This document shows, one piece after another, positions 1-64,000 of a DNA stretch of 64,000 bases. The notes beneath the pieces were generated by a model. That model was given only the letters and a program-made list of their open reading frames with translations. It did not search any database and was not told the origin of the DNA. Each line of letters starts with the position of its first letter. The stretch's first letter is position 1. The translations under genes were made by a program, and so were the position numbers. Source of the DNA: Arenicola marina (taxonomy: Eukaryota > Annelida > Polychaeta > Arenicolidae); the NCBI GenBank assembly GCA_964019135.1, contig OZ025255.1, positions 124,001 to 188,000 on the forward strand. Direction: 5' to 3'.

Positions 1-1826
1 GGGGATGTTCCGCCGGGTGAAGGCGGGGATGTTCCGGCGGGTGAAGGCGGGGGTGTTCCGCCGGGTGAAGGCGGGGGTGTTCCGCCGGGTGAAGGCGGGG
101 ATGTTCCGCCGGGTAAAGGCGGGGATGTTCCGGCGGGTGAAGGCGGGGGTGTTCCGCCGGGTGAAGGCGGGGATGTTCCGCCGGGTGAAGGCGGGGATGT
201 TCCGCCGGGTGAAGGCGGGGATGTTCCGCCGGGTAAAGGCGGGGGTGTTCCGCCGGGTGAAGGCGGGGATGTTCCGCCGGGTGAAGGCGGGGATGTTCCG
301 CCGGGTGAAGGCGGGGATGTTCCGGCGGGTGAAGGCGGGGGTGTTCCGCCGGGTGAAGGCGGGGATGTTCCGGCGGGTGAAGGCGGGAGTGTTCCCCCGG
401 GTGAAGGCGGGGATGTTCCGCCGGGTGAAGGCGGGGATGTTCCGCCGGGTGAAGGCGGGGGTGTTCAGCCGGGTTAAGGCGGGGGTGTTCCGCCGGGTGA
501 AGGCGGGGATGTTCCGCAGGGTGAAGGCGGGGATGTTCCGCCGGGTGAAGGCGGGGATGTTCCGCCGGGTAAAGGCAGGGGTGTTCCGCCGGGTGAAGGC
601 GGGGGTGTTCCGCCGGGTGAAGGCGGGGATGTTCCGCCGGGTGAAGGCGGGGATGTTCCGGCGGCAGAAGGCGGGGGTGTTCCGCCGGGTGAAGGCGGGG
701 ATGTTCCGCCGGGTAAAGGCGGGGGTGTTCCGCCGGGTGAAGGCGGGGATGTTCCGCCGGGTGAAGGCGGGGATGTTCCGGCGGGTGAAGGCGGGGGTGT
801 TCCGCCGGGTGAAGGCGGGGATGCTCCGGCGGGTGAAGGCGGGGATGTTCCGCCGGGTGAAGGCGGGGATGTTCCGGCGGGTGAAGGCGGGGATGTTCCG
901 CCGGGTGAAGGCCGGGGTGTTCCGCCGGGTGAAGGCGGGGATGTTCCGCCGGGTGAAGGCGGGGTGTTCCGGCGGGTGAAGGCGGGGGTGTTCCGCCGGG
1001 TGAAGGCGGGGATGTTCCGCCGGGTGAAGGCGGGGATGTTCCGCCGGGTGAAGGCGGGGATGTTCCGGCGGGTGAAGGCGGGGGTGTTCCGCCGGGTGAA
1101 GGCGGGGGTGTTCCGCCGGGTGAAGGCGGGGATGTTCCGCCGGGTAAAGGCGGGGATGTTCCGGCGGGTGAAGGCGGGGGTGTTCCGCCGGGTGAAGGCG
1201 GGGATGTTCCGCCGGGTGAAGGCGGGGATGTTCCGCCGGGTGAAGGCGGGGATGTTCCGCCGGGTAAAGGCGGGGGTGTTCCGCCGGGTGAAGGCGGGGA
1301 TGTTCCGCCGGGTGAAGGCGGGGATGTTCCGCCGGGTGAAGGCGGGGATGTTCCGGCGGGTGAAGGCGGGGGTGTTCCGCCGGGTGAAGGCGGGGATGTT
1401 CCGCCGGGTAAAGGCGGGGGTGTTCCGCCGGGTGAAGGCGGGGATGTTCCGGCGGGTGAAGGCGGGGATGTTCCGCCGGGTGAAGGCGGGGATGTTCCGC
1501 CGGGTGAAGACGGGGATGTTCCGCCGGGTGAAGGCGGGGATGTTCCGGCGGGTGAAGGCGGGCGTGTTCCGCCGGGTGAAGGCTGGCATGTTCCGCCGGG
1601 TGAAGGCGCGGATGTTCCGGCGGGTGAAGGCGGGGGTGTTCCGCCGGGTGAAGGCGGGGGTGTTCCGCCGGGTGAAGGCGGGGATGTTCCGCCGGGTGAA
1701 GGCGGGGAGGTTCCGGCGGGTGAAGGCGGGGGTGTTCCGGCGGGTAAAGGCGGGGAGGTTCCGCCGGGTAAAGGCGGGGATGTTCCGCCGGGTGAAGGCG
1801 GGGGTGTTCCGCCGGGTGAAGGCGGG
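1..1826 (+). repeat. Left segment of the array, with two distant sister copies
   Basis: This stretch holds a CAGCCG-type marker unit near 463, a unit reading GAAGGCCGGGGTG near 910 and a 23-base unit (GCGGGGTGTTCC) near 960. The same ordered markers recur 9,212 bases downstream (CCGGGG unit near 10,122; 23-base unit near 10,173) and again, slightly changed, near 23,197 and 23,248. Between 960 and about 1,500 the order of A1/G1, C9/G9 and G15/A15 variants matches the copy at 10,173 almost unit for unit. A GGCTGGCATG unit near 1,580 belongs to a separate marker family found again near 20,222, 23,126, 42,292, 42,892, 44,329, 44,969 and 56,702. Nothing other than repeat units is present. Confidence 0.85.
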
Positions 1827-4800
1827 GTGTTCCGCCGGGTGAAGGCGGGGATGTTCCGGCGGGTGAAGGCGGGGGTGTGCCGCCGGGTGAAGGCGGGGAT
1901 GTTCCGCCGGGTGAAGGCGGGGATGTTCCGGCGGGTGAAGGCGGGGGTGTTCCGCCGGGTGAAGGCGGGGATGTTCCGCCGGGTAAAGGCGGGGGTGTTC
2001 CGCCGGGTGAAGGCGGGGATGTTCCACCGGGTGAAGGCGGGGATGTTCCGGCGGTTGAAGGCGGGGGTGTTCCGCCGGGTGAAAGCGGGGATGTTCCGGC
2101 GGGTGAAGGCGGGGATGTTCCGCCGGGTGAAGGCGGGGATGTTCCGGCGGGTGAAGGCGGGGATGTTCCGCCGGGTGAAGGCGGGGGTGTTCCGCCGGGT
2201 GAAGGCGGGGATGTTCCGCCGGGTGAAGGCGGGGATGTTCCACCGGGTGAAGGCGGGGATGTTCAGCTGGGTTAAGGCGGGAGTGTTCCGCCGGGTGAAG
2301 GCGGGGATGTTCCGCCGGGTGAAGGGGGGGATGTTCCGGCGGGTGAAGGCGGGGGTTTTCCGCCGGGTGAAGGCGGGGGTGTTCCGCCGGGTGAAGGCGG
2401 GGATGTTCCGCCGGGTGAAGGCGGGGATGTTCCGCCGGGTGAAGGCGGGGATGTTCCGGCGGGTGAAGGCGGGGGTGTTCCGCCGGGTGATAGCGGGGGT
2501 GTTCCGCCGGGTGAAGGCGGGGATGTTCCGCCGGGTAAAGGCGGGGATGTTCCGGCGGGTGAAGGCGGGGATCTTCCGCCGGGTGAAGGCGGGGATGTTC
2601 CGCCGGGTGAAGGCGGGGATGTTCCGCCGGGTGAAGGCGGGGATGTTCCGCCGGGTAAAGGCGGGGGTGTTCCGCCGGGTGAAGGCGGGGATGTTCCGCC
2701 GGGTGAAGGCGGGGATGTTCCGCCGGGTGAAGGCGGGGATGTTCCGCCGGGTGAAGGCGGGGGTGTTCCGCCGGGTGAAGGCGGGGATTTTCCGCCGGGT
2801 AAAGGCGGGGGTATTCCGCCGGGTGAAGGCGGGGATGTTCCGCCGGGTGAAGGCGGGGATGTTCCGGCGGGTGAAGGCGGGGATGTTCCGCCGGGTGAAG
2901 GCGGGGATGTTTCGCCGGGTGAAAGCGGGGATGTTCCGCCGGGTGAAGGCGGGGATGTTCCGCCGGGTGAAAGCGGGGATGTTCCGGCGGGTGAAGGCGG
3001 GGATGTTCCGCCGGGTGAAGGCGGGGATGTTCCGGCGGGTGAAGGCGGGGGTGTTCCGCCGGGTGAAGGCGGGGGTGTTCCGCCGGGTGAAGGCGGGGAT
3101 GTTCCGCCGGGTGAAGGCGGGGATGTTCCACCGGGTGAAGGCGGGGATGTTCAGCTGGGTTAAGGCGGGAGTGTTCCGCCGGGTGAAGGCGGGGATGTTC
3201 CGCCGGGTGAAGGGGGGGATGTTCCGGCGGGTGAAGGCGGGGGTTTTCCGCCGGGTGAAGGCGGGGGTGTACCGCCGGGTGAAGGCGGGGATGTTCCGCC
3301 GGGTGAAGGTGGGGATGTTCCGCCGGGAGAAGGCGGGGATGTTCCGGCGGGTGAAGGCGGGGGTGTTCCGCCGGGTGATAGCGGGGGTGTTCCGCCGGGT
3401 GAAGGCGGGGATGTTCCGCCGGGTAAAGGCGGGGATGTTCCGGCGGGTGAAGGCGGGGAGGTTCCTCCGGGTGAAGGCGGGGATGTTCCGCCGGGTGAAG
3501 GCGGGGATGTTCCGGCCTTGTGAAGGCGGGGATGTTCCGCCGGGTGAAGGCGGGGATGTTCCGCCGGGTGAAGGCGGGGATGTTCCGGCCTTGTGAAGGC
3601 GGGGATGTTCCGCCGGTTGAAGGCGGGGATGTTCCGCCGGGTGAAGGCGGGGATGTTCCGGCGGGTGAAGGCGGGGGTGTTCCGCCGGGTGAAGGCGGGG
3701 ATGTTCCGAAGGAAAAAGGCGGGGGTGTTCCGCCGGGTGAAGGCGGGGATGTTCCGCCGGGTGAAGGCGGGGGTGTTCCGCCGGGTGAAGGCGGGGGTGT
3801 TCCGCCGGGTGAAGGCGGGGATGTCCCGCCGGGTGAAGGCGGGGATGTTCAGGCGGGTGAAGGCGGGGGTGTTCCGCCGGGTAAAGGCGGGGAGGTTCCT
3901 CCGGGTGAAGGCGGGGATGTTCCGCCGGGTAAAGGCGGGGATGTTCCGCCGGGTGAAGGCGGGGATGTTCCGCCGGGTGAAGGCGGGGATGTTCCGGCCT
4001 TGTGAAGGCGGGGATGTTCCGCCGGGTGAAGGCGGGGATGTTCCGCCGGGTGAAGGCGGGGATGTTCCGGCCTTGTGAAGGCGGGGATGTTCCGCCGGTT
4101 GAAGGCGGGGATGTTCCGCCGGGTGAAGGCGGGGATGTTCCGGCGGGTGAAGGCGGGGGTGTTCCGCCGGGTGAAGGCGGGGATGTTCCGAAGGAAAAAG
4201 GCGGGGGTGTTCCGCCGGGTGAAGGCGGGGATGTTCCGCCGGGTGAAGGCGGGGGTGTTCCGCCGGGTGAAGGCGGGGGTGTTCCGCCGGGTGAAGGCGG
4301 GGATGTCCCGCCGGGTGAAGGCGGGGATGTTCAGGCGGGTGAAGGCGGGGGTGTTCCGCCGGGTAAAGGCGGGGAGGTTCCTCCGGGTGAAGGCGGGGAT
4401 GTTCCGCCGGGTAAAGGCGGGGATGTTCCGCCGGGTGAAGGCGGGGGTGTTCCGCCGGGTGAAGGCGGGGTGTTCCGCCGGGTGAAGGCGGGGATGTTCC
4501 GGCGGGTGAAGGCGGGGGTGTGCCGCCGGGTGAAGGCGGGGATGTTCCGCCGGGTGAAGGCGGGGATGTTCCGGCGGGTGAAGGCGGGGGTGTTCCGCCG
4601 GGTGAAGGCGGGGATGTTCCGCCGGGTAAAGGCGGGGGTGTTCCGCCGGGTGAAGGCGGGGATGTTCCACCGGGTGAAGGCGGGGATGTTCCGGCGGGTG
4701 AAGGCGGGGGTGTTCCGCCGGGTGAAAGCGGGGATGTTCCGGCGGGTGAAGGCGGGGATGTTCCGCCGGGTGAAGGCGGGGATGTTCCGGCGGGTGAAGG

Positions 4801-7275
4801 CGGGGATGTTCCGCCGGGTGAAGGCGGGGGTGTTCCGCCGGGTGAAGGCGGGGATGTTCCGCCGGGTGAAGGCGGGGATGTTCCACCGGGTGAAGGCGGG
4901 GATGTTCAGCTGGGTTAAGGCGGGAGTGTTCCGCCGGGTGAAGGCGGGGATGTTCCGCCGGGTGAAGGGGGGGATGTTCCGGCGGGTGAAGGCGGGGGTT
5001 TTCCGCCGGGTGAAGGCGGGGGTGTTCCGCCGGGTGAAGGCGGGGATGTTCCGCCGGGTGAAGGCGGGGATGTTCCGCCGGGTGAAGGCGGGGATGTTCC
5101 GGCGGGTGAAGGCGGGGGTGTTCCGCCGGGTGATAGCGGGGGTGTTCCGCCCGGTGAAGGCGGGGATGTTCCGCCGGGTAAAGGCGGGGATGTTCCGGCG
5201 GGTGAAGGCGGGGATCTTCCGCCGGGTGAAGGCGGGGATGTTCCGCCGGGTGAAGGCGGGGATGTTCCGCCGGGTGAAGGCGGGGATGTTCCGCCGGGTA
5301 AAGGCGGGGGTGTTCCGCCGGGTGAAGGCGGGGATGTTCCGCCGGGTGAAGGCGGGGATGTTCCGCCGGGTGAAGGCGGGGATGTTCCGGCGGGTGAAGG
5401 CGGGGGTGTTCCGCCGGGTGAAGGCGGGGATGTTCCGCCGGGTAAAGGCGGGGGTATTCCGCCGGGTGAAGGCGGGGATGTTCCGCCGGGTGAAGGCGGG
5501 GATGTTCCGGCGGGTGAAGGCGGGGATGTTCCGCCGGGTGAAGGCGGGGATGTTCCGCCGGGTGAAGGCGGGGGTGTTCCGCCGGGTGAAAGCGGGGATG
5601 TTCCGGCGGGTGAAGGCGGGGATGTTCCGCCGGGTGAAGGCGGGGATGTTCCGGCGGGTGAAGGCGGGGGTGTTCCGCCGGGTGAAGGCGGGGGTGTTCC
5701 GCCGGGTGAAGGCGGGGATGTTCCGCCGGGTGAAGGCGGGGATGTTCCACCGGGTGAAGGCGGGGATGTTCAGCTGGGTTAAGGCGGGAGTGTTCCGCCG
5801 GGTGAAGGCGGGGATGTTCCGCCGGGTGAAGGGGGGGATGTTCCGGCGGGTGAAGGCGGGGGTTTTCCGCCGGGTGAAGGCGGGGGTGTACCGCCGGGTG
5901 AAGGCGGGGATGTTCCGCCGGGTGAAGGCGGGGATGTTCCGCCGGGTGAAGGCGGGGATGTTCCGGCGGGTGAAGGCGGGGGTGTTCCGCCGGGTGATAG
6001 CGGGGGTGTTCCGCCGGGTGAAGGCGGGGATGTTCCGCCGGGTAAAGGCGGGGATGTTCCGGCGGGTGAAGGCGGGGATCTTCCGCCGGGTGAAGGCGGG
6101 GATGTTCCGCCGGGTAAAGGCGGGGGTGTTCCGCCGGGTGAAGGCGGGGATGTTCCGCCGGGTGAAGGCGGGGATGTTCCGCCGGGTGAAGGCGGGGATG
6201 TTCCGGCGGGTGAAGGCGGGGGTGTTCCGCCGGGTGAAGGCGGGGATGTCCCGCCGGGTGAAGGCGGGGATGTTCAGGCGGGTGAAGGCGGGGGTGTTCC
6301 GCCGGGTAAAGGCGGGGAGGTTCCTCCGGGTGAAGGCGGGGATGTTCCGCCGGGTAAAGGCGGGGATGTTCCGCCGGGTGAAGGCGGGGGTGTTCCGCCG
6401 GGTGAAGGCGGGGTGTTCCGCCGGGTGAAGGCGGGGATGTTCCGGCGGGTGAAGGCGGGGGTGTGCCGCCGGGTGAAGGCGGGGATGTTCCGCCGGGTGA
6501 AGGCGGGGATGTTCCGGCGGGTGAAGGCGGGGGTGTTCCGCCGGGTGAAGGCGGGGATGTTCCGCCGGGTAAAGGCGGGGGTGTTCCGCCGGGTGAAGGC
6601 GGGGATGTTCCGCCGGGTGAAGGCGGGGATGTTCCGCCGGGTGAAGGCGGGGATGTTCCACCGGGTGAAGGCGGGGATGTTCAGCTGGGTTAAGGCGGGA
6701 GTGTTCCGCCGGGTGAAGGCGGGGATGTTCCGCCGGGTGAAGGGGGGGATGTTCCGGCTTGTGAAGGCGGGGGTTTTCCGCCGGGTGAAGGCGGGGGTGT
6801 TCCGCCGGGTGAAGGCGGGGATGTTCCGCCGGGTGAAGGCGGGGATGTTCCGCCGGGTGAAGGCGGGGATGTTCCGGCGGGTGAAGGCGGGGGTGTTCCG
6901 CCGGGTGATAGCGGGGGTGTTCCGCCGGGTGAAGGCGGGGATGTTCCGCCGGGTAAAGGCGGGGATGTTCCGGCGGGTGAAGGCGGGGATCTTCCGCCGG
7001 GTGAAGGCGGGGATGTTCCGCCGGGTGAAGGCGGGGATGTTCCGCCGGGTGAAGGCGGGGATGTTCCGCCGGGTAAAGGCGGGGGTGTTCCGCCGGATGA
7101 AGGCGGGGATGTTCCGCCGGGTGAAGGCGGGGATGTTCCGCCGGGTGAAGGCGGGGATGTTCCGGCGGGTGAAGGCGGGGGTGTTCCGCCGGGTAAAGGC
7201 GGGGATGTTCCGCCGGGTAAAGGCGGGGGTATTCCGCCGGGTGAAGGCGGGGATGTTCCGCCGGGTGAAGGCGGG
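1827..7275 (+). repeat. Type I higher-order repeats, first block
   Basis: A recurring order of marker units defines this family. A 23-base unit (GCGGGGTGTTCC) is followed by a GTGTGCCGCC unit, CCACCGGG units, the CAGCTG unit with GTTAAGG, a GAAGGGGGGGATG unit, a GGGGGTTTTCC unit, a GTGATAGCGG unit, GATCTTCC and often GGGGTATTCC. GTGTGCC starts lie near 1,875, 4,518 and 6,461, giving copies about 2.64 kb and 1.94 kb long. CAGCTG units lie near 2,263, 3,152, 4,904, 5,771 and 6,680, so each longer copy contains two half-copies about 870-890 bases apart. The order is read directly; calling it a higher-order repeat is standard satellite terminology. Confidence 0.85.
3516..4445 (+). repeat. Tandem duplication of about 482 bp carrying 25-bp units
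   Basis: The segment starting at 3,516 is repeated starting at 3,998, an offset of 482 bases (20 units plus two bases). The two extra bases come from two 25-base units in which CCGGCGGGTG is replaced by CCGGCCTTGTG, at 3,516 and 3,589 in the first copy and 3,998 and 4,071 in the second. The same order of a CCGGTTGAAGG unit, a CCGAAGGAAAAAGG unit, GATGTCCCGCC, GATGTTCAGGCGGG and GGAGGTTCCTCC follows in both. The copies diverge from about 4,446. Only three other 25-base units of this type were found, at 13,232, 13,257 and 24,383. Confidence 0.85.
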
Positions 7276-9744
7276 ATGTTCCGCCGGGTGAAGGCGGGGA
7301 TGTTCCGGCGGGTGAAGGCGGGGGTGTTCCGCCGGGTGAAGGCGGGGGTGTTCCGCCGGGTGAAGGCGGGGATGTTCCGCCGGGTGAAGGCGAGGATGTT
7401 TCGCCGGGTGAAGGCGGGGATGTTCCGCCGGGTGAAGGCGGGGATGTTCCGGCGGGTGAAGGCGGGGGTGTTCCGCCGGGTGATGGCGGGGGTGTTCCGC
7501 CGGGTGAAGGCGGGGATGTTCCGCCGGGTAAAGGCGGGGATGTTCCGGCGGGTGAAGGCGGGGATGTTCCGCCGGGTGAGGGCGGGGATGTTCCGCCGGG
7601 TGAAGGCGGGGATGTTCCGCCGGGTGAAGGCGGGGATGTTCCGCCGGGTAAAGGCGGGGGTGTTCCGCCGGGTGACGGCGGGGATGTTCCGCCGGGTGAA
7701 GGCGGGGATGTTCCGGCGGGTGAAGGCGGGGGTGGTCCGCCGGATGAAGGCGGGGATGTTCCGCCGGGTAAAGGCGGGGGTGTTCCGCCGGGTGAAGGCG
7801 GGGATGTTCCGCCGGGTGAAGGCGGGGATGTTCCGGCGGGTAAAGGCGGGGGTGTTCCGCCGGGTGAAGGCGGGGATGTTCCGCCGGGTGAAGGCGGGGA
7901 TGTTCCGCCGGGTGAAGGCGGGGATGTTCCGCCGGGTGAAGGCGGGGATGTTCCGCCGGGTAAAGGCGGGGGTGTTCCGCCGGGTGAAGGCGGGGATATT
8001 CCGCCGGGTGAAGGCGGGGATGTTCCGCTGGGTGAAGGCGGGGATGTTCCGGCGGGTGAAGGCGGGGGTGTTCCGCCGGGTGAAGGCGGGGGTGTTCCGC
8101 CGGGTGAAGGCGGGGATATTCCGCCGGGTGAAGGCGGGGATATTCCGCCGGGTGAAGGCGGGGATGTTCCGCTGGGTGAAGGCGGGGATGTTCCGGCGGG
8201 TGAAGGCGGGGGTGTTCCGCCGGGTGAAGGCGGGGATGTTCCGGCGGGTGAAGGCGGGAGTGTTCCCCCGGGTGAAGGCGGGGATGTTCCGCCGGGTGAA
8301 GGCGGGGATGTTCCGCCGGGTGAAGGCGGGTTGTTCAGCCGGGTTAAGGCGGGGGTGGTCCGCCGGATGAAGGCGGGGATGTTCCGCCGGGTGAAGGCGG
8401 GGATGTTCCGCCGGGTGAAGGCGGGGATGTTCCGGCGGGTGAAGGCGGGGGTGTTCCGCCGGGTGATAGCGGGGGTGTTCCGCCGGGTGAAGGCGGGGAT
8501 GTTCCGCCGGGTAAAGGCGGGGATGTTCCGGCGGGTGAAGGCGGGGATCTTCCGCCGGGTGAAGGCGGGGATGTTCCGCCGGGTGAAGGCGGGGATGTTC
8601 CGCCGGGTGAAGGCGGGGATGTTCCGCCGGGTAAAGGCGGGGGTGTTCCGCCGGATGAAGGCGGGGATGTTCCGCCGGGTGAAGGCGGGGATGTTCCGCC
8701 GGGTGAAGGCGGGGATGTTCCGGCGGGTGAAGGCGGGGGTGTTCCGCCGGGTGAAGGCGGGGATGTTCCGCCGGGTAGAGGCGGGGGTATTCCGCCGGGT
8801 GAAGGCGGGGATGTTCCGCCGGGTGAAGGCGGGATGTTCCGCCGGGTGAAGGCGGGGATGTTCCGGCGGGTGAAGGCGGGGGTGTTCCGCCGGGTGAAGG
8901 CGGGGGTGTTCCGCCGGGTGAAGGCGGGGATGTTCCGCCGGGTGAAGGCGAGGATGTTTCGCCGGGTGAAGGCGGGGATGTTCCGCCGGGTGAAGGCGGG
9001 GATGTTCCGGCGGGTGAAGGCGGGGGTGTTCCGCCGGGTGATGGCGGGGGTGTTCCGCCGGGTGAAGGCGGGGATGTTCCGCCGGGTAAAGGCGGGGATG
9101 TTCCGGCGGGTGAAGGCGGGGATGTTCCGCCGGGTGAGGGCGGGGATGTTCCGCCGGGTGAAGGCGGGGATGTTCCGCCGGGTGAAGGCGGGGATGTTCC
9201 GCCGGGTAAAGGCGGGGGTGTTCCGCCGGGTGACGGCGGGGATGTTCCGCCGGGTGAAGGCGGGGATGTTCCGGCGGGTGAAGGCGGGGGTGGTCCGCCG
9301 GATGAAGGCGGGGATGTTCCGCCGGGTAAAGGCGGGGGTGTTCCGCCGGGTGAAGGCGGGGATGTTCCGCCGGGTGAAGGCGGGGATGTTCCGGCGGGTA
9401 AAGGCGGGGGTGTTCCGCCGGGTGAAGGCGGGGATGTTCCGCCGGGTGAAGGCGGGGATGTTCCGCCGGGTCAAGGCGGGGATGTTCCGCCGGGTGAAGG
9501 CGGGGATGTTCCGCCGGGTAAAGGCGGGGGCGTTCCGCCGGGTGAAGGCGGGGATATTCCGCCGGGTGAAGGCGGGGATGTTCCGCTGGGTGAAGGCGGG
9601 GATGTTCCGGCGGGTGAAGGCGGGGGTGTTCCGCCGGGTGAAGGCGGGGATGTTCCGGCGGGTGAAGGCGGGAGTGTTCCCCCGGGTGAAGGCGGGGATG
9701 TTCCGGCGGGTGAAGGCGGGGATGTTCCGCCGGGTGAAGGCGGG
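7276..9744 (+). repeat. Type II higher-order repeats, first block
   Basis: The block opens with a 23-base unit reading GCGGGATGTTCC and carries the type II markers GCGAGGATGTTTCGCC (near 7,392 and 8,950), GTGATGGCGG (near 7,483 and 9,041), GTGAGGGCGG and GTGACGGCGG. The second copy starts 1,558 bases after the first (8,834 against 7,276; 65 units less two bases). Each copy ends with an odd unit, GCGGGTTGTTCAGCC, at about 8,328 and 9,742. Between them, at about 8,465, lies a short type I piece with a GTGATAGCGG unit and a GATCTTCC unit, so the block is a mosaic of both families. Confidence 0.8.
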
Positions 9745-11230
9745 TTGTTCAGCCGGGTTAAGGCGGGGGTGTTCCGCCGGGTAAAGGCAGGGGTGTTCCG
9801 CCGGGTGAAGGCGGGGGTGTTCCGCCGGGTGAAGGCGGGGATGTTCCGCCGGGTGAAGGCGGGGATGTTCCGGCGGGTGAAGGCGGGGGTGTTCCGCCGG
9901 GTGAAGGCGGGGATGTTCCGCCGGGTAAAGGCGGGGGTGTTCCGCCGGGTGAAGGCGGGGATGTTCCGCCGGGTGAAGGCGGGGATGTTCCGGCGGATGA
10001 AGGCGGGGGTGTTCCGCCGGGTGAAGGCGGGGATGCTCCGGCGGGTGAAGGCGGGGATGTTCCGCCGGGTGAAGGCGGGGATGTTCCGGCGGGTGAAGGC
10101 GGGGATGTTCCGCCGGGTGAAGGCCGGGGTGTTCCGCCGGGTGAAGGCGGGGATGTTCCGCCGGGTGAAGGCGGGGTGTTCCGGCGGGTGAAGGCGGGGG
10201 TGTTCCGCCGGGTGAAGGCGGGGATGTTCCGCCGGGTGAAGGCGGGGATGTTCCGCCGGGTGAAGGCGGGGATGTTCCGGCGGGTGAAGGCGGGGGTGTT
10301 CCGCCGGGTGAAGGCGGGGGTGTTCCGCCGGGTGAAGGCGGGGATGTTCCGCCGGGTAAAGGCGGGGATGTTCCGGCGGGTGAAGGCGGGGGTGTTCCGC
10401 CGGGTGAAGGGGGGGATGTTCCGCCGGGTGAAGGCGGGGATGTTCCGCCGGGTGAAGGCGGGGATGTTCCGCCGGGTAAAGGCGGGGGTGTTCCGCCGGG
10501 TGAAGGCGGGGATGTTCCGCCGGGTGAAGGCGGGGATGTTCCGCCGGGTGAAGGCGGGGATGTTCCGGCGGGTGAAGGCGGGGGTGTTCCGCCGGGTGAA
10601 GGCGGGGATGTTCCGCCGGGTAAAGGCGGGGGTGTTCCGCCGGGTGAAGGCGGGGATGTTCCGGCGGGTGAAGGCGGGGATGTTCCGCCGGGTGAAGGCG
10701 GGGATGTTCCGCCGGGTGAAGGCGGGGATGTTCCGCCGGGTGAAGGCGGGGATGTTCCGGCGGGTGAAGGCGGGAGTGTTCCGCCGGGTGAAGGCGGGGA
10801 TGTTCCGCCGGGTAAAGGCGGGGATGTTCCGGCGGGTGAAGGCGGGGATCTTCCGCCGGGTGAAGGCGGGGATGTTCCGCCGGGTGAAGGCGGGGATGTT
10901 CCGCCGGGTGAAGGCGGGGATGTTCCGCCGGGTAAAGGCGGGGGTGTTCCGCCGGGTGAAGGCGGGGATGTTCCGCCGGGTGAAGGCGGGGATGTTCCGC
11001 CGGGTGAAGGCGGGGATGTTCCGGCGGGTGAAGGCGGGGGTGTTCCGCCGGGTGAAGGCGGGGATGTCCCGCCGGGTGAAGGCGGGGATGTTCAGGCGGG
11101 TGAAGGCGGGGGTGTTCCGCCGGGTTAAGGCGGGGAGGTTCCTCCGGGTGAAGGCGGGGATGTTCCGCCGGGTAAAGGCGGGGATGTTCCGCCGGGTGAA
11201 GGCGGGGGTGTTCCGCCGGGTGAAGGCGGG
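9745..11230 (+). repeat. Sister copy of the left segment joined to type I tail
   Basis: From about 9,749 the sequence follows the order seen at 463-1,500, offset by 9,212 bases (384 units less four). It includes the GAAGGCCGGGGTG unit near 10,122 and the 23-base unit near 10,173. Past about 10,780 it switches to a type I tail with GATCTTCC, GATGTCCCGCC, GATGTTCAGGCGGG and GGAGGTTCCTCC units. It ends at the 23-base unit at 11,231 that starts the next type I block. Confidence 0.75.
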
Positions 11231-14200
11231 GTGTTCCGCCGGGTGAAGGCGGGGATGTTCCGGCGGGTGAAGGCGGGGGTGTGCCGCCGGGTGAAGGCGG
11301 GGATGTTCCGCCGGGTGAAGGCGGGGATGTTCCGGCGGGTGAAGGCGGGGGTGTTCCGCCGGGTGAAGGCGGGGATGTTCCGCCGGGTAAAGGCGGGGGT
11401 GTTCCGCCGGGTGAAGGCGGGGATGTTCCACCGGGTGAAGGCGGGGATGTTCCGGCGGGTGAAGGCGGGGGTGTTCCGCCGGGTGAAAGCGGGGATGTTC
11501 CGGCGGGTGAAGGCGGGGATGTTCCGCCGGGTGAAGGCGGGGATGTTCCGCCGGGTGAAGGCGGGGATGTTCCGGCGGGTGAAGGCGGGGATGTTCCGCC
11601 GGGTGAAGGCGGGGGTGTTCCGCCGGGTGAAGGCGGGGATGTTCCGCCGGGTGAAGGCGGGGATGTTCCACCGGGTGAAGGCGGGGATGTTCAGCTGGGT
11701 TAAGGCGGGAGTGTTCCGCCGGGTGAAGGCGGGGATGTTCCGCCGGGTGAAGGGGGGGATGTTCCGGCGGGTGAAGGCGGGGGTTTTCCGCCGGGTGAAG
11801 GCGGGGGTGTTCCGCCGGGTGAAGGCGGGGATGTTCCGCCGGGTGAAGGCGGGGATGTTCCGCCGGGTGAAGGCGGGGATGTTCCGGCGGGTGAAGGCGG
11901 GGGTGTTCCGCCGGGTGATAGCGGGGGTGTTCCGCCGGGTGAAGGCGGGGATGTTCCGCCGGGTAAAGGCGGGGATGTTCCGGCGGGTGAAGGCGGGGAT
12001 CTTCCGCCGGGTGAAGGCGGGGATCTTCCGCCGGGTGAAGGCGGGGGTGTTCCGCCGGGTGAAGGCGGGGATGTTCCGCCGGGTAAAGGCGGGGGTGTTC
12101 CGCCGGGTGAAGGCGGGGATGTTCCGCCGGGTGAAGGCGGGGATGTTCCGCCGGGTGAAGGCGGGGATGTTCCGGCGGGTGAAGGCGGGGGTGTTCCGCC
12201 GGGTGAAGGCGGGGATGTTCCGCCGGGTAAAGGCGGGGGTATTCCGCCGGGTGAAGGCGGGGATGTTCCGCCGGGTGAAGGCGGGGATGTTCCGGCGGGT
12301 GAAGGCGGGGATGTTCCGCCGGGTGAAGGCGGGGATGTTCCGCCGGGTGAAGGCGGGGATGTTCCGCCGGGTGAAGGCGGGGGTGTTCCGCCGGGTGAAA
12401 GCGGGGATGTTCCGGCGGGTGAAGGCGGGGATGTTCCGCCGGGTGAAGGCGGGGATGTTCCGGCGGGTGAAGGCGGGGGTGTTCCGCCGGGTGAAGGCGG
12501 GGGTGTTCCGCCGGGTGAAGGCGGGGATGTTCCGCCGGGTGAAGGCGGGGATGTTCCACCGGGTGAAGGCGGGGATGTTCAGCTGGGTTAAGGCGGGAGT
12601 GTTCCGCCGGGTGAAGGCGGGGATGTTCCGCCGGGTGAAGGGGGGGATGTTCCGGCGGGTGAAGGCGGGGGTTTTCCGCCGGGTGAAGGCGGGGGTGTAC
12701 CGCCGGGTGAAGGCGGGGATGTTCCGCCGGGCGAAGGCGGGGATGTTCCGCCGGGTGAAGGCGGGGATGTTCCGGCGGGTGAAGGCGGGGGTGTTCCGCC
12801 GGGTGATAGCGGGGGTGTTCCGCCGGGTGAAGGCGGGGATGTTCCGCCGGGTAAAGGCGGGGATGTTCCGGCGGGTGAAGGCGGGGATCTTCCGCCGGGT
12901 GAAGGCGGGGATGTTCCGCCGGGTGAAGGCGGGGGTGTTCCGCCGGGTGAAGGCGGGGGTGTTCCGCCGGGTGAAGGCGGGGATGTTCCGCCGGGTGAAG
13001 GCGGGGATGTTCCGCCGGGTGAAGGCGGGGATGTTCCGGCGGGTGAAGGCGGGGGTGTTCCGCCGGGTGAAGGCGGGGGTCTTCCGCCGGGTGAAGGCGG
13101 GGATGTTCCGCCGGGTGAAGGCGGGGATGTTCCGCCGGGTGAAGGCGGGGATGTTCCGCCGGGTGAAGGCGGGGAGGTTCCTCCGGGTGAAGGCGGGGAT
13201 GTTCCGCCGGGTGAAGGCGGGGATGTTCCGGCCTTGTGAAGGCGGGGATGTTCCGGCCTTGTGAAGGCGGGGGTGTTCCGCCGGGTGAAGGCGGGGGTGT
13301 TCCGCCGGTTGAAGGCGGGGATGTTCCGCCGGGTGAAGGCGGGGATGTTCCGGCGGGTGAAGGCGGGGGTGTTCCGCCGGGTGAAGGCGGGGATGTTCCG
13401 AAGGAAAAAGGCGGGGGTGTTCCGCCGGGTGAAGGCGGGGATGTTCCGCCGGGTGAAGGCGGGGGTGTTCCGCCGGGTGAAGGGGGGGGTGTTCCGCCGG
13501 GTGAAGGCGGGGATGTCCCGCCGGGTGAAGGCGGGGATGTTCAGGCGGGTGAAGGCGGGGGTGTTCCGCCGGGTAAAGGCGGGGAGGTTCCTCCGGGTGA
13601 AGGCGGGGATGTTCCACCGGGTAAAGGCGGGGATGTTCCGCCGGGTGAAGGCGGGGGTGTTCCGCCGGGTGAAGGCGGGGTGTTCCGCCTGGTGAAGGCG
13701 GGGATGTTCCGGCGGATGAAGGCGGGGGTGTGCCGCCGGGTGAAGGCGGGGATGTTCCGCCGGGTGAAGGCGGGGATGTTCCGGCGGGTGAAGGCGGGGG
13801 TGTTCCGCCGGGTGAAGGCGGGGATGTTCCGCCGGGTAAAGGCGGGGGTGTTCCGCCGGGTGAAGGCGGGGATGTTCCACCGGGTGAAGGCGGGGATGTT
13901 CCGGCGGGTGAAGGCGGGGGTGTTCCGCCGGGTGAAAGCGGGGATGTTCCGGCGGGTGAAGGCGGGGATGTTTCGCCGGGTGAAGGCGGGGATGTTCCGG
14001 CGGGTGAAGGCGGGGATGTTCCGCCGGGTGAAGGCGGGGGTGTTCCGCCGGGTGAAGGCGGGGATGTTCCGCCGGGTGAAGGCGGGGATGTTCCACCGGG
14101 TGAAGGCGGGGATGTTCAGCTGGGTTAAGGCGGGAGTGTTCCGAGGGGTGAAGGCGGGGATGTTCCGCCGGGTGAAGGGGGGGATGTTCCGGCGGGTGAA

Positions 14201-17200
14201 GGCGGGGGTTTTCCGCCGGGTGAAGGCGGGGGTGTTCCGCCGGGTGAAGGCGGGGATGTTCCGCCGGGTGAAGGCGGGGATGTTCCGCCGGGTGAAGGCG
14301 GGGATGTTCCGGCGGGTGAAGGCGGGGGTGTTCCGCCGGGTGATAGCGGGGGTGTTCCGCCGGGTGAAGGCGGGGATGTTCCGCCGGGTAAAGGCGGGGA
14401 TGTTCCGGCGGGTGAAGGCGGGGATCTTCCGCCGGGTGAAGGCGGGGATGTTCCGCCGGGTGAAGGCGGGGATGTTCCGCCGGGTGAAGGCGGGGATGTT
14501 CCGCCGGGTAAAGGCGGGGGTGTTCCGCCGGTTGAAGGCGGGGATGTTCCGCCGGGTGAAGGCGGGGATGTTCCGCCGGGTGAAGGCGGGGATGTTCCGG
14601 CGGGTGAAGGCGGGGGTGTTCCGCCGGGTGAAGGCGGGGATGTTCCGCCGGGTAAAGGCGGGGGTATTCCGCCGGGTGAAGGCGGGGATGTTCCGCCGGG
14701 TGAAGGCGGGGATGTTCCGGCGGGTGAAGGCGGGGATGTTCCGCCGGGTGAAGGCGGGGATGTTCCGCCGGGTGAAAGCGGGGATGTTCCGCCGGGTGAA
14801 GGCGGGGGTGTTCCGCCGGGTGAAAGCGGGGATGTTCCGGCGGGTGAAGGCGGGGATGTTCCGCCGGGTGAAGGCGGGGATGTTCCGGCGGGTGAAGGCG
14901 GGGGTGTTCCGCCGGGTGAAGGCGGGGGTGTTCCGCCGGGTGAAGGCGGGGATGTTCCGCCGGGTGAAGGCGGGGATGTTCCACCGGGTGAAGGCGGGGA
15001 TGTTCAGCTGGGTTAAGGCGGGAGTGTTCCGCCGGGTGAAGGCGGGGATGTTCCGCCGGGTGAAGGGGGGGATGTTCCGGCGGGTGAAGGCGGGGGTTTT
15101 CCGCCGGGTGAAGGCGGGGGTGTACCGCCGGGTGAAGGCGGGGATGTTCCGCCGGGTGAAGACGGGGATGTTCCGCCGGGTGAAGGCGGGGATGTTCCGG
15201 CGGGTGAAGGCGGGGGTGTTCCGGCGGGTGAAGGCGGGGGTGTTCCGCCGGGTGATAGCGGGGGTGTTCCGCCGGGTGAAGGCGGGGATGTTCCGCCGGG
15301 TAAAGGCGGGGATGTTCCGGCGGGTGAAGGCGGGGATCTTCCGCCGGGTGAAGGCGGGGATGTTCCGGCGGGTGAAGGCGGGGATGTTCCGCCGGGTGAA
15401 GGCGGGGATGTTCCGCCGGGTAAAGGCGGGGGTGTTCCGCCGGGTGAAGGCGGGGATGTTCCGCCGGGTGAAGGCGGGGATGTTCCGCCGGGTGAAGGCG
15501 GGGATGTTCCGGCGGGTGAAGGCGGGGGTGTTCCGCCGGGTGAAGGCGGGGATGTCCCGCCGGGTGAAGGCGGGGATGTTCAGGCGGGTGAAGGCGGGGG
15601 TGTTCCGCCGGGTAAAGGCGGGGAGGTTCCTCCGGGTGAAGGCGGGGATGTTCCGCCGGGTAAAGGCGGGGATGTTCCGCCGGGTGAAGGCGGGGGTGTT
15701 CCGCCAGGTGAAGGCGGGGTGTTCCGCCGGGTGAAGGCGGGGATGTTCCGGCGGGTGAAGGCGGGGGTTTTCCGCCGGGTGAAGGCGGGGGTGTTCCGCC
15801 GGGTGAAGGCGGGGATGTTCCGGCGGGTGAAGGCGGGGGTGTTCCGCCGGGTGATAGCGGGGGTGTTCCGCCGGGTGAAGGCGGGGATGTTCCGCCGGGT
15901 AAAGGCGGGGATGTTCCGGCGGGTGAAGGCGGGGATCTTCCGCCGGGTGAAGGCGGGGATGTTCCGCCGGGTGAAGGCGGGGATGTTCCGCCGGGTGAAG
16001 GCGGGGATGTTCCGCCGGGTAAAGGCGGGGGTGTTCCGCCGGTTGAAGGCGGGGATGTTCCGCCGGGTGAAGGCGGGGATGTTCCGCCGGGTGAAGGCGG
16101 GGATGTTCCGGCGGGTGAAGGCGGGGGTGTTCCGCCGGGTGAAGGCGGGGATGTTCCGCCGGGTAAAGGCGGGGGTATTCCGCCGGGTGAAGGCGGGGAT
16201 GTTCCGCCGGGTGAAGGCGGGGATGTTCCGGCGGGTGAAGGCGGGGATGTTCCGCCGGGTGAAGGCGGGGATGTTCCGCCGGGTGAAAGCGGGGATGTTC
16301 CGCCGGGTGAAGGCGGGGGTGTTCCGCCGGGTGAAAGCGGGGATGTTCCGGCGGGTGAAGGCGGGGATGTTCCGCCGGGTGAAGGCGGGGATGTTCCGGC
16401 GGGTGAAGGCGGGGGTGTTCCGCCGGGTGAAGGCGGGGGTGTTCCGCCGGGTGAAGGCGGGGATGTTCCGCCGGGTGAAGGCGGGGATGTTCCACCGGGT
16501 GAAGGCGGGGATGTTCAGCTGGGTTAAGGCGGGAGTGTTCCGCCGGGTGAAGGCGGGGATGTTCCGCCGGGTGAAGGGGGGGATGTTCCGGCGGGTGAAG
16601 GCGGGGGTTTTCCGCCGGGTGAAGGCGGGGGTGTACCGCCGGGTGAAGGCGGGGATGTTCCGCCGGGTGAAGACGGGGATGTTCCGCCGGGTGAAGGCGG
16701 GGATGTTCCGGCGGGTGAAGGCGGGGGTGTTCCGCCGGGTGATAGCGGGGGTGTTCCGCCGGGTGAAGGCGGGGATGTTCCGCCGGGTAAAGGCGGGGAT
16801 GTTCCGGCGGGTGAAGGCGGGGATCTTCCGCCGGGTGAAGGCGGGGATGTTCCGCCGGGTGAAGGCGGGGATGTTCCGCCGGGTGAAGGCGGGGATGTTC
16901 CGCCGGGTAAAGGCGGGGGTGTTCCGCCGGGTGAAGGCGGGGATGTTCCGCCGGGTGAAGGCGGGGATGTTCCGCCGGGTGAAGGCGGGGATGTTCCGGC
17001 GGGTGAAGGCGGGGGTGTTCCGCCGGGTGAAGGCGGGGATGTCCCGCCGGGTGAAGGCGGGGATGTTCAGGCGGGTGAAGGCGGGGGTGTTCCGCCGGGT
17101 AAAGGCGGGGAGGTTCCTCCGGGTGAAGGCGGGGATGTTCCGCCGGGTAAAGGCGGGGATGTTCCGCCGGGTGAAGGCGGGGGTGTTCCGCCAGGTGAAG

Positions 17201-18644
17201 GCGGGGTGTTCCGCCGGGTGAAGGCGGGGATGTTCCGGCGGGTGAAGGCGGGGGTTTTCCGCCGGGTGAAGGCGGGGGTGTTCCGCCGGGTGAAGGCGGG
17301 GATGTTCCGGCGGGTGAAGGCGGGGGTGTTCCGCCGGGTGATAGCGGGGGTGTTCCGCCGGGTGAAGGCGGGGATGTTCCGCCGGGTAAAGGCGGGGATG
17401 TTCCGGCGGGTGAAGGCGGGGATCTTCCGCCGGGTGAAGGCGGGGATGTTCCGCCGGGTGAAGGCGGGGATGTTCCGCCGGGTGAAGGCGGGGATGTTCC
17501 GCCGGGTAAAGGCGGGGGTGTTCCGCCGGTTGAAGGCGGGGATGTTCCGCCGGGTGAAGGCGGGGATGTTCCGCCGGGTGAAGGCGGGGATGTTCCGGCG
17601 GGTGAAGGCGGGGGTGTTCCGCCGGGTGAAGGCGGGGATGTTCCGCCGGGTGAAGGCGGGGATGTTCCGGCGGGTGAAGGCGGGGATGTTCCGCCGGGTG
17701 AAGGCGGGGATGTTCCGCCGGGTGAAAGCGGGGATGTTCCGCCGGGTGAAGGCGGGGGTGTTCCGCCGGGTGAAAGCGGGGATGTTCCGGCGGGTGAAGG
17801 CGGGGATGTTCCGCCGGGTGAAGGCGGGGATGTTCCGGCGGGTGAAGGCGGGGGTGTTCCGCCGGGTGAAGGCGGGGGTGTTCCGCCGGGTGAAGGCGGG
17901 GATGTTCCGCCGGGTGAAGGCGGGGATGTTCCACCGGGTGAAGGCGGGGATGTTCAGCTGGGTTAAGGCGGGAGTGTTCCGCCGGGTGAAGGCGGGGATG
18001 TTCCGCCGGGTGAAGGGGGGGATGTTCCGGCGGGTGAAGGCGGGGGTTTTCCGCCGGGTGAAGGCGGGGGTGTACCGCCGGGTGAAGGCGGGGATGTTCC
18101 GCCGGGTGAAGGCGGGGATGTTCCGCCGGGTGAAGGCGGGGATGTTCCGGCGGGTGAAGGCGGGGGTGTTCCGCCGGGTGATAGCGGGGGTGTTCCGCCG
18201 GGTGAAGGCGGGGATGTTCCGCCGGGTAAAGGCGGGGATGTTCCGGCGGGTGAAGGCGGGGATCTTCCGCCGGGTGAAGGCGGGGATGTTCCGCCGGGTG
18301 AAGGCGGGGATGTTCCGCCGGGTGAAGGCGGGGATGTTCCGCCGGGTAAAGGCGGGGGTGTTCCGCCGGGTGAAGGCGGGGATGTTCCGCCGGGTGAAGG
18401 CGGGGATGTTCCCCCGGGTGAAGGCGGGGATGTTCCGGCGGGTGAAGGCGGGGGTGTTCCGCCGGGTGAAGGCGGGGATGTCCCGCCGGGTGAAGGCGGG
18501 GATGTTCAGGCGGGTGAAGGCGGGGGTGTTCCGCCGGGTAAAGGCGGGGAGGTTCCTCCGGGTGAAGGCGGGGATGTTCCGCCGGGTAAAGGCGGGGATG
18601 TTCCGCCGGGTGAAGGCGGGGGTGTTCCGCCAGGTGAAGGCGGG
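11231..18644 (+). repeat. Type I higher-order repeats, second block (four copies)
   Basis: 23-base GCGGGGTGTTCC units at about 11,231, 13,680, 15,719 and 17,206 begin successive copies, 2,449, 2,039, 1,487 and 1,439 bases long. The 15,719 and 17,206 copies are near-identical for over 1.2 kb, apart from a block of two units missing from the latter near 17,640. In these two, the GTGTGCC opening unit and the first CAGCTG unit are absent, and a shortened opening jumps straight to GGGGGTTTTCC and GTGATAGCGG. CAGCTG units lie near 11,692, 12,579, 14,116, 15,003, 16,514 and 17,951. Two 25-base CCTTG units sit one unit apart at 13,232 and 13,257, and a CCGAAGGAAAAAGG unit at 13,398. Confidence 0.8.
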
Positions 18645-20180
18645 GTGTTCCGCCGGGTGAAGGCGGGGATGTTCCGGCGGGTGAAGGCGGGGGTTTTCCG
18701 CCGGGTGAAGGCGGGGGTGTTCCGCTGGGTGAAGGCGGGGATGTTCCGCCGGGTGAAGGCGGGGATGTTCCGCCGGGTGAAGGCGGGGATGTTCCGGCGG
18801 GTGAAGGCGGGTGTGTTCCGCCGGGTGATAGCGGGGGTGTTCCGCCGGGTGAAGGCGGGGATGTTCCGCCGGGTAAAGGCGGGGATGTTCCGGCGGGTGA
18901 AGGCGGGGATCTTCCGCCGGGTGAAGGCGGGGATGTTCCGCCGGGTGAAGGCGGGGATGTTCCGCCGGGTGAAGGCGGGGATGTTCCGCCGGGTAAAGGC
19001 GGGGGTGTTCCGCCGGGTGAAGGCGGGGATGTTCCGCCGGGTGAAGGCGGGGATGTTCCGCCGGGTGAAGGCGGGGATGTTCCGGCGGGTGAAGGCGGGG
19101 GTGTTCCGCCGGGTGAAGGCGGGGATGTTCCGCCGGGTAAAGGCGGGGGTATTCCGCCGGGTGAAGGCGGGGATGTTCCGCCGGGTGAAGGCGGGGATGT
19201 TCCGGCGGGTGAAGGCGGGGATGTTCCGCCGGGTGAAGGCGGGGATGTTCCGCCGGGTGAAGGCGGGGATGTTTCGCCGGGTGAAGGCGGGGGTGTTCCG
19301 CCGGGTGAAAGCGGGGATGTTCCGGCGGGTGAAGGCGGGGATGTTCCGCCGGGTGAAGGCGGGGATGTTCCGGCGGGTGAAGGCGGGGGTGTTCCGCCGG
19401 GTGAAGGCGGGGGTGTTCCGCCGGGTGAAGGCGGGGATGTTCCGCCGGGTGAAGGCGGGGATGTTCCGCCGGGTGAAGGCGGGGATGTTCAGCTGGGTTA
19501 AGGCGGGAGTGTTCCGCCGGGTGAAGGCGGGGATGTTCCGCCGGGTGAAGGGGGGGACGTTCCGGCGGGTGAAGGCGGGGGTTTTCCGCCGGCTGAAGGC
19601 GGGGGTGTACCGCCGGGTGAAGGCGGGGATGTTCCGCCGGGTGAAGGCGGGGATGTTCCGCCGGGTGAAGGCGGGGATGTTCCGGCGGGTGAAGGCGGGG
19701 GTGTTCCGCCGGGTGATAGCGGGGGTGTTCCGCCGGGTGAAGGCGGGGATGTTCCGCCGGGTAAAGGCGGGGATGTTCCGGCGGGTGAAGGCGGGGATCT
19801 TCCGCCGGGTGAAGGCGGGGATGTTCCGCCGGGTGAAGGCGGGGATGTTCCGCCGGGTGAAGGCGGGGATGTTCCGCCGGGTAAAGGCGGGGGTGTTCCG
19901 CCGGGTGAAGGCGGGGATGTTCCGCCGGGTGAAGGCGGGGATGTTCCGCCGGGTGAAGGCGGGGATGTTCCGGCGGGTGAAGGCGGGGGTGTTCCGCCGG
20001 GTGAAGGCGGGGATGTTCCGCCGGGTAAAGGCGGGGGTATTCCGCCGGGTGAAGGCGGGGATGTTCCGCCGGGTGAAGGCGGGGATGTTCCGGCGGGTGA
20101 AGGCGGGGATGTTCCGCCGGGTGAAGGCGGGGATGTTCCGCCGGGTGAAGGCGGGGATGTTCCGCCGGGTGAAGGCGGGG
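18645..20180 (+). repeat. Type I higher-order repeat, last copy of the second block
   Basis: This copy starts at the 23-base unit at about 18,645 and carries GTGATAGCGG units near 18,827 and 19,717, GATCTTCC near 18,908 and 19,797, GGGGTATTCC near 19,148 and 20,037, and one CAGCTG unit near 19,490. The two half-copies are offset by about 889 bases (37 units plus one). It differs from earlier copies in private changes such as GGGGGACGTTCC near 19,555 and CCGGCTGAAGG near 19,590. Confidence 0.75.
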
Positions 20181-21283
20181 ATGTTCCGGCGGGTGAAGGC
20201 GGGCGTGTTCCGCCGGGTGAAGGCTGGCATGTTCCGCCGGGTGAAGGCGGGGATGTTCCGGCGGGTGAAGTCGGGGGTGTTCCGCCGGGTGAAGGCGGGG
20301 GTCTTCCGCCGGGTGAAGGCGGGGATGTTCCGCCGGGTGAAGGCGGGGAGGTTCCGGCGGGTGAAGGCGGGGGTGTTCCGCCGGGTAAAGGCGGGGAGGT
20401 TCCTCCGGGTGAAGGCGGGGGTGTTCCGCCGGGTAAAGGCGGGGATGTTCCGCCGGGTGAAGGCGGGGGTGTTCCGCCGGGTGAAAGCGGGGGTGTTCCG
20501 CAGGGTGAAGGCGGGGATGTTCCGGCGGGTGAAGGCGGGGATGTTCCGAAGGAAAAAGGCGGGGGTGTTCCGCCGGGTGAAGGCGGGGATGTTCCGCCGG
20601 GTGAAGGCGGGGGTGTTCCGCCGGGTGAAGGCGGGGGTGTTCCGCCGGGTGAAGGCGGGGATGTCCCGCCGGGTGAAGGCGGGGATGTTCCGGCGGGTGA
20701 AGGCGGGGGTGTGCCGCCGGGTGAAGGCGGGGATGTTCCGCCGGCTGAAGGCGGGGATGTTCCGGCGGGTGAAGGCGGGGGTGTTCCGCCGGGTGAAGGC
20801 GGGGATGTTCAGCCGGGTGAAGGCGGGGATGTTCCGGCGGGTGAAGGCGGGGGTGATCCGCCGGGTGAAAGCGGGGGTGTTCCGCCGGGTGAAGGCGGGG
20901 GTGTTCCGCCGGGTGAAGGCGGGGGTCTTCCGCCGGGTGAAGGCGGGGATGTTCCGCCGGGTGAAGGCGGGGATGTTCCGGCGGGGGAAGGCGGGGGTGT
21001 TCCGCCGGGTAAAGGCGGGGAGGTTCCCCCGGGTGAAGGCGGGGGTGTTCCGCCGGGTAAAGGCGGGGATGTTCCGCCGGGTGAAGGCGCGGGTGTTCCG
21101 CCGGGTGAAGGCGGGGGTGTTCCGCCGGGTGAAGGCGGGGATGTTCCGGCGGGTGAAGGCGGGGGTGTTCCGCCGGGTGAAGGCGGGGATGTTCCGCCGG
21201 GTGAAGGCGGGGATGTTCCGCCGGGTGAAGGCGGGGGTGTTCAGCCGCGTTAAGGCGGGGGTGTTCCGCCGGGTGAAGGCGGG
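20181..21283 (+). repeat. Transitional segment, source-like copy of the 33.4 and 35.4 kb blocks
   Basis: The segment starts with a GGCTGGCATG unit near 20,222 and holds a CCGAAGGAAAAAGG unit at 20,546 and a GTGTGCCGCC unit near 20,709. From 20,711 to 21,253 the unit order matches 33,418-33,960 and 35,361-35,903, with only a few base differences. Shared marks are a CCGGCTGAAGG unit, a CCGGCGGGGGAAGG unit, a GGAGGTTCCCCCGGG unit and the terminal GTTCAGCCGCGTTAAGG unit near 21,240. That last unit has just four copies in the window (21,240; 33,948; 35,890; 37,308). Confidence 0.8.
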
Positions 21284-23504
21284 ATGTTCCGCCGGGTGAA
21301 GGCGGGGATGTTCCGGCGGGTGAAGGCGGGGGTGTTCCGCCGGGTGAAGGCGGGGGTGTTCCGCCGGGTGAAGGCGGGGATGTTCCGCCGGGTGAAGGCG
21401 AGGATGTTTCGCCGGGTGAAGGCGGGGATGTTCCGCCGGGTGAAGGCGGGGATGTTCCGGCGGGTGAAGGCGGGGGTGTTCCGCCGGGTGATGGCGGGGG
21501 TGTTCCGCCGGGTGAAGGCGGGGATGTTCCGCCGGGTAAAGGCGGGGATGTTCCGGCGGGTGAAGGCGGGGATGTTCCGCCGGGTGAGGGCGGGGATGTT
21601 CCGCCGGGTGAAGGCGGGGATGTTCCGCCGGATGAAGGCGGGGATGTTCCATCGGGTAAAGGCGGGGGTGTTCCGCCGGGTGACGGCGGGGATGTTCCGC
21701 CGGGTGAAGGCGGGGATGTTCCGGCGGGTGAAGGCGGGGGTGGTCCGCCGGGTGAAGGCGGGGATGTTCCGCCGGGTAAAGGCGGGGGTGTTCCGCCGGG
21801 TGAAGGCGGGGATGTTCCGCCGGGTGAAGGCGGGGATGTTCCGGCGGGTAAAGGCGGGGGTGTTCCGCCGGGTGAAGGCGGGGATGCTCCGCCGGGTGAA
21901 GGCGGGGATGTTCCGCCGGGTGAAGGCGGGGATGTTCCGCCGGGTGAAGGCGGGGATGTTCCGCCGGGTAAAGGCGGGGATGTTCCTCTGGGTGAAGGCG
22001 GGGATGTTCCGGCGGGTGAAGGCGGGGGTGTTCCGCCGGGTGAAGGCGGGGATGTTCCGGCGGGTGAAGGCGGGAGTGTTCCGCCGGGTGAAGGCGGGGA
22101 TGTTCCGCCGGGTGAAGGCGGGGATGTTCCGCCGGGTGAAGGCGGGGGTGTTCAGCCGGGTTAAGGCGGGGGTGTTCCGCCGGGTGAAAGCGGGGATGTT
22201 CCGCAGGGTGAAGGCGGGGATGTTCCGCCGGGTGAAGGCGGGGATGTTCCGCCGGGTAAAGGCAGGGGTGGTCCGCCGGGTGAAGGCGGGGGTGTTCCGC
22301 CGGGTGAAGGCGGGGATGTTCCGCCGGGTGAAGGCGGGGATGTTCCGGCGGGTGAAGGCGGGGGTGTTCCGCCGGGCGAAGGCGGGGATGTTCCGCCGGG
22401 TAAAGGCGGGGGTGTTCCGCCGGGTGAAGGCGGGGATGTTCCGCCGGGTGAAGGCGGGGATGTTCCGGCGGATGAAGGCGGGGGTGTTCCGCCGGGTGAA
22501 GGCGGGGATGCTCCGGCGGGTGAAGGCGGGGATGTTCCGCCGGGTGAAGGCGGGGGTGTTCCGCCGGGTGAAGGCGGGGGTGTTCCGCCGGGTGAAGGCG
22601 GGGATGTTCCGCCGGGTGAAGGCGGGGATGTTCCGGCGGGTGAAGGCGGGGGTGTTCCGCCGGGTGAAGGCGGGGGTGTTCCGCCGGGTGAAGGCGGGGA
22701 TGTTCCGCCGGGTAAAGGCGGGGATGTTCCGGCGGGTGAAGGCGGGGGTGTTCCGCCGGGTGAAGGCGGGGATGTTCCGCCGGGTGAAGGCGGGGATGTT
22801 CCGCCGGGTGAAGGCGGGGATGTTCCGCCGGGTAAAGGCGGGGGTGTTCCGCCGGGTGAAGGCGGGGATGTTCCGCCGGGTGAAGGCGGGGATGTTCCGC
22901 CGGGTGAAGGCGGGGATGTTCCGGCGGGTGAAGGCGGGGGTGTTCCGCCGGGTGAAGGCGGGGATGTTCCGCCGGGTAAAGGCGGGGGTGTTCCGCCGGG
23001 TGAAGGCGGGGATGTTCCGCCGGGTGAAGGCGGGGATGTTCCGCCGGGTGAAGGCGGGGATGTTCCGCCGGGTGAAGGCGGGGATGTTCCGGCGGGTGAA
23101 GGCGGGCGTGTTCCGCCGGGTGAAGGCTGGCATGTTCCGCCGGGTGAAGGCGGGGATGTTCCGGCGGGTGAAGGCGGGGATGTTCCGCCGGGTGAAGGCC
23201 GCGGTGTTCCGCCGGGTGAAGGCGGGGATGTTCCGCCGGGTGAAGGCGGGGTGTTCCGGCGGGTGAAGGCGGGGGTGTTCCGCCGGGTGAAGGCGGGGAT
23301 GTTCCGCCGGGTGAAGGCGGGGATGTTCCGCCGGGTGAAGGCGGGGATGTTCCGGCGGGTGAAGGCGGGGGTGTTCCGCCGGGTGAAGGCGGGGGTGTTC
23401 CGCCGGGTGAAGGCGGGGATGTTCCGCCGGGTAAAGGCGGGGATGTTCCGGCGGGTGAAGGCGGGGGTGTTCCGCCGGGTGAAGGCGGGGATGTTCCGCC
23501 GGGT
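21284..23504 (+). repeat. Type II repeat followed by a third copy of the left segment
   Basis: The 23-base GCGGGATGTTCC unit at 21,284 opens a type II copy with GCGAGGATGTTTCGCC near 21,411 and GTGATGGCGG near 21,490, followed by GTGAGGGCGG, GTGACGGCGG and GGGGTGGTCCGCC. A CAGCCG marker lies near 22,151. From about 22,550 the order resembles the left segment, including GGCTGGCATG near 23,126, a CCGCGGTG unit near 23,197 (changed from CCGGGGTG in the sister copies) and the 23-base unit at about 23,251. Confidence 0.75.
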
Positions 23505-24580
23505 GAAGGCGGGATGTTCCGCGGGTGAAGGCGGGGATGTTCCGCCGGGTAAAGGCGGGGGTGTTCCGCCGGGTGAAGGCGGGGATGTCCGCCGGGTGAA
23601 GGCGGGGATGTTCCGCAGGGTGAAGGCGGGGATGTTCCGGCGGGTGAAGGCGGGGGTGTTCCGCCGGGTGAAGGCGGGGATGTTCCGCCGGGTAAAGGCG
23701 GGGGTGTTCCGCCGGGTGAAGGCGGGGATGTTCCGGCGGGTGAAGGCGGGGATGTTCCGCCGGGTGAAGGCGGGGATGTTCCGCCGGGTGAAGGCGGGGA
23801 TGTTCCGGCGGGTGAAGGCGGGCGTGTTCCGCCGGGTGAAGGCTGCATGTTCCGCCGCGTGAAGGCGGGGATGTTCGGCGGGTGAAGGCGGCTGTGTTCC
23901 GCCGGGTGAAGGCGGGGGTGTTCCGCCGGGTTAAAGGCGGAGATGTTCCGCCGGGTGAAGGCGGGGGTGTTCCGCCGGGTGAAGGCGGGGTGTTCGCCGG
24001 GTGAAGGCGGGAATGTTCCGGCGGGTGAAGGCGGGGTGTTCGCCGGGTGAAGGCGGGGGTGTTCCGCCGGGTGAAGGCGGGGATGTTCCGCCGGGTGAAG
24101 GCGGGGATGTTCCGCCGGGTGAAGGCGGGGGTGTTCAGCCGGGTTAAGGCGGGGGTGTTCCGCCGGGTGAAGGCGGGCATGTTCCGCCGGGTGGGAAAGC
24201 GGGGATGTTCCGGCGGGTGAAGGCGGGGGTGTTCCGCCGGGTGAAGGCGGGGGTGTTCCGCCGGGTGAAGGCGGGGATGCTCCGCCGGGTGAAGGCGGGG
24301 ATGTTCCGCCGGGTGAAGGCGGGGAGGTTCCTCCGGGTGAAGGCGGGGATGTTCCGCCGGGTGAAGGCGGGGGATGTTCCGGCCTTGTGAAGGCGGGGAT
24401 GTTCCGCCGGGTGAAGGCGGGGGTGTTCCGCCGGGTGAAGGCGGGGGTGGTTCCGCCGGTTGAAGGCGGGGATGTTCCGCCGGGTGAAGGCGGGGATGTT
24501 CCGGCGGGTGAAGGCGGGGGTGTTCCGCCGGGTGAAGGCGGGGATGTTCCGAAGGAAAAAGGCGGGGTGTTCCGCCGGGT
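23505..24580 (+). repeat. Indel-dense, disordered zone of the array
   Basis: Units are still recognisable, but about a dozen or more single-base insertions or deletions fall within about 1.1 kb. Examples are GCGGGATGTTCCGCGGG (23,511), GATGTCCGCC (23,584), GGCTGCATG (23,841), GATGTTCGGCGGG (23,869), GGGTTAAAGGCGG (23,929), two units with GTGTTCGCCGGG (near 23,990 and 24,038), GGGTGGGAAAGCGG (24,190), GGGGGATGTTCCGG (24,371) and GGGGTGGTTCCGCC (24,446). Elsewhere the array shows about one indel unit per 1-2 kb. The zone also contains a CCTTG 25-base unit at 24,383 and a CCGAAGGAAAAAGG unit at 24,549. It may be a true decayed junction between blocks or a stretch of low consensus accuracy. Confidence 0.8.
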
Positions 24581-25664
24581 GAAGGCGGGGATGTTCCGCC
24601 GGGTGAAGGCGGGGGTGTTCCGCCGGGTGAAGGCGGGGGTGTTCCGCCGGGTGAAGGCGGGGATGTCCCGCCGGGTGAAGGCGGGGATGTTCAGGCGGGT
24701 GAAGGCGGGGGTGTTCCGCCGGGTAAAGGCGGGGAGGTTCCTCCGGGTGAAGGCGGGGATGTTCCGCCGGGTAAAGGCGGGGATGTTCCGCCGGGTGAAG
24801 GCGGGGGTGTTCCGCCGGGTGAAGGCGGGGTGTTCCGCCGGGTGAAGGCGGGGATGTTCCGGCGGGTGAAGGCGGGGGTGTGCCGCCGGGTGAAGGCGGG
24901 GATGTTTCGCCGGGTGAAGGCGTGGATGTTCCGGCGGGTGAAGGCGGGGGTGTTCCGCCGGGTGAAGGCGGGGATGTTCCGCCGGGTAAAGGCGGGGGTG
25001 TTCCGCCGGGTGAAGGCGGGGATGTTCCACCGGGTGAAGGCGGGGATGTTCCGGCGGGTGAAGGCGGGGGTGTTCCGCCGGGTGAAAGCGGGGATGTTCC
25101 GGCGGGTGAAGGCGGGGATGTTCCGCCGGGTGAAGGCGGGGATGTTCCGGCGGGTGAAGGCGGGGATGTTCCGCCGGGTGAAGGCGGGGGTGTTCCGCCG
25201 GGTGAAGGCGGGGATGTTCCGCCGGGTGAAGGCGGGGATGTTCCACCGGGTGAAGGCGGGGATGTTCAGCTGGGTTAAGGCGGGAGTGTTCCGCCGGGTG
25301 AAGGCGGGGATGTTCCGCCGGGTGAAGGGGGGGATGTTCCGGCGGGTGAAGGCGGGGGTTTTCCGCCGGGTGAAGGCGGGGGTGTTCCGCCGGGTGAAGG
25401 CGGGGATGTTCCGCCGGGTGAAGGCGGGGATGTTCCGCCGGGTGAAGGCGGGGATGTTCCGGCGGGTGAAGGCGGGGGTGTTCCGCCGGGTGATAGCGGG
25501 GGTGTTCCGCCGGGTGAAGGCGGGGATGTTCCGCCGGGTAAAGGCGGGGATGTTCCGGCGGGTGAAGGCGGGGATCTTCCGCCGGGTGAAGGCGGGGATG
25601 TTCCGCCGGGTGAAGGCGGGGATGTTCCGCCGGGTGAAGGCGGGGATGTTCCGCCGGGTAAAGG
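24581..25664 (+). repeat. Type I higher-order repeat, third block, first copy
   Basis: Regular 24-base order resumes. A 23-base unit at about 24,830 and a GTGTGCC unit near 24,878 open a copy offset by 959 bases (40 units less one) from the next copy at 25,789. The CAGCTG unit lies near 25,267, GGGGGTTTTCC near 25,364 and GTGATAGCGG near 25,493. Private changes are GATGTTTCGCC near 24,901 and GGCGTGGATG near 24,919. Confidence 0.8.
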
Positions 25665-28600
25665 CGGGGGTGTTCCGCCGGGTGAAGGCGGGGATGTTCC
25701 GCCGGGTGAAGGCGGGGATGTTCCGCCGGGTGAAGGCGGGGATGTTCCGGCGGGTGAAGGCGGGGGTGTTCCGCCGGGTGAAGGCGGGGTGTTCCGCCGG
25801 GTGAAGGCGGGGATGTTCCGGCGGGTGAAGGCGGGGGTGTGCCGCCGGGTGAAGGCGGGGATGTTCCGCCGGGTGAAGGCGGGGATGTTCCGGCGGGTGA
25901 AGGCGGGGGTGTTCCGCCGGGTGAAGGCGGGGATGTTCCGCCGGGTAAAGGCGGGGGTGTTCCGCCGGGTGAAGGCGGGGATGTTCCACCGGGTGAAGGC
26001 GGGGATGTTCCGGCGGGTGAAGGCGGGGGTGTTCCGCCGGGTGAAAGCGGGGATGTTCCGGCGGGTGAAGGCGGGGATGTTCCGCCGGGTGAAGGCGGGG
26101 ATGTTCCGGCGGGTGAAGGCGGGGATGTTCCGCCGGGTGAAGGCGGGGGTGTTCCGCCGGGTGAAGGCGGGGATGTTCCGCCGGGTGAAGGCGGGGATGT
26201 TCCACCGGGTGAAGGCGGGGATGTTCAGCTGGGTTAAGGCGGGAGTGTTCCGCCGGGTGAAGGCGGGGATGTTCCGCCGGGTGAAGGGGGGGATGTTCCG
26301 GCGGGTGAAGGCGGGGGTTTTCCGCCGGGTGAAGGCGGGGGTGTTCCGCCGGGTGAAGGCGGGGATGTTCCGCCGGGTGTAGGCGGGGATGTTCCGCCGG
26401 GTGAAGGCGGGGATGTTCCGGCGGGTGAAGGCGGGGGTGTTCCGCCGGGTGATAGCGGGGGTGTTCCGCCGGGTGAAGGCGGGGATGTTCCGCCGGGTAA
26501 AGGCGGGGATGTTCCGGCGGGTGAAGGCGGGGATGTTCCGCCGGGTGAAGGCGGGGATGTTCCGCCGGGTGAAGGCGGGGATGTTCCGCCGGGTGAAGGC
26601 GGGGGTGTTCCGCCGGGTGAAGGCGGGGATGTTCCGCCGGGTAAAGGCGGGGATGTTCCGGCGGGTGAAGGCGGGGATCTTCCGCCGGGTGAAGGCGGGG
26701 ATGTTCCGCCGGGTGAAGGCGGGGATGTTCCGCCGGGTGAAGGCGGGGATGTTCCGCCGGGTAAAGGCGGGGATGTTCCGCCGGGTGAAGGCGGGGATGT
26801 TCCGCCGGGTGAAGGCGGGGATGTTCCGCCGGGTGAAGGCGGGGATGTTCCGCCGGGTGAAGGCGGGGATGTTCCGCCGGGTGAAGGCGGGGGTGTTCCG
26901 CCGGGTGAAAGCGGGGATGTTCCGGCGGGTGAAGGCGGGGATGTTCCGCCGGGTGAAGGCGGGGATGTTCCGGCGGGTGAAGGCGGGGGTGTTCCGCCGG
27001 GTGAAGGCGGGGGTGTTCCGCCGGGTGAAGGCGGGGATGTTCCGCCGGGTGAAGGCGGGGATGTTCCACCGGGTGAAGGCGGGGATGTTCAGCTGGGTTA
27101 AGGCGGGAGTGTTCCGCCGGGTGAAGGCGGGGATGTTCCGCCGCGTGAAGGGGGGGATGTTCCGGCGGGTGAAGGCGGGGGTTTTCCGCCGGGTGAAGGC
27201 GGGGGTGTTCCGCCGGGTGAAGGCGGGGATGTTCCGCCGGGTGAAGGCGGGGATGTTCCGCCGGGTGAAGGCGGGGATGTTCCGGCGGGTGAAGGCGGGG
27301 GAGTTCCGCCGGGTGATAGCGGGGGTGTTCCGCCGGGTGAAGGCGGGAATGTTCCGCCGGGTAAAGGCGGGGATGTTCCGGCGGGTGAAGGCGGGGATCT
27401 TCCGCCGGGTGAAGGCGGGGATGTTCCGCCGGGTGAAGGCGGGGATGTTCCGCCGGGTAAAGGCGGGGGTGTTCCGCCGGGTGAAGGCGGGGATGTTCCG
27501 CCGGGTGAAGGCGGGGATGTTCCGCCGGGTGAAGGCGGGGGTGTTCCGCCGGGTGAAGGCGGGGATGTTCCGCCGGGTGAAGGCGGGGATGTTCCGCCGG
27601 GTGAAGGCGGGGATGTTCCGGCGGGTGAAGGCGGGGGTGTTCCGCCGGGTGAAGGCGGGGTGTTCCGCCGGGTGAAGGCGGGGATGTTCCGGCGGGTGAA
27701 GGCGGGGGTGTGCCGCCGGGTGAAGGCGGGGATGTTCCGCCGGGTGAAGGCGGGGATGTTCCGGCGGGTGAAGGCGGGGGTGTTCCGCCGGGTGAAGGCG
27801 GGGATGTTCCGCCGGGTAAAGGCGGGGGTGTTCCGCCGGGTGAAGGCGGGGATGTTCCACCGGGTGAAGGCGGGGATGTTCCGGCGGGTGAAGGCGGGGG
27901 TGTTCCGCCGGGTGAAAGCGGGGATGTTCCGGCGGGTGAAGGCGGGGATGTTCCGCCGGGTGAAGGCGGGGATGTTCCGGCGGGTGAAGGCGGGGATGTT
28001 CCGCCGGGTGAAGGCGGGGGTGTTCCGCCGGGTGAAGGCGGGGATGTTCCGCCGGGTGAAGGCGGGGATGTTCCACCGGGTGAAGGCGGGGATGTTCAGC
28101 TGGGTTAAGGCGGGAGTGTTCCGCCGGGTGAAGGCGGGGATGTTCCGCCGGGTGAAGGGGGGGATGTTCCGGCGGGTGAAGGCGGGGGTTTTCCGCCGGG
28201 TGAAGGCGGGGGTGTTCCGCCGGGTGAAGGCGGGGATGTTCCGCCGGGTGTAGGCGGGGATGTTCCGCCGGGTGAAGGCGGGGATGTTCCGGCGGGTGAA
28301 GGCGGGGGTGTTCCGCCGGGTGATAGCGGGGGTGTTCCGCCGGGTGAAGGCGGGGATGTTCCGCCGGGTAAAGGCGGGGATGTTCCGGCGGGTGAAGGCG
28401 GGGATGTTCCGCCGGGTGAAGGCGGGGATGTTCCGCCGGGTGAAGGCGGGGATGTTCCGCCGGGTGAAGGCGGGGGTGTTCCGCCGGGTGAAGGCGGGGA
28501 TGTTCCGCCGGGTAAAGGCGGGGATGTTCCGGCGGGTGAAGGCGGGGATCTTCCGCCGGGTGAAGGCGGGGATGTTCCGCCGGGTGAAGGCGGGGATGTT

Positions 28601-29411
28601 CCGCCGGGTGAAGGCGGGGATGTTCCGCCGGGTAAAGGCGGGGATGTTCCGCCGGGTGAAGGCGGGGATGTTCCGCCGGGTGAAGGCGGGGATGTTCCGC
28701 CGGGTGAAGGCGGGGATGTTCCGCCGGGTGAAGGCGGGGATGTTCCGCCGGGTGAAGGCGGGGGTGTTCCGCCGGGTGAAAGCGGGGATGTTCCGGCGGG
28801 TGAAGGCGGGGATGTTCCGCCGGGTGAAGGCGGGGATGTTCCGGCGGGTGAAGGCGGGGGTGTTCCGCCGGGTGAAGGCGGGGGTGTTCCGCCGGGTGAA
28901 GGCGGGGATGTTCCGCCGGGTGAAGGCGGGGATGTTCCACCGGGTGAAGGCGGGGATGTTCAGCTGGGTTAAGGCGGGAGTGTTCCGCCGGGTGAAGGCG
29001 GGGATGTTCCGCCGCGTGAAGGGGGGGATGTTCCGGCGGGTGAAGGCGGGGGTTTTCCGCCGGGTGAAGGCGGGGGTGTTCCGCCGGGTGAAGGCGGGGA
29101 TGTTCCGCCGGGTGAAGGCGGGGATGTTCCGCCGGGTGAAGGCGGGGATGTTCCGGCGGGTGAAGGCGGGGGAGTTCCGCCGGGTGATAGCGGGGGTGTT
29201 CCGCCGGGTGAAGGCGGGAATGTTCCGCCGGGTAAAGGCGGGGATGTTCCGGCGGGTGAAGGCGGGGATCTTCCGCCGGGTGAAGGCGGGGATGTTCCGC
29301 CGGGTGAAGGCGGGGATGTTCCGCCGGGTAAAGGCGGGGGTGTTCCGCCGGGTGAAGGCGGGGATGTTCCGCCGGGTGAAGGCGGGGATGTTCCGCCGGG
29401 TGAAGGCGGGG
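25665..29411 (+). repeat. Direct tandem duplication, two copies of about 1.87 kb
   Basis: The segment 25,665-27,540 is repeated at about 27,536-29,411 with an offset of 1,871 bases (78 units less one). Private marks recur exactly at this offset. They are a GGTGTAGGCGG unit near 26,378 and 28,249, GCGTGAAGGGGGGG near 27,143 and 29,014, GGGGAGTTCCGCC near 27,301 and 29,172, and GCGGGAATGTTCC near 27,346 and 29,217. I found no difference between the copies by eye over most of their length. The outer ends are defined by a G/A difference at position 15 on the left and an A/G difference at position 1 on the right. This is a very recent duplication or an assembly repetition. Confidence 0.88.
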
Positions 29412-32400
29412 ATGTTCCGGCGGGTGAAGGCGGGGGTGTTCCGCCGGGTGAAGGCGGGGATGTTCCGCCGGGTAAAGGCGGGGGTATTCCGCCGGGTGAA
29501 GGCGGGGATGTTCCGCCGGGTGAAGGCGGGGATGTTCCGGCGGGTGAAGGCGGGGATGTTAGGCCGGGTGAAGGCGGGGATGTTCCGCCGGGTGAAGGCG
29601 GGGATGTTCCGCCGGGTGAAGGCGGGGATGTTCCGCCGGGTGAAGGCGGGGATGTTCCGCCGGGTGAAGGCGGGGATGTTCCGGCGGGTGAAGGCGGGGG
29701 TGTTCCGCGGGTGTAGGCGGGGGTCTTCCGCCGGGTGAAGGCGGGGATGTTCCGCCGGGTGAAGGCGGGGAGGTTCCGGCGGGTGAAGGCGGGGGTGTTC
29801 CGCCGGGTAAAGGCGGGGAGGTTCCTCCGGGTGAAGGCGGGGGTGTTCCGCCGGGTGAAGGCGGGGATGTTCCGCCGGGTGAAGGCGGGGGTGTTCCGCC
29901 GGGTGAAAGCGGGGGTGTTCCGCCGGGTGAAGGCGGGGATGTTCCGGCGGGTGAAGGCGGGGGTGTTCCGCCGGGTGAAGGCGGGGATGTTCCGCCGGGT
30001 GAAGGCGGGGATGTTCCGCCGGGTGAAGGCGGGGGTGTTCAGCCGGGTTAAGGCGGGGGTGTTCCGCCGGGTGAAGGCGGGGATGTTCCGCCGGGTGAAA
30101 GCGGGGATGTTCCGGCGGGTGAACGCGGGAGTGTTCCGCCGGGTGAAGGCGGGGGTGTTCCGCCGGGTGAAGGCGGGGATGTTCCGCCGGGTGAAGGCGG
30201 GGATGTTCCGCCGGGTGAAGGCGGGGATGTTCCGGCGGGTGAAGGCGGGGGTGTTCCGCCGGGTGAAGGCGGGGGTCTTCCGCCGGGTGAAGGCGGGGAT
30301 GTTCCGCCGGGTGAAGGCGGGGATGTTCCGCCGGGTGAAGGCGGGGATGTTCCGCCGGGTGAAGGCGGGGAGGTTCCTCCGGGTGAAGGCGGGGATGTTC
30401 CGCCGGGTGAAGGCGGGGATGTTCCGGCGGGTGAAGGCGGGGATGTTCCGCCGGGTGAAGGCGGGGATGTTCCAGCGGGTGAAGGCGGGGGTGTTCCGCC
30501 GGGTGAAGGCGGGGATGTTCCGAAGGAAAAAGGCGGGGGTGTTCCGCCGGGTGAAGGCGGGGATGTTCCGCCGGGTGAAGGCGGGGGTGTTCCGCCGGGT
30601 GAAGGCGGGGGTGTTCCGCCGGGTGAAGGCGGGGATGTCCCGCCGGGTGAAGGCGGGGATGTTCAGGCGGGTGAAGGCGGGGGTGTTCCGCCGGGTAAAG
30701 GCGGGGATGTTCCTCCGGGTGAAGGCGGGGATGTTCCGCCGGGTAAAGGCGGGGATGTTCCGCCGGGTGAAGGCGGGGGTGTTCCGCCGGGTGAAGGCGG
30801 GGTGTTCCGCCGGGTGAAGGCGGGGATGTTCCGGCGGGTGAAGGCGGGGGTGTGCCGCCGGGTGAAGGCGGGGATGTTCCGGCGGGTGAAGGCGGGGGTG
30901 TTCCGCCGGGTGAAGGCGGGGAGTTTCCGCCGGGTGAAGGCGGGGATGTTCCGCCGGGTGAAGGCGGGGGTGTTCAGCCGGGTTAAGGCGGGGGTGTTCC
31001 GCCGGGTGAAGGCGGGGATGTTCCGCCGGGTGAAAGCGGGGATGTTCCGGCGGGTGAACGCGGGAGTGTTCCGCCGGGTGAAGGCGGGGGTGTTCCGCCG
31101 GGTGAAGGCGGGGATGTTCCGCCGGGTGAAGGCGGGGATGTTCCGCCGGGTGAAGGCGGGGATGTTCCGGCGGGTGAAGGCGGGGGTGTTCCGCCGGGTG
31201 AAGGCGGGGGTCTTCCGCCGGGTGAAGGCGGGGATGTTCCGCCGGGTGAAGGCGGGGATGTTCCGCCGGGTGAAGGCGGGGATGTTCCGCCGGGTGAAGG
31301 CGGGGAGGTTCCTCCGGGTGAAGGCGGGGATGTTCCGCCGGGTGAAGGCGGGGATGTTCCGGCGGGTGAAGGCGGGGATGTTCCGCCGGGTGAAGGCGGG
31401 GATGTTCCAGCGGGTGAAGGCGGGGGTGTTCCGCCGGGTGAAGGCGGGGATGTTCCGAAGGAAAAAGGCGGGGGTGTTCCGCCGGGTGAAGGCGGGGATG
31501 TTCCGCCGGGTGAAGGCGGGGGTGTTCCGCCGGGTGAAGGCGGGGATGTTCCGCCGGGTGAAGGGGGGGATGTTCCGGCGGGTGAAGGCGGGGGTTTTCC
31601 GCCGGGTGAAGGCGGGGGTGTTCCGCCGGGTGAAGGCGGGGATGTTCCGCCGGGTGAAGGCGGGGATGTTCCGCCGGGTGAAGGCGGGGATGTTCCGGCG
31701 GGTGAAGGCGGGGGAGTTCCGCCGGGTGATAGCGGGGGTGTTCCGCCGGGTGAAGGCGGGAATGTTCCGCCGGGTAAAGGCGGGGATGTTCCGGCGGGTG
31801 AAGGCGGGGATCTTCCGCCGGGTGAAGGCGGGGATGTTCCGCCGGGTGAAGGCGGGGATGTTCCGCCGGGTAAAGGCGGGGGTGTTCCGCCGGGTGAAGG
31901 CGGGGATGTTCCGCCGGGTGAAGGCGGGGATGTTCCGCCGGGTGAAGGCGGGGATGTTCCGGCGGGTGAAGGCGGGGGTGTTCCGCCGGGTGAAGGCGGG
32001 GATGTTCCGCCGGGTAAAGGCGGGGGTATTCCGCCGGGTGAAGGCGGGGATGTTCCGCCGGGTGAAGGCGGGGATGTTCCGGCGGGTGAAGGCGGGGATG
32101 TTCCGGCGGGTGAAGGCGGGGATGTTCCGCCGGGTGAAGGCGGGGATGTTCCGCCGGGTGAAGGCGGGGATGTTCCGCCGGGTGAAGGCGGGGATGTTCC
32201 GCCGGGTGAAGGCGGGGATGTTCCGCCGGGTGAAGGCGGGGATGTTCCGGCGGGTGAAGGCGGGGGTGTTCCGCGGGTGTAGGCGGGGGTCTTCCGCCGG
32301 GTGAAGGCGGGGATGTTCCGCCGGGTGAAGGCGGGGAGGTTCCGGCGGGTGAAGGCGGGGGTGTTCCGCCGGGTAAAGGCGGGGAGGTTCCTCCGGGTGA

Positions 32401-33367
32401 AGGCGGGGGTGTTCCGCCGGGTGAAGGCGGGGATGTTCCGCCGGGTGAAGGCGGGGGTGTTCCGCCGGGTGAAAGCGGGGGTGTTCCGCCGGGTGAAGGC
32501 GGGGATGTTCCGGCGGGTGAAGGCGGGGGTGTTCCGCCGGGTGAAAGCGGGGATGTTCCGCCGGGTGAAGGCGGGGATGTTCCGCCGGGTGAAGGCGGGG
32601 GTGTTCAGCCGGGTTAAGGCGGGGGTGTTCCGCCGGGTGAAGGCGGGGATGTTCCGCCGGGTGAAAGCGGGGATGTTCCGGCGGGTGAACGCGGGAGTGT
32701 TCCGCCGGGTGAAGGCGGGGGTGTTCCGCCGGGTGAAGGCGGGGATGTTCCGCCGGGTGAAGGCGGGGATGTTCCGCCGGGTGAAGGCGGGGATGTTCCG
32801 GCGGGTGAAGGCGGGGGTGTTCCGCCGGGTGAAGGCGGGGGTCTTCCGCCGGGTGAAGGCGGGGATGTTCCGCCGGGTGCAGGCGGGGATGTTCCGCCGG
32901 GTGAAGGCGGGGATGTTCCGCCGGGTGAAGGCGGGGAGGTTCCTCCGGGTGAAGGCGGGGATGTTCCGCCGGGTGAAGGCGGGGATGTTCCGGCGGGTGA
33001 AGGCGGGGATGTTCCGCCGGGTGAAGGCGGGGATGTTCCAGCGGGTGAAGGCGGGGGTGTTCCGCCGGGTGAAGGCGGGGATGTTCCGAAGGAAAAAGGC
33101 GGGGGTGTTCCGCCGGGTGAAGGCGGGGATGTTCCGCCGGGTGAAGGCGGGGGTGTTCCGCCGGGTGAAGGCGGGGGTGTTCCGCCGGGTGAAGGCGGGG
33201 ATGTCCCGCCGGGTGAAGGCGGGGATGTTCAGGCGGGTGAAGGCGGGGGTGTTCCGCCGGGTAAAGGCGGGGATGTTCCTCCGGGTGAAGGCGGGGATGT
33301 TCCGCCGGGTAAAGGCGGGGATGTTCCGCCGGGTGAAGGCGGGGGTGTTCCGCCGGGTGAAGGCGGG
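29412..33367 (+). repeat. Transition block with a 2,566-bp-offset duplication
   Basis: Segment 29,735-30,817 recurs at 32,301-33,383, offset 2,566 bases (107 units less two), with only two base differences noticed: a GTGCAGG unit near 32,879 and a GTGAAAGCGG unit near 32,548. Both are preceded by a shortened unit reading GTTCCGCGGGTGTAGG (near 29,702 and 32,268). A nested 935-base offset copy joins 30,038 to 30,973 (both CAGCCG units), carrying the same GTGAACGCGG, CCAGCGGG and CCGAAGGAAAAAGG units. The last GTGATAGCGG unit of the window is near 31,728, so type I signatures end here. Confidence 0.82.
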
Positions 33368-35933
33368 GTGTTCCGCCGGGTGAAGGCGGGGATGTTCCGG
33401 CGGGTGAAGGCGGGGGTGTGCCGCCGGGTGAAGGCGGGGATGTTCCGCCGGCTGAAGGCGGGGATGTTCCGGCGGGTGAAGGCGGGGGTGTTCCGCCGGG
33501 TGAAGGCGGGGATGTTCCGCCGGGTGAAGGCGGGGATGTTCCGGCGGGTGAAGGCGGGGGTGTTCCGCCGGGTGAAAGCGGGGGTGTTCCGCCGGGTGAA
33601 GGCGGGGGTGTTCCGCCGGGTGAAGGCGGGGGTCTTCCGCCGGGTGAAGGCGGGGATGTTCCGCCGGGTGAAGGCGGGGATGTTCCGGCGGGGGAAGGCG
33701 GGGGTGTTCCGCCGGGTAAAGGCGGGGAGGTTCCCCCGGGTGAAGGCGGGGGTGTTCCGCCGGGTAAAGGCGGGGATGTTCCGCCGGGTGAAGGCGGGGG
33801 TGTTCCGCCGGGTGAAGGCGGGGGTGTTCCGCCGGGTGAAGGCGGGGATGTTCCGGCGGGTGAAGGCGGGGGTGTTCCGCCGGGTGAAGGCGGGGATGTT
33901 CCGCCGGGTGAAGGCGGGGATGTTCCGCCGGGTGAAGGCGGGGGTGTTCAGCCGCGTTAAGGCGGGGGTGTTCCGCCGGGTGAAGGCGGGGATGTTCCGC
34001 CGGGTGAAGGCGGGGATGTTCCGGCGGGTGAAGGCGGGCGTGTTCCGCCGGGTGAAGGCTGGCGTGTTCCGCCGGGTGAAGGCGGGGATGTTCCGACGGG
34101 TGAAGGCGGGGGTGTTCCGCCGGGTGAAGGCGGGGGTCTTCCGCCGGGTGAAGGTGGGGATGTTCCGCCGGGTGAAGGCGGGGAGGTTCCGGCGGGTGAA
34201 GGCGGGGGTGTTCCGCCGGGTAAAGGCGGGGAGGTTCCTCCGGGTGAAGGCGGGGGTGTTCCGCTGGGTAAAGGCGGGGATGTTCCGCCGGGTGAAGGCG
34301 GGGGTGTTCCGCCGGGTGAAGGCGGGGGTGTTCCGCCGGGTGAAGGCGGGGATGTTCCGGCGGGTGAAGGCGGGGGTGTTCCGCCGGGTGAAGGCGGGGA
34401 TGTTCCGCCGGGTGAAGGCGGGGATGTTCCGCCGGGTGAAGGCGGGGGTGTTCAGCCGGGTTAAGGCGGGGGTGTTCCGCCGGGTGAAGGCGGGGATGTT
34501 CCGCCGGGTGAAAGCGGGGATGTTCCGGCGGGTGAACGCGGGAGTGTTCCGCCGGGTGAAGGCGGGGGTGTTCCGCCGGGTGAAGGCGGGGATGTTCCGC
34601 CGGGTGAAGGCGGGGATGTTCCGCCGGGTGAAGGCGGGGATGTTCCGGCGGGTGAAGGCGGGGGTGTTCCGCCGGGTGAAGGCGGGGGTCTTCCGCCGGG
34701 TGAAGGCGGGGATGTTCCGCCGGGTGAAGGCGGGGATGTTCCGCCGGGTGAAGGCGGGGATGTTCCGGCGGGTGAAGGCGGGGGTGTTCCGCCGGGTGAA
34801 GGCGGGGGTCTTCCGCCGGGTGAAGGCGGGGATGTTCCGCCGGGTGAAGGCGGGGATGCTCCGCCGGGTGAAGGCGCGGAGGTTCCTCCGGGTGAAGGCG
34901 GGGATGTTCCGCCGGGTGAAGGCGGGGATGTTCCGGCGGGTGAAGGCGGGGATGTTCCGCCGGGTGAAGGCGGGGATGTTCCGGCGGGTGAAGGCGGGGG
35001 TGTTCCGCCGGGTGAAGGCGGGGATGTTCCGAAGGAAAAAGGCGGGGGTGTTCCGCCGGGTGAAGGCGGGGATGTTCCGCCGGGTGAAGGCGGGGGTGTT
35101 CCGCCGGGTGAAGGCGGGGGTGTTCCGCCGGGTGAAGGCGGGGATGTCCCGCCGGGTGAAGGCGGGGATGTTCAGGCGGGTGAAGGCGGGGGTGTTCCGC
35201 CGGGTGAAGACGGGGATGTTCCTCCGGGTGAAGGCGGGGATGTTCCGCCGGGTAAAGGCGGGGATGTTACGCCGGGTGAAGGCGGGGGTGTTCCGCCGGG
35301 TGAAGGCGGGGTGTTCCGCCGGGTGATGGGGGGGATGTTCCGGCGGGTGAAGGCGGGGGTGTGCCGCCGGGTGAAGGCGGGGATGTTCCGCCGGCTGAAG
35401 GCGGGGATGTTCCGGCGGGTGAAGGCGGGGGTGTTCCGCCGGGTGAAGGCGGGGATGTTCCGCCGGGTGAAGGCGGGGATGTTCCGGCGGGTGAAGGCGG
35501 GGGTGTTCCGCCGGGTGAAAGCGGGGGTGTTCCGCCGGGTGAAGGCGGGGGTGTTCCGCCGGGTGAAGGCGGGGGTCTTCCGCCGGGTGAAGGCGGGGAT
35601 GTTCCGCCGGGTGAAGGCGGGGATGTTCCGGCGGGGGAAGGCGGGGGTGTTCCGCCGGGTGAAGGCGGGGAGGTTCCCCCGGGTGAAGGCGGGGGTGTTC
35701 CGCCGGGTAAAGGCGGGGATGTTCCGCCGGGTGAAGGCGGGGGTGTTCCGCCGGGTGAAGGCGGGGGTGTTCCGCCGGGTGAAGGCGGGGATGTTCCGGG
35801 GGGTGAAGGCGGGGGTGTTCCGCCGGGTGAAGGCGGGGATGTTCCGCCGGGTGAAGGCGGGGATGTTCCGCCGGGTGAAGGCGGGGGTGTTCAGCCGCGT
35901 TAAGGCGGGGGTGTTCCGCCGGGTGAAGGCGGG
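33368..35933 (+). repeat. Tandem pair with 1,943-bp offset
   Basis: Copies start at 23-base units at 33,368 and 35,311, 81 units less one apart. Positions 33,418-33,960 and 35,361-35,903 differ by only a couple of bases, one of them an unusual CCGGGGGGTG unit near 35,797. Between the pair the block holds the only GGCTGGCGTG unit (about 34,067), a GGTGGGGATG unit near 34,153 and the last CCGAAGGAAAAAGG unit (35,029). Both copies end with GTTCAGCCGCGTTAAGG. Confidence 0.82.
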
Positions 35934-38900
35934 ATGTTCCGCCGGGTGAAGGCGGGGATGTTCCGGCGGGTGAAGGCGGGGGTGTTCCGCCGGGTGAAGG
36001 CGGGGGTGTTCCGCCGGGTGAAGGCGGGGATGTTCCGCCGGGTGAAGGCGAGGATGTTTCGCCGGGTGAAGGCGGGGATGTTCCGCCGGGTGAAGGCGGG
36101 GATGTTCCGGCGGGTGAAGGCGGGGGTGTTCCGCCGGGTGATGGCGGGGGTGTTCCGCCGGGTGAAGGCGGGGATGTTCCGCCGGGTAAAGGCGGGGATG
36201 TTCCGGCGGGTGAAGGCGGGGATGTTCCGCCGGGTGAGGGCGGGGATGTTCCGCCGGGTGAAGGCGGGGATGTTCCGCCGGGTGAAGGCGGGGATGTTCC
36301 GCCGGGTAAAGGCGGGGGTGTTCCGCCGGGTGACGGCGGGGATGTTCCGCCGGGTGAAGGCGGGGATGTTCCGGCGGGTGAAGGCGGGGGTGTTCCGCCG
36401 GGTGAAGGCGGGGATGTTCCGCCGGGTAAAGGCGGGGGTGTTCCGCCGGGTGAAGGCGGGGATGTTCCGCCGGGTGAAGGCGGGGATGTTCCGGCGGGTG
36501 AAGGCGGGGGTTTTCCGCCGGGTGAAGGCGGGGATGTTCCGCCGGGTGAAGGCGGGGATGTTCCGCCGGGTGAAGGCGGGGGTGTTCAGCCGGGTTAAGG
36601 CGGGGGTGTTCCGCCGGGTGAAGGCGGGGATGTTCCGCCGGGTGAAGGCGGGGATGTTCCGGCGGGTGAAGGCGGGCGTGTTCCGCCGGGTAAAGGCGGG
36701 GGTGTTCCGCCGGGTGACGGCGGGGATGTTCCGCCGGGTGAAGGCGGGGATGTTCCGCCGGGTGATGGCGGGGATGTTCCGCCGGGTGAAGGCGGGCATG
36801 TCCCGCCGGGTGAAGGCGGGGATGTTCCGGCGGGTGAAGGCGGGGGTGTTCCGCCGGGTAAAGGCGGGGATGTTCCGCCGGGTGAAGGCGGGGGTGTTCC
36901 GCCGGGTGAAGGCGGGGGTGTTCCGCCGGGTGAAGGCGGGGATGTTCCGGCGGTTGAAGGCGGGAGTGTTCCGCCGGGTGAAGGCGGGGATGTTCCGCCG
37001 GGTGAAGGCGGGGATGTTCCGCCGGGTGAAGGCGGGGGTGTTCCGCCGGGTGAAGGCGGGGATGTTCCGCCGGGTGAAGGCGGGGATGTTCCGGCGGGTG
37101 AAGGCGGGGGTGTTCCGCCGGGTGAAGGCGGGGGTGTTCCGCCGGGTGAAGGCGGGGGTGTTCCGCCGGGTAAAGGCGGGGGTGTTCCGCCGGGTGAAGG
37201 CCGGGATGTTCCGGCGGGTGAAGGCGGGGGTGTTCCGCCGGGTGAAGGCGGGGATGTTCCGCCGGGTGAAGGCGGGGATGTTCCGCCGGGTGAAGGCGGG
37301 GGTGTTCAGCCGCGTTAAGGCGGGGGTGTTCCGCCGGGTGAAGGCGGGATGTTCCGCCGGGTGAAGGCGGGGATGTTCCGGCGGGTGAAGGCGGGGGTGT
37401 TCCGCCGGGTGAAGGCGGGGGTGTTCCGCCGGGTGAAGGCGGGGATGTTCCGCCGGGTGAAGGCGAGGATGTTTCGCCGGGTGAAGGCGGGGATGTTCCG
37501 CCGGGTGAAGGCGGGGATGTTCCGGCGGGTGAAGGCGGGGGTGTTCCGCCGGGTGATGGCGGGGGTGTTCCGCCGGGTGAAGGCGGGGATGTTCCGCCGG
37601 GTAAAGGCGGGGATGTTCCGGCGGGTGAAGGCGGGGATGTTCCGCCGGGTGAGGGCGGGGATGTTCCGCCGGGTGAAGGCGGGGATGTTCCGCCGGGTGA
37701 AGGCGGGGATGTTCCGCCGGGTAAAGGCGGGGGTGTTCCGCCGGGTGACGGCGGGGATGTTCCGCCGGGTGAAGGCGGGGATGTTCCGGCGGGTGAAGGC
37801 GGGGGTGTTCCGCCGGGTGAAGGCGGGGATGTTCCGCCGGGTAAAGGCGGGGGTGTTCCGCCGGGTGAAGGCGGGGATGTTCCGCCGGGTGAAGGCGGGG
37901 ATGTTCCGGCGGGTGAAGGCGGGGGTGTTCCGCCGGGTGAAGGCGGGGATGTTCCGCCGGGTGAAGGCGGGGATGTTCCGCCGGGTGAAGGCGGGGGTGT
38001 TCAGCCGGGTTAAGGCGGGGGTGTTCCGCCGGGTGAAGGCGGGGATGTTCCGCCGGGTGAAGGCGGGGATGTTCCGGCGGGTGAAGGCGGGCGTGTTCCG
38101 CCGGGTAAAGGCGGGGGTGTTCCGCCGGGTGACGGCGGGGATGTTCCGCCGGGTGAAGGCGGGGATGTTCCGCCGGGTGATGGCGGGGATGTTCCGCCGG
38201 GTGAAGGCGGGGGTGTTCCGCCGGGTAAAGGCGGGGATGTTCCGCCGGGTGAAGGCGGGGATGTTCCGCCGGGTGAAGGCGGGGATGTTCCGCCGGGTAA
38301 AGGCAGGGGTGTTCCGCCGGGTGAAGGCAGGGGTGTTCCGCCGGGTGAAGGCGGGGGTGTTCCGCCGGGGGAAGGCGGGGATGTTCCGCCGGGTGAAGGC
38401 GGGGATGTTCCGCCGGGTGAAGGCGGGGATGTTCCGCCGGGTAAAGGCGGGGGTGTTCCGCCGGGTGAAGGCGGGGATGTTCCGCCGGGTGAAGGCGGGG
38501 ATGTTCCGCCGGGTGAAGGCGGGGATGTTCCGGCGGGTCAAGGCGGGGGTGTTCCGCCGGGTGAAGGCGGGGATGTTCCCCCGGGTAAAGGCGGGGGTGT
38601 TCCGCCGGGTGAAGGCGGGGATGTTCCGCCGGGTGAAGGCGGGGATGTTCCGGCGGGGGAAGGCGGGGGTGTTCCGCCGGGTAAAGGCGGGGAGGTTCCC
38701 CCGGATGAAGGCGGGGGTGTTCCGCCGGGTAAAGGCGGGGATGTTCCGCCGGGTGAAGGCGGGGATGTTCCGCCGGGTGAAAGCGGGGATGTTCCGCCGG
38801 GTAAAGGCGGGGGTGTTCCGCCGGGTGAAGGCGGGGATGTTCCGCCGGGTGAAGGCGGGGATGTTCCGCCGGGTGAAGGCGGGGATGTTCCGGCGGGTGA

Positions 38901-40419
38901 AGGCGGGGGTGTTCCGCCGGGTAAAGGCAGGGGTGTTCCGCCGGGTGAAGGCAGGGGTGTTCCGCCGGGTGAAGGCGGGGGTGTTCCGCCGGGGGAAGGC
39001 GGGGATGTTCCGCCGGGTGAAGGCGGGGATGTTCCGCCGGGTGAAGGCGGGGATGTTCCGCCGGGTAAAGGCGGGGGTGTTCCGCCGGGTGAAGGCGGGG
39101 ATGTTCCGCCGGGTGAAGGCGGGGATGTTCCGCCGGGTGAAGGCGGGGATGTTCCGGCGGGTCAAGGCGGGGGTGTTCCGCCGGGTGAAGGCGGGGATGT
39201 TCCCCCGGGTAAAGGCGGGGGTGTTCCGCCGGGTGAAGGCGGGGATGTTCCGCCGGGTGAAGGCGGGGATGTTCCGGCGGGGGAAGGCGGGGGTGTTCCG
39301 CCGGGTAAAGGCGGGGAGGTTCCCCCGGATGAAGGCGGGGGTGTTCCGCCGGGTAAAGGCGGGGATGTTCCGCCGGGTGAAGGCGGGGATGTTCCGCCGG
39401 GTGAAAGCGGGGATGTTCCGCCGGGTAAAGGCGGGGGTGTTCCGCCGGGTGAAGGCGGGGATGTTCCGCCGGGTGAAGGCGGGGATGTTCCGCCGGGTGA
39501 AGGCGGGGATGTTCCGGCGGGTGAAGGCGGGGGTGTTCCGCCGGGTGAAGGCGGGGATGTTCCGCCGGTTAAAGGCGGGGGTGTTCCGCCGGGTGAAGGC
39601 GGGGATGTTCCGCCGGGTGAAGGCGGGGATGTTCCGGCGGGGGAAGGCGGGGGTGTTCCGCCGGGTAAAGGCGGGGAGGTTCCCCCGGGTGAAGGCGGGG
39701 GTGTTCCGCCGGGTAAAGGCGGGGATGTTCCGCCGGGTGAAGGCGGGGGTGTTCCGCCGGGTGAAGGCGGGGGTGTTCCGCCGGGTGAAGGCGGGGATGT
39801 TCCGGCGGGTGAAGGCGGGGATGTTCCGCCGGGTGAAGGCGGGGATGTTCCGCCGGGTGAAGGCGGGGATGTTCCGCCGGGTGAAGGCGGGGATGTTCCG
39901 CCGGGTAAAGGCGGGGGTGTTCCGCCGGGTGAAGGCGGGGATGTTCCGCCGGGTGAAGGCGGGGATGTTCCGCCGGGTGAAGGCGGGGATGTTCCGCCGG
40001 GTGAAGGCGGGGGTGTTCCGCCGGGTGAAGGCGGGGATGTTCCGCCGGGTAAAGGCGGGGGTGTTCCGCCGGGTGAAGGCGGGGATGTTCCGCCGGGTGA
40101 AGGCGGGGATGTTCCGGCGGGGGAAGGCGGGGGTGTTCCGCCGGGTAAAGGCGGGGAGGTTCCCCCTGGTGAAGGCGGGGGTGTTCCGCCGGGTAAAGGC
40201 GGGGATGTTCCGCCGGGTGAAGGCGGGGGTGTTCCGCCGGGTGAAGGCGGGGGTGTTCCGCCGGGTGAAGGCGGGGATGTTCCGGCGGGTGAAGGCGGGG
40301 ATGTTCCGCCGGGTGAAGGCGGGGATGTTCCGCCGGGTGAAGGCGGGGATGTTCCGCTGGGTGAAGGCGGGGGTGTTCAGCCGGGTTAAGGCGGGGGTGT
40401 TCCGCCGGGTGAAGGCGGG
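35934..40419 (+). repeat. Type II block with 1,415-bp and 624-bp offset duplications
   Basis: Type II openings at 35,934 and 37,349 are 1,415 bases apart (59 units less one) and share GCGAGGATGTTTCGCC, GTGATGGCGG, GTGAGGGCGG and GTGACGGCGG units in order. Further right, a segment beginning near 38,302 recurs at 38,926, exactly 624 bases (26 units) away. It is marked by two successive GGCAGGGGTG units, CCGGGGGAAGG, GGGTCAAGG (near 38,538 and 39,162) and GGTTCCCCCGGATGAAGG (38,696 and 39,320). More diverged relatives of the CCCCCGG unit follow at 39,680 and 40,160, at 15- and 20-unit spacing. No base differences were noticed within the 624-base pair. Confidence 0.85.
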
Positions 40420-43400
40420 ATGTTCCGCCGGGTGAAGGCGGGGATGTTCCGGCGGGTGAAGGCGGGGGTGTTCCGCCGGGTGAAGGCGGGGGTGTTCCGC
40501 CGCGTGAAGGCGGGGATGTTCCGCCGGGTGAAGGCGAGGATGTTTCGCCGGGTGAAGGCGGGGATGTTCCGCCGGGTGAAGGCGGGGATGTTCCGGCGGG
40601 TGAAGGCGGAGGTGTTCCGCCGGGTGATGGCGGGGGTGTTCCGCCGGGTGAAGGCGGGGATGTTCCGCCGGGTGAAGGCGGGGATGTTCCGCCGGGTGAA
40701 GGCGGGGATGTTCCGCCGGGTGAAGGCGGGGATGTTCCGCCGGGTGAAGGCGGGGATGTTCCGCCGGGTAAAGGCGGGGGTGTTCCGCCGGGTGAAGGCG
40801 GGGATGTTCCGCCGGGTGAAGGCGGGGATGTTCCGGCGGGTGAAGGCGGGGGTGTTCCGCCGGGTGAAGGCGGGGATGTTCCGCCGGGTGAAGGCGGGGA
40901 TGTTCCGACGGGTGAAGGCGGGGGTGTTCCGCCGGGTGAAGGCGGGGATGTTCCGCCGGGTGAAGGCGGGTGTGTTCAGCCGGGTTAAGGCGGGGGTTTT
41001 CCGCCGGGTGAAGGCGGGGATGTTCCGCCGGGTGAAGGCGGGGATGTTCCGGCGGGTGAAGGCGGGCGTGTTCCGCCGGGTGAAGGCGGGGGTGTTCCGC
41101 CGGGTGAAGGCGGGGATGTTCCGCCGGGTGAAGGCGTGTATGTTCCGCCGGGTGAAGGCGGGGATGTTCCGGCGGGTGAAAGCGGGGGTGTTCCGACGGG
41201 TGAAGGCGGGGATGTTCCGCCGGGTGAAGGCGGGGATGTTCCGGCGGGTGAAGGCCGGGGTGTTCCGCCGGGTGAAGGCGGGTGTGTTCCGCCGGGTGAA
41301 GGCGGGGGTCTTCCGCCGGGTGAAGGCGGAGATGTTCCGCCGGGTGAAGGCGGGGATGTTCCGGCGGGTGAAGGCGGGGGTGTTCCGCCGGGTAAAGGCG
41401 GGGATGTTCCGCCGGGTGAAGGCGGGGGTGTTCCGCCGGGTGAAGGCGGGGGTGTTCCGCCGGGTGAAGGCGGGGATGTTCCGCCGGGTGAAGGCGGGGA
41501 TGTTCCGGCGGGTGAAGGCGGGGGTGTTCCGCCGGGTGAAGGCGGGGATGTTCCGGCGGGTGAAGGCGGGGATGTTCCGCCGGGTGAAGGCGGGGATGTT
41601 CCGGCGGGTGAAGGCGGGGATGTTCCGCCGGGTGAAGGCGTGGGTGTTCCGCCGGGTGAAGGCGGGGATGTTCCGCCGGGTGAAGGCGGGGATGTTCAGC
41701 TGGGTTAAGGCGGGAGTGTTCCGCCGGGTGAAGGCGGGGATGTTCCGCCGGGTGAAGGCGGGGATGTTCCGGCGGGTGAAGGCGGGGGTGTTCCGCCGGG
41801 TGAAGGCGGGGATGTTCCGGCGGGTGAAGGCGGGGATGTTCCGCCGGGTGAAGGCGTGGGTGTTCCGCCGGGTGAAGGCGGGGATGTTCCGCCGGGTGAA
41901 GGCGGGGATGTTCCACCGGGTGAAGGCGGGGATGTTCAGCTGGGTTAAGGCGGGAGTGTTCCGCCGGGTGAAGGCGGGGATGTTCCGCCGGGTGAAGGCG
42001 GGGATGTTCCGGCGGGTGAAGGCGGGGGTGTTCCGCCGGATGAAGGCGGGGGTGTTCCGCCGGGTGAAGGCGGGGATGTTCCGCCGGGTAAAGGCGGGGA
42101 TGTTCCGGCGGGTGAAGGCGGGGATGTTCCGCCGGGTGAAGCGGGGACGTTCCGCCGGGTGAAGGCGGGGATGTTCCGCCGGTTGAAGGCGGGGATGTTC
42201 CGCCGGGTAAAGACGGGGGTGTTCCGCCGGGTGAAGGCGGGGATGTTCCGGCGGCTGAAGGCGGGCGTGTTCCGCCGGGTGAAGGCTGGCATGTTCCGCC
42301 GGGTGCAGGCGGGGATGTTCCGCCGGGTGAAGGCGGGGATGTTCCGGCGGGGGAAGGCGGGGGTGTTCCGCCGGGTAAAGGCGGGGAGGTTCCCCCGGGT
42401 GAAGGCGGGGGTGTTCCGCCGGGTAAAGGCGGGGATGTTCCGCCGGGTGAAGGCGGAGATGTTCCGCCGGGTGAAGGCGGGGATGTTCCGCCGGGTGAAG
42501 GCGGGGATGTTCCACCGGGTGAAGGCGGGGATGTTCAGCTGGGTTAAGGCGGGAGTGTTCCGCCGGGTGAAGGCGGGGATGTTCCGCCGGGTGAAGGCGG
42601 GGATGTTCCGGCGGGTGAAGGCGGGGGTGTTCCGCCGGGTGAAGGCGTGGGTGTTCCGCCGGGTGAAGGCGGGGATGTTCCGCCGGGTGAAGGCGGGGAT
42701 GTTCCACCGGGTGAAGGCGGGGATGTTCCGCCGGGTGAAGGCGGGGACGTTCCGCCGGGTGAAGGCGGGGATGTTCCGCCGGTTGAAGGCGGGGATGTTC
42801 CGCCGGGTAAAGACGGGGGTGTTCCGCCGGGTGAAGGCGGGGATGTTCCGGCGGGTGAAGGCGGGCGTGTTCCGCCGGGTGAAGGCTGGCATGTTCCGCC
42901 GGGTGAAGGCGGGGATGTTCCGCCGGGTGAAGGCGGGGATGTTCCGGGGGGGAAGGCGGGGGTGTTCCGCCGGGTAAAGGCGGGGGTCTTCCGCCGGGTG
43001 AAGGCGGGGATGTTCCGCCGGGTGAAGGCGGGGATGTTCCGGCGGGGGAAGGCGGGGGTGTTCCGCCGGGTAAAGGCGGGGAGGTTCCCCCGGGTGAAGG
43101 CGGGGGTGTTCCGCCGGGTAAAGGCGGGGATGTTCCGCCGGGTGAAGGCGGAGATGTTCCGCCGGGTGAAGGCGGGGATGTTCCGCCGGGTGAAGGCGGG
43201 GATGTTCCGGGGGGGAAGGCGGGGGTGTTCCGCCGGGTAAAGGCGGGGGTCTTCCGCCGGGTGAAGGCGGGGATGTTCCGCCGGGTGAAGGCGGGGATGT
43301 TCCGGCGGGGGAAGGCGGGGGTGTTCCGCCGGGTAAAGGCGGGGAGGTTCCCCCGGGTGAAGGCGGGGGTGTTCCGCCGGGTAAAGGCGGGGATGTTCCG

Positions 43401-46400
43401 CCGGGTGAAGGCGGGGGTGTTCCGCCGGGTAAAGGCGGGGATGTTCCGCCGGGTGAAGGCGGGGATGTTCCGCCGGGTGAAGGCGGGGATGTTCCGCCGG
43501 GTAAAGGCCGGGGTGTTCCGCCGGGTGAAGGCGGGGGTGTTCCGCCGCGTGAAGGCGGGGATGTTCCGCCGGGTAAAGGCGGGGGTGTTCCGCCGGGTGA
43601 AGGCGGGGATGTTCCGCCGGGTGAAGGCGGGGATGTTCCGGCGGGGGAAGGCGGGGGTGTTCCGCCGGGTAAAGGCGGGGAGGTTCCCCCGGGTGAAGGC
43701 GGGGGTGTTCCGCCGGGTAAAGGCGGGGATGTTCCGCCGGGTGAAGGCGGGGATGTTCCGCCGGGTGAAGGCGGGGATGTTCCGCCGTGTGAAGGCGGGG
43801 GTGTTCAGCCGGGTTAAGGCGGGGATGTTCCGGCGGGTGAAGGCGGGGGTGTTCCGCCGGGTGAAGGCGGGGGTGTTCCGCCGCGTGAAGGCGGGGATGT
43901 TCCGCCGGGTGAAGGCGAGGATGTTTCGCCGGGTGAAGGCGGGGATGTTCCGCCGGGTGAAGGCGGGGATGTTCCGGCGGGTGAAGGCGGGGGTGTTCCG
44001 CCGGGTGATGGCGGGGGTGTTCCGCCGGGTGAAGGCGGGGATGTTCCGCCGGGTAAAGGCGGGGATGTTCCGGCGGGTGAAGGCGGGGATGTTCCGCCGG
44101 GTGAAGGCGGGGATGTTCCGCCGGGTAAAGGCGGGGATGTTCCGGCGGGTGAAGGCGGGGATGTTCCGCCGGGTGAAGCGGGGACGTTCCGCCGGGTGAA
44201 GGCGGGGATGTTCCGCCGGTTGAAGGCGGGGATGTTCCGCCGGGTAAAGACGGGGGTGTTCCGCCGGGTGAAGGCGGGGATGTTCCGGCGGCTGAAGGCG
44301 GGCGTGTTCCGCCGGGTGAAGGCTGGCATGTTCCGCCGGGTGCAGGCGGGGATGTTCCGCCGGGTGAAGGCGGGGATGTTCCGGCGGGGGAAGGCGGGGG
44401 TGTTCCGCCGGGTAAAGGCGGGGAGGTTCCCCCGGGTGAAGGCGGGGGTGTTCCGCCGGGTAAAGGCGGGGATGTTCCGCCGGGTGAAGGCGGAGATGTT
44501 CCGCCGGGTGAAGGCGGGGATGTTCCGCCGGGTGAAGGCGGGGATGTTCCACCGGGTGAAGGCGGGGATGTTCAGCTGGGTTAAGGCGGGAGTGTTCCGC
44601 CGGGTGAAGGCGGGGATGTTCCGCCGGGTGAAGGCGGGGATGTTCCGGCGGGTGAAGGCGGGGGTGTTCCGCCGGGTGAAGGCGGGGATGTTCCGGCGGG
44701 TGAAGGCGGGGATGTTCCGCCGGGTGAAGGCGTGGGTGTTCCGCCGGGTGAAGGCGGGGATGTTCCGCCGGGTGAAGGCGGGGATGTTCCACCGGGTGAA
44801 GGCGGGGATGTTCCGCCGGGTGAAGGCGGGGACGTTCCGCCGGGTGAAGGCGGGGATGTTCCGCCGGTTGAAGGCGGGGATGTTCCGCCGGGTAAAGACG
44901 GGGGTGTTCCGCCGGGTGAAGGCGGGGATGTTCCGGCGGGTGAAGGCGGGCGTGTTCCGCCGGGTGAAGGCTGGCATGTTCCGCCGGGTGAAGGCGGGGA
45001 TGTTCCGGCGGGTGAAGGCGGGGATGTTCCGCCGGGTGAAGGCGTGGGTGTTCCGCCGGGTGAAGGCGGGGATGTTCCGCCGGGTGAAGGCGGGGATGTT
45101 CCACCGGGTGAAGGCGGGGATGTTCCGCCGGGTGAAGGCGGGGACGTTCCGCCGGGTGAAGGCGGGGATGTTCCGGCGGGGGAAGGCGGGGGTGTTCCGC
45201 CGGGTAAAGGCGGGGAGGTTCCCCCGGGTGAAGGCGGGGGTGTTCCGCCGGGTAAAGGCGGGGATGTTCCGCCGGGTGAAGGCGGAGATGTTCCGCCGGG
45301 TGAAGGCGGGGATGTTCCGCCGGGTGAAGGCGGGGATGTTCCGGGGGGGAAGGCGGGGGTGTTCCGCCGGGTAAAGGCGGGGGTCTTCCGCCGGGTGAAG
45401 GCGGGGATGTTCCGCCGGGTGAAGGCGGGGATGTTCCGGCGGGGGAAGGCGGGGGTGTTCCGCCGGGTAAAGGCGGGGAGGTTCCCCCGGGTGAAGGCGG
45501 GGGTGTTCCGCCGGGTAAAGGCGGGGATGTTCCGCCGGGTGAAGGCGGGGGTGTTCCGCCGGGTAAAGGCGGGGATGTTCCGCCGGGTGAAGGCGGGGAT
45601 GTTCCGCCGGGTGAAGGCGGGGATGTTCCGCCGGGTAAAGGCCGGGGTGTTCCGCCGGGTGAAGGCGGGGGTGTTCCGCCGCGTGAAGGCGGGGATGTTC
45701 CGCCGGGTAAAGGCGGGGGTGTTCCGCCGGGTGAAGGCGGGGATGTTCCGCCGGGTGAAGGCGGGGATGTTCCGGCGGGGGAAGGCGGGGGTGTTCCGCC
45801 GGGTAAAGGCGGGGAGGTTCCCCCGGGTGAAGGCGGGGGTGTTCCGCCGGGTAAAGGCGGGGATGTTCCGCCGGGTGAAGGCGGAGATGTTCCGCCGGGT
45901 GAAGGCGGGGATGTTCCGCCGGGTGAAGGCGGGGATGTTCCGCCGTGTGAAGGCGGGGGTGTTCAGCCGGGTTAAGGCGGGGATGTTCCGGCGGGTGAAG
46001 GCGGGGGTGTTCCGCCGGGTGAAGGCGGGGGTGTTCCGCCGCGTGAAGGCGGGGATGTTCCGCCGGGTGAAGGCGAGGATGTTTCGCCGGGTGAAGGCGG
46101 GGATGTTCCGCCGGGTGAAGGCGGGGATGTTCCGGCGGGTGAAGGCGGGGGTGTTCCGCCGGGTGATGGCGGGGGTGTTCCGCCGGGTGAAGGCGGGGAT
46201 GTTCCGCCGGGTGAAGGCGGGGATGTTCCGCCGGGTAAAGGCGGGGATGTTCCGGCGGGTGAAGGCGGGGATGTTCCGCCGGGTGAAGGCGGGGATGTTC
46301 CGCCGGGTGAAGGCGGGGATGTTCCGCCGGGTGAAGGCGGGGATGTTCCGCCGGGTAAAGGCGGGGGTGTTCCGCCGGGTGAAGGCGGGGATGTTCCGCC

Positions 46401-47301
46401 GGGTGAAGGCGGGGATGTTCCGGCGGGTGAAGGCGGGGGTGTTCCGCCGTGTGAAGGCGGGGATGTTCCGCCGGGTGAAGGCGGGGATGTTCCGGCGGGT
46501 GAAGGCGGGGGTGTTCCGCCGGGTGAAGGCGGGGATGTTCCGCCGGGTGAAGGCGGGGATGTTCCGCCGGGTGAAGGCGGGGGTGTTCAGCCGGGTTAAG
46601 GCGGGGGTGTTCCGCCGGGTGAAGGCGGGGATGTTCCGCCGGGTGAAGGCGGGGATGTTCCGGCGGGTGAAGGCGGGCGTGTTCCGCCGGGTGAAGGCGG
46701 GGGTGTTCCGCCGGGTGACGGCGGGGATGTTCCGCCGGGTGAAGGCGGGTATGTTCCGCCGGGTGAAGGCGGGGGTGTTCCGCGGGGTAAAGGCGGGGAT
46801 GTTCCGCCGGGTGAAGGCGGGGATGTTCCGCCGGGTGAAGGCGGGGATGTTCCGCCGGGTAAAGGCGGGGGTGTTCCGCCGGGTGAAGGCGGGTGTGTTC
46901 CGCCGGGTGAAGACGGGGATGTTCCGCCGGGTGAAGGCGGGGATGTTCCGGCGGGTGAAGGCGGGAGTGTTCCGCCGGGTGAAGGCGGGGATGTTCCGCC
47001 GGGTAAAGGCGGGGGTGTTCCGCCGGGTGAAGGCGGGGAAGTTCCGCCGGGTGAAGGCGGGGATGTTCCGGCGGGGGAAGGCGGGGGTGTTCCGCCGGGT
47101 AAAGGCGGGGAGGTTCCCCCGGGTGAAGGCGGGAGTGTTCCGCCGGGTAAAGGCGGGGATGTTCCGCCGGGTGAAGGCGGAGATGTTCCGCCGGGTGAAG
47201 GCGGGGATGTTCCGCCGGGTGAAGGCGGGGATGTTCCGCCGGGTGAAGGCGGGGGTGTTCAGCCGGGTTAAGGCGGGGGTGTTCCGCCGGGTGAAGGCGG
47301 G
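40420..47301 (+). repeat. Mosaic block mixing type II units with late CAGCTG units
   Basis: CAGCTG units reappear at about 41,695, 41,935, 42,534 and 44,571, the first two exactly 240 bases (10 units) apart. A shortened unit GTGAAGCGGGGACG at 42,138 recurs at 44,175, offset 2,037 bases (85 units less three), and the copies run together from about 42,065 to 42,640. GGGGGGAAGGCGGGGG junction units lie near 42,946, 43,210 and 45,345, and segments after the last two correspond at about 2.13-2.16 kb. GGCTGGCATG units occur near 42,292, 42,892, 44,329 and 44,969, and GGCGTGGGTG units near 41,638, 41,854, 42,646, 44,731 and 45,043. Confidence 0.8.
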
Positions 47302-50300
47302 ATGTTCCGCCGGGTGAAGGCGGGGATGTTCCGGCGGGTGAAGGCGGGGGTGTTCCGCCGGGTGAAGGCGGGGGTGTTCCGCTGCGTGAAGGCGGGGATG
47401 TTCCGCCGGGTGAAGGCGAGGATGTTTCGCCGGGTGAAGGCGGGGATGTTCCGCCGGGTGAAGGCGGGGATGTTCCGGCGGGTGAAGGCGGGGGTGTTCC
47501 GCCGGGTGATGGCGGGGGTGTTCCGCCGGGTGAAGGCGGGGATGTTCCGCCGGGTAAAGGCGGGGATGTTCCGGCGGGTGAAGGCGGGGATGTTCCGCCG
47601 GGTGAAGGCGGGGATGTTCCGCCGGGTGAAGGCGGGGATGTTCCGCCGGGTGAAGGCGGGGATGTTCCGCCGGGTAAAGGCGGGGGTGTTCCGCCGGGTG
47701 AAGGCGGGGATGTTCCGCCGGGTGAAGGCGGGGATGTTCCGGCGGGTGAAGGCGGGGGTGTTCCGCCGGGTGAAGGCGGGGATGTTCCGCCGGGTGAAGG
47801 CGGGGATGTTCCGCCGGGTGAAGGCGGGGATGTTCCGCCGGGTGAAGGCGGGGGTGTTCAGCCGGGTTAAGGCGGGGGTGTTCCGCCGGGTGAAGGCGGG
47901 GATGTTCCGCCGGGTGAAGGCGGGGATGTTCCGGCGGGTGAAGGCGGGCGTGTTCCGCCGGGTGAAGGCGGGGGTGTTCCGCCGGGTGACGGCGGGGATG
48001 TTCCGCCGGGTGAAGGCGGGTATGTTCCGCCGGGTGAAGGCGGGGATGTTCCGGCGGGTGAAGGCGGGGGTGTTCCGCCGGGTGAAGGCGGGGATGTTCC
48101 GCCGGGTGAAGGCGGGGATGTTCCGGCGGGTGAAGGCCGAGGTGTTCCGCCGGGTGAAGGCGGGTGTGTTCCGCCGGGTGAAGGCGGGGGTCTTCCGCCG
48201 GGTGAAGGCGGGGATGTTCCGCCGGGTGAAGGCGGGGATGTTCCGGCGGGTGAAGGCGGGGGTGTTCCGCCGGGTAAAGGCGGGGATGTTCCGCCGGGTG
48301 AAGGCGGGGATGTTCCGGCGGGTGAAGGCGGGAGTGTTCCGCCGGGTGAAGGCGGGGATGTTTCGCCGGGTAAAGGCGGGGGTGTTCCGCCGGGTGAAGG
48401 CGGGGAAGTTCCGCCGGGTGAAGGCGGGGATGTTCCGGCGGGGGAAGGCGGGGGTGTTCCGCCGGGTAAAGGCGGGGAGGTTCCCCCGGGTGAAGGCGGG
48501 AGTGTTCCGCCGGGTGAAGGCGGAGATGTTCCGCCGGGTGAAGGCGGGGATGTTCCGCCGGGTGAAGGCGGGGATGTTCCGCCGGGTGAAGGCGGGGGTG
48601 TTCAGCCGGGTTAAGGCGGGGGTGTTCCGCCGTGTGAAGGCGGGGATGTTCCGGCGGGTGAAGGCGGGGGTGTTCCGCCGGGTGATGGCGGGGGTGTTCC
48701 GCCGGGTGAAGGCGGGGATGTTCCGCCGGGTAAAGGCGGGGATGTTCCGGCGGGTGAAGGCGGGGATGTTCCGCCGGGTGAAGGCGGGGATGTTCCGCCG
48801 GGTGAAGGCGGGGATGTTCCGGCGGGTGCAGGCGGGCGTGTTCCGCCGGGTGAAGGCGGGGGTGTTCCGCCGGGTGACGGCGGGGATGTTCCGCCGGGTG
48901 AAGGCGGGTATGTTCCGCCGGGTGAAGGCGGGGATGTTCCGGCGGGTGAAGGCGGGGGTGTTCCGCCGGGTGAAGGCGGGGATGTTCCGCCGGGTGAAGG
49001 CGGGGATGTTCCGGCGGGTGAAGGCCGAGGTGTTCCGCCGGGTGAAGGCGGGTGTGTTCCGCCGGGTGAAGGCGGGGGTCTTCCGCCGGGTGAAGGCGGG
49101 GATGTTCCGCCGGGTGAAGGCGGGGATGTTCCGGCGGGTGAAGGCGGGGGTGTTCCGCCGGGTAAAGGCGGGGATGTTCCGCCGGGTGAAGGCGGGGATG
49201 TTCCGGCGGGTGAAGGCGGGAGTGTTCCGCCGGGTGAAGGCGGGGATGTTCCGCCGGGTAAAGGCGGGGGTGTTCCGCCGGGTGAAGGCGGGGAAGTTCC
49301 GCCGGGTGAAGGCGGGGATGTTCCGGCGGGGGAAGGCGGGGGTGTTCCGCCGGGTAAAGGCGGGGAGGTTCCCCCGGGTGAAGGCGGGAGTGTTCCGCCG
49401 GGTGAAGGCGGAGATGTTCCGCCGGGTGAAGGCGGGGATGTTCCGCCGGGTGAAGGCGGGGATGTTCCGCCGGGTGAAGGCGGGGGTGTTCAGCCGGGTT
49501 AAGGCGGGGGTGTTCCGCCGGGTGAAGGCGGGGATGTTCCGGCGGGTGAAGGCGGGGGTGTTCCGCCGGGTGATGGCGGGGGTGTTCCGCCGGGTGAAGG
49601 CGGGGATGTTCCGCCGGGTAAAGGCGGGGATGTTCCGGCGGGTGAAGGCGGGGATGTTCCGCCGGGTGAAGGCGGGGATGTTCCGCCGGGTGAAGGCGGG
49701 GATGTTCCGCCGGGTGAAGGCGGGGATGTTCCGCCGGGTAAAGGCGGGGGTGTTCCGCCGGGTGAAGGCGGGGATGTTCCGCCGGGTGAAGGCGGGGATG
49801 TTCCGGCGGGTGAAGGCGGGGGTGTTCCGCCGGGTGAAGGCGGGGATGTTCCGCCGGGTGAAGGCGGGGATGTTCCGGCGGGTGAAGGCGGGGGTGTTCC
49901 GCCGGGTGAAGGCGGGGATGTTCCGCCGGGTGAAGGCGGGGATGTTCCGCCGGGTGAAGGCGGGGGTGTTCAGCCGGGTTAAGGCGGGGGTGTTCCGCCG
50001 GGTGAAGGCGGGGATGTTCCGCCGGGTGAAGGCGGGGATGTTCCGGCGGGTGAAGGCGGGCGTGTTCCGCCGGGTGAAGGCGGGGGTGTTCCGCCGGGTG
50101 ACGGCGGGGATGTTCCGCCGGGTGAAGGCGGGTATGTTCCGCCGGGTGAAGGCGGGGGTGTTCCGCGGGGTAAAGGCGGGGATGTTCCGCCGGGTGAAGG
50201 CGGGGATGTTCCGCCGGGTGAAGGCGGGGATGTTCCGCCGGGTAAAGGCGGGGGTGTTCCGCCGGGTGAAGGCGGGTGTGTTCCGCCGGGTGAAGACGGG

Positions 50301-53240
50301 GATGTTCCGCCGGGTGAAGGCGGGGATGTTCCGGCGGGTGAAGGCGGGAGTGTTCCGCCGGGTGAAGGCGGGGATGTTCCGCCGGGTAAAGGCGGGGGTG
50401 TTCCGCCGGGTGAAGGCGGGGAAGTTCCGCCGGGTGAAGGCGGGGATGTTCCGGCGGGGGAAGGCGGGGGTGTTCCGCCGGGTAAAGGCGGGGAGGTTCC
50501 CCCGGGTGAAGGCGGGAGTGTTCCGCCGGGTAAAGGCGGGGATGTTCCGCCGGGTGAAGGCGGAGATGTTCCGCCGGGTGAAGGCGGGGATGTTCCGCCG
50601 GGTGAAGGCGGGGATGTTCCGCCGGGTGAAGGCGGGGGTGTTCAGCCGGGTTAAGGCGGGGGTGTTCCGCCGGGTGAAGGCGGGATGTTCCGCCGGGTGA
50701 AGGCGGGGATGTTCCGGCGGGTGAAGGCGGGGGTGTTCCGCCGGGTGAAGGCGGGGGTGTTCCGCTGCGTGAAGGCGGGGATGTTCCGCCGGGTGAAGGC
50801 GAGGATGTTTCGCCGGGTGAAGGCGGGGATGTTCCGCCGGGTGAAGGCGGGGATGTTCCGGCGGGTGAAGGCGGGGGTGTTCCGCCGGGTGATGGCGGGG
50901 GTGTTCCGCCGGGTGAAGGCGGGGATGTTCCGCCGGGTAAAGGCGGGGATGTTCCGGCGGGTGAAGGCGGGGATGTTCCGCCGGGTGAAGGCGGGGATGT
51001 TCCGCCGGGTGAAGGCGGGGATGTTCCGCCGGGTGAAGGCGGGGATGTTCCGCCGGGTAAAGGCGGGGGTGTTCCGCCGGGTGAAGGCGGGGATGTTCCG
51101 CCGGGTGAAGGCGGGGATGTTCCGGCGGGTGAAGGCGGGGGTGTTCCGCCGGGTGAAGGCGGGGATGTTCCGCCGGGTGAAGGCGGGGATGTTCCGCCGG
51201 GTGAAGGCGGGGATGTTCCGCCGGGTGAAGGCGGGGGTGTTCAGCCGGGTTAAGGCGGGGGTGTTCCGCCGGGTGAAGGCGGGGATGTTCCGCCGGGTGA
51301 AGGCGGGGATGTTCCGGCGGGTGAAGGCGGGCGTGTTCCGCCGGTTGAAGGCGGGGGTGTTCCGCCGGGTGACGGCGGGGATGTTCCGCCGGGTGAAGGC
51401 GGGTATGTTCCGCCGGGTGAAGGCGGGGATGTTCCGGCGGGTGAAGGCGGGGGTGTTCCGCCGGGTGAAGGCGGGGATGTTCCGCCGGGTGAAGGCGGGG
51501 ATGTTCCGGCGGGTGAAGGCCGAGGTGTTCCGCCGGGTGAAGGCGGGTGTGTTCCGCCGGGTGAAGGCGGGGGTCTTCCGCCGGGTGAAGGCGGGGATGT
51601 TCCGCCGGGTGAAGGCGGGGATGTTCCGGCGGGTGAAGGCGGGGGTGTTCCGCCGGGTAAAGGCGGGGATGTTCCGCCGGGTGAAGGCGGGGATGTTCCG
51701 GCGGGTGAAGGCGGGAGTGTTCCGCCGGGTGAAGGCGGGGATGTTCCGCCGGGTAAAGGCGGGGGTGTTCCGCCGGGTGAAGGCGGGGAAGTTCCGCCGG
51801 GTGAAGGCGGGGATGTTCCGGCGGGGGAAGGCGGGGGTGTTCCGCCGGGTAAAGGCGGGGAGGTTCCCCCGGGTGAAGGCGGGAGTGTTCCGCCGGGTGA
51901 AGGCGGAGATGTTCCGCCGGGTGAAGGCGGGGATGTTCCGCCGGGTGAAGGCGGGGATGTTCCGCCGGGTGAAGGCGGGGGTGTTCAGCCGGGTTAAGGC
52001 GGGGGTGTTCCGCCGGGTGAAGGCGGGATGTTCCGCCGGGTGAAGGCGGGGATGTTCCGGCGGGTGAAGGCGGGGGTGTTCCGCCGGGTGAAGGCGGGGG
52101 TGTTCCGCTGCGTGAAGGCGGGGATGTTCCGCCGGGTGAAGGCGAGGATGTTTCGCCGGGTGAAGGCGGGGATGTTCCGCCGGGTGAAGGCGGGGATGTT
52201 CCGGCGGGTGAAGGCGGGGGTGTTCCGCCGGGTGATGGCGGGGGTGTTCCGCCGGGTGAAGGCGGGGATGTTCCGCCGGGTAAAAGCGGGGATGTTCCGG
52301 CGGGTGAAGGCGGGGATGTTCCGCCGGGTGAAGGCGGGGATGTTCCGCCGGGTGAAGGCGGGGATGTTCCGCCGGGTGAAGGCGGGGATGTTCCGCCGGG
52401 TAAAGGCGGGGGTGTTCCGCCGGGTGAAGGCGGGGATGTTCCGCCGGGTGAAGGCGGGGATGTTCCGGCGGGTGAAGGCGGGGGTGTTCCGCCGGGTGAA
52501 GGCGGGGATGTTCCGCCGGGTGAAGGCGGGGATGTTCCGGCGGGTGAAGGCGGGGGTGTTCCGCCGGGTGAAGGCGGGGATGTTCCGCCGGGTGAAGGCG
52601 GGGATGTTCCGGCGGGTGAAGGCGGGGGTGTTCAGCCGGGTTAAGGCGGGGGTGTTCCGCCGGGTGAAGGCGGGGATGTTCCGCCGGGTGAAGGCGGGGA
52701 TGTTCCGGCGGGTGAAGGCGGGCGTGTTCCGCCGGGTGAAGGCGGGGGTGTTCCGCCGGGTGACGGCGGGGATGTTCCGCCGGGTGAAGGCGGGTATGTT
52801 CCGCCGGGTGAAGGCGGGGATGTTCCGGCGGGTGAAGGCGGGGGTGTTCCGCCGGGTGAAGGCGGGGATGTTCCGCCGGGTGAAGGCGGGGGTGTTCCGG
52901 CGGGTGAAGGCCGAGGTGTTCCGCCGGGTGAAGGCGGGTGTGTTCCGCCGGGTGAAGGCGGGGGTCTTCCGCAGGGTGAAGGCGGGGATGTTCCGCCGGG
53001 TGAAGGCGGGGATGTTCCGGCGGGTGAAGGCGGGGGTGTTCCGCCGGGTAAAGGCGGGGATGTTCCGCCGGGTGAAGGCGGGGGTGTTCCGCCGGGTGAA
53101 GGCGGGGGTGTTCCGCCGGGTGAAGGCGGGGATGTTCCGGCGGGTGAAGGCGGGAGTGTTCCGCCGGGTGAAGGCGGGGATGTTCCGCCGGGTGAAGGCG
53201 GGGATGTTCCGCCGGGTGAAGGCGGGGATGTTCAGCCGGG
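47302..53240 (+). repeat. Type II block with 3,383-bp and 1,343-bp offset copies
   Basis: Type II openings at 47,302, 50,685 and 52,028 share a private CCGCTGCGTG unit followed by GCGAGGATGTTTCGCC. The first two are 3,383 bases apart (141 units less one). The match extends from roughly 46.4/49.8 kb to 48.63/52.01 kb, including the shortened GTTCCGCGGGGTAAAGG units at 46,780 and 50,163. Openings two and three are 1,343 bases apart (56 units less one). Inside, CAGCCG units at 48,601 and 49,489 mark another 888-base (37-unit) step. GGCCGAGGTG and GGGGAAGTTCC units are typical here. Confidence 0.83.
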
Positions 53241-56200
53241 TTAAGGCGGGGGTGTTCCGCCGGGTGAAGGCGGGGATGTTCCGCCGGGTGAAGGCGAGGG
53301 TGTTCCGGCGGGTGAAGGCCGAGGTGTTCCGCCGGGTGAAGGCGGGTGTGTTCCGCCGGGTGAAGGCGGGGGTCTTCCGCAGGGTGAAGGCGGGGATGTT
53401 CCGCCGGGTGAAGGCGGGGATGTTCCGGCGGGTGAAGGCGGGGGTGTTCCGCCGGGTAAAGGCGGGGATGTTCCGCCGGGTGAAGGCGGGGGTGTTCCGC
53501 CGGGTGAAGGCGGGGGTGTTCCGCCGGGTGAGGGCGGGGATGTTCCGGCGGGTGAAGGCGGGAGTGTTCCGCCGGGTGAAGGCGGGGATGTTCCGCCGGG
53601 TGAAGGCGGGGATGTTCCGCCGGGTGAAGGCGGGGATGTTCAGCCGGGTTAACGCGGGGGTGTTCCGCCGGGTGAAGGCGGGGATGTTCCGCCGGGTGAA
53701 GGCGCGGATGTTCCGGCGGGTGAAGGCGGGGGTGTTCCGCCGGGTGAAGGCGGGGGTGTTCCGCCGGGTGAAGGCGGGGGTGTTCCGCCGGGTGAAGGCG
53801 GGGATGTTCCGGCGGGTAAAGGCAGGGGTGTTCAGCCGGGTTAAGGCGGGGGTGTTCCGCCGGGTGAAGGCGGGGATGTTCCGCCGGGTGAAGGCGGGGA
53901 TGTTCTGGCGGGTGAAGGCGGGGGTGTTCCGCCGGGTGAAGGCGGGGATGTTCCGCCGGGTAAAGGAGGGGGTGTTCCGCCGGGTGAAGGCGGGGATGTT
54001 CCGCCGGGTGAAGGCGGGGATGTTCCGGCGGGTGAAGGCGGGGGTGTTCCGCCGGGTGAAGGCGGGGATGTTCCGGCGGGTGAAGGCGGGGATGTTCCGC
54101 CGGGTGAAGGCGGGGATGTTCCGGCGGGTGAAGGCGGGGGTGTTCCGCCGGGTGAAGGCGGGGATGTTCCGGCGGGTGAAGGGCGGGGGTGTTCAGCCGG
54201 GTTAAGGCGGGGGTGTTCCGCCGGGTGAAGGCGGGGATGTTCCGCCGGGTGAAGGCGGGGATGTTCCGGCGGGTGAAGGCGGGCGTGTTCCGCCGGGTGA
54301 AGGCGGGGGTGTTCCGCCGGGTGACGGCGGGGATGTTCCGCCGGGTGAAGGCGGGTATGTTCCGCCGGGTGAAGGCGGGGATGTTCCGGCGGGTGAAGGC
54401 GGGGGTGTTCCGCCGGGTGAAGGCGGGGATGTTCCGCCGGGTGAAGGCGGGGATGTTCCGGCGGGTGAAGGCCGAGGTGTTCCGCCGGGTGAAGGCGGGT
54501 GTGTTCCGCCGGGTGAAGGCGGGGGTCTTCCGCAGGGTGAAGGCGGGGATGTTCCGCCGGGTGAAGGCGGGGATGTTCCGGCGGGTGAAGGCGGGGGTGT
54601 TCCGCCGGGTAAAGGCGGGGATGTTCCGCCGGGTGAAGGCGGGGGTGTTCCGCCGGGTGAAGGCGGGGGTGTTCCGCCGGGTGAAGGCGGGGATGTTCCG
54701 GCGGGTGAAGGCGGGAGTGTTCCGCCGGGTGAAGGCGGGGATGTTCCGCCGGGTGAAGGCGGGGATGTTCCGCCGGGTGAAGGCGGGGATGTTCAGCCGG
54801 GTTAAGGCGGGGGTGTTCCGCCGGGTGAAGGCGGGGATGTTCCGCCGGGTGAAGGCGGGGATTTTCCGGCGGGTGAAGGCGGGGGTGTTCCGCCGGGTGA
54901 AGGCGGGGGTGTTCCGCCGGGTGAAGGCGGGGGTGTTCCGCCGGGTAAAGGCGGGGATGTTCCGGCGGGTGAAGGCGGGGATGTTCCGCCGGGTGAAGGC
55001 GGGGATGTTCCGCCGGGTGAAGGCGGGGATGTTCCGCCGGGTGAAGGCGGGGATGTTCCGGCGGGTAAAGGCAGGGGTGTTCAGCCGGGTTAAGGCGGGG
55101 GTGTTCCGCCGGGTGAAGGCGGGGATGTTCCGCCGGGTGAAGGCGGGGATGTTCTGGCGGGTGAAGGCGGGGGTGTTCCGCCGGGTGAAGGCGGGGATGT
55201 TCCGCCGGGTAAAGGAGGGGGTGTTCCGCCGGGTGAAGGCGGGGATGTTCCGCGGGTGAAGGCGGGGATGTTCCGGCGGGTGAAGGCGGGGGTGTTCCGC
55301 CGGGTGAAGGCGGGGATGTTCCGGCGGGTGAAGGCGGGGATGTTCCGCCGGGTGAAGGCGGGGATGTTCCGGCGGGTGAAGGCGGGGGTGTTCCGCCGGG
55401 TGAAGGCGGGGATGTTCCGGCGGGTGAAGGCGGGGATGTTCCGCCGGGTGAAGGCGGGGGTGTTCAGCCGGGTTAAGGCGGGGGTGTTCCGCCGGGTGAA
55501 GGCGGGGATGTTCCGCCGGGTGAAGGCGGGGATGTTCCGGCGGGTGAAGGCGGGGGTGTTCCGCCGGGTGAAGGCGGGGGTGTTCCGCCGGGTGAAGGCG
55601 GGGGTGTTCCGCCGGGTAAAGGCGGGGATGTTCCGGCGGGTGAAGGCGGGGATGTTCCGCCGGGTGAAGGCGGGGATGTTCCGCCGGGTGAAGGCGGGGA
55701 TGTTCCGCCGGGTGAAGGCGGGGATGTTCCGGCGGGTAAAGGCAGGGGTGTTCCGCCGGGTGAAGGCGGGGGTGTTCCGCCGGGTGAAAGCGGGGATGTT
55801 CCGCCGGGTGAAGGCGGGGATGTTCTGGCGGGTGAAGGCGGGGGTGTTCCGCCGGGTGAAGGCGGGGATGTTCCGCCGGGTAAAGGAGGGGGTGTTCCGC
55901 CGGGTGAAGGCGGGGATGTTCCGCCGGGTGAAGGCGGGGATGTTCCGGCGGGTGAAGGCGGGGGTGTTCCGCCGGGTGAAGGCGGGGATGTTCCGGCGGG
56001 TGAAGGCGGGGATGTTCCGCCGGGTGAAGGCGGGGATGTTCCGGCGGGTGAAGGCGGGGATGTTCCGCCGGGTGAAGGCGGGGGTGTTCCGCCGGGTGAA
56101 GGCGGGGATGTTCCGCCGGGTGAAGGCGGGGATGTTCCACCGGGTGAAGGCGGGGATGTTCAGCTGGGTTAAGGCGGGAGTGTTCCGCCGGGTGAAGGCG

Positions 56201-56922
56201 GGGATGTTCCGCCGGGTGAAGTCGGGGATGTTCCGGCGGGTGAAGGCGGGGGTGTTCCGCCGGGTGAAGGCGGGGATGTTCCGCCGGGTGAAGGCGGGGA
56301 TGTTCCGCCGGGTGAAGGCGGGGATGTTCCGCCGGGTGAAGGCGGGGATGTTCCGCCGGGTAAAGGCGGGAGTGTTCCGCCGGGTGAAGGCGGGGATGTT
56401 CCGCCGGGTGAAGGCGGGGATGTTCCGCCGGGTGAAGGCGGGGATGTTCCGGCGGGTGAAGGCGGGGGTGTTCCGCCGGGTGAAGGCGGGGATGTTCCGC
56501 CGGGTAAAGGCGGGGGTGTTCCGCCGGGTGAAGGCGGGGATGTTCCGCCGGGTGAAGGCGGGGATGTTCCGGCGGGTGAAGGCGGGGATGTTCCGCCGGG
56601 TGAAGGCGGGGATGTTCCGCCGGGTGAAGGCGGGGATGTTCCGCCGGGTAAAGGCGGGGATGTTCCGGCGGGTGAAGGCGGGCGTGTTCCGCCGGGTGAA
56701 GGCTGGCATGTTCCGCCGGGTGAAGGCGGGGGTGTTCCGCCGGGTGAAGGCGGAGGTGTTCCGCCGGGTGAAGGCGGGGATGTTCCGGCGGGTGAAGGCG
56801 GGGGTGTTCCGCCGGGTGAAGGCGGGGATGTTCCGCCGGGTGAAGGCGGGGATGTTCCGCCGGGTGAAGGCGGGGGTGTTCAGCCGGGTTAAGGCGGGGG
56901 TGTTCCGCCGGGTGAAGGCGGG
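53241..56922 (+). repeat. Subfamily with GTTCTGGCGG and AAAGGAGGGGG units
   Basis: Units containing GTTCTGGCGG followed three units later by GGGTAAAGGAGGGGG occur at 53,903, 55,152 and 55,823, and again at 59,562 and 60,210, but nowhere in the left half of the window. CAGCCG units are closely packed (about 53,231, 53,640, 53,831, 54,193, 54,793, 55,080 and 55,462), giving short steps of 190-670 bases. At 53,640 the marker carries an extra change, GGGTTAACGCGG, and a 25-base unit (GAAGGGCGGGGG) lies near 54,178. A CAGCTG unit appears near 56,159. Confidence 0.8.
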
Positions 56923-59900
56923 ATGTTCCGCCGGGTGAAGGCGGGGATGTTCCGGCGGGTGAAGGCGGGGGTGTTCCGCCGGGTGAAGGCGGGGGTGTTC
57001 CGCCGGGTGAAGGCGGGGATGTTCCGCCGGGTGAAGGCGAGGATGTTTCGCCGGGTGAAGGCGGGGATGTTCCGCCGGGTGAAGGCGGGGATGTTCCGGC
57101 GGGTGAAGGCGGGGGTGTTCCGCCGGGTGATGGCGGGGGTGTTCCGCCGGGTGAAGGCGGGGATGTTCCGCCGGGTGAAGGCGGGGATGTTCCGCCGGGT
57201 AAAGGCGGGGGTGTTCCGCCGGGTGAAGGCGGGGATGTTCCGCCGGGTGAAGGTGGGGATGTTCCGGCGGGTGAAGGCGGGGGTGTTCCGCCGGGTGAAG
57301 GCGGGGATGTTCCGCCGGGTGAAGGCGGGGGTGTTCAGCCGGGTTAAGGCGGGGGTGTTCCGCCGGGTGAAGGCGGGATGTTCCGCCGGGTGAAGGCGGG
57401 GATGTTCCGGCGGGTGAAGGCGGGGGTGTTCCGCCGGGTGAAGGCGGGGGTGTTCCGCCGGGTGAAGGCGGGGATGTTCCGCCGGGTGAAGGCGAGGATG
57501 TTTCGCCGGGTGAAGGCGGGGATGTTCCGCCGGGTGAAGGCGGGGATGTTCCGGCGGCTGAAGGCGGGGGTGTTCCGCCGGGTGATGGCGGGGGTGTTCC
57601 GCCGGGTGAAGGCGGGGATGTTCCGCCGGGTGAAGGCGGGGATGTTCCGCCGGGTAAAGGCGGGGGTGTTCCGCCGGGTGAAGGCGGGGATGTTCCGCCG
57701 GGTGAAGGTGGGGATGTTCCGGCGGGTGAAGGCGGGGGTGTTCCGCCGGGTGAAGGCGGGGATGTCCCGCCGGGTGAAGGCGGGGATGTTCCGGCGGGTG
57801 AAGGCGGGGGTGTTCCGCCGGGTGATGGCGGGGGTGTTCCGCCGGGTGAAGGCGGGGATGTTCCGCCGGTAAAGGCGGGGATGTTCCGGCGGGTGAAGGC
57901 GGGGATGTTCCGCCGGGTGAAGGCGGGGATGTTCCGGCGGGTGAAGGCGGGGGTGTTCCGCCGGGTGAAGGCGGGGATGTTCCGCCGGGTGAAGGCGGGA
58001 TGTTCCGCCGGGTGAAGGCGGGGATGTTCCGGCGGGTGAAGGCGGGGGTGTTCCGCCGGGTGAAGGCGGGGATGTTCCGCCGGGTGAAGGCGGGGATGTT
58101 CCGCCGGGTGAAGGCGGGGGTGTTCAGCCGGGTTAAGGCGGGGGTGTTCCGCCGGGTGAAGGCGGGGATGTTCCGCCGGGTGAAGGCGGGGATGTTCCGG
58201 CGGGTGAAGGCGGGCGTGTTCCGCCGGGTGAAGGCGGGGGTGTTCCGCCGGGTGACGGCGGGGATGTTCCGCCGGGTGAAGGCGGGGATGTTCCGCCGGG
58301 TGAAGGCGGGGATGTTCCGCCGGGTGAAGGCGGGGATGTCCCGCCGGGTGAAGGCGGGGATGTTCCGGCGGGTGAAGGCGGGGGTGTGCCGCCGGGTAAA
58401 GGCGGGGAGGTTCCTCCGGGTGAAGGCGGGGATGTTCCGCCGGGTAAAGGCGGGGATGTTCCGCCGGGTGAAGGCGGAGATGTTCCGCCGGGTAAAGGCG
58501 GGGGTGTTCCGCCGGGTGAAGGCGGGGAGGTTCCTCCGGGTGAAGGCGGCGGTGTTCCGCCGGGTGAAGGCGGGGGTGTTCCGCCGGGTGAAGGCGGGGA
58601 TGTTCCGGCGGGTGAAGGCGGGGATGTTCCGGCGGGTGAAGGCGGGGGTGTTCCGCCGGGTGAAGGCGCTGGTGTTCCGCCGGGTGAAGGCGGGGATGTT
58701 CCGCCGGGTGAAGGCGGGGATGTTCCGCCGGGTGAAGGCGGGGATGTTCCGGCGGGTGAAGGCGGGCGTGTTCCGCCGGGTGAAGGCGGGGGTGTTCCGC
58801 CGGGTGACGGCGGGGATGTTCCGCCGGGTGAAGGCGGGGATGTTCCGCCGGGTGAAGGCGGGGATGTTCCGCCGGGTGAAGGCGGGGATGTCCCGCCGGG
58901 TGAAGGCGGGGATGTTCCGGCGGGTGAAGGCGGGGGTGTTCCGCCGGGTGATGGCGGGGGTGTTCCGCCGGGTGAAGGCGGGGATGTTCCGCCGGTAAAG
59001 GCGGGGATGTTCCGGCGGGTGAAGGCGGGGATGTTCCGCCGGGTGAAGGCGGGGATGTTCCGGCGGGTGAAGGCGGGGGTGTTCCGCCGGGTGAAGGCGG
59101 GGATGTTCCGGCGGGTGAAGGCGGGAGTGTTCCGCCGGGTGAAGGCGGGGATGTTCCGCCGGGTGAAGGCGGGGATGTTCCGCCGGGTGAAGGCGGGGAT
59201 GTTCAGCCGGGTTAAGGCGGGGGTGTTCCGCCGGGTGAAGGCGGGGATGTTCCGCCGGGTGAAGGCGGGGATGTTCCGGCGGGTGAAGGCGGGGGTGTTC
59301 CGCCGGGTGAAGGCGGGGGTGTTCCGCCGGGTGAAGGCGGGGGTGTTCCGCCGGGTAAAGGCGGGGATGTTCCGGCGGGTGAAGGCGGGGATGTTCCGCC
59401 GGGTGAAGGCGGGGATGTTCCGCCGGGTGAAGGCGGGGATGTTCCGCCGGGTGAAGGCGGGGATGTTCCGGCGGGTAAAGGCAGGGGTGTTCAGCCGGGT
59501 TAAGGCGGGGGTGTTCCGCCGGGTGAAGGCGGGGATGTTCCGCCGGGTGAAGGCGGGGATGTTCTGGCGGGTGAAGGCGGGGGTGTTCCGCCGGGTGAAG
59601 GCGGGGATGTTCCGCCGGGTAAAGGAGGGGGTGTTCCGCCGGGTGAAGGCGGGGATGTTCCGCCGGGTGAAGGCGGGGATGTTCCGGCGGGTGAAGGCGG
59701 GGGTGTTCCGCCGGGTGAAGGCGGGGATGTTCCGGCGGGTGAAGGCGGGGATGTTCCGCCGGGTGAAGGCGGGGATGTTCCGGCGGGTGAAGGCGGGGGT
59801 GTTCCGCCGGGTGAAGGCGGGGATGTTCCGGCGGGTGAAGGCGGGGATGTTCCGCCGGGTGAAGGCGGGGGTGTTCCGCCGGGTTAAGGCGGGGGTGTTC

Positions 59901-62900
59901 CGCCGGGTGAAGGCGGGGATGTTCCGCCGGGTGAAGGCGGGGATGTTCCGCCGGGTGAAGGCGGGGGTGTTCCGCCGGGTGAAGGCGGGGGTGTTCCGCC
60001 GGGTGAAGGCGGGGGTGTTCCGCCGGGTAAAGGCGGGGATGTTCCGGCGGGTGAAGGCGGGGATGTTCCGCCGGGTGAAGGCGGGGATGTTCCGCCGGGT
60101 GAAGGCGGGGATGTTCCGCCGGGTGAAGGCGGGGATGTTCCGGCGGGTAAAGGCAGGGGTGTTCCGCCGGGTGAAGGCGGGGATGTTCCGCCGGGTGAAG
60201 GCGGGGATGTTCTGGCGGGTGAAGGCGGGGGTGTTCCGCCGGGTGAAGGCGGGGATGTTCCGCCGGGTAAAGGAGGGGGTGTTCCGCCGGGTGAAGGCGG
60301 GGATGTTCCGCCGGGTGAAGGCGGGGATGTTCCGGCGGGTGAAGACGGGGGTGTTCCGCCGGGTGAAGGCGGGGATGTTCCGGCGGGTGAAGGCGGGGAT
60401 GTTCCGCCGGGTGAAGGCGGGGATGTTCCGGCGGGTGAAGGCGGGGATGTTCCGCCGGGTGAAGGCGGGGGTGTTCCGCCGGGTGAAGGCGGGGATGTTC
60501 CGCCGGGTGAAGGCGGGGATGTTCCACCGGGTGAAGGCGGGGATGTTCAGCTGGGTTAAGGCGGGAGTGTTCCGCCGGGTGAAGGCGGGGATGTTCCGCC
60601 GGGTAAAGGCGGGGGTGTTCCGCCGGGTGAAGGCGGGGATGTTCCGCCGGGTGAAGGTGGGGATGTTCCGGCGGGTGAAGGCGGGGGTGTTCCGCCGGGT
60701 GCAGGCGGGGATGTTCCGCCGGGTAAAGGCGGGGGTGTTCCGCCGGGTGAAGGCGGGATGTTCCGCCGGGTGAAGGCGGGGATGTTCCGGCGGGTGAAGG
60801 CGGGGGTGTTCCGCCGGGTGAAGGCGGGGATGTTCCGCCGGGTGAAGGCGGGGATGTTCCGCCGGGTGAAGGCGGGGGTGTTCAGCCGGGTTAAGGCGGG
60901 GGTGTTCCGCCGGGTGAAGGCGGGGATGTTCCGCCGGGTGAAGGCGGGGATGTTCCGGCGGGTGAAGGCGGGCGTGTTCCGCCGGGTGAAGGCGGGGGTG
61001 TTCCGCCGGGTGACGGCGGGGATGTTCCGCCGGGTGAAGGCGGGGATGTTCCGCCGGGTGAAGGCGGGGATGTTCCGCCGGGTGAAGGCGGGGATGTCCC
61101 GCCGGGTGAAGGCGGGGATGTTCCGGCGGGTGAAGGCGGGGGTGTTCCGCCGGGTGATGGCGGGGGTGTTCCGCCGGGTGAAGGCGGGGATGTTCCGCCG
61201 GTAAAGGCGGGGATGTTCCGGCGGGTGAAGGCGCGGATGTTCCGCCGGGTGAAGGCGGGGATGTTCCGGCGGGTGAAGGCGGGGGTGTTCCGCCGGGTGA
61301 AGGCGGGGATGTTCCGCCGGGTGAAGGCGGGATGTTCCGCCGGGTGAAGGCGGGGATGTTCCGGCGGGTGAAGGCGGGGGTGTTCCGCCGGGTGAAGGCG
61401 GGGATGTTCCGCCGGGTGAAGGCGGGGATGTTCCGCCGGGTGAAGGCGGGGGTGTTCAGCCGGGTTAAGGCGGGGGTGTTCCGCCGGGTGAAGGCGGGGA
61501 TGTTCCGCCGGGTGAAGGCGGGGATGTTCCGGCGGGTGAAGGCGGGCGTGTTCCGCCGGGTGAAGGCGGGGGTGTTCCGCCGGGTGACGGCGGGGATGTT
61601 CCGCCGGGTGAAGGCGGGGATGTTCCGCCGGGTGAAGGCGGGGATGTTCCGCCGGGTGAAGGCGGGGATGTCCCGCCGGGTGAAGGCGGGGATGTTCCGG
61701 CGGGTGAAGGCGGGGGTGTGCCGCCGGGTAAAGGCGGGGAGGTTCCTCCGGGTGAAGGCGGGGATGTTCCGCCGGGTAAAGGCGGGGATGTTCCGCCGGG
61801 TGAAGGCGGAGATGTTCCGCCGGGTAAAGGCGGGGGTGTTCCGCCGGGTGAAGGCGGGGAGGTTCCTCCGGGTGAAGGCGGCGGTGTTCCGCCGGGTGAA
61901 GGCGGGGGTGTTCCGCCGGGTGAAGGCGGGGATGTTCCGGCGGGTGAAGGCGGGGATGTTCCGGCGGGTGAAGGCGGGGGTGTTCCGCCGGGTGAAGGCG
62001 CTGGTGTTCCGCCGGGTGAAGGCGGGGATGTTCCGCCGGGTGAAGGCGGGGATGTTCCGCCGGGTGAAGGCGGGGATGTTCCGGCGGGTGAAGGCGGGCG
62101 TGTTCCGCCGGGTGAAGGCGGGGGTGTTCCGCCGGGTGACGGCGGGGATGTTCCGCCGGGTGAAGGCGGGGATGTTCCGCCGGGTGAAGGCGGGGATGTT
62201 CCGCCGGGTGAAGGCGGGGATGTCCCGCCGGGTGAAGGCGGGGATGTTCCGGCGGGTGAAGGCGGGGGTGTTCCGCCGGGTGATGGCGGGGGTGTTCCGC
62301 CGGGTGAAGGCGGGGATGTTCCGCCGGTAAAGGCGGGGATGTTCCGGCGGGTGAAGGCGGGGATGTTCCGCCGGGTGAAGGCGGGGATGTTCCGGCGGGT
62401 GAAGGCGGGGGTGTTCCGCCGGGTGAAGGCGGGGATGTTCCGCCGGGTGAAGGCGGGATGTTCCGCCGGGTGAAGGCGGGGATGTTCCGGCGGGTGAAGG
62501 CGGGGGTGTTCCGCCGGGTGAAGGCGGGGATGTTCCGCCGGGTGAAGGCGGGGATGTTCCGCCGGGTGAAGGCGGGGGTGTTCAGCCGGGTTAAGGCGGG
62601 GATGTTCCGCCGGGTGAAGGCGGGGATGTTCCGGCGGGTGAAGGCGGGCGTGTTCCGCCGGGTGAAGGCGGGGGTGTTCCGCCGGGTGACGGCGGGGATG
62701 TTCCGCCGGGTGAAGGCGGGGATGTTCCGCCGGGTGAAGGCGGGGATGTTCCGCCGGGTGAAGGCGGGGATGTCCCGCCGGGTGAAGGCGGGGATGTTCC
62801 GCCGGGTGAAGGCGGGGGTGTTCAGCCGGGTTAAGGCGGGGGTGTTCCGCCGGGTGAAGGCGGGGATGTTCCGCCGGGTGAAGGCGGGGATTTTCCGGCG

Positions 62901-64000
62901 GGTGAAGGCGGGCGTGTTCCGCCGGGTGAAGGCGGGGGTGTTCCGCCGGGTGACGGCGGGGATGTTCCGCCGGGTGAAGGCGGGGATGTTCCGCCGGGTG
63001 AAGGCGGGGATGTTCCGCCGGGTGAAGGCGGGGATGTCCCGCCGGGTGAAGGCGGGGATGTTCCGGCGGGTGAAGGCGGGGGTGTTCCGCCGGGTGATGG
63101 CGGGGGTGTTCCGCCGGGTGAAGGCGGGGATGTTCCGCCGGTAAAGGCGGGGATGTTCCGGCGGTTGAAGGCGCGGATGTTCCGCCGGGTGAAGGCGGGG
63201 ATGTTCCGCCGGGTGAAGGCGGGGATGTTCCGCCGGGTGAAGGCGGGGGTGTTCAGCCGGGTTAAGGCGGGGGTGTTCCGCCGGGTGAAGGCGGGGATGT
63301 TCCGCCGGGTGAAGGCGGGGATGTTCCGGCGGGTGAAGGCGGGCGTGTTCCGCCGGGTGAAGGCGGGGGTGTTCCGCCGGGTGACGGCGGGGATGTTCCG
63401 CCGGGTGAAGGCGGGGATGTTCCGCCGGGTGAAGGCGGGGATGTTCCGCCGGGTGAAGGCGGGGATGTCCCGCCGGGTGAAGGCGGGGATGTTCCGGCGG
63501 GTGAAGGCGGGGGTGTGCCGCCGGGTAAAGGCGGGGAGGTTCCTCCGGGTGAAGGCGGGGATGTTCCGCCGGGTAAAGGCGGGGATGTTCCGCCGGGTGA
63601 AGGCGGAGATGTTCCGCCGGGTAAAGGCGGGGGTGTTCCGCCGGGTGAAGGCGGGGAGGTTCCTCCGGGTGAAGGCGGCGGTGTTCCGCCGGGTGAAGGC
63701 GGGGGTGTTCCGCCGGGTGAAGGCGGGGATGTTCCGGCGGGTGAAGGCGGGGATGTTCCGGCGGGTGAAGGCGGGGGTGTTCCGCCGGGTGAAGGCGCTG
63801 GTGTTCCGCCGGGTGAAGGCGGGGATGTTCCGCCGGGTGAAGGCGGGGATGTTCCGCCGGGTGAAGGCGGGGATGTTCCGGCGGGTGAAGGCGGGCGTGT
63901 TCCGCCGGGTGAAGGCGGGGGTGTTCCGCCGGGTGACGGCGGGGATGTTCCGCCGGGTGAAGGCGGGGATGTTCCGCCGGGTGAAGGCGGGGATGTTCCG
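56923..64000 (+). repeat. Right-end type II block with 455-bp and 3,332-bp offset copies
   Basis: Openings at 56,923 and 57,378 are 455 bases apart (19 units less one). Segment 57,910-59,108 recurs at about 61,242-62,440, offset 3,332 bases (139 units less four), and appears identical over most of its length. It includes GTGTGCCGCC, GGAGGTTCCTCC, GGCGGAGATG, GGCGGCGGTG and a unique GGCGCTGGTG unit (58,665 and 61,997). A third partial copy with the same GGCGCTGGTG unit at 63,794 runs off the window end. Shortened GCCGGTAAAGG units lie near 57,866, 58,991, 61,197, 62,325 and 63,138. GTTCTGGCGG units at 59,562 and 60,210 and one CAGCTG unit near 60,546 link it to the preceding block. Confidence 0.85.

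Follow-up and report, generated by a model that had tools for sequence, protein, structure and literature searches.

Nested higher-order structure in a giant GC-rich 24-bp minisatellite close to one scaffold end of the annelid Arenicola marina

The 64,000-nucleotide stretch analysed here (the window, C8:124001-188000; C8 is a scaffold of 44.4 Mb in an assembly of 867,369,267 bases and 762 contigs) is occupied from end to end by a single GC-rich 24-bp tandem array, the commonest unit of which is GGGGATGTTCCGCCGGGTGAAGGC. Position 1,827, at which a preliminary sequence-only reading had placed the start of the repeats, is arbitrary, as the array fills positions 1-64,000 and continues beyond both ends of the window, 41 kb leftward and 14 kb rightward. 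The whole array (C8:82,762-202,169; 119.4 kb) comprises 4,979 units, of which 4,870 have a length of exactly 24 bp, and contains 305 distinct unit sequences. Mean identity of the units to the consensus is 95.6%. Within the window, the GC content is 0.70-0.72, the GC skew 0.41-0.45 and the CpG observed/expected ratio 1.19. All 2,633 exact matches to an 18-mer of the unit in the genome lie inside the array, with none on the opposite strand, as do all 1,676 exact matches to a 30-mer; judged on exact matches, a criterion that leaves diverged copies outside, the 24-bp repeat is a single locus.

The array begins 83 kb from the start of the scaffold and ends at 202 kb. Its left flank consists of a few hundred bases of non-array sequence, with 39-bp and 20-bp repeats within the preceding 2.7 kb, and a 38-bp array occupies the sampled stretches from C8:5,489 to 70,000. 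On the right, about 3.3 kb of mainly other sequence is followed by a 44-bp minisatellite (from about 205.5 kb), which is more homogeneous than the 24-bp array (99% versus 92% matches). The stretch probably belongs to a worm chromosome. An exact 41-mer has no match in bacterial/archaeal or viral contigs, and a 4-kb stretch of the array has none among plasmids, these being collections not expected to hold animal repeats. A 72-base query gave no hit in its own genome with a search method that passes over simple repeats. No Rfam family matches the window or six other loci.

The 24-bp unit falls within the range of roughly 10-100 bp that defines a minisatellite, and the array has the GC richness and strand asymmetry typical of human hypervariable loci. 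Its length of 119.4 kb exceeds the average of 0.5-30 kb that the available part of a review gives for minisatellite arrays (PMC8122249), a typical range without a strict limit. In one earthworm assembly, according to the accessible text, minisatellites make up 2.65% of the genome (PMC12130307). The array is a giant, GC-rich, single-locus minisatellite of nested higher-order structure, close to the beginning of an annelid scaffold: a further case of a known repeat type that stands out for its size and setting and is unusually legible. No description of it was found among titles and abstracts of the literature searched, which is not to claim that it is absent from print. The features mapped within the window are listed in Table 1.

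Table 1. Features of the 24-bp array mapped in the window (window coordinates)
Feature	Position	Strand	Basis or remark
Part of single 24-bp array	1..64000	+	TRF, one row, 2668.5 copies, 92% matches; 2669 units
Type I domain, with type II islands inside	1800..35900	+	Unit strings, markers
Perfect adjacent duplication, 20 units	3479..4442	+	Lag scan
Type II island, two copies flanking a type I-marked stretch	7271..9742	+	Markers, shared flanking units
Type II island	21017..22500	+	Left junction like the I/II boundary at 35.9 kb; right end as in the sequence-only reading
Perfect adjacent duplication, 78 units	25666..29407	+	Exact runs, lag scan
Type II domain, several clusters within	35667..57500	+	Markers, unit strings, clustering
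Adjacent duplication, 26 units, 96% of units identical	38281..39528	+	Lag scan
Adjacent duplication, 37 units, 92% of units identical	47898..49673	+	Lag scan
Left part of youngest-looking domain, near-identical composite modules	57500..64000	+	Runs to C8:202169; unit strings, singletons
Left part of first copy, perfect tandem duplication (lag 7858 bp)	60280..64000	+	Remainder and second copy right of window

The sequence-only reading had distinguished two interleaved families of higher-order repeats by eight marker strings: type I (GTGATAGCGG, CAGCTG, GATCTTCC and GCGGGGTGTTCC), filling most of the left 31 kb, and type II (GTGATGGCGG, GCGAGGATGTTTCGCC, GTGACGGCGG and GCGGGATGTTCC), dominating the right half. 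The markers lie where it had placed them. About 22 units with GTGATAGCGG had been reported, none beyond 31.8 kb, and exactly 22 are counted, from 2,487 to 31,726, which is also the total for the whole array; GATCTTCC occurs 23 times, last at 31,809 (32 times in the whole array), and GCGGGGTGTTCC 18 times, last at 35,306. CAGCTG cannot be regarded as specific to type I, since six of its 23 copies are found at 41.7-60.5 kb. The type II strings GTGATGGCGG (22 copies in the window, 37 in the whole array), GCGAGGATGTTTCGCC (13), GTGACGGCGG (23 in the window, 54 in the whole array) and GCGGGATGTTCC (16, with one isolated copy at 23,509) also mark the small islands reported at 7.3-9.7 and 21.3-22.5 kb, which are real, with markers at 7,271-9,230 and 21,279-21,680, respectively; type I markers at 8,463 and 8,546 separate the two copies that make up the first island. 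Units of GTGATAGC in the type I domain are spaced 25 to 241 units apart, 10 of the 21 intervals being 35-38 units. With CAGCTG excluded and the window cut into 67 bins of 40 units, one type of marker predominates in 52 bins (type I in 29, type II in 23). These bins form 8 runs, as against a minimum of 13 in 10,000 shuffles. The order of markers along the array is non-random, and the objection that it might be random fails.

A division into exactly two families was not borne out. Clustering of the window gives a silhouette of 0.108 with two groups, and the value climbs to 0.282 with eight, the most that were tried; over the whole array, clusters of 50-unit bins subdivide further and further, and the left 41 kb, outside the window, forms additional clusters. 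A tree was made of 59 blocks of 600 bp from the whole array, anchored at GTGATAGCGG (22 blocks) or GTGATGGCGG (37 blocks), the remaining type II markers being left out. The type labels cluster in this tree, changing 7 times where 500 shuffles give at least 12 changes, but the two clades that the proposed families would form are absent, and mean block identity is 0.958 for I-I, 0.945 for II-II and 0.944 for I-II pairs. The array has domains, of which "two families" is too simple a description. That two distinct higher-order repeat families diverged separately and became interleaved afterwards, through insertion or gene conversion, is very improbable: the confinement of markers to domains with small islands and the clustering of labels in the tree would agree with such a history, but type II blocks resemble one another only as much as they resemble type I blocks, two groups are not preferred by the silhouette, CAGCTG is found in both halves, the left 41 kb falls into other clusters, and the I/II junction itself recurs.

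The recurrence is seen at the junctions at 21,281 and 35,931, where 15 of the 20 upstream units are identical and all 20 are within one edit (the 99.9th percentile for random pairs is 13/20), with only 6 of the next 20 units upstream being shared. The junction at 40,417 shares 10 of 20 units with each of them. The island copies at 7,273 and 8,831 agree with each other in 17 of 20 units upstream and 28 of 30 downstream; their agreement with 21,281 is 25 and 24 of 30 units downstream, respectively, and 0 of 20 upstream. The lack of upstream sharing is what separately diverged families would predict. To judge by eye from the unit strings, these islands look like the 21-kb junction with an internal deletion. 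The repeated junction (21,281 and 35,931) indicates that the interleaving of types arose at least partly by copying of a block that spans the I/II junction.

Comparison at the level of units reveals extensive block structure. A dot plot of the whole array contains 4,083 informative five-unit words, of which 2,844 recur, compared with 26 of 4,106 in one shuffle. The longest exact run of units is 328; the corresponding values are 8 for three shuffles and 9-10 for three controls from a first-order Markov process. There are 476 exact runs of at least 10 units and 29 of at least 37 units. The plot consists of nested domains, with a left edge poor in recurring words: to the left of the window, a duplicated pair at about C8:88.8-94.7 kb precedes a composite region that extends to about 124 kb, and rightward from there come the type I and type II domains and, at the right end, a domain whose modules closely resemble one another. 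Such off-diagonal blocks, together with the ordered markers, support the higher-order structure and layered expansion proposed in the sequence-only reading. A candidate collinear super-repeat of 14 kb was rejected because the match is incomplete; in one example, a comparison made without a control, 183 units could be aligned, with 136 identities and 23 gaps.

A scan over lags of 5 to 899 units, which required unit identity of at least 80% and a match above 25 bits, found 16 adjacent block duplications, with sizes from 6 to 396 units, among which the 6-unit cases may be due to chance, the scan having had no shuffle control. Five are unit-perfect (6, 20, 78, 179 and 328 units), three have 95-96% of units identical (19, 26 and 42 units), and the largest (396 units) is 85% identical. 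Unit coding detects in-register copies only, and retention of register is independently evident just from two checks at the level of bases (positions above 64,000 being window coordinates extended rightward): copies at 60,299 and 68,157 (lag 7,858 bp) are identical over 7,889 bp, and copies at 69,067 and 73,355 (lag 4,288 bp) are identical over 4,303 bp. The absence of any difference over 7,889 bp within a repeat, and the presence of gaps elsewhere on the scaffold (200 N in sampled stretch L019), could indicate that these longest perfect duplications are artefacts of assembly. Such an origin is nonetheless unlikely, as there is no N in the window or in stretches L005-L009, and it would leave the diverged duplications of the same kind unexplained.

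The organization of the array is attributed, with a probability of roughly 0.8, to growth by repeated in-register duplication and deletion of multi-unit blocks, with mutations between rounds. The unit composition, the single locus of exact matches, the nested blocks and the repeated junction are the observed parts of this model. Multi-unit blocks would have been tandemly duplicated (and deleted) again and again in the 24-bp register, the likeliest route being that misaligned sister chromatids or homologues undergo unequal exchange or template-switching repair. Point mutations would accumulate between duplication rounds, and each copied block would bring its set of variants along, so that successive rounds would leave nested higher-order repeats, and the marker families would be the descendants of whichever blocks happened to be amplified. 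We infer the recombination pathway, the temporal order of events and the neutrality of the process.

A toy neutral model of duplication and deletion (six hand-set settings, six runs each) yields mostly comparable statistics, its medians ranging over 165-2,017 runs of at least 10 units (476 observed), 7-76 runs of at least 37 units (29 observed), 123-573 variants (305 observed) and 48-300 singletons (123 observed). The median longest run, 89-189 units, does not extend to the 328 units observed; either large events were commoner or more recent than modelled, or the perfect copies are partly an artefact of assembly. With duplications from 6 to about 400 units readable in an array of some 5,000 units, and no assembly gaps where these were counted, models of minisatellite and higher-order repeat growth become testable beyond centromeres and primates.

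Variants found only once are distributed unevenly: the leftmost 250 units contain 24 and the rightmost 729 contain 1 (39 bins, Spearman -0.53), and each bin from C8:181710 rightward has 0-1 of them. Some human minisatellites show polarised mutation, and copies may likewise have been gained mainly at the right edge of this array, as the gradient of singletons and the location of every run of at least 179 units within the right 18 kb would suggest. Exact runs of 116 and 78 units lie farther left, however, and the observed correlation is matched by 3 of 60 arrays simulated under a toy neutral model with events placed uniformly, a model that overshoots the numbers of variants (median 439.5 versus 305) and singletons (200 versus 123). 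Polar growth is rather unlikely, and the polarity is suggestive only. A bolder proposal, that the array grew at its right edge by multi-kilobase duplications, such that position serves as a clock, and that the same process filled the first 5 Mb of the scaffold, at almost all the places sampled, with giant minisatellites, is speculative and improbable.

Growth by block duplication can be compared with the behaviour of several known repeats. Variant repeats are interspersed in a group of hypervariable, GC-rich minisatellites that includes MSY1, MS32 and CEB1. Human MSY1 resembles the 24-bp array in its short unit and in the arrangement of variant units in blocks, and it changes by gain, loss and switching of 1-3 units per step, starting from a donor allele of 77 units; synthesis between misaligned sister chromatids is proposed in the available part of that paper (PMC2599865). 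The present array differs from MSY1, as described there, in its 4,979 units and in its duplications of many-unit blocks. The higher-order repeats defined for TRASH (PMC10199239) are pairs of blocks with equal numbers of units that match position by position, as the blocks of this array do; the definition is a loose one, and the accessible text reveals no difference.

Alpha satellite, to which the array had been likened in the sequence-only reading, also has co-amplified multi-unit blocks, with newer blocks beside older ones, according to the parts of two papers that were available (PMC8122249, PMC9549924), and the likeness holds for growth by block duplication. It does not hold for the size of the unit or for divergence within blocks: alpha-satellite units within a higher-order repeat are about 70% identical while the blocks are up to 97-100% identical (PMC8122249, available part), whereas the 24-bp units are 95.6% identical to their consensus and do not form blocks of divergent units, and their higher-order period is irregular. 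Nor does it hold for layering on two sides. Human centromeres expand in waves, with new arrays arising inside old ones (PMC9549924, available part), whereas here the youngest-looking part is the right edge and most singletons are on the left, an apparent age gradient toward one edge. The likeness is limited to the mode of growth only. A centromeric satellite undergoing layered expansion in the style of alpha satellite could account for higher-order structure and domains of differing apparent age, but the 24-bp unit, the 119-kb length, the single locus of exact matches 83 kb from the scaffold start and the youngest-looking part at one edge make this extremely improbable.

Among other properties of the sequence, G-quadruplex motifs with short loops (1-7) are depleted on the + strand (4, compared with 307-324 in five shuffles), motifs with loops of up to 12 are enriched (1,244, compared with 555-603 in shuffles), and 20% of 25-base windows score at least 1.2 by a G4Hunter-like measure. 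Given the enrichment of long-loop motifs and the G4Hunter-like scores, G-quadruplexes may act as a weak structural trigger. The predicted folding of four two-unit sequences is unremarkable (z -0.41, -1.01, -1.37 and -1.52). Stop codons in the 64 kb number 747-971 per + strand frame and 43-60 per - strand frame, and the latter contain long open stretches (the longest 2,246 amino acids), which are taken to be a by-product of the 24-bp period; the array is probably non-coding.

The first 5,010,000 bases of the scaffold have a very high density of minisatellites with many differing units (periods of 17-72 bp among the main ones listed). Of 15 sampled 10-kb stretches outside the array (L001-L004 and L010-L020), all within the first 5.01 Mb, 13 consist of at least 82% tandem repeats, the others having 61% (L001) and 1% (L014, C8:500001-510000). 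Runs of units were examined in 16 of the stretches L001-L020 (excluding L001, L005, L014 and L019), 12 of them outside the array, with 8 unit lengths. In all 12, the longest exact run exceeds that of every one of five shuffles, weakly in L013 (5 versus 3) and L018 (6 versus 2) and strongly in L017 (39 versus 4) and L002 (37 versus 3); nested block duplication is therefore a shared trait of the minisatellites sampled on this scaffold. The sampled parts of this region are mostly other long minisatellites, and the region may prove of wider interest than the array itself. The CpG observed/expected ratio varies between arrays, from 0.24-0.44 for a 42-bp unit (L011-L013) to 1.42-1.43 for the 38-bp unit (L002-L004), with 1.19 in the window, possibly reflecting differences in methylation or age. 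The repeat-poor stretch L014 appears to be internally duplicated, in diverged form, over about 4 kb, with one pair of similar peptides at 651 and 4572 and another at 3096 and 7098.

Contig C762 (15,942 bp) of the same assembly is mitochondrial, its COX1 matches having 13 in-frame TGA codons. The gene order on the stretch that was read is nad3, trnS, nad2, cox1, trnN, cox2, trnD, atp8, trnY, trnG and the start of cox3, with the five tRNAs identified by ARAGORN in mitochondrial mode and the protein genes named by eye from their translations; we take this order to be the annelid arrangement.
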